A stretch of DNA of 64,000 nt, taken from Halichondria panicea. Lineage: Eukaryota; Porifera; Demospongiae; Suberitida; Halichondriidae. The position numbers and the translations under genes are program-made. Positions 1-64,000 of this stretch are shown one piece after another; the stretch's first letter is position 1; each line of letters begins with the position of its first letter. Under the pieces are notes generated by a model. That model ran no database searches. It had not been told where the DNA came from and saw nothing but the letters and a program-made list of their open reading frames with translations. The DNA lies in NCBI RefSeq assembly GCF_963675165.1, contig NC_087379.1, forward strand, positions 1,678,201-1,742,200, read 5' to 3'.

Positions 1-1431
1 CTAAGCAGCTTAGTTGACCAGAGTGCAGCTTTTAAAGGCCACACATACTTCCATCGAGGCAGCAGCAAGGCATAAAATCGATGGTTAGTTTGTGCACAGC
101 CATTGACCCACGCCCGGCCGAGCGCCCATCTCAACATGCGCAACAAGACATAGCCACTTCATTGGGGGCGGCGATAACATCAAGCTAATTAATTTTGGTG
201 GGTTGGGCTCAGATCATAGATATTGTACACTCCGTGGATGTGAAACACTTTTCCGCCCACTACCAAAAGTCCTGAAACACTCATTGCAACGGATGACACG
301 GACGAAGTATCCGGAATTCCTTATAGTATACGGAATCTACTGCATGGATACAATAATAACAGTAACTACGTGTGAGTCAGTGATTGGATAACTGAAGCTC
401 CCAGTCCAAGTTCTTCCAGTGCTAACTGATTCTCTGCGCAGGGAGAGCCAAGAGAGATGTTCATGAATGAAAGTGGAAATGCAGAAATCATATTGGAACC
501 TGACAACTCTAGATCTAGCTACATGTACACTGCTGACTTAATTTTTGTGATGACATTGTATATAGCACAGCATGTATGCACACAGAATATTATATAGGCA
601 GGCATCCATGCATGGAGATAGACCTTTAATAGACAACTAAATGGACAACTAAAACTGATTTAAAGTTGAAGGAGGATTCTTCTTTGTAATGCATTACCTA
701 AATTAAAAAAGTATGTTAGAATGCACATAATAATTTACTCCGGCCGCTGTACGATCATGTATGCATTATCATCATACAGTACATTTGTATGAATAAACAT
801 GTTCACCACAAAAAGACACGCTTTCCTGAAATAACAAAACATTTACTGAGGGTCAAAATAGATTCTCCCGGTATAAGGACATCTATATTATTGAATGACC
901 ACATCATTTAAGTGATGGAGCTTTTTGTTGGCAAGATCGCCTAACCACAAGATAGGTACTGTTGAACACCTAATCTTGACCTATCATTCAGTTTGCTGCT
1001 AGCCGTATACATTTCCTTAAGTGCTGAACACATTCTCCCGGTACTTCACTTCATAGACTAACAGGAAAGCAAAGCGAAATGTTCCAACTATAAACCCAAC
1101 CAAAGATCGCCTAACCACAAACTTGTCACCTAGTAAGTTACAGAAAAAAATGAGCTCCAAAAGGCTATCCACTAATAATGCAGGCTCAATATACATGCTC
1201 TATGATAGACTTACCTCCCACCTACGAGTACAGCAGACCTTCTCCTCAACTGAAGCCACAAGTGCGCAGCTGTGCAAGAAAAACAACACTAAAAGTGGCC
1301 ATTTCTGCAGCTGGGTGCCGTTGCAGTGAGTGAACACGAATACTCCGTAATCTACCCGTATACTACCTACGTTTCACATCCACGGAGTGTACAGTATCTA
1401 TGCTCAGATGCAAACTAAAGTGATGGAACTG
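1..1431. repeat. Dispersed repeat interrupted by a foldback element
   Basis: No gene seen. Bases 1-205 resemble 53,060-53,270 (shared 'catcgaggcagcagca' and 'ggcggcgat' blocks), and the similarity resumes at 1412 ('caaactaaagtgatg'). Between them, about 207-252 and 1372-1411 are inverted copies of each other (around 'cactccgtggatgtgaaac'). A foldback element of about 1.2 kb therefore seems to have inserted into an older repeat. The 53-kb copy serves as an approximate empty site. Short frames here lack coding character. Confidence 0.5.
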
Positions 1432-1650
1432 TAGTCGAGCGCCGCCGCCCTCCTTGAAGGAGGTCGGGAATCAAGCCTATCCACAGTTTTGTTCTGGCCT
1501 GTTACGCAATAGTATCATGAATATCATTTATTCTATGTGGGATTTGGAGCTGGTGGAATTGTTGGATTTCCAACAACAGAACAAAACTGTGGATAGGCTT
1601 GATTCCTGACCTCCTTCCGGGCAACGGTAGAGGGCGGCGGCGCCCGACTA
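1432..1650. mobile_element. MITE, 219 bp, 9-bp TSD (family T1)
   Basis: Terminal inverted repeats begin tagtcgagcgccgcc and end with its near complement, ggcggcgcccgacta. A perfect 9-bp direct repeat ATGGAACTG flanks it (1423-1431 and 1651-1659). Longer subterminal inversion runs through 'caagcctatccacag'. A relative lies at 6937-7292. The 9-bp duplication suggests mobilisation by a Mutator-like transposase (inference); nothing is encoded. Confidence 0.85.
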
Positions 1651-1659
1651 ATGGAACTG

Positions 1660-3559
1660 TTCCAGGTTCCAGTAGTCTGGCCCCAGACCACTCCCTTGCA
1701 CGTGATCTGACATGTGCTAGGGAGAGGGTCTGGCATTTAATTTAGAGTCACTTTTCTTGGTTCAGATGTCAAAATTTGACATCTCCAATCAGATTCGCAA
1801 GAATGCAATTAAACTGTCACATGATTCCACTTCACAGAGGAGGTTGATAGTACTTGACCTTTGTCATTTTTAAAACTATGCCAGTAGGCAATGGCTAACT
1901 TAAATTCCTGTATACATCAACTAAAAATGTTATTTCAAGTACAGAGAATCTTTCAAATCTCACTAAATCTGTATAGGAGTAGAGATAATAGCCAGCCAGT
2001 TTTAGCATCGTAACCACGCCCATTTCCGACACGCCCACTTTTGACTGTCTGAAAACCAAGAAAAGTGACTCTGTTTGCCAGACTCTCTCCCCCGGGAGGA
2101 GTCTGGCCTCGAGACTTAGGTTCCAGATTGTGTGCGATTGACCTGGAAAGGGTTACAGGGATTTGAGGAGTTCTTGCAACTGTAATGTCGAGAGCGGAAG
2201 TACCTGTCACGTGAACAGTTACGTAATTATGGCTCATTTCAAACCAATTTTTCTCCAATAAAGCCTTTAGGCCTGTTTATTTTGGGGGAAATCGACCTAG
2301 AGGCTTAGTCTCGAATACCCGCCTCAACCTAAAAGCTTGAGGCGGGTATTCGAGACTACAGGGAGGCTTTGCTCTGCATATAATTATCTGCAAGCCTTTG
2401 CACCACAGCTAAAGCTATTTGAGCCCAATCGTGAGCTTACTACTATTAGTCTGTCACACAAACTGTGTATCCAGCTGGAGCTAGCCTAAGAGAGATTTTA
2501 CTGAGACTAGTGATACACTTTCAACAGCTTACGGGCAGGCTGGGGCAAGTAGTAGCTCACAAAACTAATAGAATCTCAAGGATAGCTTCAGCTGACAACC
2601 TGCTGTGGTGCAAAGCCTTTACCAAAGGCTCTTAGCTTTCTGATGTAAGTCGATGTTTTCCCAGTTTAACAAAAATGAATAGGCTCTATTGGAGAAAAAT
2701 TGGTTTGGAATGAGCCAAAATTCAATCTTGTTACCAAGGTTCACGTGACAGGTACTTCCGCTCTCGACATTACAGTTAAGAACACCTCAAATCCCTGTAT
2801 GTGCCAAGACGGAATTCAGTCTTGGCCAATCAGATTGCAAAAGTCCAGTCAGGTGATGAACTTGGAGGCAGCAAAGAACTGCACTTTGCTAAACGCATTT
2901 GGATAATCATTACGATGCATTACGCATGGTAAACACTTCGTATGTACATAGAAGCTGCTGCGAAGCATAAGCAAGCCAAGCAGGGGTCCTTTGGCAAGAT
3001 TCAAATAGAGAGAGATGCCTTCGCTTGAAGATTTGTACATTTATAATTATTAATTAACAATTAGCAAATACGTGTGGGCGTAAGATCACAAATTTAATTA
3101 CATTCCATTGGTTTTGTGAGCAATCAACATTCCATTTTGAATTGACTTCATGACAAGAGTGCTCAGACGGTGTTCCAAAGGAACGGCGGCTGATTCATGA
3201 GACTAAGCTTGTGCACTAAGCTTGTGCATGCATGGCTTAGCGATTTCATTATGTGGTTTCACACATCCGTCCTCTAACCACTAACCACTTATCAATGCAA
3301 ACAGTGCACAAGTATAACTCATGTATCGTGGTGCTCTAAGTGGCTGATAAGTGTTTGTAGTAAGTTGTGAAACCACACAGTTGCAAGGCTTAGCTATTAT
3401 GTGGTTTTACACATCCGTCCTCTAACCACTAACCACTTATCAATGCAAACATGCAGCCACTTGACTGCTGCACAACACAAGTAGCTCAAGCAGTGTAATT
3501 TACCAGACGATGATATATCGGCTGGTCCACGAGAATACACTCTGCTCTCTCTGTAAATT
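1660..3559. repeat. Repeat-rich upstream region of kinase gene 1
   Basis: No gene seen. About 2155-2265 and 2685-2800 are inverted copies (around 'ggtacttccgctctcgac'), making a foldback element. Inside it, 2306-2327 and 2337-2358 form a perfect 22-bp hairpin with a 9-base loop. A block around 3240-3302 ('ccactaaccacttatcaatg') is directly repeated at about 3388-3451, with a partial inverted copy between. Confidence 0.5.
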
Positions 3560-3671
3560 TACCTCTGATCAAGCTTTCTATATATACAGGTAAGATAAAT
3601 TGCTTGAATACCATTTTAATTGGGCTTAGATATCCAGCTGGATTGCCTATTTAATATTGCTATTCCCACAG
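3560..3671 (+). other. Non-coding exon 1 and short 5' UTR intron of kinase gene 1
   Basis: A leader exon ends 'gatcaagctttctatatatacag' at 3589, followed by donor gtaaga. The acceptor 'attcccacag' ends at 3671, giving an 82-bp intron. The same 'caagctttct...cag|gta' exon end occurs upstream of the other three copies (11,376, 21,879 and 30,024), and the same acceptor plus 'taacgaa..caATGG' context precedes each start codon. The transcription start was not located. Confidence 0.6.
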
Positions 3672-3682
3672 TAACGAAGACA

Positions 3683-6600
3683 ATGGCTGTAAATCCACAA
3701 GCTTTCGAGCAGTTCACTCTGAGACAAATTCGCATCACTGAGAATGAGTTGGGACATGGTTCTTACGCTGTTGTCATGGAGCTAGAGTATCGAGGACTGA
3801 AATGTGCCGGCAAGAAGCTTTACCGAGTTCTCTACGAGACTGGAATCGGGCATGCAGCACGAAGGTATCTGGAGGAGTGTCACCTGCTCAGTCAAACTAG
3901 GCACCCCAACATTGTTCAGTTTCTGGGAGTCTGTTTTGAGGAAGGCTCTCAGTTCCCCATCCTAGTCATGGAATTCCTCCCCACCAACTTGACCAGCTGT
4001 CTCGAGCGCTACGGTATTCTCCCCGATGAGATCAACTTCTCCATCCTCCATGATGTCTCACTGGGCCTGGTCCACCTCCATGGCCAAACACCAGTCATTG
4101 TGCACAGAGACCTCTCAGCCAACAATGTCCTCTTGTCCACCAATATGACGGCCAAGATATCCGATCTGGGAGTTGCTCGAATATTGAACCTCACCCCCCT
4201 TCAAGTGAGTCGAATGACGGAGACCCCTGGTACCCCAGCGTACATGCCCCCCGAAGTGATGGTTGCCAACCCCCACTACGACACCAGTGTGGATGTGTTC
4301 TCCTTTGGAATCATGATGATTCACACCTTCACAGCAGAGTGGCCACTACCAAGTATCGGCCAGACACGAATCGATCCTGTTAATCCTGACAGACTGATAC
4401 CAGTGACAGAAGCTGAACGACGTGAAGAGTTTCTTCGGAAGATTCCACCAGACCACCCTCTGATGGACCTCATCATGCGCTGTCTCAGCAACAACCCTCA
4501 GCGAAGGCCTAGAGCAGCGGAGATAGTGGGTCGGATGGTTGGTGTGGTACTTGAACACCCTCCCTCCTTTGAGAACAGAGTGGAGATGCTCCAGCGAGTG
4601 AGTGCTCTACTGACAGAGAATAGGGAGCTTGAGGAGGAGTTTGTGAGGAAGGACTCGGCAATCCAGGAGAAAGCAGGAGAGAATGAGGCACTGGCGGAGG
4701 AAAAAAGACGACAAGAGGAAGAAAGTGAAAACACTGTCGAGCGTATGCAGTTGGTGCACTCTGTTGAAGCCGAACAACATCAAGCTATCATTGAAAATCT
4801 TAAAGGCCAGTTGATTTTCAATCAGGACATGATGGCTAAACTAGAAACTCAATATATACAACTCACTGAAGAGGTGGAGCAACAAATTGCTCACAAAGAT
4901 TTGATGCTTGCCTCTAAGGATTCTTACCTTCAGAAGAAGGAAGCCACCATTCAGAGTTTAAACGACCAGCTCACCAAAACCAGAGACTACCTGACCAGCA
5001 AACCACAGGTGAGCTCATCAACACTGTACCACTAAGTGCACACATCTAAAATATCCTTTTTCTTATTTTATCGCCACCCTAATTAATAGAAGTGCCAAGT
5101 CTGTTCCAATTGATTTTTTTTGCATTGTCTCGGTATGAAAATTGCCCTGTACATTATAGTGGCTTGTGTTCGGGGAAGGGCTATGTGTATTAACAATGGT
5201 GTACTCGTTATGTTCTTACGGTATACCATAGAATAAAGAATTGGAAGGAAGTGGTGCACGTGACCATTTAATACACAGAGGCCTCGAAAACTATCCGCTT
5301 TTCGTCATATTTTTGCCGGGTAATTCGCTCGTAATAAGAAAGCTGTGTTTCCCCGAGACATCATCCCTTCAGCAATTACGCCTTATTCTGTGAGCCACGT
5401 GTGGTACTAGCTAATGACTAACAACACCCAGTAAAAGGAAACATACACAGTAGAGTTATAAGCTTCAAAGTGATATTTTAGGGTCTTTGATTGCTAAACG
5501 TGTATATATATAAGCATCTTGGTAAAATAGGTATAGATCTTTAAATAGAAGTGAGCTGCACAGAATAAGCACATCTATTTATTCTCCACAGTGTGTAGAA
5601 ATATAGGCATCAGCTTGGCTACCTCGCAAACCACGCCACTTACAGATGCTTGGCTAAAGACAGCCTCTATTGAACCGCGGGGAAGAGCGGATGTTCATTC
5701 AAGGGTACTTTCGTTTCCAATCCCTCTATCCTTTATCTCTGGGTATAATTATTATACTAAGCACCTCTAATATAATCTATCTATATAAGCGTCAAATTAG
5801 TTCGTATTTGTATCCAAATATATATTTTTTACCGCTATAAAAAATAACTTTGTATCAGAACTCTGTCATCTGGCAATGCCGTATTCTCCAGTCCCTACAG
5901 GTTCAGTTATCCTACAGTCAGTGCTCTGAGGCTCCAGTAGAGATGTATGGTGGACTAGCGGTAACCATCAATGGCAAGGTCTACTATGGTGGAGGAAACT
6001 GTGATGACGATGATGGCATATACTGTGTCCACTGTTACGATCCGCCACAAGATGTCTGGTTAACTCTGCCTAGACTTCCTGTACACTATGTTGGTCTAGG
6101 GGAGGTCAAAGGTGAACTGGTAGCAGTTGGCGGTGTGGATTCATCCCGCTCTATATCCAATGTAGTACATGTGTTTGACAAAGGAAGAAACTGGAAACGG
6201 ACGATCCCACCCATGCCCACAGCGAGGTATTCAGCAGCATTTGTTAGTCTCCCAACACATCTGGTCGTAGCAGGAGGTCTGTTAGACTCTGGTGACTACA
6301 CTGATAATGTTGAGATCTACAACATCAGCACCTCCCAGTGGAGTGAGACAGACAGACTACAGTATGCTTGTTTTGGCCCAAGAGGAATTGTCTACAACAA
6401 CACAGTGTACCTAATGGGGGGACGTGTTGGCAAGAATCTAAACAAGGTGTGTGCTGCTCAAGTCGACAAGCTCATCTCAGCAGACCGACAGGATAATGGG
6501 AGTGCCAACAAAGCCGACTCTGTCTGGAATACACTATCCAACACACCGTCTTACCAGCCCTCCCCTGTAACGATATCCGACACCCTCTTTGCTGTTATTG

Positions 6601-6815
6601 GAAAGGATAGTGAAAATAAAACCACTCAAAAGATCTACGCCTACTCATCCTCGATGGACTCCTGGCTCTACATTGGTGATCTACCATCTCCTATAGCATA
6701 CGCTGCCACTGTGTCACTGTCTCCAACAGAGTGCCTTGTAATCGGAGGACTGAACAATGAATGTGAAAGACAATCAACTGTGCATAAAATTAAAAGTGCA
6801 ACAACCATTTCTTGA
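3683..6815 (+). CDS. Protein kinase-coiled coil-kelch fusion protein, copy 1
   Basis: Exons 3672-5008 (coding from ATG 3683) and 5901-6815 join in phase 0, giving about 746 residues. Residues 1-290 form a TKL-like Ser/Thr kinase. Visible motifs are the glycine loop GHGSYAVV (24-31), the lysine of CAGKK (44/45), a likely alpha-C Glu 64/65, HRDLSANN (141-148), DLG replacing DFG (161-163) and PPE replacing APE (189-191), so catalytic residues are present. Residues about 295-440 are charged coiled coil. The second exon has six kelch 'GG' motifs, expected to fold as a six-bladed propeller that binds partners; the fifth reads VIG instead of VGG. No signal peptide or membrane segment is seen, so the product is probably cytosolic. 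An in-frame ATG at 3620 lies inside the 5' UTR intron and was not used. Without splicing, the kinase exon reads into an 8-residue tail and stops at 5035. Substrate is unknown. Confidence 0.85.
5009..5900 (+). other. Intron between kinase and kelch exons, copy 1
   Basis: 892-bp phase-0 intron with donor CAG|gtgagc and acceptor ccctacag|GTTCAG. The first 24 bases keep an open frame (tail VSSSTLYH) in all four copies. About 5235-5745 holds a degenerate TIR element of the GATTGGAAACG family (ends 'gaattggaaggaagtgg' and 'cgtttccaatccctctatcc'), related to 31,368-31,883. Confidence 0.6.
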
Positions 6816-6936
6816 GTGTTTTGGTTTGTATAGCTCAAATGTTTATGATAATTGTTGAAATAATCATAATCATGTTGCATAGATACTTGCATGGTACACG
6901 ATAGAGGTTACCATGCATGCAGTGCATCATACAACG

Positions 6937-7292
6937 TAGTCGGGCGCCGCCGCCCTCTACCGTTGCCCGGAAGGAGGTCGGGAATCAAGCCTATCCACAG
7001 TTTTGTTCTGTTGTGTTGGAATTCCAACAATTCCACCAGCTCCAATCAGATTGCAGTATCTCAAGGGGATTGATCACACCCACTCAACTGTACCACGTGT
7101 GAATTTTACACACGTTGGATTGACTGAGAGGCGAGGCCAACACCCACTTTAATAAATTATATTCATCGCTATTGGTTAGCACCCACATAGAATGAATGAT
7201 ATTTCATGATACTATTGCGTAACAGGCCAGAACAAAACTGTTGATGAACTTGATTCCCGACCTCCTTCAAGGAGGGCGGTGACGCTCGACTA
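6937..7292. mobile_element. MITE, 356 bp, 9-bp TSD (family T1)
   Basis: Ends are tagtcgggcgccgcc and gacgctcgacta. A perfect 9-bp duplication CATACAACG flanks it (6928-6936 and 7293-7301). Subterminal arms 'gaatcaagcctatccacag' and 'gaacttgattcccgacc' match those of the copy at 1432-1650, and the extra length is internal. It sits just downstream of kinase gene 1. Confidence 0.85.
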
Positions 7293-7416
7293 CATACAAC
7301 GTACCATGCAGCCCTTCCCCCTTAATTATCATTGGACAACAAACACAAAACGTCAATTATACAAAAGTAAAAGTGAAAATAAACTTGATCATCGTTGTCA
7401 GTTGTAAGTTGTGAAA

Positions 7417-7951
7417 TCATGATTCAAAGTTCTTCCTCATTTCTAGAGCAACTTTCGTCTTCTCGTCCTTTGTCGCAAGACACAACTTCCAGTTGATCTG
7501 ATTGGGCAGATTCAGAACGAGAGGATCAGCCAACACCTCCCTGCAGCCGATATTGCAACCAATAAAAGCATTCAACATGTCATTAATCGGTTTTTAATTA
7601 CCTTCCAAATTGGAGAGAGAAACGCCCGTACGTATTGTTCCAGGAACTAGAACAGTTTGTGTGTTCACTCGATAGGTATGATGACAGATTTGTGGAAGAG
7701 ACATTTGCTGAGTATGCAATAGAAAGGTTAGAGGTGTGCATTGTCGGTGTGACGAGACTCACGGATATGTTCTTACCTACTCACTTGAGAGTGCTGTTTA
7801 CCTCATGAGCTCACAGTAGTAGAAACATACTATAACCTATATTCAGTGATCTGGTTGTTTGTCTGCGTGAGTTGGTGAGGAAATGGTCTTGTGAACATAT
7901 TTCCCCCATCATCAAATTCTGCCAGGATTTATGAAACACCAGTGTACGCAA

Positions 7952-8012
<61 letters not shown>

Positions 8013-8017
8013 TGGGA

Positions 8018-8050
<33 letters not shown>

Positions 8051-11000
8051 GGGTGGGGTGTGTGTGTGTGTGGGGGAGCGGTGTGTGTAGCAAAACTAAC
8101 TAGCAATGTGTTACCTCTGAGAGTGGTGTTTCCCTGGGCACAGTCTCAAGCCACACCCCCATACTCCACCCATAATCTATGAAGGCTTGTCTCAGAGCAT
8201 CAGATGGAATCTTGGTCACTGGAATAACCTACAGTGACCACCATTACCATCACACACTAACCATACACAACTATCAGTCAACACATCTACCATACACACA
8301 CTAACATGTACCGTATTTATACAATGTTTCCACATAATTATGTAAGTTTGCGAATGCTAATGGCTTCACATATACAATTTCAAATACCTATAATATTGTA
8401 TGACATTATGATCTTTGCTAGATGGTCTCTTTCTAAATCGTTTAAATTGATTTCACAGAATTCAAGTTATGGCAGCTGAGTGAAAGACTCCTGAATCATT
8501 AATAAAACAGAGAAATCGCATTACAACTTCCCCTCAAAACATTGTAGCCTAATCTCAACACACCAACCATACAGTATCAATCACATCACATGATAATACG
8601 GCCTTGACGGTACTGACCTGTAGTTGAAGATGTTGTGATTTGTAGTTTCTCTCGAAGATGACACACAACTGATCTTTGCTGTTGAAGTACTTCCTCAGAG
8701 CACTCTTAAACTTTCCAAGCTCCTCCAAAACCTCCTACAGTAATAGAGCACGGGTCATACAGTGTACATGCATGATATATGGTATAGTGATCTCTGCTTA
8801 CACAGTGGGCATACCAACAGTGGCTGTACTAAAGAGGTGGTCTGCTAACACAGGTCCAAACACATGCTATGGAGACTTTGGGGCCCATTAACCTGGCTGT
8901 ATTATAGAGGGTGGTCTGCTTACAGGCTGACCACTACAGACTGCTAAATAGTACACACAGAGCATGGAAACATACTCTCCACAATACAAACAATGACTAT
9001 ACACACACAGCAGTGGTACACACAGCACATGAACTCACTGGTGGTGCGTCAGTGGAGGCTGCATAGTGACCGATGGGTAGGACCAGCACATGCTCTGGTA
9101 CAATCCCACCCTTGGATAAAGCCAGGTACGTCTATATAGGGTATACAATACAAACTGTTAGTGGTCTGCTATTTGTGAGCTACATTGTATTTTGTATGTG
9201 CAGTATTAGCAAGTACAACACACTCTATCTCACATGATCTCCGATGGAGACCACGAGATGTTTCTCCACCTCCTTGCCCCCCAGACAGAACCAGCACGGC
9301 CCCCTGGGCTGGGGAGGGGGTCGTCTCTTTGCAGGAGGTCCTCCGTCCTGTTGTCTCTTCTGTTTGCGATGAGCTGAATCAAGAGCTCTCTGATCAAAGA
9401 AGAAGTTAGGCCCAGCCTCCTCTTGAGACTCCCTCTGCACAGTGTGTGGGAGTAGGTACACAATAAACTTTGACCTCTGCAAACATAGTGGATTAAAACT
9501 ACAACACAAATGGTGATATCTAGAGATAGGACTCTCAGAGTGCTACATAACGCAAGTCTTTGTTTGGAAAATTGGACAATCAATACACATGTATATTGTC
9601 CCTTCAACGATGGCTAGACATTATGGGATAATAGTTTTTTTTTACCAAAGATTTGACTAGTTCAGTGTAGGGACAGTTGGTGGCAGTGGGTGGTTGCTGA
9701 GTCAGTTCTTTCTCGTCCATGGAGCTCATGGGTGTGACAGAGAATGCATACAGGTACTGCAGGTATGAAGATGATGTCATCATTAATAACATGTAATACT
9801 AATGGGACTAGAATGATTTCAACTCACTCTTTTCTTCTTGTCTGGATTTCCCACTTGAGCCAAAGTTAAGAATCGTGTCACATGATGTGGCTTGCCTTGA
9901 AGGATTTTATGATTCCTGCATGAAATGAAGCACAATACAGTTAGCATCAAAAGTTGTGGAGGTATTACTGTGTAGGGATTTAAAGATGAGGATATGTAAC
10001 ATGTACGTATAATTATAATTAAGCGTTAAATGAAGTATCTTTGAACGGTCAAAACTTAACCGTTGGTCAAATCACATTGAAAAATTTAACATACCATCTG
10101 AACAGACTTCAAAAAATTAGATAACAGAACTCTGTTAAAGGAGCAAACTCAAGTACTCTAATATTACAGGAATGGACGTACTGTACCTGTACGGTATTCT
10201 CTCATAGAAGGTTTGGTGTAGAGCTGCAAAAATGGTAGCGTGGCTTGAGACACATGGCCAGTTTACTCAGAGGCTTTGCCCCCGCTGCACTCAGGTCCAG
10301 TCCGTCCTGCATGAGCATAAGGTATTATTAAGGTATTGGTCCATCCTACAATAACTGGGAGCTAGGTCTCATAGGAGTCACTGTGAACTTGTCCACTGCC
10401 CCGGGCCAATCAGAGGTGAGGAGAATGTCCACTCCACGGTAGCCCTCTCCACTGCACTGACCCTCCAGCCAGGACACATCAGAGTCAGTGAAATATGGTC
10501 GCTAGAGGGAGAAACAAAAACTAGTTCAACAACTTCTCCAGGTGATTGGGAAGAGAACTGACCAATTGATTATCTCCCTTGTTTTGATGCAGATAGGTCC
10601 TCCCCTGGTAGCTCCCACTGAGATAGGCCACCCTCAGACCACTGGATGCACTGTACACTCCACGCTGACCTGTAATGGAGTGTGACTCATGTGTGTACTG
10701 ATAGAGTGGTTAACAACATGCATACACTGTACCTAGACATGTGACATTGGGGCAAAGCTCTCCTCCATCACGTGACAAGTCTCCATAGAACTAGCCATGC
10801 TCAGTCCAACACGAGCCAAGGATGAACGTTGGTAGAGGCACTGTGCATGGGGGTGTAATAAATGTCAGAGAAAGGTGATTTAATATCGTTTAATTACCTG
10901 TTTCCACCCCCTCCCGATACTTGCTCCACTCCTTCTGGCAGTCAGAGCTAAAGAAAGATCCAACACACAACAGCAGCTACATAAAGGGACAATAAATGCA

Positions 11001-11212
11001 CTGGCACTGCAGTGAGTGTGTGCATCCATTGTATGTAGCTACCTCAAAGTCTTTGTTCTTGGAGAGGATGCTCTGGACTCTGCTAAACAGTTGCTTGAAG
11101 TGACCCTCCACATCTCCACACACCAGACTGAGTGAGGGGGAGAAGGAGATCTAGGTGAGTACACTTGCACTAGACCTAGCTAGCTCCTTACATTTTCATC
11201 CTTGACTTGCAT
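7417..11212 (-). pseudogene. CWF19L1: CWF19L1 homologue, copy A, nearly complete but broken
   Basis: CWF19L1 proteins (CwfJ C-terminal and HIT-like fold) are linked to lariat debranching and spliceosome biology. Fifteen minus-strand exons can be read: 11192-11212 (start MQVKDEN), 11043-11150 (VCGDVEGHF), 10898-10976, 10733-10840, 10563-10669, 10382-10501 (VDILLTSDWPG), 10187-10306 (KPRYHF), 9828-9915, 9646-9756 (YLYAFSVTPM), 9234-9476 (CWFCLGGKEVEKH), 9039-9131, 8618-8734 ([15 protein letters not shown]), 8115-8228, one ending at 7602 (SLQFGR, start unsure) and 7417-7540 (EVLADPLVLNLP, stop TGA). Phases match across all junctions but one. Lesions: an in-frame TAG at 10791-10793, and one extra A in a homopolymer (10228-10232) that shifts exon 7. 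The second-last exon is weakly conserved. It lies head to head with kinase gene 2. A sequencing error could explain the homopolymer but not the TAG, which copy B shares. Confidence 0.8.
7951..8085. repeat. GT dinucleotide microsatellite
   Basis: An almost pure (GT)n tract with a few GG interruptions lies in the intron between the last exons of CWF19L1 copy A. The corresponding site in copy B (about 18,222-18,268) is short, so the tract expanded after the duplication. Open frames across it on both strands are repeat artefacts. Confidence 0.9.
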
Positions 11213-11376
11213 GGTGGTACCGCGGGTAAGTTCTATTCACAAACCTTGTACTCTGCCTTGTACTAGAGGTCTACAAGCCATACCCTTTTGCTTGCAACAA
11301 AGAAGAGGGCGGATCTGTTGACCTTTTCATTTTCGTTCTTCACCTCTAGATCTATCAAGCTTTCTATACAGTACAG
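11213..11376. promoter_or_regulatory. Divergent upstream region of CWF19L1 copy A and kinase gene 2
   Basis: The 164 bp between the CWF19L1 start codon (minus) and the non-coding exon end of kinase gene 2 (plus, 'tatcaagctttctatacagtacag'). The same arrangement recurs at 21,648-21,879. It must hold promoter function for at least one gene if either is expressed. No TATA box is obvious. Confidence 0.4.
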
Positions 11377-11626
11377 GTACGTAAGATCAACTGAATAATA
11401 ATTATAATACCATAATTGCATGTGCTCCTGTAAGCCTGAACCTCACTGTCTGTATTTACTGAGGCTCAGGCTTACAGAAAAACAAAAGCCTTACAGACTG
11501 TAAGGCTTTTGTTTTTCTATTTATACTTTGCAAATGAATATAAGTATTATGTCTACACATAATATTATACCTAAGACCTCGATTTAAAGCGACACTTTTT
11601 AATAACTAGTGTTCAAGCTGGCGCTT

Positions 11627-12519
11627 TATGGAACGCCGTTTGTGACAAAATTCAGGCAGAATCTGATAGGCGTGTGCATCCAATATAAAATCGATTTTTG
11701 AAGATCGATTTTTAATAATCGATTTCTTACATTTGATTTTCGATTTACACGTGAACGATCTTTGACAATCGATCTGAAATTGGATTTTTGATAATCGATT
11801 ATTGAAATTCGATTTTTGAAAATCGATTAGATACTAGCCTCGAATCCAGGCCGATTAAAATGGATTCAAGGCTACAGTTAGGCCGCCCTTGAAACTCAAA
11901 ACATGCACAAACTCCTTCTCCGCGGCCTGGAATCAAAACTTGGCTTGGTTAGCTATCTCACATGATAGACTATAACGCAAAAGCGAAACATTATTGTTTT
12001 TTGGAACCATTAAAAAGGAGGGCCATAGCTAAGTCACAGTTAATTTTAGAACTGTTCAGTTGGTGCTATCTTATTTAGTTCCTTCGTGCACCCATTTTTG
12101 TATGCTTTCTCGCCAGCACTGTTTTATTTGGCCATCTTGTGTGTGCTTAGAGAAAGAGCTGAGAAAGAGTTTGGTGATTCCAGATAGAATAGAAGTCATG
12201 AATAGTGGCTTCTTCAATGCAAAATTTCTCTAAGGATAGTCTCACGTGATACAGCTTTAGACAGGGCCCCCCAGCCCACCTTCAGAGCAGTTCTAAAATC
12301 GATTATCAAAAATCAAATTTCAATAATCGATTATCAAAAATCGATTATCGAATTTCAAAAATCGATTGTCAGATCGATCGTCAAACATCGTTCACGTGTA
12401 AATCGAAAATCAACTGTAAAAAATCGATTATTAAAAATCGATCTTCAAAAATCGATTTTATATTGGATGCACACGCCTATCACATTCTGCCTGAATTTTG
12501 TCACAAACGGCGTTCCATA
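11627..12519. mobile_element. Foldback element with about 200-bp arms
   Basis: Left arm from tatggaacgccgtttgtgac, right arm ending with its complement. Arms are near-perfect for about 50 bp and continue imperfectly through 'cgattttt' motifs (11,690-11,830 and 12,300-12,470). The flank ggcgct repeats on both sides. The element splits a dispersed repeat whose uninterrupted version is at 37,430-37,470 ('gttcaagctggcg|ttgtgctaatg'), an effective empty site. Confidence 0.75.
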
Positions 12520-13232
12520 GGCGCTGTGCTAATGCCTCTCGCCATGATTTGCTTTCGCTCAAAAGTATAGAAGAGGAAGTATAGAAGATCTAGAGGAAGT
12601 ATAGAAGAGGAAGTATAGAAGAGGAAAAGTGTATAAAATAATCTGTCTAAAACTGACTTGCAGAAGAAAGCAGTCAAAAGGTTGGTTTGTGGCTTTAATA
12701 CCTGGACCTCAACAAAGAGAAGAAAATTGATTCAGATTCTGCCAGGATCTGGGGTTCAAAATGGATTCTCTTACACGTGGTATTGAGCGCGCATGCGCAT
12801 TAGATCTACATCCAGGAATAGGGGTGTGTCTGCAAGTTCAATAATGGCTACTTAAATAGCTAGCTTCTTTAGCAGCTCTTTCTAACTCTTGTAGCTAACA
12901 AAAAGCTAGCGCTTAAGTGCAAGGCTAACTTATAAGTTGAATAGAAAGTTTGTGCGAACTGATGATGCTATGAAGGATTCTGAAGAGACTGCAACAGCCT
13001 TCAATATGCAATGTGAGTCAAACTAGCCGAGAAAGAAGCTTTAGTTTGCTAATCCACGAATCAAAATCCAAGAGAACGTGGCTAGAAGCCTATAGAAGCT
13101 GTTAGTTTTCGTTGCATTGCAACCGTTGAGCAGTTATAGCTGGAATACACACACAGACAGACAGACAGACCAAAGATGTAGGAGGGACAGACACACATAT
13201 CCCTCATGCGGCTACGCCTCGAGGCATAATTA
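12520..13232 (+). repeat. Dispersed repeat R1 (SINE-like)
   Basis: From 'tgtgctaatgcctctcgcc' through 'tagctaacaaaaagctagcg' to the end 'ctacgcctcgaggcataat'. Recognisable copies or parts occur at 16,081-16,283, 34,687-35,110 with 36,835-37,156, 37,430-38,427, and on the minus strand at about 41,418-41,640. No coding frame. The shared 3' terminus suggests a retroposed family, but no pol III boxes were confirmed. Confidence 0.55.
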
Positions 13233-13535
13233 CAAAGCCAGAGGTTGCTTCTTTTGGAGATTGAAAAATTATATTGGAGTCAGTGTTGCATATTTAGATG
13301 GTCCCATCTAATTGGAGGTAACTTTACAGAGTCTAATTGCCTCAATTTCAGGCAACTTAAAAACACTGATTTTCCAGTAGGCTACAATCGAGGCTAGGGA
13401 GTGGCTACATTTACCTCTATAGAGCGCAAGTAATTGTCAACGCAGCTGTCGCTATTTTTAGAGGTCCTGGGTGTCGCATATTTGGAGGGTCGCCTTAAAT
13501 CGAAGTCTTACGGTAGCCAAAAGGAACTTGGCTTC

Positions 13536-13907
13536 CAGTGGCATAGCCAGGGGGTGGCAAAGGGGGCAAATGCCCCCCCTTTTTCTGGATCTCTACTACT
13601 CTGCTCAAGTTATTGTATCTGATTATCTTGCTGAGCACTCCCTTTCTTCGGAATCTTGCTGCAGTTAGCTAGCTAGTAGGCAAGCAAAACGATTTAGTCT
13701 CTAAAACTGTGAGCTATTCTGGTCTAAATCTATAGACAGTTCTTGTTCTTTGCTAAACTAGCTTCAATAAAACATCAGGCCACACCCAACTAATAGAGAA
13801 GTCAATCATGATGTCATAATTAAGAGGCGTGGCTTCCAGTCAAAATTTCGGCATTGCGCGGCTGATAAGTTTGCCCCCTCTTCCAAAAAATCCTGGCTAC
13901 GCTCCTG
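13536..13907. mobile_element. TIR element, family C5 (5-bp TSD)
   Basis: Ends cagtggcatagccagg and cctggctacgctcctg are inverted repeats, and the 5-bp flank gcttc is duplicated (13531-13535 and 13908-13912). Internal sequence closely matches 27,093-27,443 and partly 52,348-52,680. Non-coding. Confidence 0.8.
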
Positions 13908-13971
13908 GCTTCTATAGCTGGATTACCTATTTAATATTGCATGCTTTTCTATTCACACAGTAACGAAGACA

Positions 13972-16900
13972 ATGGCTGTAGATCCACAAGCTTTCGAGCA
14001 GTTCACTCTGAGACAAGTTCGCATCACTGAGAATGAGTTTGGACGAGGTTCCTACGCTGTTGTCATGGAGCTAGAGTATCGAGGACTGAAATGTGCCGGC
14101 AAGAAGCTTCACCGAGTTCTCTACGAGACTGGAATCGGGCATGCAGCACGAAGGTATCTGGAGGAGTGTCGCCTGCTCAGTCAAACTAGGCACCCCAACA
14201 TTGTCCAGTTTCTGGGAGTCTGTTTTGAGGAAGGCTCTCAGTTCCCCATCCTAGTCATGGAGTTCCTCCCCACCAACTTGACCAGCTGTCTCGAGCGCTA
14301 CGGTATTCTCCCCGATGAGATCAACTTCTCCATCCTCCATGACGTCTCACTGGGCCTGGTCTACCTCCATGGCCAAACACCAGTCATTGTGCACAGAGAC
14401 CTCTCAGCCAACAATGTCCTCTTGTCCACCAACATGACGGCCAAGATATCCGATCTAGGGGTTGCTCGAATATTGAACCTGACCCCGAGTCGAATGACGG
14501 AGACCCCTGGCACCCAAGCGTACATGCCCCCCGAAGCGATGATTGCCAACCCCCACTATGACACCAGTGTGGATGTGTTCTCCTTTGGGGTCATGATGAT
14601 TCACACCTTCACAGCACAGTGGCCAAAACTAAATATCGGCCCCAACAGAATCGATCCTACCAATCCCAATGGTCTGATACCAGTGACGGAAGCTGAACGA
14701 CGCGAAGAGTTTCTTCAAAAAATTCCCCCAGAACACCCTCTGATGGACCTCATCATGCGCTGTCTCAGCAACAACCCTCAGCAAAGGCCTAGAGCAGCGG
14801 AGATAGTGGGTCGGATGGTGGGTGTGGCACTTGAACACCCTCCCTCCTTTGAGAACAGAGTGGAGATGCTCCAGCGAGTGAGTGCCCTACTGACAGAGAA
14901 GAGGGAGCTTGAGGAGGAGGTTGTGAGGAAGGACTCGGCAATCCAGGAGAAAGTAGGAGAGAACGAGGCACTGGCGGAGGAGAAAAGACGACAAGAAGAA
15001 GAAAGTGAAAACACTGTCGAGCGTATGCAGTTGGTGCACTCTGTGGAAACTGATCAGTTTAAATTGGAAAACGAAGATCTTAAAGGTCAACTCGAAGCTA
15101 AAGAGACTATTGTTAACACGAAAGATGAATTTATTATTTCAAGAAATGCTAGGATAGTGGAATTAGAAACTCGATGTAAGCAACTCACTGAAGAGGTGGA
15201 GCAACAAATTGCCAACGTCAACTACACTCAAAACGAGCTTGTATCTAAAGCTACGAAAATAGCTCAACTGGAAACAAATCTGGAACAGGAGCAAGCTTGT
15301 TTAGCTGACAAAAACTCTATTATTGCTCACAAAAATTTGACTATTGCTGACAATCAAAACGAACTGGTATCAAATGCTCTGAAAATTACTCAACTGGAAA
15401 CAAATGTCACCAATCTCACTGCACAAGTGGAACAAGAGCAAGCTTTTTTAGCTGACATTATTGCTCACAGAGAATCGATGCTTGCCTCCAAGGACACTTC
15501 CCTTCAGAAGAATAAAACCACCATTCAGAGTTTAAACAACCGACTCACCAAAACTAGAGACTACCTGACCAGCAAACCACAGGTGAGCTCATCAACACTG
15601 TACCACTAAGTGCAGTGGCAATGGAAGACCTGGAGCCCCCCCCCATATTATAAGTAGAGATGACTTATCAAAGCTGTACTATGTAGGTAGCCTTACTCAA
15701 AAAACTACAGCTCCCCCCCCCCCCCATTGAGAAATTGCTTCCTACGCCACTGCATCTAAACATGACTATCATATCTCTTATTGTATCACCACTCTAATAG
15801 AAGTAACTAACTGTTTAATGTTCCAATCGATCGCCAAGTACATATAGAATGGAAGTTGTTGTACATACTAACGTTCCACCAAGGTGTTTTGAAAATCATT
15901 TTTGCGATGCCTCGGCAATAAGAATCAATTGGCTACCGTATAATTTGTGAATATATTATGTTGCAGTATGATAATCACCATTATATAAATAACCCGAATA
16001 ATTTGTGTCCCACAGGATCGATTAATTTGCTGCTATGGTAATATATTCCAAATGTCCTTAATTACTATAGCTACGCAATCATAAAATGAATGTCTTCCAA
16101 CGAAGCATTATTTTGCAAATCCACGAATTAAAATCCAAGAAAACATGACTAGAAGCCTGTATAATAGAAACTCTTACTTGCACTTGATTCATCCTTGAGC
16201 AGTTATAGCAGTCTACACACACAGACACACAAACACACTACCGTATATACCTCGCTTGCGCATGCGCACCGAGGCATAATCACATGCAACACACAAGTTA
16301 TTGACTCTCTGTATTCTCCAGTACCTACAGGTTCAGTTGTCCTGCAGTCAGTGCTCTGAGGCTCCAGTTAAGATGTTTGGTGGACTAGCGGTAACCATCA
16401 ATGGCAAGGTCTATTATGGTGGAGGAGTCTGTGATGACGATGATGACGAGTACTGTGTCCACTGTTACGATTCGCTACAAGACGTCTGGTCAACTCTGCC
16501 CAGACTTCCTGTATGCTATTTTGATCTAGGAGAGGTAAACGGTCAACTGGTAGTAGTTGGTGGTAAGGATTCATCCGGCTCTAGATCCAATGTGGTACAT
16601 GTGTTTAACAAAGGAAGGAACTGGAAACAGACGATCCCACCCATGCCCACAGCGAGGATTTCACCAGCAGTCGTTAGTCTCCCAACACATCTTGTCGTAG
16701 CAGGAGGTGTGGTCTCTGGTGACTACACTGATAATGTTGAGATCTACAACATCAGCACCTCCCAGTGGAGCGAGACAGACAGACTACCGTATGCTTGTTG
16801 TGACCAAAGAGGAATTGTCTACAACAACACAGTGTACCTAATGGGGGGGGGATCTGACGGTAAGCATCTAAACAAGGTGTTAGCTGCTCAAGTTGACAAG

Positions 16901-17251
16901 CTCATCTCAGCAGAGCGACAGGATGATGGGAGTGCCAACAAAGCCGACTCGGTCTGGAATACAATATCCAACACACCGTCTTATTACCCCTCCCCTGTAA
17001 CGATATCCGACACCCTCTTTACTATTGGTGGAAAAGATAGTGGTGAAGCCACTCAAAGGATCTACGCCTACTCAACCTCGATGGACTCCTGGCTCTATGT
17101 TGATGATCTACCATCTCCTATAGCATACGCTGCCACTGTGTCACTGTCTCCAACACAGTGCCTTATGATTGGGGGACGTAACAATGAAGGACAAAAACAA
17201 TCTACCGTCTATAAAATTAGTAACGCAGGCGCAGCAACTATTTTGGCTTAA
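13972..17251 (+). CDS. Protein kinase-coiled coil-kelch fusion protein, copy 2
   Basis: Exons 13961-15582 (ATG 13972) and 16331-17251 join in phase 0, giving about 843 residues, the longest of the four. The kinase domain matches copy 1: glycine loop GRGSYAVV, CAGKK lysine, HRDLSANN, DLG and MPPEAM. It lacks three residues (LQV) in the activation segment. The coiled coil spans roughly residues 290-535. It is expanded with repeated blocks such as 'NELVSKATKIAQLET' and 'NELVSNALKITQLET'. The kelch exon has all six motifs (GGGVCDDDD to MIGGRNNEG). The acceptor-linked start was chosen because 'taacgaagacaATGG' is shared by all copies. No lesion is seen, so this is probably a functional gene. Substrate and partner are unknown. 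Confidence 0.85.
15583..16330 (+). other. Intron between kinase and kelch exons, copy 2
   Basis: 748 bp, donor CAG|gtgagc and acceptor cctacag|GTTCAG. Holds a C-run (about 15,713-15,725) and, at 16,081-16,283, a truncated R1 repeat ending 'caccgaggcataat'. The open tail VSSSTLYH follows the donor as in the other copies. Confidence 0.6.
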
Positions 17252-17622
17252 GATTAATGTTCAAGGATAAAAATTGTCTTAAAAGATTGATGAAATGTTT
17301 ACATTGCATGAACAGAAGCACGTTAATTGTGACAATCGGCTTCATGCAGTAGTCTCATGAATCCTCCGCCACGTACAGAGAGTCCGGCTGATCATGAGAC
17401 TAGGGCTTCAGCAGATTGCAAAGTCATTATACCCATTTTGATCTACATTACCCATTGAACTACATAATTATATATACTTGCATGCTGACAGATTATCAGT
17501 CTAATCACACAACCATTTTTTCACATAAATATTGCTTGTATCATAATTATTATCATAATGACAATACAATACATATTTAAATCATAGATACTATAAAATA
17601 CTGTAATTTATAGTATCTATGG
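17252..17622. other. Intergenic, no gene seen
   Basis: AT-rich spacer between the convergent ends of kinase gene 2 and CWF19L1 copy B. Contains a short inverted repeat (17,584-17,625, 'atagatactataaaatac'). Nothing else recognised. Confidence 0.5.
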
Positions 17623-18306
17623 TTAAATCGGAAATAGTAATCTACAGAAGTGAAGGTGAAAGCGAGACTGGATAAAATTAATCAATGGGAAGTCAAATTT
17701 CTTCCTCATTTCTAGAGCAGCTTTTGTCTCCTCGTCCTTTGTTGCCAGACACGACTTCCAGTTGATCCGATTGGGCAAATTCAGAACGAGAGGAGCAGCC
17801 AACACCTCCCTGCAGCCGATATTGCAACCAATAAAAGCATTCAACATGTCATTAATTGGTTTTTAATTACCTTCCAAATTGGAGAGAGAAACGTCCGTAC
17901 GTATTGTTCCAGGAACTAGAACAGTTTGTGTGTTCACTCGATAGGTATGATGACAGATTTGTGGAAGAGACATTTGCTGAGTATGCAATAGAAAGGTTAG
18001 AGGTGTGCATTGTCGGTGTGACGAGACTCACGGATATGTTCTTACCTACTCACTTGAGAGTGCTGTTTACCTCATGAGCTCAAAGTAGTAGAAACATACT
18101 ATAACCTATATTCAGTGATCTGGTTGTTTGTCTGCGTAAGTTGGTGAGAAAATGGTCTTGTGAACACATTTTTCCCATCATCAAACTCTGCCAGGAAGTA
18201 TGGGACACCAGTGTATGCAAGCTGTGTGTGTGTATGTATGTGTGTGGGAGGGGGGAGGGAGTGTGTGTAGCAGATTCTGGCAAAGAGAAGTATCGATCAC
18301 TAAAAG

Positions 18307-18892
18307 GCTTAGCCTCGATTCCAAGCAGCATTAAAATACGGCCTGGTACCTATTGCATGGGTGATAGTGCGTGCGCATGCGCTTCAAAATTACAATATGG
18401 GTAGTCGTACTACGAACGTAAAATCTTAGTAATTAAATTATACCGTTTACTAAGAATAATAACGTTTCTTTATCTCCATGACTGAGTTCTGTGAAGCTGT
18501 GGCTTATGTATTGGTCTAGAAGCCTTGAACACTAATTTAAAGACAGAAGAGGCTCTCATCTACTATATCTAGGATGGTCCTATAGCCGGGTTGTCTTCAC
18601 ACGTAGCAGTTAAGAGGCACCATACACTTCCCATAGCCTGTACAGATCCAAGCTAAGACATCCTGACTATCCTGACCATACAACCGTCATAAAGGTAGAT
18701 GAGAGCCTCTTCTGACTTTAGACTAGTGTGAAAGCCTTCTGAAACAACGCAATACTAAGCTGATGTACATAGATAGAAAATAGATGAGAGAAAAAAAGGA
18801 GGATTCCCCAGATTCTGGTGAATAAACTAACGCATGCGCACTATCACCATGCAATAGGTACCAGGCCGTATTTTAATCGGCCTGGAATCGAG
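18307..18892. mobile_element. TIR element with nested foldback, about 586 bp
   Basis: Ends 'gcctcgattccaagcagc' and 'cggcctggaatcgaggc' are inverted, with 'acggcctggtacctattgc' mirrored by 'gcaataggtaccaggccgt'. Inside, about 18,519-18,741 is another inverted pair around 'agaagaggctctcatctac'. It lies in an intron of CWF19L1 copy B. Related sequence, partly inverted, occurs at 43,378-43,955. Confidence 0.6.
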
Positions 18893-19783
18893 GCTGTAAA
18901 AGGCTTAGAGAATGGTACGTAGAACATGGTACAGCTATGATGTGTGTGTGTTACGTACCTCTGAGGGTGGTGTTTCCCTGGGCACAGTCTCAAGCCACAC
19001 CCCCATACTCCACCCATAATCTATGAAGGCTTGTCTCAGAGCATCAGATGGAATCTTGGTCACTGGAATAACCTACAGTGACCACCATTACCATCACACA
19101 CTAACCATACACAACTATCAGTCAACACATCTACCATACACACACTAACATGTACCGTATTTATACAATGTTTCCACATAATTATGTAAGTTTGCGAATG
19201 CTAATGGCTTCACAAATACGATTTCAAAGACCTATATTGTATGACACCACAATCTTTGCTACATGGCCTCTTCTAAAATCCTAAAACCGTTGAAATTAAA
19301 GTCAAGTTATGGCAGCTGAAAGAGTCCCTGAACCATTGAATGATTATAAAGTGATTTGTTTCCCCTCAAAACCTTGTAGCCTAATCTCAACACACCAACC
19401 ATACAGTATCAATCACATCACATGATAATACGGCCTTGACGGTACTGACCTGTAGTTGAAGATGTTGTGATTTGTAGTTTCTCTCGAAGATGACACACGA
19501 CTGATCTTTGCTGTTGAAGTACTTCCTCAGAGCACTCTTAAACTTTCCAAGCTCCTCCAAAACCTCCTACAGTAATAGAGCACAGGTAATACAGTGTACA
19601 TGCATGATATATGGTATAGTGATCTCTGCTTACAGAGTGGGCAGACCAACAGTGGCTGTACTAAAGAGGTGGTCTGCTAACACAGGTCCAAACACATGCT
19701 ATGGAGACTTTGGGGCCCATTGACCTGGCTGTATTTATAGAGGGTGGCCTGCTTACAGGCTGACCACTACAAACTGCTAAATA

Positions 19784-20043
19784 CCGTATAGCGGGTATAT
19801 TTCGAGGGTATAAATTTTCGCGGATGGACCATTACAAAGGATTTCGCGGATTTTATTTTCGTGGTCTGAGTTCCAGCCTTTTGGCGCATGCGCACATCAA
19901 CATGCAGCTGTACCTCCACACCCGTTAGCCTCGAATCCAGGCCTAGCCTATAACGGTGAGGCACCTCTTATTGTCGATAGATGTGGTCAATAATACTGAA
20001 CACGCGCGAACATTTATACCCTCGAAATATACCCGCTATACGG
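19784..20043. mobile_element. MITE, 260 bp, TA TSD (family P)
   Basis: Ends ccgtatagcgggtatatttc and gaaatatacccgctatacgg, flanked by TA. CWF19L1 copy A has an uninterrupted site at the same place (about 8,946-8,952, 'ctaaatagtacac'), so insertion followed the duplication. TA target use suggests a Tc1/mariner-type mobiliser (inference). Confidence 0.9.
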
Positions 20044-20406
20044 TAGTACACACAGAGCATGGAAACATACTCTCCACAATACAAACAATGACTATACACA
20101 CACAGCAGTGGTACACACAGCACATGAACTCACTGGTGGTGCGTCAGTGGAGGCTGCATAGTGACCGATGGGTAGGACCAGCACATGCTCTGGTACCATC
20201 CCACCCTTGGATAAAGCCAGGTACGTCTATATAGGGTATACAATACAAACTGTTAGTGGTCTGCTATTTGTGAGCTACATTGGAGGGATATGAATAGCAA
20301 ATGAAGATAAAAATTAATTAATACAGATAGCATCAAAAGTTTTGGAGGTATTACTGCGCATGTGTAGAAGATGAGTACATGTAGTTATGTACGTATAATT
20401 ATACTA

Positions 20407-20590
20407 CCGTATAGCTGGTTATTTTCGAGGATTGACCCAGAAAAACGAAAATTTAGTGTCTCGAAATTGGTTTACATCCAGTACTGGAACCTCTTTACTG
20501 TAGGGTGTGGTCATTTGAACCACTATCATCGAAAATGTTTTGTTTGGGCAATCTGTGAAAATTTAATGCCTCGAATAACCCGCTATACGG
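20407..20590. mobile_element. MITE, 184 bp, TA TSD (family P)
   Basis: Ends ccgtatagctggttattttc and cgaataacccgctatacgg, flanked by TA. Absent from the matching position of copy A near 10,016, where 'acgtataattataattaag' is uninterrupted. Second insertion of this family in the same pseudogene. Confidence 0.85.
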
Positions 20591-21647
20591 TATAATATAA
20601 GCGTTAAATGAAATATTCTAATCAAAACTCTATTTACAGAGCGGACTCCAGTACTCCAATATTACAGGGATGGACGCACTGTACCTGTACGGTATTCTCT
20701 CAAAGAAGGTTTGGTGTAGAGCTGCAAAATGGTAGCGTGGCTTGAGACACATGGCCAGTTTACTCAGAGGCTTTGCCCCCACTGCACTCAGGTCCAGTCC
20801 GTCCTGCATGAGCATAAGGTATTATTAAGGTACTGGTCCATCCTACAATAACTGGGAGCTAGGTCTCACAGGAGCCACTGTGAACTTGTCCACTGCCCCG
20901 GGCCAATCAGAGGTGAGGAGAATGTCCACTCCACGGTAGCCCTCTCCACTGCACTGACCCTCCAGCCAGGACACATCAGAGTCAGTGAAATATGGTCGCT
21001 AGAGGGAGAAACAAAAACTAGTTCAACAACTTCTCCAGGTGATTGGGAAGAGAACTGACCAATAGATTATCTCCCTTGTCTTGATGTTGATAGGTCCTCC
21101 CCTGGTAGCTCCCACTGAGATAGGCCACCCTCAGACCACTGGATGCACTGTACACTCCACGCTGACCTGTAATGGAGTGTGACTCATGTGTGTACTGATA
21201 GAGTGGTTAACAACATGCATACACTGTACCTAGACATGTGACATTGGGGCAAAGCTCTCCTCCATCACGTGACAAGTCTCCATAGAACTAGCCATGCTCA
21301 GTCCAACACGGGCCAAGGATGAACGTCGGTAGAGGCACTGTGCATGGGGGTGTAATAAATGTCAGAGGAAGGTGATTTAATATCGTTTAATTACCTGTTT
21401 CCACCCCCTCCCGATACTTGCTCCACTCCTCCTGGCAGTCAGAGCTAAAGAAAGATCCAACACACAACAGCAGCTACATAAAGGGACAATAAATGCACTG
21501 GCACTGCAGTGAGTGTGTGCATCCATTGTATGTAGCTACCTCAAAGTCTTTGTTCTTGGAGAGGATGCTCTGGACTCTGCTAAACAGTTGCTTGAAGTGA
21601 CCCTCCACATCTCCACACACCAGACTGAGTGAGGGGGAGAAGGAGAT

Positions 21648-21879
21648 CTAGGTGAGTACACTTACACTAGAGCTTTTACATTTTCATCCTCTTTTTCATC
21701 CTTGACTGGGTGGTATTCTAAATAATGCACTACACATTGAAATACCAGCCACACCCCCTTTGCTTGCACAAAGAAGGAGGCGTATCTCGATCACCTTTTT
21801 GTTTTGTTGGCCGCTACAGCTAGCTCTCTCTGTTGCTTCACCTCCAGCTGCTTTATCAAGCTTTCTATACAGCACAGGT
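21648..21879. promoter_or_regulatory. Divergent upstream region of CWF19L1 copy B and kinase gene 3
   Basis: Same head-to-head layout as 11,213-11,376. It includes the non-coding first exon of kinase gene 3, ending 'tatacagcacag' at 21,879 (donor gtaaga). The 160-bp 5' UTR intron runs 21,880-22,039 and appears free of insertions. Confidence 0.4.
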
Positions 21880-23875
21880 AAGATCAATGTGTCCTATAAA
21901 CCTGAGCCTCACTGCAGATCTGTACTGTAAGGCTTTGTTTTGCTATTAATTAATAATAATTAATTAATCACTTTTTTATTACTTTGGCTTCTATATCCAG
22001 CTGAATTCCCTATTAATATTCTTTTTTCTATTAACACAGTAACGAATACAATGGCTGTAAATCCACAAGCTTTCGAGCAGTTCACTCTGAGACAAATTCA
22101 CATCACTGAGAATGAATTTGGACGAGGTTCCTACGCTGTTGTCATGGAGCTAGAGTATCAAGGACTGAAATGTGCCGGCAAGAAGCTTTACCGAGTTCTC
22201 TACGAGACTGGAATCGGGCATGCAGCACGAAGGTATCTGGAGGAGTGTCACCTGCTCAGTCAAACTAGGCACCCCAACATTGTCCAGTTTCTGGGAGTCT
22301 GTTTTGAGGAAGGCTCTCAGTTCCCCATCCTAGTCATGGAGTTCCTCCCCACCAACTTGACCAGCTGTCTCGAGCGCTATGGTATTCTCCCCGATGAGAT
22401 CAACTTCTCCATCCTCCATGACGTCTCACTGGGCCTGGTCTACCTCCATGGCCAAACACCAGTCATTGTGCACAGAGACCTCTCAGCCAACAATGTCCTC
22501 TTATCTACCAACATGACGGCCAAGATATCCGATCTGGGGGTTGCTCGAATATTGAACCTGACTCCCCTTCAAGTGAGTCGAATGACGGAGACCCCTGGCA
22601 CCCCAGCGTACATGCCCCCCGAAGTGATGGTTGCCAACCCCCACTACAACACCAGTGTGGATGTGTTCTCCTTTGGGATCATGGTGATTCACACCTTCAC
22701 AGCAGAGTGGCCACTACCAAGTATCGGCCCCACCAGAATCGATCTCCTGCTAATCCTGACAGACTGATACCAGTGACGGAAGCTGAACGACGTGAAGAGT
22801 TTCTTCGAAAAATTACCCCAGACCACCCTCTGATGGACTTCATCATGCGCTGTCTCAGCAACAACTCTCAGCAAAGGCCTAGAGCAGCGGAGATAGTGGG
22901 TCGGATGGTGGGTGTGGCACTTAAACACCCTCCCTCCTTTGAGAACAGAGTGGAGATGCTCCAGCGAGTGAGTGCCCTACTGACAGAGAAGAGGGAGCTT
23001 GAGGAGGAGGTTGTGAGGAAGGACTCGGCAATCCAGGAGAAAGCAGGAGAGATCGAGGCACTGGCGGAGGAGAAAAGACGACAAGAGGAAGAAAGTGAAA
23101 ACACTGTCGAGCGTATGCAGTTGGTGCACTCTGTGGAAACTGATCAGTTTAAATTGGAGATTGAAGATTTTAAATGTCAACTCGAAGATAAAGAGATAAT
23201 TTTTAACATGAAAGATACTACAATCGCTAGGTTAGAAACTCGATGTAAGCAACTCACTGAAGAGGTGGAGCAACAAATTGCCAACGTCAACTACACTCAC
23301 AACGAGCTTGTATCTAAAGCTACGAAAATAGCTCAACTGGAAACAGATGTCACCAATCTCGCTGCACAAGTGGAACAGAAGCAAGCTCGTTTAGCTGACC
23401 AAAACACTATTATCGTTCACAAAGATTTTACTATTGCTGACAAAGATTCGATGCTTGCCTCCAAGGACACTTACCTTCAGAAAAATAAAACTACCATTCA
23501 CAGTTTAAACGACCAACTCACCAAAACTAGAGACTACATGACCAGCAAACCACAGGTGAGCTCATCAACACTGTACCACTAAGTGCACACATCTAAAATA
23601 ATTATGATACCCTCATAATAATTATTATGATTATCACCACCCTAATAGAAGTACCAAGTACAAATCTTACTGTTCCAATACAGCACCATATTCTTTTTGC
23701 GATGCCTCGGTAATTGTTGTTGTGTAGTGTGGCTTGTAATAATGGCATGGTAATACAATTACTCTTAGTGTAGCCATCTGTATTGTATGCTAATCACTAC
23801 TCCGAATCATAAGCGCCAATAGCCAATAATATAGGGCTATATTTAGTGGTTCAAGGTTACCATAGTATAACTATA

Positions 23876-24068
23876 CCTTATAGTGGGTATTTTTCATTGG
23901 TTCATATGCCTATTTAAAATTTTCATATTCGTACAGCTCAGGATAGTGACGTTGAACATAATTATTGTGCCAGAAAAATTTTGCTGTTTAAATTTTCATA
24001 TGAGCTCTACTGATAATTATGAAAAGTACAAACATTTTCACCATACGAAAATAACCCTCTATATACGA
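23876..24068. mobile_element. Degenerate family P MITE
   Basis: Left end ccttatagtgggtatttttc and right end 'aaataaccctctatatacga' resemble the ccgtatagcggg family, with flanking TA. More diverged than the copies at 19,784 and 20,407, so an older insertion. Confidence 0.55.
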
Positions 24069-24149
24069 TATTTGTGTCGAGCCTACAGGATGCTTATAAT
24101 ATATTATTTGTTGCTATGGTAACCTTGACCTAATAGCCCTCTTGTCTGA

Positions 24150-24912
24150 TAGACTCGCAAGCCACTCCCTTTTCTCTGATTGGACGGGGGCGGGAGAAAA
24201 GGGACTGGTGACTCTGGGACACATTTTGTGTCTCTACCAGAATTTGGGTAGAGATTATTCATTGATTTTTCCACGTGATCCAAAAATTGCGTGAGGTTAA
24301 GTAGAATTGCGTAGCCTGCAAAAGTGATCGCGGGCTTCTTAGCTACAGTTTAAGAATGGATGCTAGTGCTAGAAAAGAGAAGATGATGGAGTAATAACAT
24401 CATCAGGCATTCAGCTAGGATATAGTCATCTAAGACACCAGCAGAGATTAGCTTGTTTTAGTTTTACGTGATGAGAACTGGCAGCCGAAAGTCATTGGTT
24501 GCCTAAAGCTTTTAATAACCTGTACAATACAAGACAGATAATGGCAGACGGCAGCAGTTGAATTGAGAGTAGTCAGACTTGTACAAGCTGTCTTAAATCG
24601 CTGCCACTCCTCGGTTCAAAGAAGGACTGCCAAGATTTCTACGTTCATCAGCTGTTCCATGCTAATCCACAAGTTGTGGCACAACAGACACTGGTACAAG
24701 GATCTATAAAATCAAAAGGCTGGCTAGATAGATCTGTATACTTGTCTTCTGTGTGTCTTTAGCTTTTGACGCATCAGAATAAATTGGATAATTTGCACGT
24801 GACATTAATATTTAATAGCATTCCTGATTTTCACAAGCTGTAGCCCAGAGTCACCAGTCCCTTTTCTCCCGCCCCCGTCCAATCAGAGAAAAGGGAGTGG
24901 CTTGCGAGTCTA
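24150..24912. mobile_element. TIR element, 763 bp, 9-bp TSD
   Basis: Ends tagactcgcaagccactccc and gggagtggcttgcgagtcta extend as inverted repeats of about 70 bp (through 'gacgggggcgggagaaaag'). The 9-bp duplication CTTGTCTGA is perfect (24141-24149 and 24913-24921). No transposase frame. Family T1 also has 9-bp duplications and ends beginning tag, so the two may share a mobiliser (inference). Confidence 0.9.
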
Positions 24913-26100
24913 CTTGTCTGAGTGAACCTTACATTGATTCCCTGTTATTAGATATGCCCCTAATCACATGCAACACACAAGTTATTGACTCTCTGTATTC
25001 TCCAGTCCCTACAGGTTCAGTTGTCCTACAGTCAGTGCTCTGAGGCTCCAGTGAAGATGTCTCGTGGGCGAGCAATAACCATCAATGGCAAGGTCTACTA
25101 TGGTGGAGGAGTCTGTGATGATGAGTACTGTGTCCACTGTTACGATCCGCCACAAGACGTCTGGTCAACTCTGCCCAGCCTTCCTGTACGCTATTTTGGT
25201 CTAGTGGAGGTCAAAGGTGAACTGGTAGCAGTTGGCGGTATGGATTCATCATTCTCTAGATCCAACGTGGTACATGTGTTTAACAAAGGAAGAAACTGGA
25301 AACGGACGATCCCACCCATGCCCACAGCGAGGGATTCACCAGCAGTCGTTAGTCTCCCAACGCATCTGGTCGTAGCAGGAGGTGATGTGGCCTCTGGTGG
25401 CTACACTGATAATGTTGAGATCTACAACATCAGCACCTCCCAGTGGAGTGAGACAGACAGACTACCGTATGCTTGTCGTGGCCTAAGAGGAATTGTCTAC
25501 AACAACACAGTGTACCTAATGGGGGGATTTGACCTCTTTATTCTAAACAAGGTGTGTGCTGCTCAAGTCGACAAGCTCATCTCAGCAGACCGACAGGATG
25601 ATAGGAGTGCCAACAAAGCCGACTCTGTCTGGAATACAATATCCAACACACCGTCTTACCGGCCCTCCCCTGTAACGATATCCGACACCCTCTTTGCTGT
25701 TGGTGGAATGGATAGTGAACGTAAAGCCACTCAAATAATCTACGCCTACTCATCCTCGATGGACTCCTGGCTCTACGTTGGTGATCTACCATCTCCTATA
25801 GCACACGCTGCCACTGTGTCAATGTCTCCAACAGAGTGCCTTATGATTGGGGGAGAAAACAATAATGAAGAAGATCAATCTACTGTGTATAAAATGAGAA
25901 CCACAACAACTATTTCTTATTTATATTATGGTATGATATTTTGTATGACTCAAATCAAACTCTGGACTCAAATGTTGATAACAGATGAAAGGTTTTGTGT
26001 GTAACCAGCCCCTCCCCCTTAGATTATTGCAATGTCAGCATAAACGACCCTCTTCCACATACGTGTACAGCTCAATGGTTCTCCTGATGAAGACACTAAC

Positions 26101-27652
26101 TGTTCTCCTGGCCGGCTGGTGTCCTGTGCCCTGTCAGCGTTATTCTCCAGTGCTGCTGGTCTCCTGGAGGGACTCTACTGTGGCAGAGAGAGCTGCTATG
26201 ACGGTCAGTCCCTACACTCACTATTGACAGAGTGTGTGTGGTTGGAGTTGTGGATTATTAGATCTGGCTAGCTAGTTCAATGCATATAAATCATTTTAGA
26301 GCTGACTAGAGATGCTGTGATTTGTAGAAACAGGTGTATCAGTATAATTATCTGTATGAGCCGTTTCTACCTATCATCCAGGCCAACACCTAACTCGACT
26401 AGCTGATAATTATTCTCGTTCCCTACATGCAGTTCTTCAAGTGGACAAAGATGTCACAGCTGTAAGTACGTGGTGGAGCTATTGACTGTGCTTACACACT
26501 GTTGCTTGGTTATAGGCTGAGATGAGGAGAGCCTATCGACACCTGGCACTGGAGTACCATCCTGACAAGAACAAGGTAACAGAGGGAGGGTTGGTTAGTC
26601 TCAGTAGATATACAGCTAGTCCTAAACCATCACAAAATGCTTTATAAGATTATCTAATGTAATGGTGCCATAGTAAAGTGAATTGCACAGTGTAGACACA
26701 TTGTATGTACCCCCTCCCCTCATGAAATGAATACTATACTCTCCATTTCTTTGTGTACCCCTAATACCTCACTCCCCCCTCCAGGCTGAGGGCTCTAGGG
26801 GTTCCAGCTCATCAGCACGACCTACGAGATACTGAAGGAGGAGGAGGAGAGAGCAAATGACTACATGCTTGAGAACCCTGGTAGGCAGGGCTAGGGGGTA
26901 GTTATTACTCACTACCTACTAGTAACTAGAGACACTTCCCCTGCAATTGGTGATAACTTTACCATGGCTACTCTAATGGCAGTTCTCTGTTTGCCTGTTA
27001 ATTGGATAGTTATGCTAATGGAGTTGTTATATAGAGAGATGCATTCTTAGGAAGTAAATAGTTGCTATAATAGTATCATTCATATTGTACGCCAGTAGCG
27101 TAGCCAGGGGGTGGCAAAGGGTCTACTACTCTGCTCAAGTTATTGTATCTGATTATCTTGCTGAGCATGCACTCCCTTTTTTCGGAATCTTGCTGCAGTT
27201 AGCTAGCTAGTAGGCAAGAAAAACGATTTAGTCTCTAAACTGTGAGCTATTCTGGTCTAAATCTATAGACAGTTGTTTTTTTAAACTAGCTTCTTCTATG
27301 CAAATAAAACATCAGGCCACACACTAAATAGAGAAGTCAATTGTGACATCATAATTAAGAGGCGTGGCTTCCAGTCAAAATTTCGGCGATGCGCGGCTGA
27401 TAAGTTGTGCCCCCTCTTCCAAAAAATCCTGGCTACGCTCTTGTACGCCCACCACACACTCACACGATAAGTTACTGCCCCCTCACAGAGCAAGTGTACC
27501 GTCACTACTATCACTACTACCGTCGTCGAGTGAACCCCCAGGTGGACATCTGAGTGGTTGTGGGTGTGGCCATCAGCGTCATCTCTCTGGTCCAGTACCT
27601 CGACTGGTGGCACTCATACAATACAGCCATCACTGCAGCTCAGAATGCCAAG
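26101..27652 (+). pseudogene. DNAJC25: DNAJC25-like J-domain gene fragment
   Basis: DNAJC25 is a membrane J-domain cochaperone. Five exons match its N-terminal part: about 26101-26203 (GLLEGLYCGRESCYD), 26433-26461 (VLQVDKDVTA), 26516-26575 (AEMRRAYRHLALEYHPDKNK, carrying the HPD motif), 26799-26880 (STTYEILKEEEERANDYM) and 27489-27652 (YRHYYHYYRRRVNPQVD, then VVVGVAISVISLVQYLDWW, a membrane segment). Phases agree at all junctions. In the last exon an in-frame TGA (27551-27553) sits where an Arg codon is expected (CGA to TGA fits one transition). The hydrophobic leader (TLTVLLAGW) and the downstream J-domain exon are in different frames. Later exons are not found. A C5 element lies in the last intron. 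Confidence 0.75.
27093..27443. mobile_element. TIR element, family C5 (5-bp TSD)
   Basis: Ends cagtagcgtagccagg and cctggctacgctcttg; 5-bp duplication TACGC (27088-27092 and 27444-27448). Interior nearly identical to 13,536-13,907. Inserted in an intron of the DNAJC25-like fragment. Confidence 0.8.
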
Positions 27653-27715
27653 GTCAGACTAGTTTGCAATGCTTGTGTACTGATTGTTATGAGTGGGCGG
27701 TGTAATTAGGTTATA

Positions 27716-28186
27716 CAGTGGAACCTCCATTAATAACCACCTCCAAAGAGCAACCACACGCTATATAACGGCCAAGAGCTCAGGTCCGGATTGAAACTAC
27801 AATGACTTCAATGTAAAGCAACCTCTCAGGAGCGACCACCTCTCTACTCCGTATAACGGGCAGCTTTCTAGTCCCCAACAAGCTTTAGCAATAGAAAATA
27901 ACCTCCCAGAACGGACAGCCACACCCAGAATTAGCAGAAATTTATTGCTGAGATAGCATTATTTTGCACAATTGTGAAAACCTGGCTGTATAGCTTGTCT
28001 CTACAGCCTTTTCAAAGCTTGTATGAGCTAAAGAAGCAGTTTGCAAAGCCCCAAGATTCATTTGCAGCAAGAAATGACTCATAGAAAATACGTAGCTGGC
28101 AATCGAAACCTCCCAAGGAAGACCACCTCTCTATAACGGCCAAAAGGCTGTTCCCCAATGGTGTCCGTTTTATGGAGGTTCCACTG
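27716..28186. mobile_element. Pogo/Tigger-like MITE, 471 bp, TA TSD
   Basis: Ends cagtggaacctccattaa and 'tatggaggttccactg', flanked by TA. CAGTGGAACCTC-type termini are typical of pogo-like Tc1/mariner elements. Repeated internal motif 'cctctctataacggcc'. No transposase. Confidence 0.85.
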
Positions 28187-28581
28187 TAGTGTTAGTAAGA
28201 TTGTTACTGTGTCCACTCTAAAACTACAGCCTCATTTATAACAGAGCATTGTTAGTTGTGCATCCTCTTAATGTTGCAGTGGTTGTTCCATTCTGATACA
28301 CCTTGAGTAGAAATATTGCTGACAATAATAAGAATGTGATCGACATACACATATATAATGCATGTCATGCATATACAGTGTAGTTTGTTAACGGACACTC
28401 CCCCCCCCCACACACACACACAGGTAGAAGATGCTTGTGCAACGTACTATGAAAGTGCCAGCCCCATAAGAAGGACTGGGAGAAATCATTACTCTCAGCA
28501 AACACTCGTACAGATGGTCCCTCTATAATTATATAACTGTCACTGATCATGCATCATTCATTATTAATTTTATCTCCCCAG

Positions 28582-29037
28582 TCATATTTCGAGGGTATAA
28601 ATGTTCGCGGTTTTTTCGCGGATTGTGCCTGTACTGCGAAAATTTATACCCACGAAAATTATATCTTATTGAATAGTAGACGTGTTCAGTATTATTGACC
28701 ACACCTATTCGACAATAAGAGGAAAGAAAAAAGGAATCAAGAGACAAGGATCCCGGTATATATAGCCAGCTAGCTTGCTCTACGTCTATGCCCAGATTGT
28801 TTTGTACTGGTGGTATCCCCTGACCATGGCCTACACAGCAAATTAACGTTCTGCTACAGGTGGACCGATTCTATTATTTTATACAGGCCAGGCCTAGATT
28901 CAAGGCTAACGGTGTGGAGGTTACTGCATGCATGCACCAAAAGGCTGGAACTTAGACCACGAAAATAAAATCCGCGAAATCCTTTGTAGAGATCCATGCG
29001 CGAAAATGTATACCCTCGAAATATACCCGCTATACGG
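28582..29037. mobile_element. Family P element with truncated left end
   Basis: Right end 'cctcgaaatatacccgctatacgg' is followed by TA. The left end begins at 'catatttcgagggtataaat' and lacks the outer 15 bp. Interior shares 'ttttggcg'/'cgaggcta' type sequence with 19,784-20,043. Confidence 0.6.
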
Positions 29038-29146
29038 TATATCTGTAAAAATATTTATATAATTATATACTAAAGCTTCAGCCCATTGCTGAAAATTATA
29101 ATCCAATTATGACCATCATAATTACACAAGTATCAGAGCCGGAGGT

Positions 29147-29805
29147 AGCCTCGATCCCAGGCCGAGTTGTTCACCTAACCGTTATAAAAGCGAAAACTCG
29201 GCCTGAGATCGAGGCTAAATCTAGCCTCCTTCACCCGCCTTTGAAAGAAGAGGCCTGCTATCGACTGCTTGCGCATGCGCCAAATTATTGGATTTTTTCC
29301 TCGTAAATATTCCTATAATACTTGATACATCAGAGAAAATATCCTAAAAGTCATACACAGAGCTATATAGCTAGCTAGCTAGAGACAGAGCTGTGTAGGT
29401 TTGTTGTACTGCTATTTTCTTCTGATAGAATCAGTAGCAGTAGTATAGTAGACTTTCACCAAAGTTAGTGTTAAATGGGCGTGGCCTGTCCATATAGGCT
29501 CTTATCAGCCGTCACTCCTTTCAGACGATCGTCATCCACACTGTTGCAGGCTGTGAGTCTTTTGTTAACATAGCAGGCTAAGGGTAGCTATCAGAGAATG
29601 CTATCCGATGGGCTAGAAACCTTCAATCAAACTTTCTATCTACTTCCTTCAATCCACTTCCTTTCGTTGTGATGTCATAGTTTTACTGAGCATAAAACGA
29701 TGTTATCCAAGCCCCCAGATACCTGGGGGGATATTAGCGCATGCGCAAGCAGTCGATACCAGGCCCACTTCCCTAGTGGGAAGTGCGGCCTGGGATCGAG
29801 GCTAG
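29147..29805. repeat. Inverted-repeat region with tagcctcgatcccaggcc ends
   Basis: Outer ends 'tagcctcgatcccaggcc' and 'ggcctgggatcgaggcta' are complementary. A further inner copy (29,198-29,216) makes a short stem with the left end, with palindromic 'gcgcatgcgc' between. Short derivatives recur at 31,046-31,095 and 59,635. Nothing coding. Confidence 0.55.
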
Positions 29806-31179
29806 GCTAAATCTGACACTGATCCTGCGCGGTACTACTACGTCTATTACCAGCACCTTTGTCAGTAACGATTATTACCAAACTTCATTTTTAATGAGAA
29901 AAGTGGTCAGATTTTGGCCTGACCAGTTCTGCCGGCCCTGAGTAATACAATAATGTTGCGCATGCGCAAGCAGTCAGAGCTTTAAGCTGTGTCAAACTTC
30001 ACCAAGACCAAGCTTTCTTTACAGGTAAGTTTATATAATATAAATGATGGTCCTGCAACTAATAATGCTTTACATTCCATGCATGCATGCATGCATGCAA
30101 AAAAAGCTGAAGAATGAGGGGGGGATATATCTTTCATTGAGTGTGGCACGAATTGCCATGTATTAACTACCTTGAAATCATTTGCTGCCTATAGAAACCA
30201 GCATAGAAACCACTTGCTGCATAGATGTAAATACTTTGGTATAGTTTTTTTCTGTTTTTGGTGGCTGAACTGCATGCATATTATAATAATGCTGTCTAGT
30301 AAATGTCTATAGTGTCACTATACTGATATAAAAGTAATGATTTGAAGTATATGGGTGGAGGTGGCCTCCGGTCTCAAAAGGTCACTTTTCCCCAGCTTAT
30401 ACAAAATAGACCAGAGTGTGTATACACAAATCCAAATTTTATGCGTAACGCTCTACACTTTTACTGGTGTGTTTCAAAGAGTCTGTAAACTCAAGTAATG
30501 GGTTCATTAAATAATTGTTTATGTTCACTCCATAGTAAACATTATTTTATGAGCTAAAACTATAGGTCTTGAGCATAAATTTGCAGTTTTACTGACCAGA
30601 ATGCAGCTATATATAGCAACATTTCGCTCACTTTAGAAATTGCTGATCTATTCAAGGTTCCTTATTTGTATAATTATTGTTTCTTGTTGGTATAGTGACC
30701 TATAATTACAGTGAACCAATTTTAACAGTGTCGTATGTTACTGACCAACCACTAACTTTAAAGAGACTACACCGTTTTTCTTTGTCTATAGCATGTTTTA
30801 AAATTAATTATCTGGTGTATTGTTAGGGTATTTTGTTTCGCCCCCGCGATATTTATGGAGTATGAATATCATTGTCACTATGTTTTTAGTGTAGCATCAG
30901 ACAAGTTGTACTGGAGTGTTCTTGCGTCAATTTTTAGCATGGATAAACCTGGGAATCTTCAACTGAGGGCTTTATCCAATTAAAGAAAGGTAGGGGCAGG
31001 GTCAGACAAAGAGAACTTTTGAAAAAAGTCAATCTGGTTGGAGCTAGCCTCGACTCCAGCCCCCTTTCTCAGCGGCCTGGAATTGAGGCTAGGTTGGAGC
31101 TAGCCTCGATCCTGTTTATCGGAAGATCAAACGTATTTTTAGATACTTACCGTCTACTCTTAGCTTTTACTCTCCCGTA

Positions 31180-32200
31180 CAGGGCCGTAGACAGCGGGGG
31201 GGGGGGGCAGGGGGGGCAGTGCAGCATTCTAGATCTGCCAAATTACTGATCTGCACATGCATGCCCTAGTCTGGGGGCCAGACCTAATAGCTCGGGGAAA
31301 AATCAAGAGAGCTAGGCTCTTTCTCTCTTCCCCTCCCCCCTCTTGAGAAAAGGTCTGGCCCCCAGACCATAGATTGAAGAGTTAGAGGGATAGGAAACGG
31401 TTGGTATCTCGATTAACATCCGCGCTACTCTGCGGTTTAATCGAGGCCATCACAACAATATCTATTTCTACACTCAGTGCATAATAAACTACAAGTAACT
31501 GTGCTTAGTCCTTGCAACTCACTTATATTTCAAGGTCTATACCTATTGTAGTAGTCATAACCAGCACGCTTACACGTTACATGTTCCAATAGCTCTAAAA
31601 CAGCCTTGGGAACATATAACTTTATTGGAAAGTCTCTTTTTACTGGGTGTGGTCAGTCATTAGCAAGTACTACACTTGGCTCATGGACTAGGCGTGTTAT
31701 AAGTTGCTGAAAGAGATGATGTCTCGAGGAAACACAGCTTTGGGAGTTACCCGGCAAAAATGTGGTTAATAACCTCGTTCATAGAGCTTAGCGCGGATAA
31801 TTTTCGAGGCTCTACTGCAGATTCAATGTAAAATCATCACGTGCACCACTCCGTTTCCTATCCCTCTAACTCTTCAATCTATGCCCAGACTAATGCATGC
31901 CCAATGCTTAGAATGATGTCATGAAATTGAGATGTGGGCAGGGCTATCTGATGCGCATGCTGACTGTTGAGAACGAGTGATGACCTTTTTTTAGGTAAAA
32001 TCTAAGCTCCACTGCGCCTCTGGAAGCAGGAGTATCTTTCTAGCTAAAGCTACCTTGTTTTAGTTGGTCTAAGTTGTGCCACAGCAAGTTGGAAGTTGCC
32101 ATACTCGGAGGATATGAAATAACAATTGACCTTTTTTTTTAGGAAAAATTTTCAGCTATTATTTTGCCACCCCTGCAAACCTAAGCTATCTACGGCCCTT
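31180..32200. mobile_element. TIR element, family C5-like, 1,021 bp, with nested insertion
   Basis: Ends cagggccgtagacagc and 'gctatctacggccctt'; 5-bp duplication CCGTA (31175-31179 and 32201-32205). It contains a short palindrome (31,268-31,367, 'gtctgggggccagacc') and the 516-bp element 31,368-31,883. Removing the nested DNA leaves a body similar to 34,209-34,478 (shared 'tgatgaccttttttttaggt'). Confidence 0.8.
31368..31883. mobile_element. TIR element, family G, 516 bp, 7-bp TSD
   Basis: Ends catagattgaagagttagag and 'ctctaactcttcaatctatg', inverted over about 33 bp. Flanking duplication CCCAGAC (31361-31367 and 31884-31890). Relatives at about 5,235-5,745, 40,576-41,339 and 51,527-52,309 share the 'gg(g)attggaaacg' subterminal motif. 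Confidence 0.8.
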
Positions 32201-32569
32201 CCGTATGAAGTTTTACAACGAATATCTCTTCATCTGGCCCTCTGGAAGGTACTTAGCTACATATAGATACCAATAAAGCTTGCTGAAAGTACTTACTGCT
32301 CTTATAAATTGACGCAAAAAATAGTCTATATATACTTGCGGTTTTGATGCCCACTTTTCTCATTCATGAATCTTTATAATCATGGCATTCTGGCATTCTT
32401 ACACAAAACAATAGAAGTAGAGAGTTGATAATCATACAATATAAGTACAGCAGACTTCTTTGAACCTGCAAAAGAGAAAAAGCTAGCTGACAGAATTAAA
32501 CTCATGAATATTCATGAGTGATCACAATACCCTAACCTTAATATTGCTATTCACACAGTAACGAAGACA

Positions 32570-35500
32570 ATGGCTGTAAATCCACAAGCTTTCGAACAGT
32601 TTACTCTGAGACAAATTCGCATCACTGAGAATGAGTTTGGACGAGGTTCCTACGCTGTTGTCATGGAGCTAGAGTATCGAGGACTGAAATGTGCTGGCAA
32701 AAAGCTTTACCGAGTTCTCTATGAGACTGGAATCGGGCATGCAGCACGAAGGTATCTGGAGGAGTGTCACCTGCTCAGTCAAACTAGGCACCCCAACATA
32801 GTCCAGTTTCTGGGAGTCTGTTTTGAAGAAGGCTCTCAGTTCCCTATCCTAGTCATGGAGTTCCTCCCCACCAACTTGACCAGCTGTCTCGAGCGCTACG
32901 GTATTCTCCCCGATGAGATAAACTTCTCTATCCTCCATGACGTCTCACTGGGCCTGGTCTACCTCCATGGCCAAACACCAGTCATTGTGCACAGAGACCT
33001 CTCAGCCAACAATGTCCTCTTGTCCACTAACATGACAGCCAAGATATCTGATCTGGGGGTTGCTCGAATATTGAATCTGACCCCCCTTCAAGTGAGTCGA
33101 ATGACAGAGACCCCTGGCACCCCAGCGTACATGCCCCCCGAAGTGATGATTGCCAACCCCCACTACGACACCAGTGTGGATGTGTTCTCCTTTGGGATCA
33201 TGATGATTCACACCTTCACAGCAGAGTGGCCACTACCAAGTATCGGCCAGACACGAATTGATCCTGCTAATCCCAATGGTCTGATACCAGTGACGGAAGC
33301 TGAAAGACGTGAAGAGTTTCTTCGAAAGATTCCCCCAGACCACCCTCTGATGGACCTCATCATGCGCTGTCTCAGCAACAACCCTCAGCGAAGGCCTAGA
33401 GCAGCGGAGATAGTGGGTCGGATGGTGGGTGTGGTACTTGAACACCCTCCCTCCTTTGAGAACAGAGTGGAGATGCTCCAGCGAGTGAGTGCCCTACTGA
33501 CAGAGAAGAGGGAGCTTGAGGAAGAGGTTGTGAGGAAGGACTCGGCTATCCAGGAGAAAGCAGGAGAGATCGAGGCACTGGCGGAGGAGAAAAGACGACA
33601 AGAGGAAGAAAGTGAAAACACTGTCGAGCGTATGCAGTTGGTGCACTCTGTGGAAACTGATAAACTAGTAACTGAACACAGTGTAGAGATAGAGGATCTC
33701 AGAGTTGCATTGGAGTTTAAAGAATCATTGGCTCCCACGTGCACAAAAGATGCACTGGTGAATTCTAAAGATACTACCATCGCTAGGTTAGAAACTCGAT
33801 GTAAGCAACTCACTGAAGAGAGGAAGCAACAAATTGCCAACACTAACAACGAGCTTGTATCTAAAGTTACGAAAATAGCTCAACTGGAAACAGATGTCAC
33901 CAATCTCACTGCACAAGTGGAACAAGAGATAGCAGACAAAAACTATCTTATCACCTACAAAGATTTGACTATTGCTGACAAAAACTCCACTATTTTTGCT
34001 AAAGATTTGATTATCACTAACAAAGATTTGATGCTTGCCTCCAAGGACACTTCTCTTCAGAAGCATAAAACCACCATTCAGAGTTTAAATGACCAACTTA
34101 CCAAAACCAGAGACTACCTGACCAGCAAACCACAGGTGAGCTCATCAACACTGTACCACTAAGTGCACACATCTAATTTATATCGCTACTCCAATAGAAG
34201 TGCCAAGTCAGTGGCGTAGGCAGAGGGGGGCTGACGGGGCTAGAGCACCCCCATTTGTGTTTCATTAACTCCAAACCAATCTATTCTGCACTGTACTGCA
34301 TGATTGTGTATAGTTACTAGAATGGAAATGTGGGCAGGGTCATCTACTGCGCATGCTTACTGCTGATGAAAAGTGATGACCTTTTTTTTAGGTGAAATTC
34401 CAAGCTATTCAGCGCCTGCTCTGGCCCTGCTCAATGGATTTGAGCCCTGCCCTTCCCAAAATCCTGGCTACGCCACTGCAAGTCTAAAGCTCATAATGAA
34501 TTGATGGCCATGCATGACAACTGTGTTGTATTGCAGCGTGTAATCCAGGCTATGTGATTCTTGTTAGTGTGTCACTTACTTCCATTGTAGTGAGCCACAG
34601 GCATATCTCCTATTGCCACCCTAACTAGTGTTCAATCTGCACTGTAAAAACAAATGGGTTATTTCAACCAATTTGTTTTTACAGTGTGGCGCTGTACTAA
34701 TGCCTCTCGCCATGTTTTTGCTTTCGCTGAAAAGTATTAGAGTTTTATATTAGTTTCTATTTTATATTAAAGTTAGCTTATCTATATAAAGTCGCTGAGA
34801 AGAAAAGACTTATTTACATGCATCTATTGTTGTATTATGTGGCTTACTAGGACCTCAAGAAAGAAGAAAATTGATTCTTCCAGGATCTGTAGTTCAGTGT
34901 ATATAATGTCTAAGAAGAAAAGACCTGTGTACATGCACATTGTTATCTATGGTAGTGTTTTGTGGCTTACCAGGCCTTCAAGATAAAGATGATTCTGCCA
35001 GGAGGATCTGGATCTGGATCTGGATATTATTTCTCACACATGGGGGAATGAGCGCGCATGCGCATTACATTCACAGGAATAATTAAAGGGTGTATCCAAA
35101 GAGATCAATTTCACAAATGCTACAGAGTTTTTCAGGTTGCTTGCAACAATTAATTGTGGAAATTTAACTCACGTGATGTTTTGCTCACGTGCCTTATGCC
35201 TTAATTAGCTTATAAGAGTGGGTGGGAGAGAAATGACAGCAAAAAACAGCAGAAGTTGTTCAGTGTTCATACAAATGAAGAGTGATAATCTGACACTGTA
35301 ATGCTGTGCAATATATTTTGTCAAATTCGTACAGGTTCGTCTAGACTTTTTAAAGACAGATCCTCAGAAAATACTCAACTCAGCAGTAAAACAGAAGAAT
35401 TGGGAGCCAGCCTACAGGATTCTAGGATTGCAGTATATATTAAATTTTGTTGGAGAGCATATAGGATTTCTCCAGCATACACACAATTCTTTAATAATAA

Positions 35501-38500
35501 TTATTGTATGTATGCTGGTAAATTATGCTCTCCAGCAAGTAATACTACACTACAGATCTAAGATCCCACTCACTTCTTCTCTGAGGGTCTAGCAACTTAA
35601 AGTCTAGTACAAAGCTTTGAATGTGTGTTGTTCAGCTAGCTACAATCTAGCTACAATGCCTGCCCCTCCCACTTTAATTTTGACTTATAAGGCTGAGGCA
35701 CGTGAGCAAAACACACGTGAGTCAAATTTCCACAATGCAAGCAACCTGAAAAACTATGTTCTGCTAGCTAGCTGTTTTAATGGTGATATTAACAGGAACG
35801 TTTCCATATGCTGACTTGGCACTTTCTAATTATGATCGCCCTCTATATATTTTCTTGTGCTATCAGGAGCACAAGAGTGCTCCCTGGCCCTCTGGAGTGC
35901 CCCTGGTGCTATCAAGAGCCTTATAAATTTATTGTATGTAAGCCAATCCTATTAAATACATCATGGCTGAGTTAGTGGTTCATAATTATGGTTTCAGTAT
36001 TGATCATCTTGCATGTTGGAGGAGGCATGCATAAACATTTGAAACACATGCTTTGCTTCCAAGTTTCATTGATTACCACAGTCATGGTACAGAGACTATT
36101 AATGCACATTCGATGTAAACTTGTAACAGAAATTATGTTCAGGGAAGTGAAGTGAAGTGAAAAGTTATCATGTATAGTGAGGCTGCATGTATCCCACGTT
36201 TCTTCCTCTGGAAACTCTCAGCTGAAAAGTGATAATTGTTATTAGAATAAAAAAAAAGCTGCTTACTTTTTTATTGAGATGCATCACTGGCAGCCATAAC
36301 CCTTCTGTCTCCAGCCCTATATAGCGATAGAAAAAGACATTCGGCTATAGGATAGTCATACCACGCTCCAAACAGGTATAAACCAAGAAGATGCTCACGA
36401 GTTCATGCTGGCAATTCTTGACATAATCAACAGCCACCTACATACAGTACACTACTACCTGTAGTTGTATAGAAGCAAGTATTGATAAAGTGTAGTAATA
36501 ATCAGACTGAGGTTCCTCCTTTTTATATACCTTTTACCTTCTTACAAGTAGATGAGTCTGGTCCACAGTAGTGTATATGCATGAGTCTAGTCTCTGGAAG
36601 AATCATTGACATGAGCCGCGCCGCTCTGCCTCACTAGAACCAAGAGTTTATGATAGATAAACTCTTCCTAGAACTACATGTAGCCAGCTGATTTAAAATT
36701 GCATATAGAGTGCTGAGTCAGCAACAAAATAATAGTGTCAATATTCGTTGAGTCAGCATATGGAAACCTTCCTGTTAATATCATCATTCCCTGTTATTAT
36801 CGCCTTTCTTTTTAACAGATATTTTCTGAGTATTGTAGCTAACAAAAAGCTAGCGTTTTAGTGCAAGGCTAACTCATATGTTGAATAGAAAGTTTGTGCG
36901 GACAGATGATGCTATGAAAGATTCTGAAGAGACTGCAACAGCCGTCAATGTGAGTCAAACTAGCCATAACTCGAGAAAGAAGCTTTAGTTTGCTAATCCA
37001 CGAATCAATATCCAAGAGAACGTGGCTAGAAGCCTATAGAAGCTGTTAGCTTTCGTCGCATTGCAACCGTTGAGCAGTTACAGCTGGAACAGACACACAG
37101 ACCACACACAGTCAGCTTTACCGTATCCCTCTTGCGGCTACGCCTCGAGGCATAATAAAAGCTAGTGCCAAGTCTAAAGCTTACTGTTATTGAACGCCAA
37201 ATCATTTTATTTGTAATGCTTGTGTAATTAGAATGACAGTTGTTGTGTATTATTATGTGGCTTATAATCTATGTGTACAATACAGTCATAGCTATGCGTA
37301 CACGTACATGTATAACGTGTACAATTATTTCTATAGTATAATTAGCCATGTACGTGAATTTCACCACTCCAATATAAGAGCCAAATTAGAATAATTAATT
37401 TGTGTCCCACAGGATCGATAACTGATAATAACTAGTGTTCAAGCTGGCGTTGTGCTAATGCCTCTCGCCATGATTTGCTTTCGCTCAAAAGTATAGAAGA
37501 GGAAAAAGTGTATAAAATAATCTGTCTAAAATGATTTGCATCTATTCAATTGTATAATTATGGTATCATTGTTGTGTTTTGTGGCTGCTTATATATACCA
37601 GGATCTTAAGGATCTAGGAAGCAACAAAGAAGAAGATTTTGTTTTCAATTAATTATAAGCGGAAGTGCATAATTTTACTAATTATTTCATAAAGTTAGCT
37701 TATCTATATAAAGTCACTGAGAAGAAAAGACTTATTACATGCATCTATTGTTGTATTATGTGGCTTTAATACTAGAACCTCAAGAAAGAAGAAAATTGAT
37801 TCTTCCAGGATCTGTACTTCAGTGTATAATTATAATATCTAAGAAGAAAAGACTTGTGTACATGCATATTGTTATCTATATTGTTATATAGTAGTGTTTT
37901 GTGGCTTACCAGGCCCTCAAGAAAAATATAATTCTGCCAGGAGGATCTGGATCTGGATCCTTGGATATCACACGTGGGGAATGAGCGCGCATGCGCATTA
38001 CATCCACAAGAATAATTAAAGGGTGTGTCCAAAGAGATCAATGGCTACTGCTAGCTAGCTGTTTTAACAGGTATTTTCTGAGTCTTGTAGCTAACAAAAA
38101 GCTAGCGCTTTAGTGCAAGGCTAACTTATATGTTGAATAGAAAGTTTGTGTGGACAGATGATGCTATGAAAGATTCTGAAGAGACTGCAACAGCCTTCAA
38201 TGTGAGTCAAACTAGCCATAACTCGAGAAAGAAGCTTTAGTTTGCTAATCCACGAATCAAAATCCAAGAGAACGTGGCTAGAAGCCTATAGAAGCTGTTA
38301 GTTTTCGTCGCACTGCAACCGTTGAGCAGTTACAGCTGGAACAGACACACACACACACAGACAGACAGACACACACACAGTCAGCTTTACCGTATCCCTT
38401 GTGCGGCTACGCCTCGAGGCATAATAATTTTTTTAGTAACCTTGTAACATTATCATCTGGCGTTAATATGTGATTAGGGTTACATTTCAAATGCCCTTAA

Positions 38501-39487
38501 TTACTAGCTACACAATCATAAATGTCTTCCATTACACACAAGTTATTGACTCTCTGTATTCTCCAGTCCCTACAGGTTCAGTTGTCCTACAGTCAGTGCT
38601 CTGAGGCTCCAGTGAAGACGTCTGGTGGGCAAGCGGTAACCATCAATGGCAAAGTCTACTATGGTGGAGGAGGCTGTGATGATGATGATGACAACTACTG
38701 TGTCTACTGTTACGATCCGCCACAAGACGTCTGGTCAACTCTGCCAAGATTTCCTGTACGATATTTTGGTCTAGGGGAGGTCAAAGGTGAACTGGTAGCA
38801 GTTGGCGGTGTGGATTTATCCCGCTCTACATCCAATGTAGTACATGTGTTTAACAAAGGAAGGAACTGGAAACGTACGATCCCACCCATGCCCACAGCGA
38901 GGTTTTCATTAGCAGTCGTTAGTCTCCAAACACATCTGATTGTAGTAGGAGGTGATGTGGGCTCTGGTGACTACACTGATAATGTTGAGATCTACAACAT
39001 CAGCACCTCCCAGTGGAGCGAGACAGACAGACTACCGTATGCTTGTATTGGCCAAAGAGGAATTGTCTACAACAACACAGTGTACCTAATGGGGGGATCT
39101 GACGGCAAGAATCTAAACAAGGTGTGTGCTGCTCAAGTCGACAAGCTCATCTCAGCAGACCGACAGGATGATGGGAGTGCCAACAAAGCCGACTCTGTCT
39201 GGAATACAGTATCCAACACACCGTCTTACCGGCCCTCCCCTGTAACGATATTCGATACCCTCTTTGCTGTTGGTGGAAAGGATAGTGGTGAAGCCACTCA
39301 AAGGATTTACCCCTACTCATCCTCGATGGACTCCTGGCTCTACGTTGGTGATCTACCATCTCCTATAGCATACGCTGCCACTGTGCCACTGTCTCCAACA
39401 CAGTGCCTTATTATTGGGGGAATGAACAAAGAAAGAGAAAGACAATCGACCGTCTATAAAATTAGTATCACAAAAACTGTTTTTTGA
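32570..39487 (+). CDS. Protein kinase-coiled coil-kelch fusion protein, copy 4
   Basis: Exons 32559-34135 (ATG 32570) and 38576-39487 join in phase 0, giving about 825 residues. Kinase residues 1-290 carry GRGSYAVV, CAGKK, HRDLSANN (141-148), DLG (161-163) and MPPEVM. The coiled coil runs to about residue 520. Its distal part has short repeated blocks (KDLTIADKNSTI, KDLIITNKDLML) different from those of copies 2 and 3. The kelch exon keeps all six motifs (GGGGCDDDD to IIGGMNKER). No lesion is seen. The 4.4-kb intron is the largest of the family and is filled with repeats, yet both splice sites match the other copies. A possible poly(A) signal lies 144 bp past the stop. Probably cytosolic; function inferred from domains only. 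Confidence 0.85.
34209..34478. mobile_element. TIR element, family C5, 270 bp
   Basis: Ends cagtggcgtaggcag and 'ctggctacgccactg'; perfect 5-bp duplication CAAGT (34204-34208 and 34479-34483). Internal block shared with 31,180-32,200. Confidence 0.85.
34640..34686. mobile_element. 47-bp palindromic insertion
   Basis: cactgtaaaaacaaa pairs with tttgtttttacagtg around a short centre. It interrupts the R1 sequence 'gttcaagctggcg..gctaatgcc', seen intact near 37,440, so it looks like a minimal mobile palindrome. Confidence 0.6.
35124..35770. mobile_element. TIR element with cacgtgagcaaaac arms
   Basis: 'tttttcaggttgcttgc' near 35,129 and 'gcaagcaacctgaaaaac' near 35,738 are inverted. So are 'gttttgctcacgtgcct' and 'aggcacgtgagcaaaac'. 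Arms are about 65 bp. The centre has an AT-rich palindrome. The 86-codon frame at 35,301-35,561 has no recognisable domain and is not called. Confidence 0.6.
36835..37156 (+). repeat. Dispersed repeat R1, copy
   Basis: Begins about 'tagctaacaaaaagctagcg', ends 'ctacgcctcgaggcataat'. About 90% similar by eye to 12,880-13,230 and 38,080-38,427. Confidence 0.65.
37430..38427 (+). repeat. Dispersed repeat R1, longest copy
   Basis: Carries the 5' part ('taactagtgttcaagctggcg', 'tgctaatgcctctcgccatg') without the insertions seen at 11,627 and 34,640, then the 3' part ending 'ctacgcctcgaggcataat'. Internal duplications of 'aagaagaaaattgattcttcc' type blocks. Useful as empty-site reference. Confidence 0.6.
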
Positions 39488-40436
39488 GTGTACTGATATA
39501 ATTACTAGGAGCATGCAGAGCATGTTTGGGGCGAGCGAGCAATATGTGTTTGTTGTACAGTGCATGATGTGGTAATTTAAGTTTATTTATCGAATGAAAT
39601 GAAATTAGTAACAGTGATTGTGTAACAGTGAATAAAAACCGAGTAGTCTGATGCAGTGGGTTAGATACGACTTCCCTGTGCCAGTTGTATACCCGTGACA
39701 ATTATTCTGAGTGGTGTAGGGTTATTGTGCTCTTTGACTGTGGTGTAACATCAAGATTCAAGGTGAAACATATGTATGAGTGAAAGTTCAGCATGAAAGA
39801 GCTGGCTATACAAACTAACATGAGGAGCAAGGTTAGGAGCAAGGAGATATTATGACTTCTTGCTGGACCCAAATTACATGATAGTATACTGTGAACAATC
39901 CTTACCGGGTAAGTAAGTTACTCTGATCTGAGCTGGTCTGACCTGCCATAGTGCTGTATTGTCTAAAGGTGCATGTGCAACTTCAGAAGTCTCCACCTGA
40001 GCTGCATGCTCTGACCTGTCGTAGTGACTGGTCTAGATCTCTGTTTTGTCCTGTTGAGCTAGCAGGTTTATTATCACAAAAACACAACACTTGTAAGTGA
40101 AACATGGCAAGTAAGCTGCTGTGACCTCCTGCAGGCGTGCCTGTGTGATCTTAGGCTCAGAAGGTCCCCATCTGAGCTGCTCTAACCTGCATGCTGTAGG
40201 CGTGCTTGTAGCCTCAAGAGTCTCTGTGTCTTGTCTGAGCCCCTTCGTTCCTGAGTGTAGCTAGCTCTTGCCAGATCTTCGAAGTCATCCTTCAACGGCC
40301 ATCTTGCTGCTTCCGTGGACCTCACCATTGCGGACTCCAACCTCTCTGTCTAAATTCTGAATAATAATAATATTATAGCTTCACATTACCCTGCCATATC
40401 TATATTTCAGCCTCAGTCACGCATTCATTACATGTT

Positions 40437-40473
<37 letters not shown>

Positions 40474-40575
40474 CTCTTGTGCCCATGCGCAGCTTTCACG
40501 TAAAAGTTGGTAAAGGGTCACGAGTACAAAAAACAAATATCGTGCCGGTCCATGACACACACACACACACACACC
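39488..40575. repeat. Spacer with imperfect tandem repeat and poly(A) tract
   Basis: AATAAA at 39,631-39,636 may serve kinase gene 4. About 39,925-40,260 contains imperfect repeats of a 'ctgagctg.tct.acctgc' unit. A run of 28 A (40,441-40,468) follows, preceded by no obvious retrotransposon frame. A (CA)n tract lies at 40,556-40,574. No gene seen. Confidence 0.5.
39631..39636 (+). terminator. Possible poly(A) signal of kinase gene 4
   Basis: AATAAA 144 bp after the stop codon at 39,487. Position is plausible; no experimental support. Confidence 0.35.
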
Positions 40576-41339
40576 AGAGATACAAAAGAAAGGGGATTGG
40601 AAACGAAATTTTTACGAAATTTTTGCGTGAAGCATTCCGTGTTATAGGGCGTGGCTAAAACTACAAAGGATTATATTTATAGTCAGCATGCTCATTACCA
40701 GTCTTGACTGCTCTACAATGTGCTGTACATAGAAACAGTGAAATTGATCATTTTTAATGTTGATTTTTCTAAAAAGTAAAGAGAATTTAGCTCTAAAAAG
40801 TCGACTAAGCCATGCAGCCACTATTACTAGACAAATAAATGCTATGCAAGAAGAAATAGCCTTTACTATGAAGTCGTAGGAGGGACAGGCCCGTGGCGTG
40901 TCTAAAAGTATACTAAAGCAGTTTGAAGGACTATACTGCAAACGTTTATGAACAGTACAGCTTATTTATAGCATGAAGCCATTCTATGTAGCACTTAGAT
41001 ACATAATAACCAAGTCAAGCAATGTCCTTTGCTGTTTTAACTTCACAGGAGGGACAGAGAAAAGTTGACATAGAGTAATTCAAGCTAAACTCAAAAAAAT
41101 TGGAAACAGAGTAAAGACAACGGACTTAGAGCTTGTCAGTGGTATAAGCTTACTTCTCTCAAGTATCTCCCAGGCCCTGAGTGATCTCTAGTGGATAGGA
41201 GAGCTAGAAACCAGGGATACAAAACTTTTCCATGTAATTATTTGCGAGCGCAATAATTACACGGAGTGCTTCACCGGATGTCAGTCCTTTTACATAGGGC
41301 GTGGGCGGTCGTTTCCAATCCCCTTTCTTTTGTATCTCT
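40576..41339. mobile_element. TIR element, family G, inside a CA repeat
   Basis: Ends agagatacaaaagaaaggg and 'ccctttcttttgtatctct' are inverted over about 30 bp (continuing 'gattggaaacga'). (CA)n lies on both sides (40,556-40,574 and 41,340-41,366), so the element appears to split a microsatellite. Non-coding. Confidence 0.75.
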
Positions 41340-42051
41340 GCACACACACACACACACACACACACAGACAAAATTGCAACGTTCATCACTAGGAAGGGAC
41401 TCGCTTCGCTCGCCCCAATTATGCCTCGGTGCGCATGCGCAAGCGAGGTATACGTAGTGTGTTTGTGTGTCTGTGTTGTGTGTGTGTGTGTAGACTATTT
41501 CAGCTGCTCAAGGATCAATAAAGTGCAAGTAAGAGTTTCTATAGGCTTCTAGTCATGTTTTCTTGGCATGCTATTTGTGGATTTGCAAAATAAAGCTTCG
41601 TTCTTGAGTTATGCCTAGTTTTGCTTACTTGGAATGCCATTGCAGCCTTTTCAGAAGAGTCCGTAGCAAAACTTGTTTACCGAGTGTTGCTACTCTACTT
41701 AGTAGTTAGCTATAGCTTTGCACTAGAACACTAGCTATTGGTAGCTGCAAGAGTGAGAAGAGAGCTGCAAGGCTCTGCTGACTTGCCAGCCATTAATTTT
41801 AACGTTTGGCTTAGATAGTTTTTAACAACAATCATGGTCGATCATTACCCACTATTTGCATGTACAATGCAGCAAATTAAAATTAAAAATGTTCATCGTG
41901 ATAATCAATGTGTGTATAAAAGCTAGCTAGTAGTTTTAATGTTATATAGCTTTGGCACCTCCACCGAGGCATCAGCACCCGCGGTGCTTTCATTATTATG
42001 GCTCAAATGTTAGATAAAAATTTGGAAACATAATTATGTTTGCATTGAATT
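41340..42051. other. No gene seen; microsatellite and reversed R1 repeat
   Basis: (CA)n at 41,340-41,366, a reversed R1 repeat at about 41,418-41,640 (starts 'attatgcctcggtgcgcatg'), a short (GT)n near 41,475-41,492, then AT-rich unique-looking DNA. Confidence 0.5.
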
Positions 42052-42596
42052 CAGGGCCGTAGCCACCAGTCAGGTTAGTTAGGTTTCAACCTGACCACTT
42101 TTTCCGAGGTGAATAGGCAATGGTCGTCATTACAGTAAACACATAATGGACCAAAATAATGTGCAGTGAACTTCTTCTGCAGTGCAAAACATGCAAGCAT
42201 GCTAGAACTATAATTTTATAAGTGATCAAGACTATTAGTCTATAAGTGATGCATGCTATCATTGCTATGACGAGAGAGAATCACTTCCAAGTCTTCCAGA
42301 CCAAGCTCACAATCCAGCTAGTTTTTCCCCAAGCGATCATTTGGAAAGTCCAAACCAGTTCTGTGGTCTTGCCAAATAAAACTTTGCTGTTTCTCCATCA
42401 TGATGAGAATCAAGATGTTGTGTTCTGTAACATTATTTTGTGTTAGGGCTAAGCTTTAAACCTAAACAGAATCTACAGTCAGTAGACAAGGGGCGTAACC
42501 AACGATACCGGAAGTGGGCGTGTACTCGGAAAAGTCACCGCGCTATGCGCGCCGATTTGTAACCTGACCACTCTAAAGTTGGTGGCTACGGCCCTG
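42052..42596. mobile_element. TIR element with cagggccgtagccacc ends
   Basis: Ends cagggccgtagccacc and 'ggtggctacggccctg', with 'aacctgaccactttt' mirrored inside. The right flank CATTG (42,597-42,601) matches a left CATTG at 42,043-42,047, with four extra bases before the element. Related in termini to family C5. Confidence 0.65.
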
Positions 42597-42833
42597 CATT
42601 GCATGAACAGAAGCATGTCTATAATGATTGCATCGGATGGGCTTCAGTAGATTGAACTAAACTCGCATGCATGCTTACATAATGATAATTATCCATCAGT
42701 CTGACAAAATTAATAGTTTTTTTAATCATAGCTTGTATCATATCGTAATCACTATGACAACACAAAACGTTATTATAACACGAGAAAATCATTGCATGGA
42801 AATATCTACTGAAGTGAAGACTGGAAAAATTAA

Positions 42834-43250
42834 TCACAACGTTGTCAGCAGTGAAATCAAATGGTTCAAATATTTTCCAGAGCAGCTTTCGTCTCCTCGT
42901 TTTTTGTTGCCAGACACGACTTCCAGTTGATCCGATTGGGCAGATTCAGAACGAGAGGAGATAGCAGCCAAGACCTCCCTGCAGCCAATATTGCAACCAA
43001 TAAAAGCATTCAACATGTCATTAATTATAATTGGTTTTTAATTACATTCCATATTGGAGAGAGAAACGTCCATACGTATTGTTCCAGGAACTAGAACAGT
43101 TTGTGTGTTCACTCGATAGGTATGATGACAGATTTGTGGAAGAGACATTTGCTGAGTATGCAATAGAAAGGTTATAGAGGTGTGCATTGTCGGTGTGACG
43201 AGACTCACGGATATGTTCTTACCTATACGTACTCACTTGAGAGTGCTGCT
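42834..43250 (-). pseudogene. CWF19L1: CWF19L1 homologue, copy C, 3'-terminal exons only
   Basis: About 42,890-42,978 matches the last exon of copies A and B (acceptor ctgcag at 42,979-42,984; GREVLAA), with a 4-base insertion ('ctatctcctc') that breaks the frame after about six codons. Donor-side sequence of the preceding exon (SLQFGR) lies near 43,040-43,150, with further small indels relative to copy B. Nothing upstream of these exons remains; similarity then continues only into the inverted block at 43,249. Confidence 0.75.
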
Positions 43251-43696
43251 TCACAGAACTCAGTCATGGAGATAAAGAAACGTTATATTATTCTTAGTAA
43301 ACGGTATAATTTAATTCCTAAGATTTTACGTTCGTAGTACGACTACCCATATTCTGGATAATTTTGAAGCGCATGTGCACGCACTATCACCCATGCAATA
43401 GGTACCAGGCCGTATTTTAATATTGCTTGGAATCGAGGCTAAGCCTTTTAGTGATCGATACTTCTCTTTGCCAGAATCTGCTACACACACTCCCTCCCCC
43501 CTCCCACACACATATATACATACACACACACAGCTTGCGTATACACTGGTGTCCCATACTTCCTGGCAGAGTTTTATGATGGGAAAAATGTGTTCACAAG
43601 ATCATTTTCTCACCAATTGCCACTTACGCAGACTAACAACCAGATCACTGAATATAGGTTATAGTATGTTTCTACTACTTTGAGCTCATGAGGTAA
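43249..43696. other. Segment inverted relative to the CWF19L1 copy-B locus
   Basis: In copy B, 'gagagtgctg' (to 18,064) is followed by 'tttacctcatgagctc', and the block runs to 'gagttctgtgaa' before 'gctgtggcttatg' (18,496). Here 'gagagtgctg' is followed by 'cttcacagaactcagtc', and the block ends 'gagctcatgaggtaa' before the same 'gctgtggcttatg' (43,697). About 440 bp between identical outer flanks is thus reversed. Confidence 0.85.
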
Positions 43697-44548
43697 GCTG
43701 TGGCTTATGTATTGGTCTAGAAGCCTTGAACACTAATTTAATTAAAGACAGAAGAGGCTCTCATCTACTACGTCTAGGATGGTCCTATAGCCAGATTGTC
43801 TTAACAAGTAGCAGTTAAGAGCTGGGCACCATACACTTCCCATAGCCTGTACAGATCCAAGGTAAGACATCCTGACTATATCCTGACCATACAACCGTCA
43901 TAAAGGTAGATGAGAGCCTCTTCTGACTTTAGACTAGTGTGAAAGCCTTCTGAAACAACGCAATACTAAGCTGATGTACATAGATAGAAAATAGATGAGA
44001 GAAACATTAATTTTCGCTATCTTCTGGTGAAATTATTGCGACTAGAATACATAATTATAATCCGCAAGTGGCTACAATATAACTTAATTATAGGAACAAC
44101 TGTGAGTTTTTTGCATTTGACTTGTATACGCTCGGATCGAGGTATGCTTTCTCGTTCAACATCAGATGCCAGTATTGGTTCCAGTTTTTCATTTCTTAAC
44201 AGTCTCTACATGTATATACTTGATTTTTTGTATTCTAACAAACTTGTGCCGTACATTCATGGAAGCGATTCGTAACAACCAAAATTAAAAGATGACATCT
44301 TATATATAGTAGGAGTGCTGATACTTCCACAAGCTTTAGCAATTAGTCGTTATCTACCAGCATTAAGTTTGTACTGTTTCTATAACACATGCATGATGCA
44401 TTATTTTTGTTGACTTTTACAATAATTAATCCACAATTAAAACAATTAAAATCCAATGGGCACATTAATTTTTAATTAAGTGATCGGTTTGCTGTGATAA
44501 CAGGTCTGTCTATACATTTAATTATTAGACACAGTACATGTACAAGGG
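43697..44548. other. No gene seen; paralogous to 18,496-18,790 at first
   Basis: 43,697-44,010 repeats the copy-B flank, including the inverted pair around 'gaggctctcatctac'. After 44,010 the sequence is AT-rich and not recognised. Confidence 0.5.
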
Positions 44549-46752
44549 CTAGTTAGCACCAGATCTCATGATCTTGAACAGTGTCTCCACCTCTTTGTTC
44601 TTTATGGCAGTCCTACAGCCCGAGATCACTTTAGCCTTAGGGCGACCGACTGCAGGTGGATGGGATGGAAAATATAGTTAATGAGTTTTATATGGAACAT
44701 CGAAGCAAGCATAGCTAATTAGGTATAGTAATGTAGTACATCAATCGAATCAACATTTTCATTTGAGTATTAAGGTAAAGAGCATACGTTTTGTTTAATT
44801 CAATCGAGTGACGTACATACGATCCAATACAACATACAAACACATACACACAAACAGAAAAGTTTTCTTGCTATAGTGTGGGGCTTGTTTCTTTTTTTTA
44901 CTTGCCCATCAAATCAAAAGTAACAGCACTACATAATTTATTCTTCAGGTATTTTAGCAACACGTACATGTACATTGTATAGTGGTATTGGACCCACCTC
45001 TCAACTTCCCAGCTTTCTGGATGGCCTGGTTGACTATCTTGAGGCATTCCAGCAGCTCCATGTGATTATTGGAGCGTATCTTGTAGCCGGTTACAATGTC
45101 CTTGTTCAGATCGTACAGCTGCATGTACGCCTTCTTCATGTTGGTCCTGCAGAGCAGCAAACACCAGTCAAGAAGGGCACATGAGTACCATGTCATGGAA
45201 TTGTACTTGTAACTATTGTGTCATTTGAATTCAATTTCTCATATAAAACGCTTTTTAGTAACGCTACGTTACCGCTGGGACATAGGAATGCAATTAAATA
45301 GAGGTTGTCGCCTGCATGGACATTACACTCAACAACTAAATTGCATGTACCAAAATCTACTTCACAAATCAATAGTTCAGCTGTAATGTATGTACAATAG
45401 ATAGATACGTACAAATGTATACAGCTTACGCCCACACTACACCCACTCACATATCGTTCATCATCCTCGCGTCCTCTGCCCTCACCACCAGGTTACGTAT
45501 CACGCCCGAGTTGTCGGCCATCTCAGCCGTGAGTCTCTGTCGTACCTTGTGGTACTCGTCCACCTGTGACAACACACTACGCAGCTCCTCCATGTGCTTG
45601 GGGAACTCGGCCACCACTTCCAGATCCTGCAGGGAAAAGAAAGGGATTGAGGGATCATCATAAGTTTGAGAGGCCATAACTTATGTTGCTTTTTTATATT
45701 TAATAGCTCTTTGATAGTTTTAAAACATTTGAGTTAAAACTAATCTCGTGACTTATTGCAAAAGTAGCTAGACATGTAGACGCATTGTCACGGTGACAAA
45801 GCACTGCAACTCAGCATACAATATAAACTACTCACTCACCTCAATTCCTAAATAGGTGGCCAGAGATTGAATGATGTCACCGGCCAGGTCCATATCGTCA
45901 GTGTGAAGGGTGGTCTGTAGAATAACATAATACCAGGAGCATATACGTATGTCTACACAGTAAAAAATGAAGTGCGGTGGGAACACTAAAACGGTCGCAT
46001 AATTATAGCACACTTTTTTTTTACAGTCTATACACTCTGGAGACGATGTGACGGGCCACAGTGTGTGTGTGTGTATGTCATGTGACACTGACCTTGCCGA
46101 TCTGAGCAGGGTCCATGGTCATGAGGAGGGGGCTGTTGGTACGCAGTGAGAGGTACGCAACGGAGAGAGTGGGCGTGGTCACTGCATCGTCACCAGGGGC
46201 GTACATGAAGCTGTCATCAATCCATGACTTTAGCTACAAGTGGAAAAGGTCATAATGTAATTGATTTGCACAAACCATTATGGGATGTACATGTATCAAG
46301 TATATATAGAGATGCTCCCATGAGTTTCTTCACGTCAAACTTAGCTATACTAATCTCAACCATAACTTGTGCACTTAATTGAAGTTATGTTTACCTGCTT
46401 GTATTTTTCCAAAAACCCGCAACTTTGTGGATGTGGTATTCATATTTAATTATCTAATTATCTAAACATTCATCTATATAGTCTACATGTACATACTTAC
46501 TCTGTCCAGTCTCTCAGAGAGGTTAAAAGTCACTGTGCCAATTGGACGGGGCTGTATGTCGACACTGCAGGGGATGTACAAGGAGAATCTCGGTAGAGGG
46601 CGGGAAGCCTCAAAAACGTGGTATTGAGTGCTTGAGACTTGACCCACAAATACTTTCACGTTTAGTTCCACTGGAGTGTCTTTCTGGGGGAAGAGGGGTA
46701 CCTTGATTGTGTTGCTCAGTTTGGAGGGAGGGGGGTGCCTGTGTGTGTGTGT

Positions 46753-46790
<38 letters not shown>

Positions 46791-47150
46791 GGTGTGTAGG
46801 TGGTGAAATATCTGCCTATATCGGTTAAGGCCATTGAACAGAACACATGCAGCTATAGCCTTGCAATTACACACAATCATGTACATACAATATTGGTAAA
46901 GTATACAATTGGTACACAGCTGCACACTCACACGACATGGCTCTCCCCCTCAAACAATCCTTCGGCAAAGACTATCACTGAGCGGATAATTGTGTCTGTA
47001 GGGGAGGAGGGCAATATGGACCATACACATAATTATGGGGGTAGAGGTATATCTCGCTAAATTAAAACACATCAATCAGTAACACGTACATCACATGATT
47101 CACTAGCGACACTCACCATTGCTGGTAACGACAGCGAGTTCTATGTGAGG
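44549..47150 (-). CDS. BBS2: BBS2, C-terminal half (partial gene)
   Basis: BBS2 is a subunit of the BBSome, which moves membrane proteins in cilia. Eight minus-strand exons, all in phase: 47117-47150 ([11 protein letters not shown]), 46932-46995 ([14 protein letters not shown]), 46501-46714 ([18 protein letters not shown]), 46093-46233 ([13 protein letters not shown]), 45840-45914 ([15 protein letters not shown]), 45451-45626 ([20 protein letters not shown]), 44998-45146 ([15 protein letters not shown]) and 44549-44649 (ending MRSGAN and TAG). They give about 317 residues, against roughly 720 in the family. The N-terminal propeller exons are not found between 47,150 and the plus-strand LRAT genes. 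No stop or frameshift is seen in the exons present. Either the gene is 5'-truncated or its first exons lie beyond the window. The last intron sites abut GT microsatellites. Confidence 0.85.
46740..46790. repeat. GT microsatellite
   Basis: (GT)n with a GGG break, directly upstream (transcript sense) of the BBS2 exon 46501-46714. A second tract lies at 47,151-47,240, immediately before exon 47117-47150, where its complement (CA)n forms the splice acceptor context. Confidence 0.85.
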
Positions 47151-47532
47151 CTGTGTGTGTGTGGGTGGGGGTGAGGGAGAGTATGTGTGTGTGTGTGTGT
47201 GTGTGTGTGGAGGGGGGTGGGGGGAGAGTGTGTGTGTGTGTGGGTGCATGGGAAAGGGGGGGTTGCATGACCATTATAGTATAAACCTAAACAGTCTTAT
47301 CGTGTGATTCTGAACAGAAAACCCCAGCACACATGTAGATAGCTACAGTCACATGTGCATGCAGACAGAATATAGTTTAACCAATGTTTTTACATCAGGA
47401 AAAACAGGACAAAAGTACCTTTCTACTCACACAAGTTACTCAACAAATTCATACAAATTAATCTGCTATTAATTATTAGTTCTGCTATATTTTCCACAAT
47501 GTTTAGTTCGGTTGCTTCATGCATGGAGACTC

Positions 47533-47722
47533 AGTGGCGACCTTTAGCCCCGGCAAAGACTCTGTTTGCTTTACACACGGGACATTTTGGGCTGGCTCGG
47601 CACTTCACACAAACACTGTGCGAACACTCGTATATACACATCTTTGTAGGAAAGAGCATGTTTCCCACATTTGTCGCAATTTTCAAATCCGTTAGTTGGC
47701 ATTATCTCGACTTTTAGACATG
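47533..47722 (-). pseudogene. RING-like zinc-binding ORF split by a frame change
   Basis: In one minus-strand frame ENCDKCGKHALSYKD is read. In the frame one base over, the sequence continues YECSHSVCVKCRASPKCPVC and ends ANRVFAGAKGRH and a stop. Together the Cys/His spacing (C-x2-C, C-x-H, C-x2-C, C-x2-C) resembles a compact RING finger. The shift occurs around 47,638-47,648. It may be a decayed single-exon gene or carry a sequencing indel. No family is assigned. Confidence 0.4.
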
Positions 47723-48128
47723 GTCTCTTCGTAAGTATATTGAGTTGTGAGTATAGAGTCCAGTCCTTTGATGACAGCTATATTATTAATAGTAGAGACA
47801 CACGCTTTTATAGCCATGTATCGATAAGGACTTGATCACTTTCACTTTTACCTAGAATATTAACTGGCAAAAAAACTGTCCAATAAATAAAGCCATTTCC
47901 GGGTTTCAATAAAGGTTACTATGTCAACTGCAATCACAACAAATCAACATGCAGTGATCCATTAATCAACTGTCAGCTTTTGAGAGCGGCTTTGTACATT
48001 ACAACAGATTGTATACGGAAGTGTAATAAGAAAACAATAATTTACATGATAGCGGTTTAATGCATGCAGCTGTCAATCAATTAAGGTGCATTATACAGAG
48101 ATGTGCCCACAAATACTAACCATGCATA
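47723..48128. other. No gene seen
   Basis: AT-rich spacer. From about 47,880 to 48,090 it contains sequence shared with the flanks of the LRAT genes ('acaaatcaacatgcagtgatcc', compare 49,898-49,930), so it marks the start of the LRAT repeat unit. Confidence 0.45.
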
Positions 48129-48342
48129 CCAGTATAGTGGGTAATTTTTGGGGGACAAAATATTCGTGGTTCAGCAATAATTTTTTATTGAGACATTTCG
48201 TGGGAATATTTTCGTGGTTGCTGCTTGCACTGCAGGTAAAGGTAGGCAAGGTCGCTTCATTCGTGGGTAAAATATTTGTGGTCAGACCTTCAATCATAAA
48301 AACCACGAATATTTTGCCCCACGAAAATTACCCGCTATATGG
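48129..48342. mobile_element. MITE, 214 bp, TA TSD (family P)
   Basis: Ends ccagtatagtgggtaattttt and 'aaaattacccgctatatgg', flanked by TA, with inner inverted blocks around 'aaaatattcgtgg'. About 490 bp upstream of LRAT gene 1; absent from the matching upstream region of LRAT gene 2. Confidence 0.8.
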
Positions 48343-48733
48343 TAGCCCGTCCGTTTAAAACATAAAAGAGGAAAGTTTGTGAGTTGAATTGAGACTGCAT
48401 GCATGATTGATAATAGTCACACTTCTGATTATGTAACCATCTCCTTGTTTCCTTGTTCCTATAGCTATAGCAACAATGGCATAGTGAAGCTAATTTTCAC
48501 AGTTCACAAATTCTATATAAAGACACACCAAATGTGGAGGTTGGGTACAATTAACCACCACGCACTCGTAGTAATCTGACACTCGTAGTAATCTGATAAG
48601 AGACATCACGCTGGTGTATAGTTACGGGGGTATCCAGGGGAATGATACTATAACACTCTAAAAACAACTATGACGCCATTCTACTAGTGTAGGGTAGTGA
48701 ACAATGGATTTTTCCCTGAGGCAATGCAGCGAC

Positions 48734-48740
48734 TATAAAA
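48734..48740 (+). promoter_or_regulatory. TATA-like box of LRAT gene 1
   Basis: 'tataaaa' inside 'gactataaaacagc', 94 bp before the start codon. The same 'actataaaacagc' precedes LRAT gene 2 by 84 bp, within an upstream block of about 380 bp conserved between the two genes (for example 'gctggtgtatagttacggg'). Confidence 0.5.
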
Positions 48741-48827
48741 CAGCAACAATCAACCAGTGCAATAAAACAGTCAAGGAAACAATTAATACAAGAATCATCG
48801 CAATCAAATCAGGATTTACATTGAAAG

Positions 48828-49460
48828 ATGGAAGAGCACAATTCCACTAACGAGTACAACTTTGAACTCCGAAAGAGATCTCCCAGCTGCCCTATGAGCG
48901 AGGATGACTCAGCTCGTAGAGTACACTTTGCCAGTCATCTAAAGCGACGGAGAAACCTGAAACCAGGCGACCATATCTACGTGTACCGAGCCCTCCATTT
49001 ATACCAGCACCACGGTATCTACACGGGGGAGGAGGGAGAAGGAGAGGTCATTCACGTCAACGGACACAAGTTCAGCAAGACTTCGGCTACTGTCACCTCC
49101 AGCAGTTTATCAGAGTTCCTTAATGGTGGACTTCTGCATCTGGTCTCCTATAACGATCCACGCACAAACTTTAAGATACGAGGAACTTGTCACACGAGTC
49201 GCAGCAGATCAGCTGAAGATGTGGTGAGAACGGCAAAAGAATTCTTAAGCAACCCAGAGAGCTGGGGCACATACAATTTAGTTTATCGAAACTGTGAAAC
49301 TTTTTCCTACCGCTGCAAAACAGGGACGGAACCTTTGATTGGTAACAACGCTATCAACAATCAGGCTAGAGATCGCTCGGCAACCAACAGAGTACAAGGC
49401 ACAGGACCAATGGGATATTTACTAGCTCCATTTGTGAATACAGACGAGGAAGGAGATTGA
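48828..49460 (+). CDS. LRAT-domain protein 1
   Basis: Single exon, 210 residues. It belongs to the LRAT/PLAAT branch of the NlpC/P60 fold, whose members are thiol acyltransferases or phospholipases acting on lipids. Domain start LKPGDHIYVYR (44-54). Catalytic candidates are His 61/62 (QHHGIYTG), His 76 (VIHVNG) and Cys 156 in RNCETF, where many family members have NCEHF. Residues 1-40 are a polar extension (RKRSPSCPMSEDD). The tail after 165 is short and polar with no membrane helix, unlike vertebrate PLAAT proteins. Closest neighbour is gene 2 at 50,494. The start is supported by conserved upstream sequence and a purine at -3. Enzymatic activity is inferred. Confidence 0.85.
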   Translation: MEEHNSTNEYNFELRKRSPSCPMSEDDSARRVHFASHLKRRRNLKPGDHIYVYRALHLYQHHGIYTGEEGEGEVIHVNGHKFSKTSATVTSSSLSEFLNGGLLHLVSYNDPRTNFKIRGTCHTSRSRSAEDVVRTAKEFLSNPESWGTYNLVYRNCETFSYRCKTGTEPLIGNNAINNQARDRSATNRVQGTGPMGYLLAPFVNTDEEGD

Positions 49461-50409
49461 GAATTCTATAGCTATTATAATTATATAATGTCACACACAT
49501 TCCTACATCAGCATCACATGACTTGTATCAACCTGCATATAATGTTCAACATCAATAATATATCAATTTAATATTCCAAAACTGTTAATTTTCAGTGTGC
49601 AGTAGTAACCCACAAGTTATGGCCACCGTAATTAAGCTTAGTTAATACAATCAATGACGTACAACGTAAAATACATAAACGTAGAAGATATAGTATGAAG
49701 TAGACGATTGGACAACAGAACCACCAAACAATACATAATTATGTGAATACTATACACTCAGATATTTACACGTACTAAAAATGGCTGCAAAGTTACGAAA
49801 CTATCCACCTAGCCATATATCCGTTATAATGATATAGACGTATCAATAGAAGTTGCTATGTCCACTGTATATAGTATAACCAATGTATATATAGACAACA
49901 AATCAACAGTGATGCAGTTAATCAACTGTCAGCTTCTCTATTGTTGATCTTTTATGTTGGTGGTAAAGAAGTGTACAGTTTTGTACATTGAGATATAAGT
50001 GACTGCCGGATGTACACCATGCATCACCAACACAAAAGACAACAATCACTCATGTGATAGTTTAATGCCAACAGCTACATCGATTATGGTGCAGCTGTCA
50101 ATCAAAGTACGTACATTATGTAACATTTCCTCGCTCTATATCAACAATGAGGTATAGTGAAAGTTTAATTGCACAGTTCACATGCATGCAGTTCGCAATT
50201 TTATTAATCAAGATACACAACATGTGGAGGTCAGGAACAATTAATCACCCATGCATAGAAATAATTATAGATAGGAGACATCAGGCTGGTGTATAGTTAC
50301 GGGAGTATCCAGGAGGTAGAATGTTAATGCTCTAAAATCAACTATATGACGCCATTCTACAATAGTATAGCATAGTGAACCATGGACTTTCCCAGAGGAA
50401 AGCAGCAAC
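49461..50409. other. Spacer between LRAT genes 1 and 2
   Basis: Contains 3' flank sequence recurring at 63,170-63,480 ('gagattgagaattct', 'gcatcacatgacttgtatc', 'gattggacaacag') and, from about 50,085, the upstream block shared with gene 1. No other gene seen. Confidence 0.55.
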
Positions 50410-50416
50410 TATAAAA
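50410..50416 (+). promoter_or_regulatory. TATA-like box of LRAT gene 2
   Basis: 'tataaaa' in 'aactataaaacagc', 84 bp before the start codon; paralogous to 48,734-48,740. Confidence 0.5.
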
Positions 50417-50493
50417 CAGCAATCAATAACAACCATACCAGGAAAATTATCGCATACAAGAACCACTGCAATCAAATCAAGGTTCATTGAACG

Positions 50494-51141
50494 ATGGAAC
50501 AGCTCCGTTTAACTGAGTGCACCGGTGGACTCGGAGAGAGGTCTCGCAGCTGTCCTACATTGAATGAAGAAGACGACTCGGCTAGTAGAGTACACTTTGT
50601 CAGTCATCTAAAGCGACGGAGAAACCTGAAACCAGGCGACCATATCTACGTGTACCGAGTCCTCCATTTATACCAGCACCATGGCATCTACACAGGGGAG
50701 GAGGAAGAAGGAGAGGTTATTCACATCAACGGACACAAGTTCAGCAAGACTTCGGCTACTGTCACCTCCAGCAGTTTATCTGAGTTCCTTAATGGTGGAC
50801 TGCTACATCTGGTCTCCTATAACGATCCTCGCACAAACTTCAAGATACGAGGAACTAGTCACACGAGTCCCAGCAGATCAGCTGAAGATGTGGTGAGTAC
50901 AGCAAAGGAATTCTTAAGCAACCCAGATAGCTGGGGCACATACAATTTAGTGAATCGAAACTGTGAAACTTTTTCCTACTATTGCAAAACTTTATGCATG
51001 CATGGGGCAGAAGATTTGATCAACAATAAACCTCGGGAACGCTCGGCAACAAACAGAGTCCAAAGTACGGGACCATTGGCCAGATGTATATTACCTCGTG
51101 CAGACAATTTAAACAAGGGCAAAAAAGATACAGTTGGATAA
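50494..51141 (+). CDS. LRAT-domain protein 2
   Basis: Single exon, 215 residues, about 80% identical by eye to protein 1 across the domain. LKPGDHIYVYR (45-55), His 62/63 (QHHGIYTG), His 77 (VIHING) and Cys 157 (RNCETF) are retained, so the catalytic set is complete. The first 35 residues and the last 45 differ most (KTLCMHGAEDL replaces KTGTEPL; Lys-rich end). No signal peptide or membrane segment. Arose by tandem duplication with promoter region included. Substrate unknown. Confidence 0.85.
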   Translation: MEQLRLTECTGGLGERSRSCPTLNEEDDSASRVHFVSHLKRRRNLKPGDHIYVYRVLHLYQHHGIYTGEEEEGEVIHINGHKFSKTSATVTSSSLSEFLNGGLLHLVSYNDPRTNFKIRGTSHTSPSRSAEDVVSTAKEFLSNPDSWGTYNLVNRNCETFSYYCKTLCMHGAEDLINNKPRERSATNRVQSTGPLARCILPRADNLNKGKKDTVG

Positions 51142-51255
51142 TGAGCCCATCACATGACTTTGTATTATATGAACCTTTCCTTTGCTATAATTGTATAATG
51201 TCAATATTGTTTTGTTGTGCTGCTCATGATCTAAAGCTACAATCTATACTTGAGG

Positions 51256-51480
51256 TAAAATCAAAAAGAGAACCTTGGATCCTTTTTGAAAGGCGCAAAA
51301 CCTTGATTAGCTGACTACATGCAGCAGTCAGTCCTAAAGTTCAAAAGAGCATACATGCAGGCACAGTTTAAAAATTCCCTTGTAGACCATGCATGCAGCG
51401 GATATGACATTGTGAGCGCTGCCTACAACACTCAGATGAGTGGGAGAAGAATGATTTCTTCAAATTATGGTCGTTCAGCG
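51256..51480 (+). pseudogene. LRAT-domain gene relic
   Basis: Matches bases 57,061-57,260 of LRAT gene 4 (for example 'gtcctaaagttcaa.agagca' and 'actcagatgagtgggagaag') but with stops, small insertions and no N-terminal half or NCE motif. It lies just after LRAT gene 2, showing that a gene-4-like unit once stood here. Confidence 0.75.
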
Positions 51481-51526
51481 AGGCCTAAAAAGAATTTATA
51501 TAGAGAAACTGTAGCTACAACCATAG

Positions 51527-52309
51527 ATATATAGACGAAAAGAAAGGGATTGGAAACGCCTATCTGGCCAATGTATTAGAGGCTAGTTACGGTCACATGA
51601 CAAGAAACTCTATATTGGAGATGTGAAATTCCGTGCAGGGGAGGTTAAATGTAGAGAAATTAACTCTTCTGCCACTGCAAGCTCATAGCAACGACGAAAG
51701 GTATACATGGCTCATATCCAGGTATTAAAGTAATACCAAAAATAAATGTCATATTCCTAGCTGTTATACTAGCATAAACAATTAGAAAACACATTAACCG
51801 CTACTCATGCTAACTTAGAAGTCACTGTGGAGGAACGGAAACATGATAGAGAAAATTTACTACAAGGAAAGTTATTTTACCAATTATTATAATAGAATGC
51901 CAGCATTGATGGTTATTCCCTTTCTATTAAATATGGGCTTTCATATAATGCAGGATTCAGTAAGTAATAGACTCGCAAAAGTGAGATAATTATAGGAACA
52001 AAACCTTAAAATGTACTGTTTTGACCACAAATCCAAGCATATGCAACTGCCTGCAGTGAACACACTAGAACATCAGCTGGAGCTATCTGGGAAACCATGT
52101 GGATGCTAGAAGCCCAGTGTATACCTGGATTTCCCCCTGTAGAGATCAGCTGAAGAGAAAATTGGGCAGAGCTCAACCAGTGCATATATTCTGGAGCGTA
52201 ACAATTAAGCCTACTGAAGGTGTGAATTAAGCCTACTGAAGGTGTGACGTCACACATTGCAATGGATTACGTGAGGCGCTTCCAATCCCTTTCTATTCGT
52301 TTATCTATG
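51527..52309. mobile_element. TIR element, family G, about 780 bp
   Basis: Ends 'atagacgaaaagaaaggg' and 'ccctttctattcgtttatctat' with adjoining 'attggaa.cgc' arms. A 15-bp direct repeat ('aagcctactgaaggt') near 52,208-52,240. No coding frame. Confidence 0.65.
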
Positions 52310-52347
52310 CTACAACACACAAAATTAATGGTCATTATATGATTAAA

Positions 52348-52680
52348 CAGTGGCGTAGCCAGGGGGTGGCAAAGGGGCCTCCCTTTCTGGAGCTCTACTA
52401 CTCAGCTTAGGTTAGTGTACTTTGATTATCTAGCTGAACACTCCAAATATTGCAGCAGTTAAAATTATAGCTATAGCTAGGCAAACAAAATGATACACTC
52501 CCTGAACTGTGAGCTAAATCTATGGATTAGTTCTTGTTCAGTCTTACCTAAACTAGAACATCAGGCCACACCCAACTATGTAGAGAAGTTAGTTATAACG
52601 TCATTAATAAGAGGCGTGGCATTCGGTAAAAATTTCGTCGCTTGGCGATCACTTTTTGCCCCCTCCGTTTCAAAATTCCT
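52348..52680. mobile_element. Diverged family C5 element
   Basis: Left end cagtggcgtagccaggggg and interior ('aacatcaggccacacccaac', 'aagaggcgtggc') match 13,536-13,907. The right terminus is lost after 'cgtttcaaaattcc'. Confidence 0.65.
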
Positions 52681-53574
52681 CTTATCCCTTTACCGGTGAA
52701 ATTGTTGTAAATAATACAACTACAAAGGAGCATGCTATCAACTTGTCAATATTGATCAATGTTGATATTGGATTGTGTGGTAGATTGGAGAGTGTCATGA
52801 ATGCGATTATCCTTTGAAGTTTAATTGCTAAGCTGTTGAATTAGCTGACACTTGAAACTGGATTGGCTCTGGAAGCACTATTGATTTTGTGCTCTTTTTT
52901 TTTTTCCTGCTGATCTTAACTGCTTAGTCTCCAGTTCAGCCTTTGTCTGTGGCTAGCTACTGCTCCTATCTAGATCTACACCACCTTTAAAGATGCTAAG
53001 TTATACTTCTTCAGACACAACTCATCTTTTGTGTGTCCTACTGTATCCCTTTACCAGTCAAATTTAAGGGTATAGACCAGCTACAGCTTTTAAAGGCGAC
53101 ACATACTACCATCGAGGCAGCAGCAGGGCATAATCAACTGGTTAGTGTGTGTGTGTGTGTGTGTGTGTACACAACCATTGATCCACGCCCATCTTCTAAG
53201 CCAAGTGTTCGTTGGGGGGCGGCGATCAAATCAAGCTAAGTTGGTGAGTTGGGCCATAGGTTGGGTCGGCCGACCACAAATTCAAACTAAAGTGATGACC
53301 CTTTTCCCCACGGTTGCGAAGGACCTGGAAAGGGTTAACAAATACAATATACTACAAGTAGCTAAACCAATTCATGGCTATGTATGGAGAGTACCAATCA
53401 CAACATATAAACCAAAAAGTTTATCAGAGAAGGGACTGTCCCTGGGGAGTACCCTATGTGGCCCACCATGCACTATCAAGATAATGGGTATACCTTTATA
53501 AGGAACCATTGTGTTCCTGGGTACCCTTAGTTGAAGAGTCAACATAATTATACAGAGCATTTTTACTCAAAACA
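52681..53574. other. No gene seen; dispersed repeat shared with window start
   Basis: 53,060-53,330 is the repeat also found at 1-205 plus 1412-1430. Short (GT)n at 53,145-53,168. The remainder is unremarkable upstream DNA of LRAT gene 3; no TATA-like box stands out. Confidence 0.45.
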
Positions 53575-54603
53575 ATGGCTGACTCACAAGACAGAGTGCA
53601 GGTTTGGAATCAGAAAATTGAGAGAGATGAAGTGAAAGCTGGTGATCACATATACGTCCATGAAGCTGGAGGCATCTTTAACAAGCATGGAATTGTCATA
53701 TGGCAAGATAATGAAGATATAATTGTAGCCTACTACAACGAAGAGTCCAATTCTATCGATACATACTCATTGGAAAACTTTGCAGATGGAAATTGCATTC
53801 GGTTGTATGTGTATGGGGTTTCAAAGATAAGGAAACAATTTACGCGGAGAGGAAGTTGTTCAATAAGGAGATGCCCGTTACCTCAAGAGGTGGTGCAGAA
53901 TGTACTCTACTACGTTAATCACCTAGATGAAGTTCAATTCAAGACTTTTCGAAACCAAAGCGAATCTTTTGCCACAGCGTGCACTAGTCGTACATCACTA
54001 GTTGTTAAGAATCCAGAGTTTCCCGAGACAGATGATTCTTCTCTCAGAGTGAAATATTTTACTCACAGAATTCAGCAAGACGACCTAAAACCAGGAGACC
54101 ACATCTATGCTTACAGAAAGTTGAGAATCTATGCCCATCACGGTATCTACATCGGCAAAAACAAGTCGGGAATACACATTGTAATCCACTTCACCGGAGA
54201 TCCAGGGACCAAGAAATCAAAGTCCTCGGCTAAAATAAGGAGATCAAGTCTGGACGACTTTTTAGATGGAGCACATCTGAGACTCGTATCTTACGACGAT
54301 GGCCCGTCATTTATTAAAAGAAGCGGTATATCACAATTTGTGGAGAGTCTGCCAGCTTCTGAAGTGGTAGGAATGGCTGAGACCTTCGCTATGGATCCTG
54401 ATACATGGGAGGACTACAACTTTTTCACTAACAACTGTGAACATTTTTGTATCTTTTGCAAGACTGGAAAAAAAGTTAAACTTGCTTATGCTACCTTTGA
54501 AGGCATTATGGATCAAACTCATAACATGTGGGTGTTTCCTGTTGCGTTTGCATACAACACACTAGACATGCTATCAGAAGCGATTACATCACCAATGAGA
54601 TGA
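53575..54603 (+). CDS. Double LRAT-domain protein 3 with inactive N-terminal domain
   Basis: Single exon, 342 residues, two tandem LRAT-type domains. Domain 1 (about 19-140): VKAGDHIYVHE, His 38 (NKHGIV), the second His replaced in VAYYN, and NQSESF at 127-132 aligning with NNCEHF, so the nucleophile position is Ser 129. It is probably a pseudoenzyme. Domain 2 (about 170-300): LKPGDHIYAYR, His 188/189 (AHHGIYIG), His 205 (VIHFTG) and Cys 288 in NNCEHF, complete. The C-terminal 40 residues are mildly hydrophobic (MWVFPVAFAYN) and might contact membrane. Its paralogue is at 61,994. The inactive half may regulate or recruit; that is inference. Confidence 0.85.
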   Translation: MADSQDRVQVWNQKIERDEVKAGDHIYVHEAGGIFNKHGIVIWQDNEDIIVAYYNEESNSIDTYSLENFADGNCIRLYVYGVSKIRKQFTRRGSCSIRRCPLPQEVVQNVLYYVNHLDEVQFKTFRNQSESFATACTSRTSLVVKNPEFPETDDSSLRVKYFTHRIQQDDLKPGDHIYAYRKLRIYAHHGIYIGKNKSGIHIVIHFTGDPGTKKSKSSAKIRRSSLDDFLDGAHLRLVSYDDGPSFIKRSGISQFVESLPASEVVGMAETFAMDPDTWEDYNFFTNNCEHFCIFCKTGKKVKLAYATFEGIMDQTHNMWVFPVAFAYNTLDMLSEAITSPMR

Positions 54604-55157
54604 ACAACAACATATGTATGTGTGTTACTAGCTAGTAGAATTCGTATGATGTATAATTATTGTAATTACTGCATTTAAAGTTTGTTTGTTTGTATCACAT
54701 TCGGACCAGTAATTGCATGTCATCAAGCGCTGCAATTGCATGTGGATTGTTTTCAAATAATGGCCGCGGCTAAAATGCAACGAAAACATCATAACGATGT
54801 ACTGCAAGTAAGAATAGATGAGTAAGTTTTAAGGTCTACTTAGATAGATTCACCAGGAAGAAATATAGCACACTAACATGCAGAAGAAATGGTATAGCTA
54901 AAGATACAAGAAGCCATTGCAAAAAATCCCACAGCATGATGAGAGTATAACCTGTTCACTAACAACAGCGAGTCTTGTGATTACTGCAGGACACGAAAAG
55001 AAGTTAGCAGGTGAAGGAACCGAGGTCAAGTACAAACAGACCTCTTCATTGCAGCTACTCTTATATAGATACAGCGGACCCCCGGGGGGTAGTCTGTTTA
55101 TCAGACATGCATGCACTAACTAAAGACACAAAGCCAAAGAGAAAAAAAGTGAAGGCC
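54604..55157 (+). pseudogene. Probable LRAT relic in spacer
   Basis: Around 54,935-55,015 the sequence 'cactaacaacagcgagtc' followed by 'gattactgcaggac' resembles the NNCE..F..C region of LRAT genes ('ttcactaacaactgtgaac'), here reading NNSES. Flanks show no continuous frame. Similarity covers only about 80 bp, so the call is tentative. Confidence 0.35.
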
Positions 55158-55447
55158 ACCATACACCAGGCAACTTTAATTCAGGCAATTTGTTGCCTAT
55201 ATATACAACCAACTGTTGCCTTCAAATTTGCAAGCAACAAGCAGCAAATATACTTATATACCCTTATGTACCCAAACAAAAATAGCGGATAAATAAATTA
55301 TGACAGCATAATGGTTTAGTATAATAATTAAATATCTTTTGATCTTCAGGTCATATAATTATTGCCTGAAGTTATCAACTTCATGCAGGCAACAGATTGC
55401 AAAGCAATTTTGTACGAATTTCCTGAAAGTTGTCTGGTGTATGGTGG
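55158..55447. mobile_element. TIR element, about 290 bp
   Basis: 'ccaccatacaccaggcaac' and 'gttgtctggtgtatggtgg' are inverted ends with 'ttcaggcaat' extension. AT-rich interior. No relative found in the window. Confidence 0.65.
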
Positions 55448-56664
55448 CCTTTAGTGAAATGGAAGGAAAGCCAAAAACTGTCACACGCTACCACTGTATG
55501 TCCCTGCATGGTTGCCCAGAACCCCCCCCCCAGGAGATTCCTGAGAAAAATTGTAATGCAGAGTTATTTATACTTACTAAAGTTACAGGTCATAATTATA
55601 TACAAAATCACTCCACACCTTCATTGTATATGAACCTAAACTTTGTATGTGTATGCCCATTTGTAATCTTGCCAAGTCAGTGTACTGACCAATCATGCTG
55701 AGATAGACTATAATAATTATGATATTGGTGATCAGTGCCACAAATGCATTCCCCTGGGTAACTCCCATCAAAACAAGAGCTACCTACGTAGTATATCAAT
55801 CAACAAAAACCAATGGAAATTCCCTTATAATATAGATAACTATAGTGCTCCCCACACAAAAAAAGAAAGCGGGCGTTCCCACTCAGCCTCTAAACATTAA
55901 TTTTGGCCCAAAAAACTGGCTAACTATACATCTGCGGTCAGCTTTCCGTGCACCTTTTTAGCTGATGATCATGTCCTACGTATTTAATTAAACAACCTAT
56001 ATGGGGCAGGGCCGGGCCAGATGTAAAAATTTCGTAGAGAATCAATTAAGACAGTGATTGATAATTGGACAACAAAATCACCACACAACACACACAATAA
56101 TTAGTAGACCCAGGACTCTCAGTTTGTTTGCATAGTTAAATAAAAGCCACCTATAGTATCCGTTAGATGTATCAATAAACGTTGCTATATCAACTGTAAC
56201 CACATGCAGACAGTAACAGTGTAGACAATAAATCAACAGTAAAACGTATAATGCAGTTCAATAGCTACTTTTTAAAAACAGTTTTGTACATTTAGATGTA
56301 AGTGCAACTATTATGAATGCATAACTATGGAGACCACTAACATGAAATGATAGTTTAATGCTAACTGCAGTTATGCTGACATCGAAATGGTGCAGCTGTC
56401 AAAGTACGTACATTATGTAACCATTTCCTTGCTCTATCAACAATAAGGTAGTGAAAGTTCATCTGCACAGTTCACAAATCTATATTAAGACACACCAAGT
56501 ATGGAAGTTGTGAATGATCCCTTCAAAATATTTGTCCTATAATGAATATTAATTGCATGGTATGAGAAGAATCACTCACCACAAAGGTCACTTCCTGGGA
56601 GACTCCCTGCAAGCATGCATTATAATAGATCAAGATTTATAGGACTACACACTATAATAAGAAA
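55448..56664. other. Spacer upstream of LRAT gene 4
   Basis: 56,050-56,480 carries LRAT-unit flank sequence ('attggacaacaaaatcaccac', 'tacgtacattatgtaacc', 'gcacagttcacaaa'). No TATA box like that of genes 1 and 2 was found near the start codon. No separate gene seen. Confidence 0.5.
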
Positions 56665-57378
56665 ATGGCAGCGGCTGTACAAGAAGGGGAGAATGTACAA
56701 GAGAGAGTTAAATTTACCAGCCATGCGGTCCAGCGTGAAGACTTGAAGCCAGGTGACCACATCTACGTCTATAGAAAGCTAGGGATGTACGCACATCACG
56801 GTATCTACGCTGGCAAGAACAAAACAGGAGAACAAATGGTGATTCATTTTGTTGACACGGGCACGTCAAAGCTAAAAGTTTCTGCATTTTCAAGACAGCA
56901 GCCAACAGACCCAACAGAAGTAGACTTCGCGGATGTAACAGAACCAACAAAAGTTGACTCTGCGGATGCAACAGAACAAGAATCGACAGACTCCACGCAA
57001 ACAACTATCACCAATCCATTGGCTATGAACAGTGCGGATTTGACAGAGGCTTTACCGGGTAAAATCGAAAAGAGAACATTAGATCGTTTTTTGAAAGGAG
57101 CAAAACCTCGATTAGTTGACTACAGTGTGGATGAGTTAGTCCTAAAGTTCAAGAGAGCAGGCACAGTTCAAAAATTGCCTTGTAGACCAGCGGATGACGT
57201 TGTGAGTACTGCAGAGTACTACCTAGAACACTCAGATGAGTGGGAGAAGCCCTATGATTTATTTACAAACAACTGTGAGAAGTTTTGCATATACTGTACG
57301 ACAGGAGTTGACGATATAAGTTTGTACAATGATCAGAACAAAGGTGCTATTGCGAAAATTATGAAAAAAATTCTATAG
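56665..57378 (+). CDS. LRAT-domain protein 4 with acidic repeat insertion
   Basis: Single exon, 237 residues. LKPGDHIYVYR (27-37), His 44/45 (AHHGIYAG), His 61 (VIHFVD) and Cys 204 in NNCEKF form a full catalytic set. Residues about 78-131 are an insertion not present in the other members. It contains a tandem 11-residue repeat (PTEVDFADVTE, PTKVDSADATE) and a further degenerate NSADLTEA unit, lying between strand elements before the conserved KRTLDRFLKGA. The short C-terminus is Lys-rich. Relic 51,256-51,480 is its closest non-coding relative. Function inferred from fold. Confidence 0.85.
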   Translation: MAAAVQEGENVQERVKFTSHAVQREDLKPGDHIYVYRKLGMYAHHGIYAGKNKTGEQMVIHFVDTGTSKLKVSAFSRQQPTDPTEVDFADVTEPTKVDSADATEQESTDSTQTTITNPLAMNSADLTEALPGKIEKRTLDRFLKGAKPRLVDYSVDELVLKFKRAGTVQKLPCRPADDVVSTAEYYLEHSDEWEKPYDLFTNNCEKFCIYCTTGVDDISLYNDQNKGAIAKIMKKIL

Positions 57379-57532
57379 TATATACAGTCCTTCAGCGGTC
57401 TTTTGGCAACATCAGTTGAAAGCCTTACAGAAAGAGACATCATTATTATATAAAGTGTGGACACTCAATTAATATATAGGAACTGTATTTCAAAGCAAGT
57501 ACATGCTGTTTTTACGTTTGGTTAAAGCTATG

Positions 57533-57538
57533 AATAAA
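57533..57538 (+). terminator. Possible poly(A) signal of LRAT gene 4
   Basis: AATAAA 155 bp past the stop codon, followed by AT-rich DNA. Position plausible only. Confidence 0.35.
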
Positions 57539-57897
57539 TGATGCACTTCCCAATGATTATTATGCACCCACCCACTCAATCGACCACTATAATTATACTA
57601 CAGAACTACTCTGAGTGTGTCTCTACACGCCAAGAAAAGTGGACGAGGTTTAAAAATGTTTATGTGTCCTATATTATACGTTGTTATAATTATGCATGTG
57701 CTAAAAACTATGTGAATGGTGAAACACAAGCAGCCTCAGGGTACCTACGTAATACATACAATGGAGTGCAGCATTACCACATCCCATTGAGCCAGAATTA
57801 CGCACGTACAGTACACGTGTATGGTTACGCACAATGCTATATGTATAATTATAGCTAGAGCACTAAAGTGCAAACCCTCGGCTCACACACACTCACA

Positions 57898-57899
57898 CA

Positions 57900-57994
<95 letters not shown>
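57898..57994. repeat. CA microsatellite
   Basis: Long (CA)n with single CT and GC breaks. Frames across it on both strands are artefacts. 57,539-57,897 shows no gene. Confidence 0.9.
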
Positions 57995-57996
<2 letters not shown>

Positions 57997-59058
57997 AGAG
58001 GCAGTGCTGGAACAAAACTGGCCGGAAATATAACTCTTACACGTAGGTGACATGAAACCAGAAGAGAGATATACAATTATAAATGCAGTGCATGCATGTA
58101 GTGTGTATGACTGAGTTGCATGTCTAGCTCAGTAACTCGGGGCAAATAACAGACTGGAGGCATGCTGAAACATTATTTTGAGAACAGAGTTTCAGTGGTA
58201 CATGAGACATTGCACTGTGGACTAGGATCACAGCAAAGAAGCCTTCCAAGACAACTAACCATAATAATTACTCAATTCTAGCTTTCTATTTTAGTGACCC
58301 TTTACCATTATTCCTGGTACGGGATCACTTCAGCTGCAAATGAATAAAGACCGCGTGCATGTAGCTAGCTCAATGAGCTTCTTAGCCCTTTTATTAGACA
58401 ACAAAATTTAAAATCAAAAAATCTGCCACTGTCAATACTAAGGTACTGTAAACGCGGCGCTAAGGCATCTATAGGTGAGTTTGCACACACACAACAAACC
58501 AACAGACTATTATACGCTGGCCTCGGGTTAATAAGGACCACTAAGTCACAAGATATCGCACCAGCAGAGGGGACTGTCCCTATGCGGATAAAGTGTGAAT
58601 GCTACAAAAACTGCATGTCCAATAAGTCACCTATAGCATTTCCGAGCCATCTATAATTATATATAGCATTTCCGTAGACGTATCAACTGCATGTATAGAA
58701 ACAAAGTAATCAACAGTAAAACATTTATTCTGACGCTGTCAATCAACTGTACTAGCTACTGTATCGAGAGCAGTTTTATAATTATAAGTTCAATCAAACA
58801 GACATACCATCAACATGAAAGACACTAAGAAATCGAATAGCCAACAACTACATCGATTATGGTGCAGCTGCCAATCAAGGTACGTACATTATACAACATC
58901 TCCTTGCTCTATCAACAATGAGGTAAGAAAAGTTAATCTGCACAGTTCACATTAATACTTAAGAAGCACCACATGTGAAATCACTCGATGTATAATTATA
59001 GTAATTATAAAAAACTCAAAATTATTGCTTATTAAATATCAGCCTAATCATTTTCTGT
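57995..59058. other. No intact gene; orphan LRAT upstream block
   Basis: About 58,690-58,985 matches the upstream regions of LRAT genes 1, 2 and 4 ('atcgattatggtgcagctg', 'aaggtacgtacattat', 'gctctatcaacaatgaggta', 'tctgcacagttcacat'), but no LRAT coding sequence follows; a TIR element begins at 59,059. The rest is AT-rich and unrecognised. Confidence 0.6.
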
Positions 59059-59634
59059 AACTGCCCTTTGCAGCTCACTTGGAAGTTTGGGGCAAATACA
59101 ATACTATAGAGCAAGGGACAAAGTTTAAATTTTGGAACAGAAGATTCAGATCTTTATGTGGATATATAGATCTTGCTATACCTAGTCAGTATTCAGCATA
59201 AACTACTAGTTGGGTAACCATGTCCTTATCAGAGGAGTTAAGTGGCGTATTATATGTATGTGGCAGAGAATTTGAGGCATCAGGCTGTTTCACAGTCAAC
59301 AATTTATCTAAACCACCAGGCAGTGTATACCATTATCAAGCTACCCCTAGAGCCCATACTTTCCAAACATGACGAATATCTACTGGTCCATGCGATTATT
59401 TGCAGAAAATCCCTGTGTGAAATCAGAAAGAAGCTGAACAAGGTCATGCACTGGGGTTACAGAATCTACATTAAAGCTAGCTACACTCTAAGACAAAACT
59501 GAAGATCTGGTCTACAAATTTTCTGCAATTTTTGTCCCTTGGTCTAATACAACACTGTAGTATTGTGGTTTCCTGTTACACTTATCTTAAGTGGTTTTTT
59601 GCTATTTGCCCCAAACTGAGCTGCAAAGGGCAGT
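59059..59634. mobile_element. TIR element with ctgccctttgcagctcac ends
   Basis: 'actgccctttgcagctc' and 'gagctgcaaagggcagt' with 'tttggggcaaata' mirrored inside. An 86-codon frame at 59,242-59,502 inside it has no recognised domain and was not called. It directly abuts the next element. Confidence 0.7.
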
Positions 59635-60181
59635 ACTAGCCTCGTTCCCAGGCCGATCCGTCTCCAATTGAATGCTAGGTCGACTCCTAGGCCTGGTATT
59701 GATTGTATCTGGGCGTGGTTGGAATTTACTCAAACGAGCGAATTCCTAAGCGACCACATCAAGGTGTTTAGCTAGCTAGCTACCTGTGACTCGACTATGG
59801 AGACTTCAGTTCTGGATTTCGATGGACAAGGGGAGCGCTGGTCCTACCAAGCTTGTAGTCCATCAAAAATGGTAGCAGAGAGACTTGCCATACCCTGTTG
59901 GGAACCACACAAACACATCCCTTCCCTCAGGCAGGAGCTTGAGGGCCTGGGCCTGTTCCTTCAAGAGAGTATAAGGCCTTCTTGCTTCATGCAAGACAGG
60001 GCATAAGCTATTGCTCCATCGAAATCTAGGAATTCGCTCGTTTGAGCGAATTCCAACCACGCCCAGATACAATCAATACCAGGCCTAGGAGTCGACCTAG
60101 CGTTCAAGAGAGTAAGGCCTTCTTGCTTCGTGCAAGACAGGGCATAAGCTATTGACGGATCGGCCTGGGAACGAGGCTAGT
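59635..60181. mobile_element. TIR element carrying a RecQ helicase fragment
   Basis: Ends actagcctcgttcccaggcc and 'ggcctgggaacgaggctagt', plus inner inverted arms ('ctaggcctggtattgattg' against 'caatcaataccaggcctag', and 'tcaaacgagcgaattcc'). A 50-bp block ('aaggccttcttgcttc.tgcaagac') occurs twice in direct orientation (59,961 and 60,104). The interior encodes a helicase piece, listed separately. About 547 bp. Confidence 0.7.
59800..59966 (-). pseudogene. RecQ-type helicase fragment (motifs Q and I)
   Basis: The minus strand reads LKEQAQALKLLPEGRDVFVW then FPTGYGKSLCYHF. This matches the RecQ N-terminal region with the Walker A motif (PTGYGKS), where the Lys binds ATP. A stop follows at once. 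In the next frame PFLMDYKLG continues the expected order, so a small deletion broke the frame. The piece lies wholly inside a TIR element and is not part of a gene here. Confidence 0.65.
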
Positions 60182-60248
60182 TTAGCTTGTAATCTTACTA
60201 CTTCCTACCACGGGTGCGCATGCAGGTATGCATCAGGAACGATCGAGG

Positions 60249-60925
60249 CTATAGACCCATTGCAGTGACGTAATTAATAATGATGTCATTGGAATGTCAG
60301 CCATTTTGAGGTACCAGCAGCAGACTTTTACATACAATGAACACGATTTGGCTAGTATTTAGCACCAAAAAGATACCCTTTGTAGAAGGTTATTTATCTT
60401 CAAAACAAGACCAAGGTGGCAAGAAGAAGTACCTGAACAAGCTAGATATCATTATTGTGCTAGATCCTTCAAAATGCGGCTGAAAACAAGGAGTGAAAAG
60501 ATGGCTCTGTACTAGTGGAAATGTGCACATTGCAATGACATAGAGTTATTTTCAAGTTTATGTGTGTTAGCTATTATTTAGCTATATGATTTGTGACATG
60601 TGTGTGCAAGTATGAACTGAATTGAACATTCTATGAAAAAGTTACAGGAACAGCAAAACTGCTGAAAATACACAAGCCATTCTCCATGTCTCAGGCTGCT
60701 CAGCTCTAATTGTTTGTCTCTTTGACTTGGGATGACACTTGGGAGTCAGTAGAAGTTCTTGTCTTTATCCCTACTACTAGGATTTCCACAATATAATAAA
60801 TACAAAAATCACTATTTTTACCTGTAAACTGCACAAATCTGTTTGATGTGGTACCCCAAATGGCGGCTATCATCGAAATATCAAAGCGTGACGTCATAAC
60901 CACACCCACTGCAATGGGTCTATAG
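60249..60925. mobile_element. TIR element, 677 bp
   Basis: Ends ctatagacccattgcagtg and 'cactgcaatgggtctatag' are inverted; inner 'gccattttgaggtacc' and 'ggtaccccaaatggc' also pair. No coding frame. A fragment of the end recurs near 61,155. Confidence 0.75.
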
Positions 60926-61245
60926 GAATGCATGCATACAGATACCAGTTTTCCCTAAGAACAAAGGGGTTCTTTCAAAAGGTTTGAAATACCTAAAGAG
61001 AAAATAGACTGGATTCTAGAGACAGTAAAGTGTTGACACTCCATTGATAAGGAACTGTATTTCAAAATAGCTACAGCACACATCGATTAAATAATTACGT
61101 TTGGATATACTATGAAGTCATGTCTACCAGTGGGTCAATTAGGCTGCTATAGCCCATAGACCCATGACCACTAATTGCTACAATAGTCCTTTCCACACAA
61201 CGGTAGAAGGAATTTAATTAGAGTTAATTAGCTTTTCCAGCAGTA

Positions 61246-61798
61246 TGGGGGACGGAAGTGCTGCTGTCACGCCCACTTTTACTATCAACTGTGCATGAAA
61301 ATGATCATTTTAGTTGCAACTGCATTCTGTACTGCCATGTGCTTGATCTATTTATGCAAGACTGCATGCAAAATTGAAGTTTAGCTATTGAATAATCCAA
61401 GAGTGATTGTTAGCAAGCGCTCAGGAGAGGAGCTACAGCCCACAGAAAACAAGCAGATAAGACAGTAATCCAACCAGTAAGAGTGATTTTTCTGCAACAA
61501 ATCCTGCCTATACCTTAGCTTACTGCATACTGTAGCTATACAGACAGTATTACTGCAAGTTGCCACTCTTGTTTTGTTCACAGAAGGTTGGATTTACTGT
61601 CATAACTGCTTGTTTTCTGTGGGCTGTAGCTCCTTTCCTGAGCGCTTGCTAACAATCACTCGTGCAATAGCTAAAACTTCAATTTTGCATGCAGTCTTGC
61701 ATAAATAGATCAAGCACATGGCAGTACAGAATGCAGTTGCGTCATTTTCATGCATATTGATAGTAAAATGGGCGTGGCAACAGCACTTCCGTCCCCCA
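61246..61798. mobile_element. Large palindromic element, 553 bp
   Basis: Arms of about 230 bp (61,246-61,475 and 61,570-61,798) are close complements, from 'tgggggacggaagtgctg' inward to 'gtgggctgtagctcc', with a loop of about 95 bp. It lies about 200 bp upstream of LRAT gene 5. The arms could extrude or be mobile; no frame is encoded. Confidence 0.75.
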
Positions 61799-61993
61799 GT
61801 GAGTCATTGTGGAAACTAATCACAATGTCAGCACATTCCATTGAGTTAAGTAAAAAGGTCTATTGCCAATAATCTGACTTGTGGCAAGAATTCTGATTTT
61901 AGTGTGGACCAGATTCTCCTCTTAGCTAGACATCTATACAGCACAGCACTAAAGGTATCTATACAGTGCTCACAAGACATAGTACATACAAAA

Positions 61994-62905
61994 ATGGAGG
62001 GAGCAGGAGTGAGAGCTGGTAACCACATATACATCCATCATGAAGCTGGAGGCATCTTTAACAAACATGGAATTGTTTACAAGAACGATGAAGAAGGTGC
62101 AAGTGTGGCCTACTATGAGAAAAGTTTGGATTCAATTGTTGCGTGCTCACTGGAAAACTTTGCAAATGGAAATCCTATTTCGCTGTATCACTATGGGGTG
62201 TCATACCTTTGGAACTTGATGGCACAGAAAGGAAGTTGCTCAACAAGAAGATACGTACTATCACGTCAAGAGGTGGTGCAGAATGTATTCTACTACAATA
62301 AGCACCTGGATGAAGTTCAAATCACTCATCAAAACCGAAGCGAATGTTTTGCCACAGCATGCACTAGTCGTACACCACTAGTTGTTGAGAATCCAGTGTT
62401 TCCCGCGACAGATGATTCTATCTTCAGAGTGTATCATTTGAGTCACACAATTCACCCAAACCACTTGAAACCAGGAGACCATATCTATGCCTACAGAAAG
62501 TTGAGAGTATATTCCCATCACGGTATCTACATCGGCAGGAACAACTCAGGAGTACACATTGTAATCCATTTCACCGGAGCTCCGGGGACTTATAAATCAA
62601 AGTCCACGGCTAAAATAAGAAGAGCAAGTCTGGACGAATTCTTAGATGGGGCCGACCTGCAATTGGTATCCTACCACGAAAACGCAGTGGAACAACCTGG
62701 AATATCACACGCACGAAAGAGTCAGCCAGCTGCTGAAGTAATAAAAATGGCTGAGTACTATTCTATGAATCCTGATACATGGGGAGACTACCACCTTTTT
62801 AATAACAATTGCGAACATTTTTCCATCTTTTGCAAGACCGGAGAATTTGTTGGTATCAACAGTGACATTCAAGATCAAACTAAAAGCTCGTGTACCATTC
62901 AATGA
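61994..62905 (+). CDS. Double LRAT-domain protein 5 with CaaX-like end
   Basis: Single exon, 303 residues from the ATG at 61,994. An in-frame ATG 30 codons earlier was rejected because similarity to protein 3 begins only near VRAGNHIYIH. Domain 1 (about 6-128): His 25 (NKHGIV), the second His replaced (VAYYE), and NRSECF at 114-119, with Ser 116 at the nucleophile position as in protein 3. Domain 2 (about 157-285): LKPGDHIYAYR, His 175/176 (SHHGIYIG), His 192 (VIHFTG) and Cys 273 in NNCEHF, complete. The last four residues are CTIQ, a possible prenylation box that could tether it to membrane. Protein 3 ends differently (SPMR). Confidence 0.85.
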   Translation: MEGAGVRAGNHIYIHHEAGGIFNKHGIVYKNDEEGASVAYYEKSLDSIVACSLENFANGNPISLYHYGVSYLWNLMAQKGSCSTRRYVLSRQEVVQNVFYYNKHLDEVQITHQNRSECFATACTSRTPLVVENPVFPATDDSIFRVYHLSHTIHPNHLKPGDHIYAYRKLRVYSHHGIYIGRNNSGVHIVIHFTGAPGTYKSKSTAKIRRASLDEFLDGADLQLVSYHENAVEQPGISHARKSQPAAEVIKMAEYYSMNPDTWGDYHLFNNNCEHFSIFCKTGEFVGINSDIQDQTKSSCTIQ

Positions 62906-64000
62906 ACAATGCTCTACGCTGCACACAAAAGTACTGTTAAACATTGTAGTGAATACGTGCATGCACATGTGTGTTAAAATTAAGCAATGAAAACACTGCA
63001 GGTGCTTATGCCTCGGTGGAGATGCCAAAGCTACATAACATAAAGCTACTAATAGCTTTTATTGCATGCAAACTCAAATAGTGGGTAATGATCGACCATG
63101 ATTATTATATCAAGTTGAAGCAAATTAATTAGTATACATGTTTGAACCTTTGAAGGTCAATTTCAGATGAGGAATTAAGGAGATTGAGAATTCTAAAGCT
63201 ATACAGAGACACGATCCAACATCCTACGTACGTATTATACAGCATCACATGACTTGTATCATCAACCCACGTATAATCAATCTACTCAATATCATCATAA
63301 TTTAACGAAGGGAACATTATTTTGTACAGTAACTTGCTCAAGTAACTTTCTCAAGATGGCCAACATTAGCTTGCATGCATGGTAATGGTAATGATCTCCC
63401 ATCAACTATAATGTATACAGTATACAATGTAGAATATAAAGTATAGACAATTGGACAACAAAACCACCACACTAGCTATAATAGTACTTTACCAGGGATG
63501 CTCCCACACTGGTCGGTGGTGGTTGATACTAACCACCACTAGACAAAAAAGAACTACCACTTAGGCCCTATACAGGTACATGTACATAAACGAGCGTGTG
63601 AGTCTGAGGTTTAAAAATAGCCACTATTCCAAAAATGTTGGGCACATCACTGACTTATACTTATAGAGGGGTACTTTAGACTAAAATTTGTTGGATTACT
63701 TCATGGCCATAAAACACATCAGTATAAGGCTCTTGTGTATCCCATTGATAATAGCCATAAACACATACATAAGAGTATGCTACATAAATAAGGATCACAA
63801 TGATCACAACAATTATGTCTCCATTAGAGGGGACTGTCCATGCATGGGGGGGGGGGGGGGGGAGTACCTATTATAGCTATTAATCAGTCAGTATAATTAT
63901 GTATACATACATGTAATAGTTAGACACTGTTTTGGAGGTGTCTATGGGATTTAGAAGCCCAAAGGCACTGATCCCGGGTGTAGCGAAGGTACTACAAGTG
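62906..64000. other. Spacer with LRAT 3'-flank relic
   Basis: 63,170-63,480 matches the sequence starting at the stop codon of LRAT gene 1 ('gagattgagaattct', 'gcatcacatgacttgtatc', 'caattggacaacaaaacc') without coding sequence before it. A 17-base G run lies at 63,846-63,862. The 62-codon frame at 63,688 is not supported. No further gene seen to the window end. Confidence 0.55.

What the first reader, a model, noticed from the sequence alone, without database searches (positions are those of the whole stretch)
3672..39487. Four tandem kinase-coiled coil-kelch fusion genes
Each copy has the same two coding exons, joined in phase 0 at identical splice sites. They encode a TKL-like kinase (with DLG and PPE variants), a coiled coil and a six-motif kelch propeller in one polypeptide. 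I know of no standard animal kinase family with this architecture, so it may be a lineage-specific signalling family. A role in partner-selective signalling or immunity is only inference.
Basis: partly seen in the sequence, partly recalled or inferred. Interest (0 to 1): 0.75.

Follow-up and report, generated by a model that had tools for sequence, protein, structure and literature searches.

The report
Hypervariable kinase-kelch gene arrays
Four neighbouring genes that join a signalling enzyme to a propeller-shaped sensor belong to a family of some hundreds of copies in this genome, and the sensor's predicted binding surface changes from copy to copy far faster than the rest, as expected of receptors that must keep up with changing targets.

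Summary
The four kinase-coiled coil-kelch genes are real, though copy 3 carries a frameshift as assembled. They are the edge of an interrupted 0.85-Mb array: 49 exact copies of the splice-donor sequence lie at C3:867-1712 kb, and 47 of 47 kinase matches there are followed by a kelch match on the same strand. Three further array families share the architecture. The C1/C6 genes add an N-terminal Death domain; in C16 genes kinase, coiled coil and kelch lie in one open frame (one read in full, 746 aa), so the fusion does not rest on predicted splicing.

The new result is how they evolve. The kinase is conserved (dN/dS 0.26). The kelch propeller is hypervariable around the positions equivalent to Keap1's Nrf2-binding pocket in all three families tested: dN/dS 2.4, 3.6 and 3.0 at 24 face codons (p 2e-6 to 1.4e-5). 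A hydropathy scan shows no membrane helix. Best reading: diversified intracellular recognition receptors, probably immune, that signal through a TKL kinase. Transcripts, host species, ligands, structure and function are untested. My literature searches found no description.

The parts
3683..5008 (+). copy 1 exon 1: TKL-like kinase plus coiled-coil region
   Evidence: ORF; Pfam; donor
5901..6815 (+). copy 1 exon 2: six-motif kelch propeller, stop included
   Evidence: ORF; Pfam; acceptor
5009..5900 (+). copy 1 phase-0 intron, 892 bases, GT..AG
13972..15582 (+). copy 2 exon 1: kinase plus coiled coil
16331..17251 (+). copy 2 exon 2: kelch
22051..23555 (+). copy 3 exon 1: kinase plus coiled coil, broken by a frameshift near 22745
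25015..26004 (+). copy 3 exon 2: kelch, open, with a longer C-terminal tail
32570..34135 (+). copy 4 exon 1: kinase plus coiled coil
34136..38575 (+). copy 4 intron, 4440 bases, carrying two repeats (36810-37102, 38062-38354) of a family also seen at 12866-13158
38576..39487 (+). copy 4 exon 2: kelch

Best explanation
The genes encode cytosolic receptors of a large, diversifying recognition family. The kelch propeller binds a ligand in the pocket at its loop face, as Keap1 binds Nrf2. The coiled coil brings copies together. The TKL kinase, with its catalytic motifs kept, then phosphorylates a downstream partner. In the C1/C6 sister family an N-terminal Death domain would recruit Death-domain adaptors, as in IRAK/Pelle and RIPK signalling. 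New ligand specificities arise by tandem duplication, amino-acid replacement at a few positions per blade, and exchange of kelch exons between kinases. The most likely ligands are microbial or viral proteins, or host proteins they disturb. Shown here: architecture, array size, conservation of the kinase, and an excess of amino-acid changes on the predicted ligand face. Inferred: expression, oligomerisation, ligand binding, signalling and immune role.
For: Kinase followed by kelch in 47 of 47 C3-array kinase matches; 20000 random orderings gave at most 20 of 26 and 17 of 21. One-frame kinase-coiled coil-kelch ORF. Intron at the coiled-coil/kelch border, phase 0 by my reading, in six paralogous loci (L030, L031, L032, L034, L035, L061). 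Catalytic motifs kept. C3 dN/dS: kinase 0.26, coiled coil 0.49. Keap1-contact registers -15, -14, +1, +6 around GG: score reached by 11 of 58905 offset sets (itself included) in C3 and in C1/C6 and by 3 of 58905 in C11. Face dN/dS 2.40, 3.55, 2.98, p 2e-6, 2e-6, 1.4e-5. Face codon heterozygosity at positions 1/2/3: 0.41/0.37/0.17 in C3 and 0.34/0.37/0.15 in C1/C6, against 0.06-0.07 elsewhere. Death exon profile: 11 PDB hits at E<=5, all FADD, best 0.0014. Death exon upstream of 82 of 86 C1 kinase matches; controls 0 and 0. Highest 19-residue hydropathy 1.21 in exon 1, 1.65 in kelch, 0.97 in the Death exon.
Against: No transcript, expression, ligand or infection data. The +6 register is not the peak of its loop: +5 and +7 vary more in C3, +3, +7 and +8 in C1/C6, +4 in C11. 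In C11 the rest of the propeller shows no constraint either (dN/dS 1.14, p 0.29). Synonymous variation is also somewhat raised at face codons. Gene conversion violates a single-tree count. Pfam's Death model hits only 3 of 13 members weakly (best E 0.041). Heptad periodicity is weak (5 of 19). Some copies elsewhere in the array hold stops or are partial. Allorecognition or recognition of self proteins would leave the same signature.
Confidence: 0.6

Rival explanations
1. Allorecognition: the variable kelch faces tell own from foreign tissue or cells of the same species, with the kinase signalling rejection.
Against: No membrane helix in a hydropathy scan, so the sensor is probably inside the cell; arrays lie on several contigs (C1, C3, C6, C11, C16) rather than at one compatibility locus.
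Confidence: 0.17
2. House-keeping signalling family whose kelch domains bind many different endogenous partners (for example adaptor functions for development or stress), diversified after duplication and then fixed.
For: Kelch domains of KLHL proteins serve such roles (established knowledge, recalled); kinase conserved.
Against: Recent divergence: C3-type kelch exons differ by 8.8% on average in DNA, yet face dN/dS is above 2 in three families in parallel; identical and near-identical duplicates exist.
Confidence: 0.15
3. Relaxed constraint or a local mutational process in surface loops, with no functional diversification.
For: Neighbouring loop positions are also variable; pS is raised at face sites (0.166 against 0.088 in C3, 0.112 against 0.088 in C1/C6; 0.173 against 0.089 in C11); some genomic copies carry stops or are partial.
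Against: Non-synonymous excess over neutral expectation, p 2e-6 to 1.4e-5; third codon positions rise about two-fold while first and second rise five- to seven-fold; 22 of 22 C3-type kelch exons read in full are open.
Confidence: 0.06
4. Kinase and kelch exons are separate genes that merely alternate in the array.
For: No RNA evidence; exon 1 can be read 8 codons past the donor to a stop.
Against: Conserved donor and acceptor and an intron at the same border in divergent paralogues, and one-frame fusions in C16.
Confidence: 0.02

Closest known systems
Keap1 and other KLHL Kelch domains
   Same: Six-motif kelch propeller; the variable residues fall at or beside the registers of Keap1's Nrf2-contact residues (contacts partly from passages of PMC6891428, partly recalled)
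   Different: No BTB or BACK domain found in the exons scanned; a TKL kinase takes their place; large recent arrays with a replacement excess on the face
IRAK/Pelle and RIPK kinases
   Same: TKL-type kinase (solved relatives include CTR1, TNNI3K, RIPK2, TAK1, IRAK1); the C1/C6 sister family has Death domain then kinase
   Different: The kelch sensor in the same chain; window genes show no Death domain
Animal NLRs, e.g. the NLR repertoire of the sponge Dysidea avara (PMC12909245; start of abstract and passages seen)
   Same: Family of receptors, some with an N-terminal Death domain and a C-terminal repeat sensor (DEATH-NACHT-LRR)
   Different: No NACHT and no leucine-rich repeats in the proteins scanned; kelch propeller and kinase instead
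Plant tandem kinase and kinase fusion resistance proteins (e.g. wheat Lr9, PMC10260399; title and start of abstract seen)
   Same: A kinase fused to another domain that confers pathogen resistance
   Different: No shared sensor known to me; plant genes; that they are few per genome is recalled, not checked
Wheat NLRs with integrated kinase or kelch domains (PMC7422411; passages seen)
   Same: Kinase and kelch domains both occur as integrated domains of plant immune receptors
   Different: They are added to an NB-ARC receptor; there is none here
GPCR-TKL/K receptors of choanoflagellates (PMC12716839; passages seen)
   Same: Sensor domain fused to a TKL-related kinase, in numbers, in a relative of animals
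   Different: Seven-helix membrane sensor; the word kelch does not occur in that paper's main text

Membership tests
TKL protein kinases | Protein kinase fold with catalytic Lys, HRD, DFG-type Asp, APE-type Glu | tested here: met
   Pkinase E 1.2e-35 to 7.6e-41; these motifs 20 of 20 with DLG and PPE variants, glycine loop 19 of 20
TKL protein kinases | Closest relatives are TKL members | tested here: inconclusive
   Best solved matches CTR1 and TNNI3K (TKL), then WNK (not TKL), with BIK1, RIPK2, TAK1 and IRAK1 among the 60 of 2512 shown; no tree was built
Kelch propeller proteins | Repeated kelch motifs with double glycine, six blades | tested here: met
   Kelch_1 E 2.1e-21 to 2.7e-25; six GG registers in the consensus
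Kelch propeller proteins | Beta-propeller fold | not testable with these tools
   Structure prediction accepted no jobs
KLHL/Keap1 (BTB-BACK-Kelch) | N-terminal BTB and BACK domains | tested here: not met
   Only kinase families found in exon 1; only kinase and kelch-type families in the one-frame C16 protein. Unseen upstream exons are not excluded for the window genes
IRAK/Pelle/RIPK | Death (or related) domain with a TKL kinase | tested here: not met
   Window exon 1 starts directly with the kinase and has no Death hit; met only in the C1/C6 sister family
NLR receptors | NACHT or NB-ARC nucleotide-binding domain and LRR | tested here: not met
   Not found in Pfam scans of kinase, kelch and Death exons
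Receptor-like kinases | Signal peptide and transmembrane helix | tested here: not met
   Highest 19-residue hydropathy 1.21 in exon 1, 1.65 in kelch; simple hydropathy scan, no signal-peptide predictor

The most novel reading that the evidence does not exclude
A previously undescribed class of animal intracellular immune receptors: up to roughly 300 kinase-coiled coil-kelch genes in one genome, some with a Death domain, whose six-blade propellers form an evolvable binding site with several hypervariable positions per blade, diversified in parallel in several arrays. It would be an animal counterpart to plant NLR or kinase-fusion resistance families, with a beta-propeller as variable sensor and direct kinase output.
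Probability: 0.5. Interest if true: 0.92.

Novelty: new variant of a known kind. Interest (0 to 1): 0.82.

Why it matters
How early-branching animals recognise a changing microbial world without antibodies is an open question. This points to a sensor type (kelch propeller) and an output (kinase in the same chain) that are not among the usual NLRs, TLR-like and scavenger receptors. The variable positions are known residue by residue, so ligand-binding and signalling tests can be designed at once, and the array offers natural variation for association with infection, symbiosis or graft outcome. It is also a natural experiment on evolving binding specificity on one fixed scaffold in parallel gene families.

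Tried and rejected
Separate-genes reading: rejected for the architecture because C16 copies are one frame.

Targeted hypermutation (third codon positions should then vary as much as first and second): not supported; at face codons third positions vary far less. A milder local rise in mutation is not excluded.

Pfam for the Death exon: no hit for the first member and 3 of 13 weak hits. Read as Death from a profile against solved chains.

Relatives elsewhere: none confirmed in viral contigs or genome contigs. These collections are viral and prokaryotic, so this says little.

Literature: ten searches, each showing at most 20 rows, of lists up to 2142 papers. None of the rows shown describes a kinase-kelch family of this kind; one search was for Keap1 contacts only. 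The Amphimedon genome paper is not held, and its kinome material could already mention such genes.

Order of work, told against myself: I saw the variable columns of the C3 and C1/C6 sets before I wrote the register test. The registers come from Keap1, not from those columns, but only the C11 test used a set fetched afterwards, of whose 12 sequences I had already read two. In C11 blade 1 has RG and blade 4 GQ in place of GG; leaving out blade 4 gives 2 of 58905. Keap1 contacts R380, N382, N387, G509 and G603 are from recall. The other contacts appear in passages of PMC6891428, which writes Gly530 where the verified chain has Gln.

Samples and dropped rows: dN/dS sets are 22 kelch exons of about 50 in the C3 array (those in sequence held), 13 of 170 in C1/C6, and 12 of about 31 in C11, the last two chosen by me from the better-scoring rows. 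3 of 23 donor-bearing exon-1 ends were left out of kinase counts (truncated at C3:1058588, interrupted at 945987, frameshifted window copy 3). One of 20 lacked the anchor for coiled-coil length. Two of 22 kelch exons cross 10-kb cuts and are missing from alignment A2, which was used for no result. In one search the second pieces of two split genes were left out. In one search the 86 kinase rows are those of 91 C1 rows listed (three distant ones and two second pieces left out). Kelch places there were the 89 C1 rows among the 100 listed of 170, plus 85 C1 rows, so 65 of 86 is a lower bound.
Full report
What is in the window. Four copies stand in tandem on the + strand. Exon 1 of each encodes a TKL-like kinase and a long charged helix-rich region; exon 2 encodes a six-motif kelch propeller. 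Copy 3 has the same splice sites (23555 to 25015) but a 2-base insertion near 22745 breaks its kinase frame as assembled. So 3 of 4 copies are intact.

The array. The window is C3:1678201-1742200 of a 131-Mb, 39-contig assembly. The 21-base donor sequence has 51 exact matches in the genome, 49 of them at C3:867-1712 kb: 27 on the minus strand (867-1170 kb) and 22 on the plus strand (1244-1712 kb), with gaps at about 1.17-1.24 and 1.29-1.51 Mb. Counting up to 3 mismatches there are 62 places against 2 for the reversed control. A kinase query gives 55 matches that cover at least 232 of 286 residues at 80% identity or more, 46 of them in that interval, plus fragments; a few carry stops. Taking 47 kinase and 50 kelch places there, every kinase place (26 of 26 and 21 of 21) is followed on its own strand by a kelch place, starts 1.6 to 6.1 kb apart; 3 of 50 kelch places have no kinase before them. 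Shuffled orders gave at most 20 and 17. Among these kelch places some are partial and two genes carry a stop. The window sits at one end of this array.

Wider family. Further kinase-kelch genes exist. (a) C1 and C6: a kelch 27-mer gives 170 places with up to 3 mismatches against 0 for the control. Of 86 C1 kinase places, 82 have a further exon within 1.6 kb upstream and 65 a kelch place downstream (61 both); the controls gave 0 (that exon downstream), 0 (opposite strand) and 5 (kelch upstream). (b) C11: kinase-coiled coil then kelch in both loci read (L032, L061), with about 31 kelch places at 45% identity or more, mostly on C11. (c) C16: one uninterrupted frame of 746 aa, C16:4484318-4486555 minus, holds kinase (Pkinase 2e-37, residues 30-305), a coiled-coil-like stretch and kelch (Kelch_1 5e-16). 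Twelve of 15 C16 kinase matches share a frame of the same length and strand with a kelch match nearby, and 23 of 36 typed C16 kelch matches lie in frames of 700 aa or more. (d) Single genes on C10 (L030, L031) and more distant ones on C3 (L034, L035). In L030, L031, L032, L034, L035 and L061 an intron can be placed at the coiled-coil/kelch border; reading the printed sequences it is phase 0 in each. Adding about 50, 170, 31 and 48 gives about 300 kelch places, fragments included. Protein searches score only the best candidates, so these are lower bounds for matches, while pairing with a kinase was tested only for the sets named.

The Death domain. The extra exon of the C1/C6 group has no Pfam hit in its first member and weak Death hits in 3 of 13 members. 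A profile of 13 members finds 11 solved chains at E 5 or better, all of them FADD, best 0.0014. It is read as a Death domain on that basis. In L059 Death and kinase share one 488-aa frame. That frame reads through a stretch which in L029 looks like a short GT-AG intron.

How the genes evolve. From sequence held (200 kb of the C3 array, the window, and one copy of the C3 type on C16) I extracted 23 exon-1 ends and 22 kelch exons. All 22 kelch exons are open. Pairwise counts give dN/dS 0.24 for the kinase (20 copies), 0.44 for the linker and coiled coil, and 0.92 for kelch. Tree-based counts give 0.26, 0.49, and for kelch 2.40 at 24 face codons against 0.74 in the other 280. The face codons are the registers -15, -14, +1 and +6 around each GG that hold most of Keap1's Nrf2-contact residues (some contacts recalled). 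Of 58905 possible sets of four offsets 11 score as high in C3, itself included; the same count was found for the C1/C6 group (13 kelch exons), and 3 for C11 (12 kelch exons). The peak within the loop after GG+1 is not at +6 in any of the three sets, so the match to Keap1 is to the face and loops, not residue by residue. Tree-based face dN/dS is 3.55 in C1/C6 (rest 0.71) and 2.98 in C11 (rest 1.14, not different from 1). At the residue after GG, 9 of 12 columns in C3 and C1/C6 hold 7 to 12 different amino acids (the others 6, 4 and 3), and in 5 of the 12 every codon keeps the same third base: in C1/C6 column 82 all 13 codons end in T and spell seven amino acids. A raised mutation rate alone would hit third positions equally. 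They rise about two-fold at face codons, while first and second rise five- to seven-fold.

Exchange of parts. The copies at C3:918091 and 1031725 differ by 4.1% in the kinase and 0.9% in kelch, which suggests that kelch exons can move between kinases. Over all 20 paired copies the two distances are still correlated (Spearman 0.43). Neighbours within 15 kb (13 pairs) are no more alike than distant copies in the kinase (4.4% against 4.1%) and only slightly in kelch (8.1% against 8.8%).

Mechanism proposed. A hydropathy scan shows no membrane helix in exon 1, kelch or the Death exon. Catalytic lysine, HRD, DLG and PPE are kept in 20 of 20 copies and the glycine loop in 19. A variable ligand face joined by an oligomerising rod to a conserved kinase is the layout of a sensor with fixed output. 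The Death-domain sister group points to the signalling logic of IRAK/Pelle and RIPK (established knowledge, recalled). I commit to intracellular recognition receptors, probably immune (0.6); allorecognition (0.17) and endogenous partner diversification (0.15) are the serious rivals. Steps shown: architecture, array, replacement excess on the face. Steps inferred: expression, binding, oligomerisation, signalling, immune role.

Comparison with what is known. It works like Keap1-type kelch binding and like Death-kinase signalling, but it is neither a KLHL protein (no BTB found) nor, for the window genes, an IRAK/RIPK (no Death domain found). NLR domains were not found in the proteins scanned. None of the rows shown by ten literature searches describes such a family (Tried and rejected lists them); the Amphimedon genome paper is not held. 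A recent sponge NLR paper (PMC12909245) has no occurrence of kelch in its main text, and a choanoflagellate paper on kinases fused to receptors likewise has none. One sponge study of exposure to microbial patterns (PMC6208332, passages) lists two kelch-motif genes with lowered expression among its changed genes; whether these are of the present kind is unknown, and the direction does not by itself favour an immune role.

Limits. There are no transcripts. No structure could be predicted. Face positions are assigned by register, not by coordinates. Gene conversion makes single-tree counts approximate, although three families agree. The coiled coil is supported by composition more than by periodicity (5 of 19 copies at p<0.05). 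Only the C11 register test used data fetched after the test was written.

Noticed in passing
window 48825-62905 (+): Five ORFs with LRAT (lecithin retinol acyltransferase) domains in tandem, E 2e-18 to 4e-24: a second tandem family directly beside the kinase-kelch array.
   Followed up: no
window 11627-12519: Inverted repeat with 200-base arms 90% complementary around a 493-base centre, and further long inverted repeats (e.g. 18223-18392 with 43359-43528); may be fold-back mobile elements between the copies.
   Followed up: no
L023-L024 and L025-L026 (C3:1008058-1011159 and 1030105-1033206); C16:4484318 and 4502512: A pair of C3 genes 22 kb apart with no difference in kinase or kelch exons, and a pair of C16 genes 18 kb apart with identical kelch protein: very recent duplication, conversion, or duplicated haplotype in the assembly.
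   Followed up: partly
own genome C28 (small contig): Carries Death, kinase and kelch exons of the C1/C6 type; may be an unplaced or alternative haplotype of the C6 array, which would show copy-number variation.
   Followed up: no
own genome C15:683-768 kb; C12:5.9-6.14 Mb; C3:8.28 Mb; C7:82-108 kb: More distant relatives of the C1-type kinase (about 44% identity, seven on C15 and one on C10) and of the Death exon (33-40%, C12, C3, C7), several in clusters, so Death and kinase families are expanded further.
   Followed up: no
window copies, L009-L028 and L036, 3' part of exon 1: The coiled-coil region varies from 133 to 245 residues between 19 copies, by eye through in-frame gain and loss of short KDxxIxxK-like units.
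   Followed up: partly
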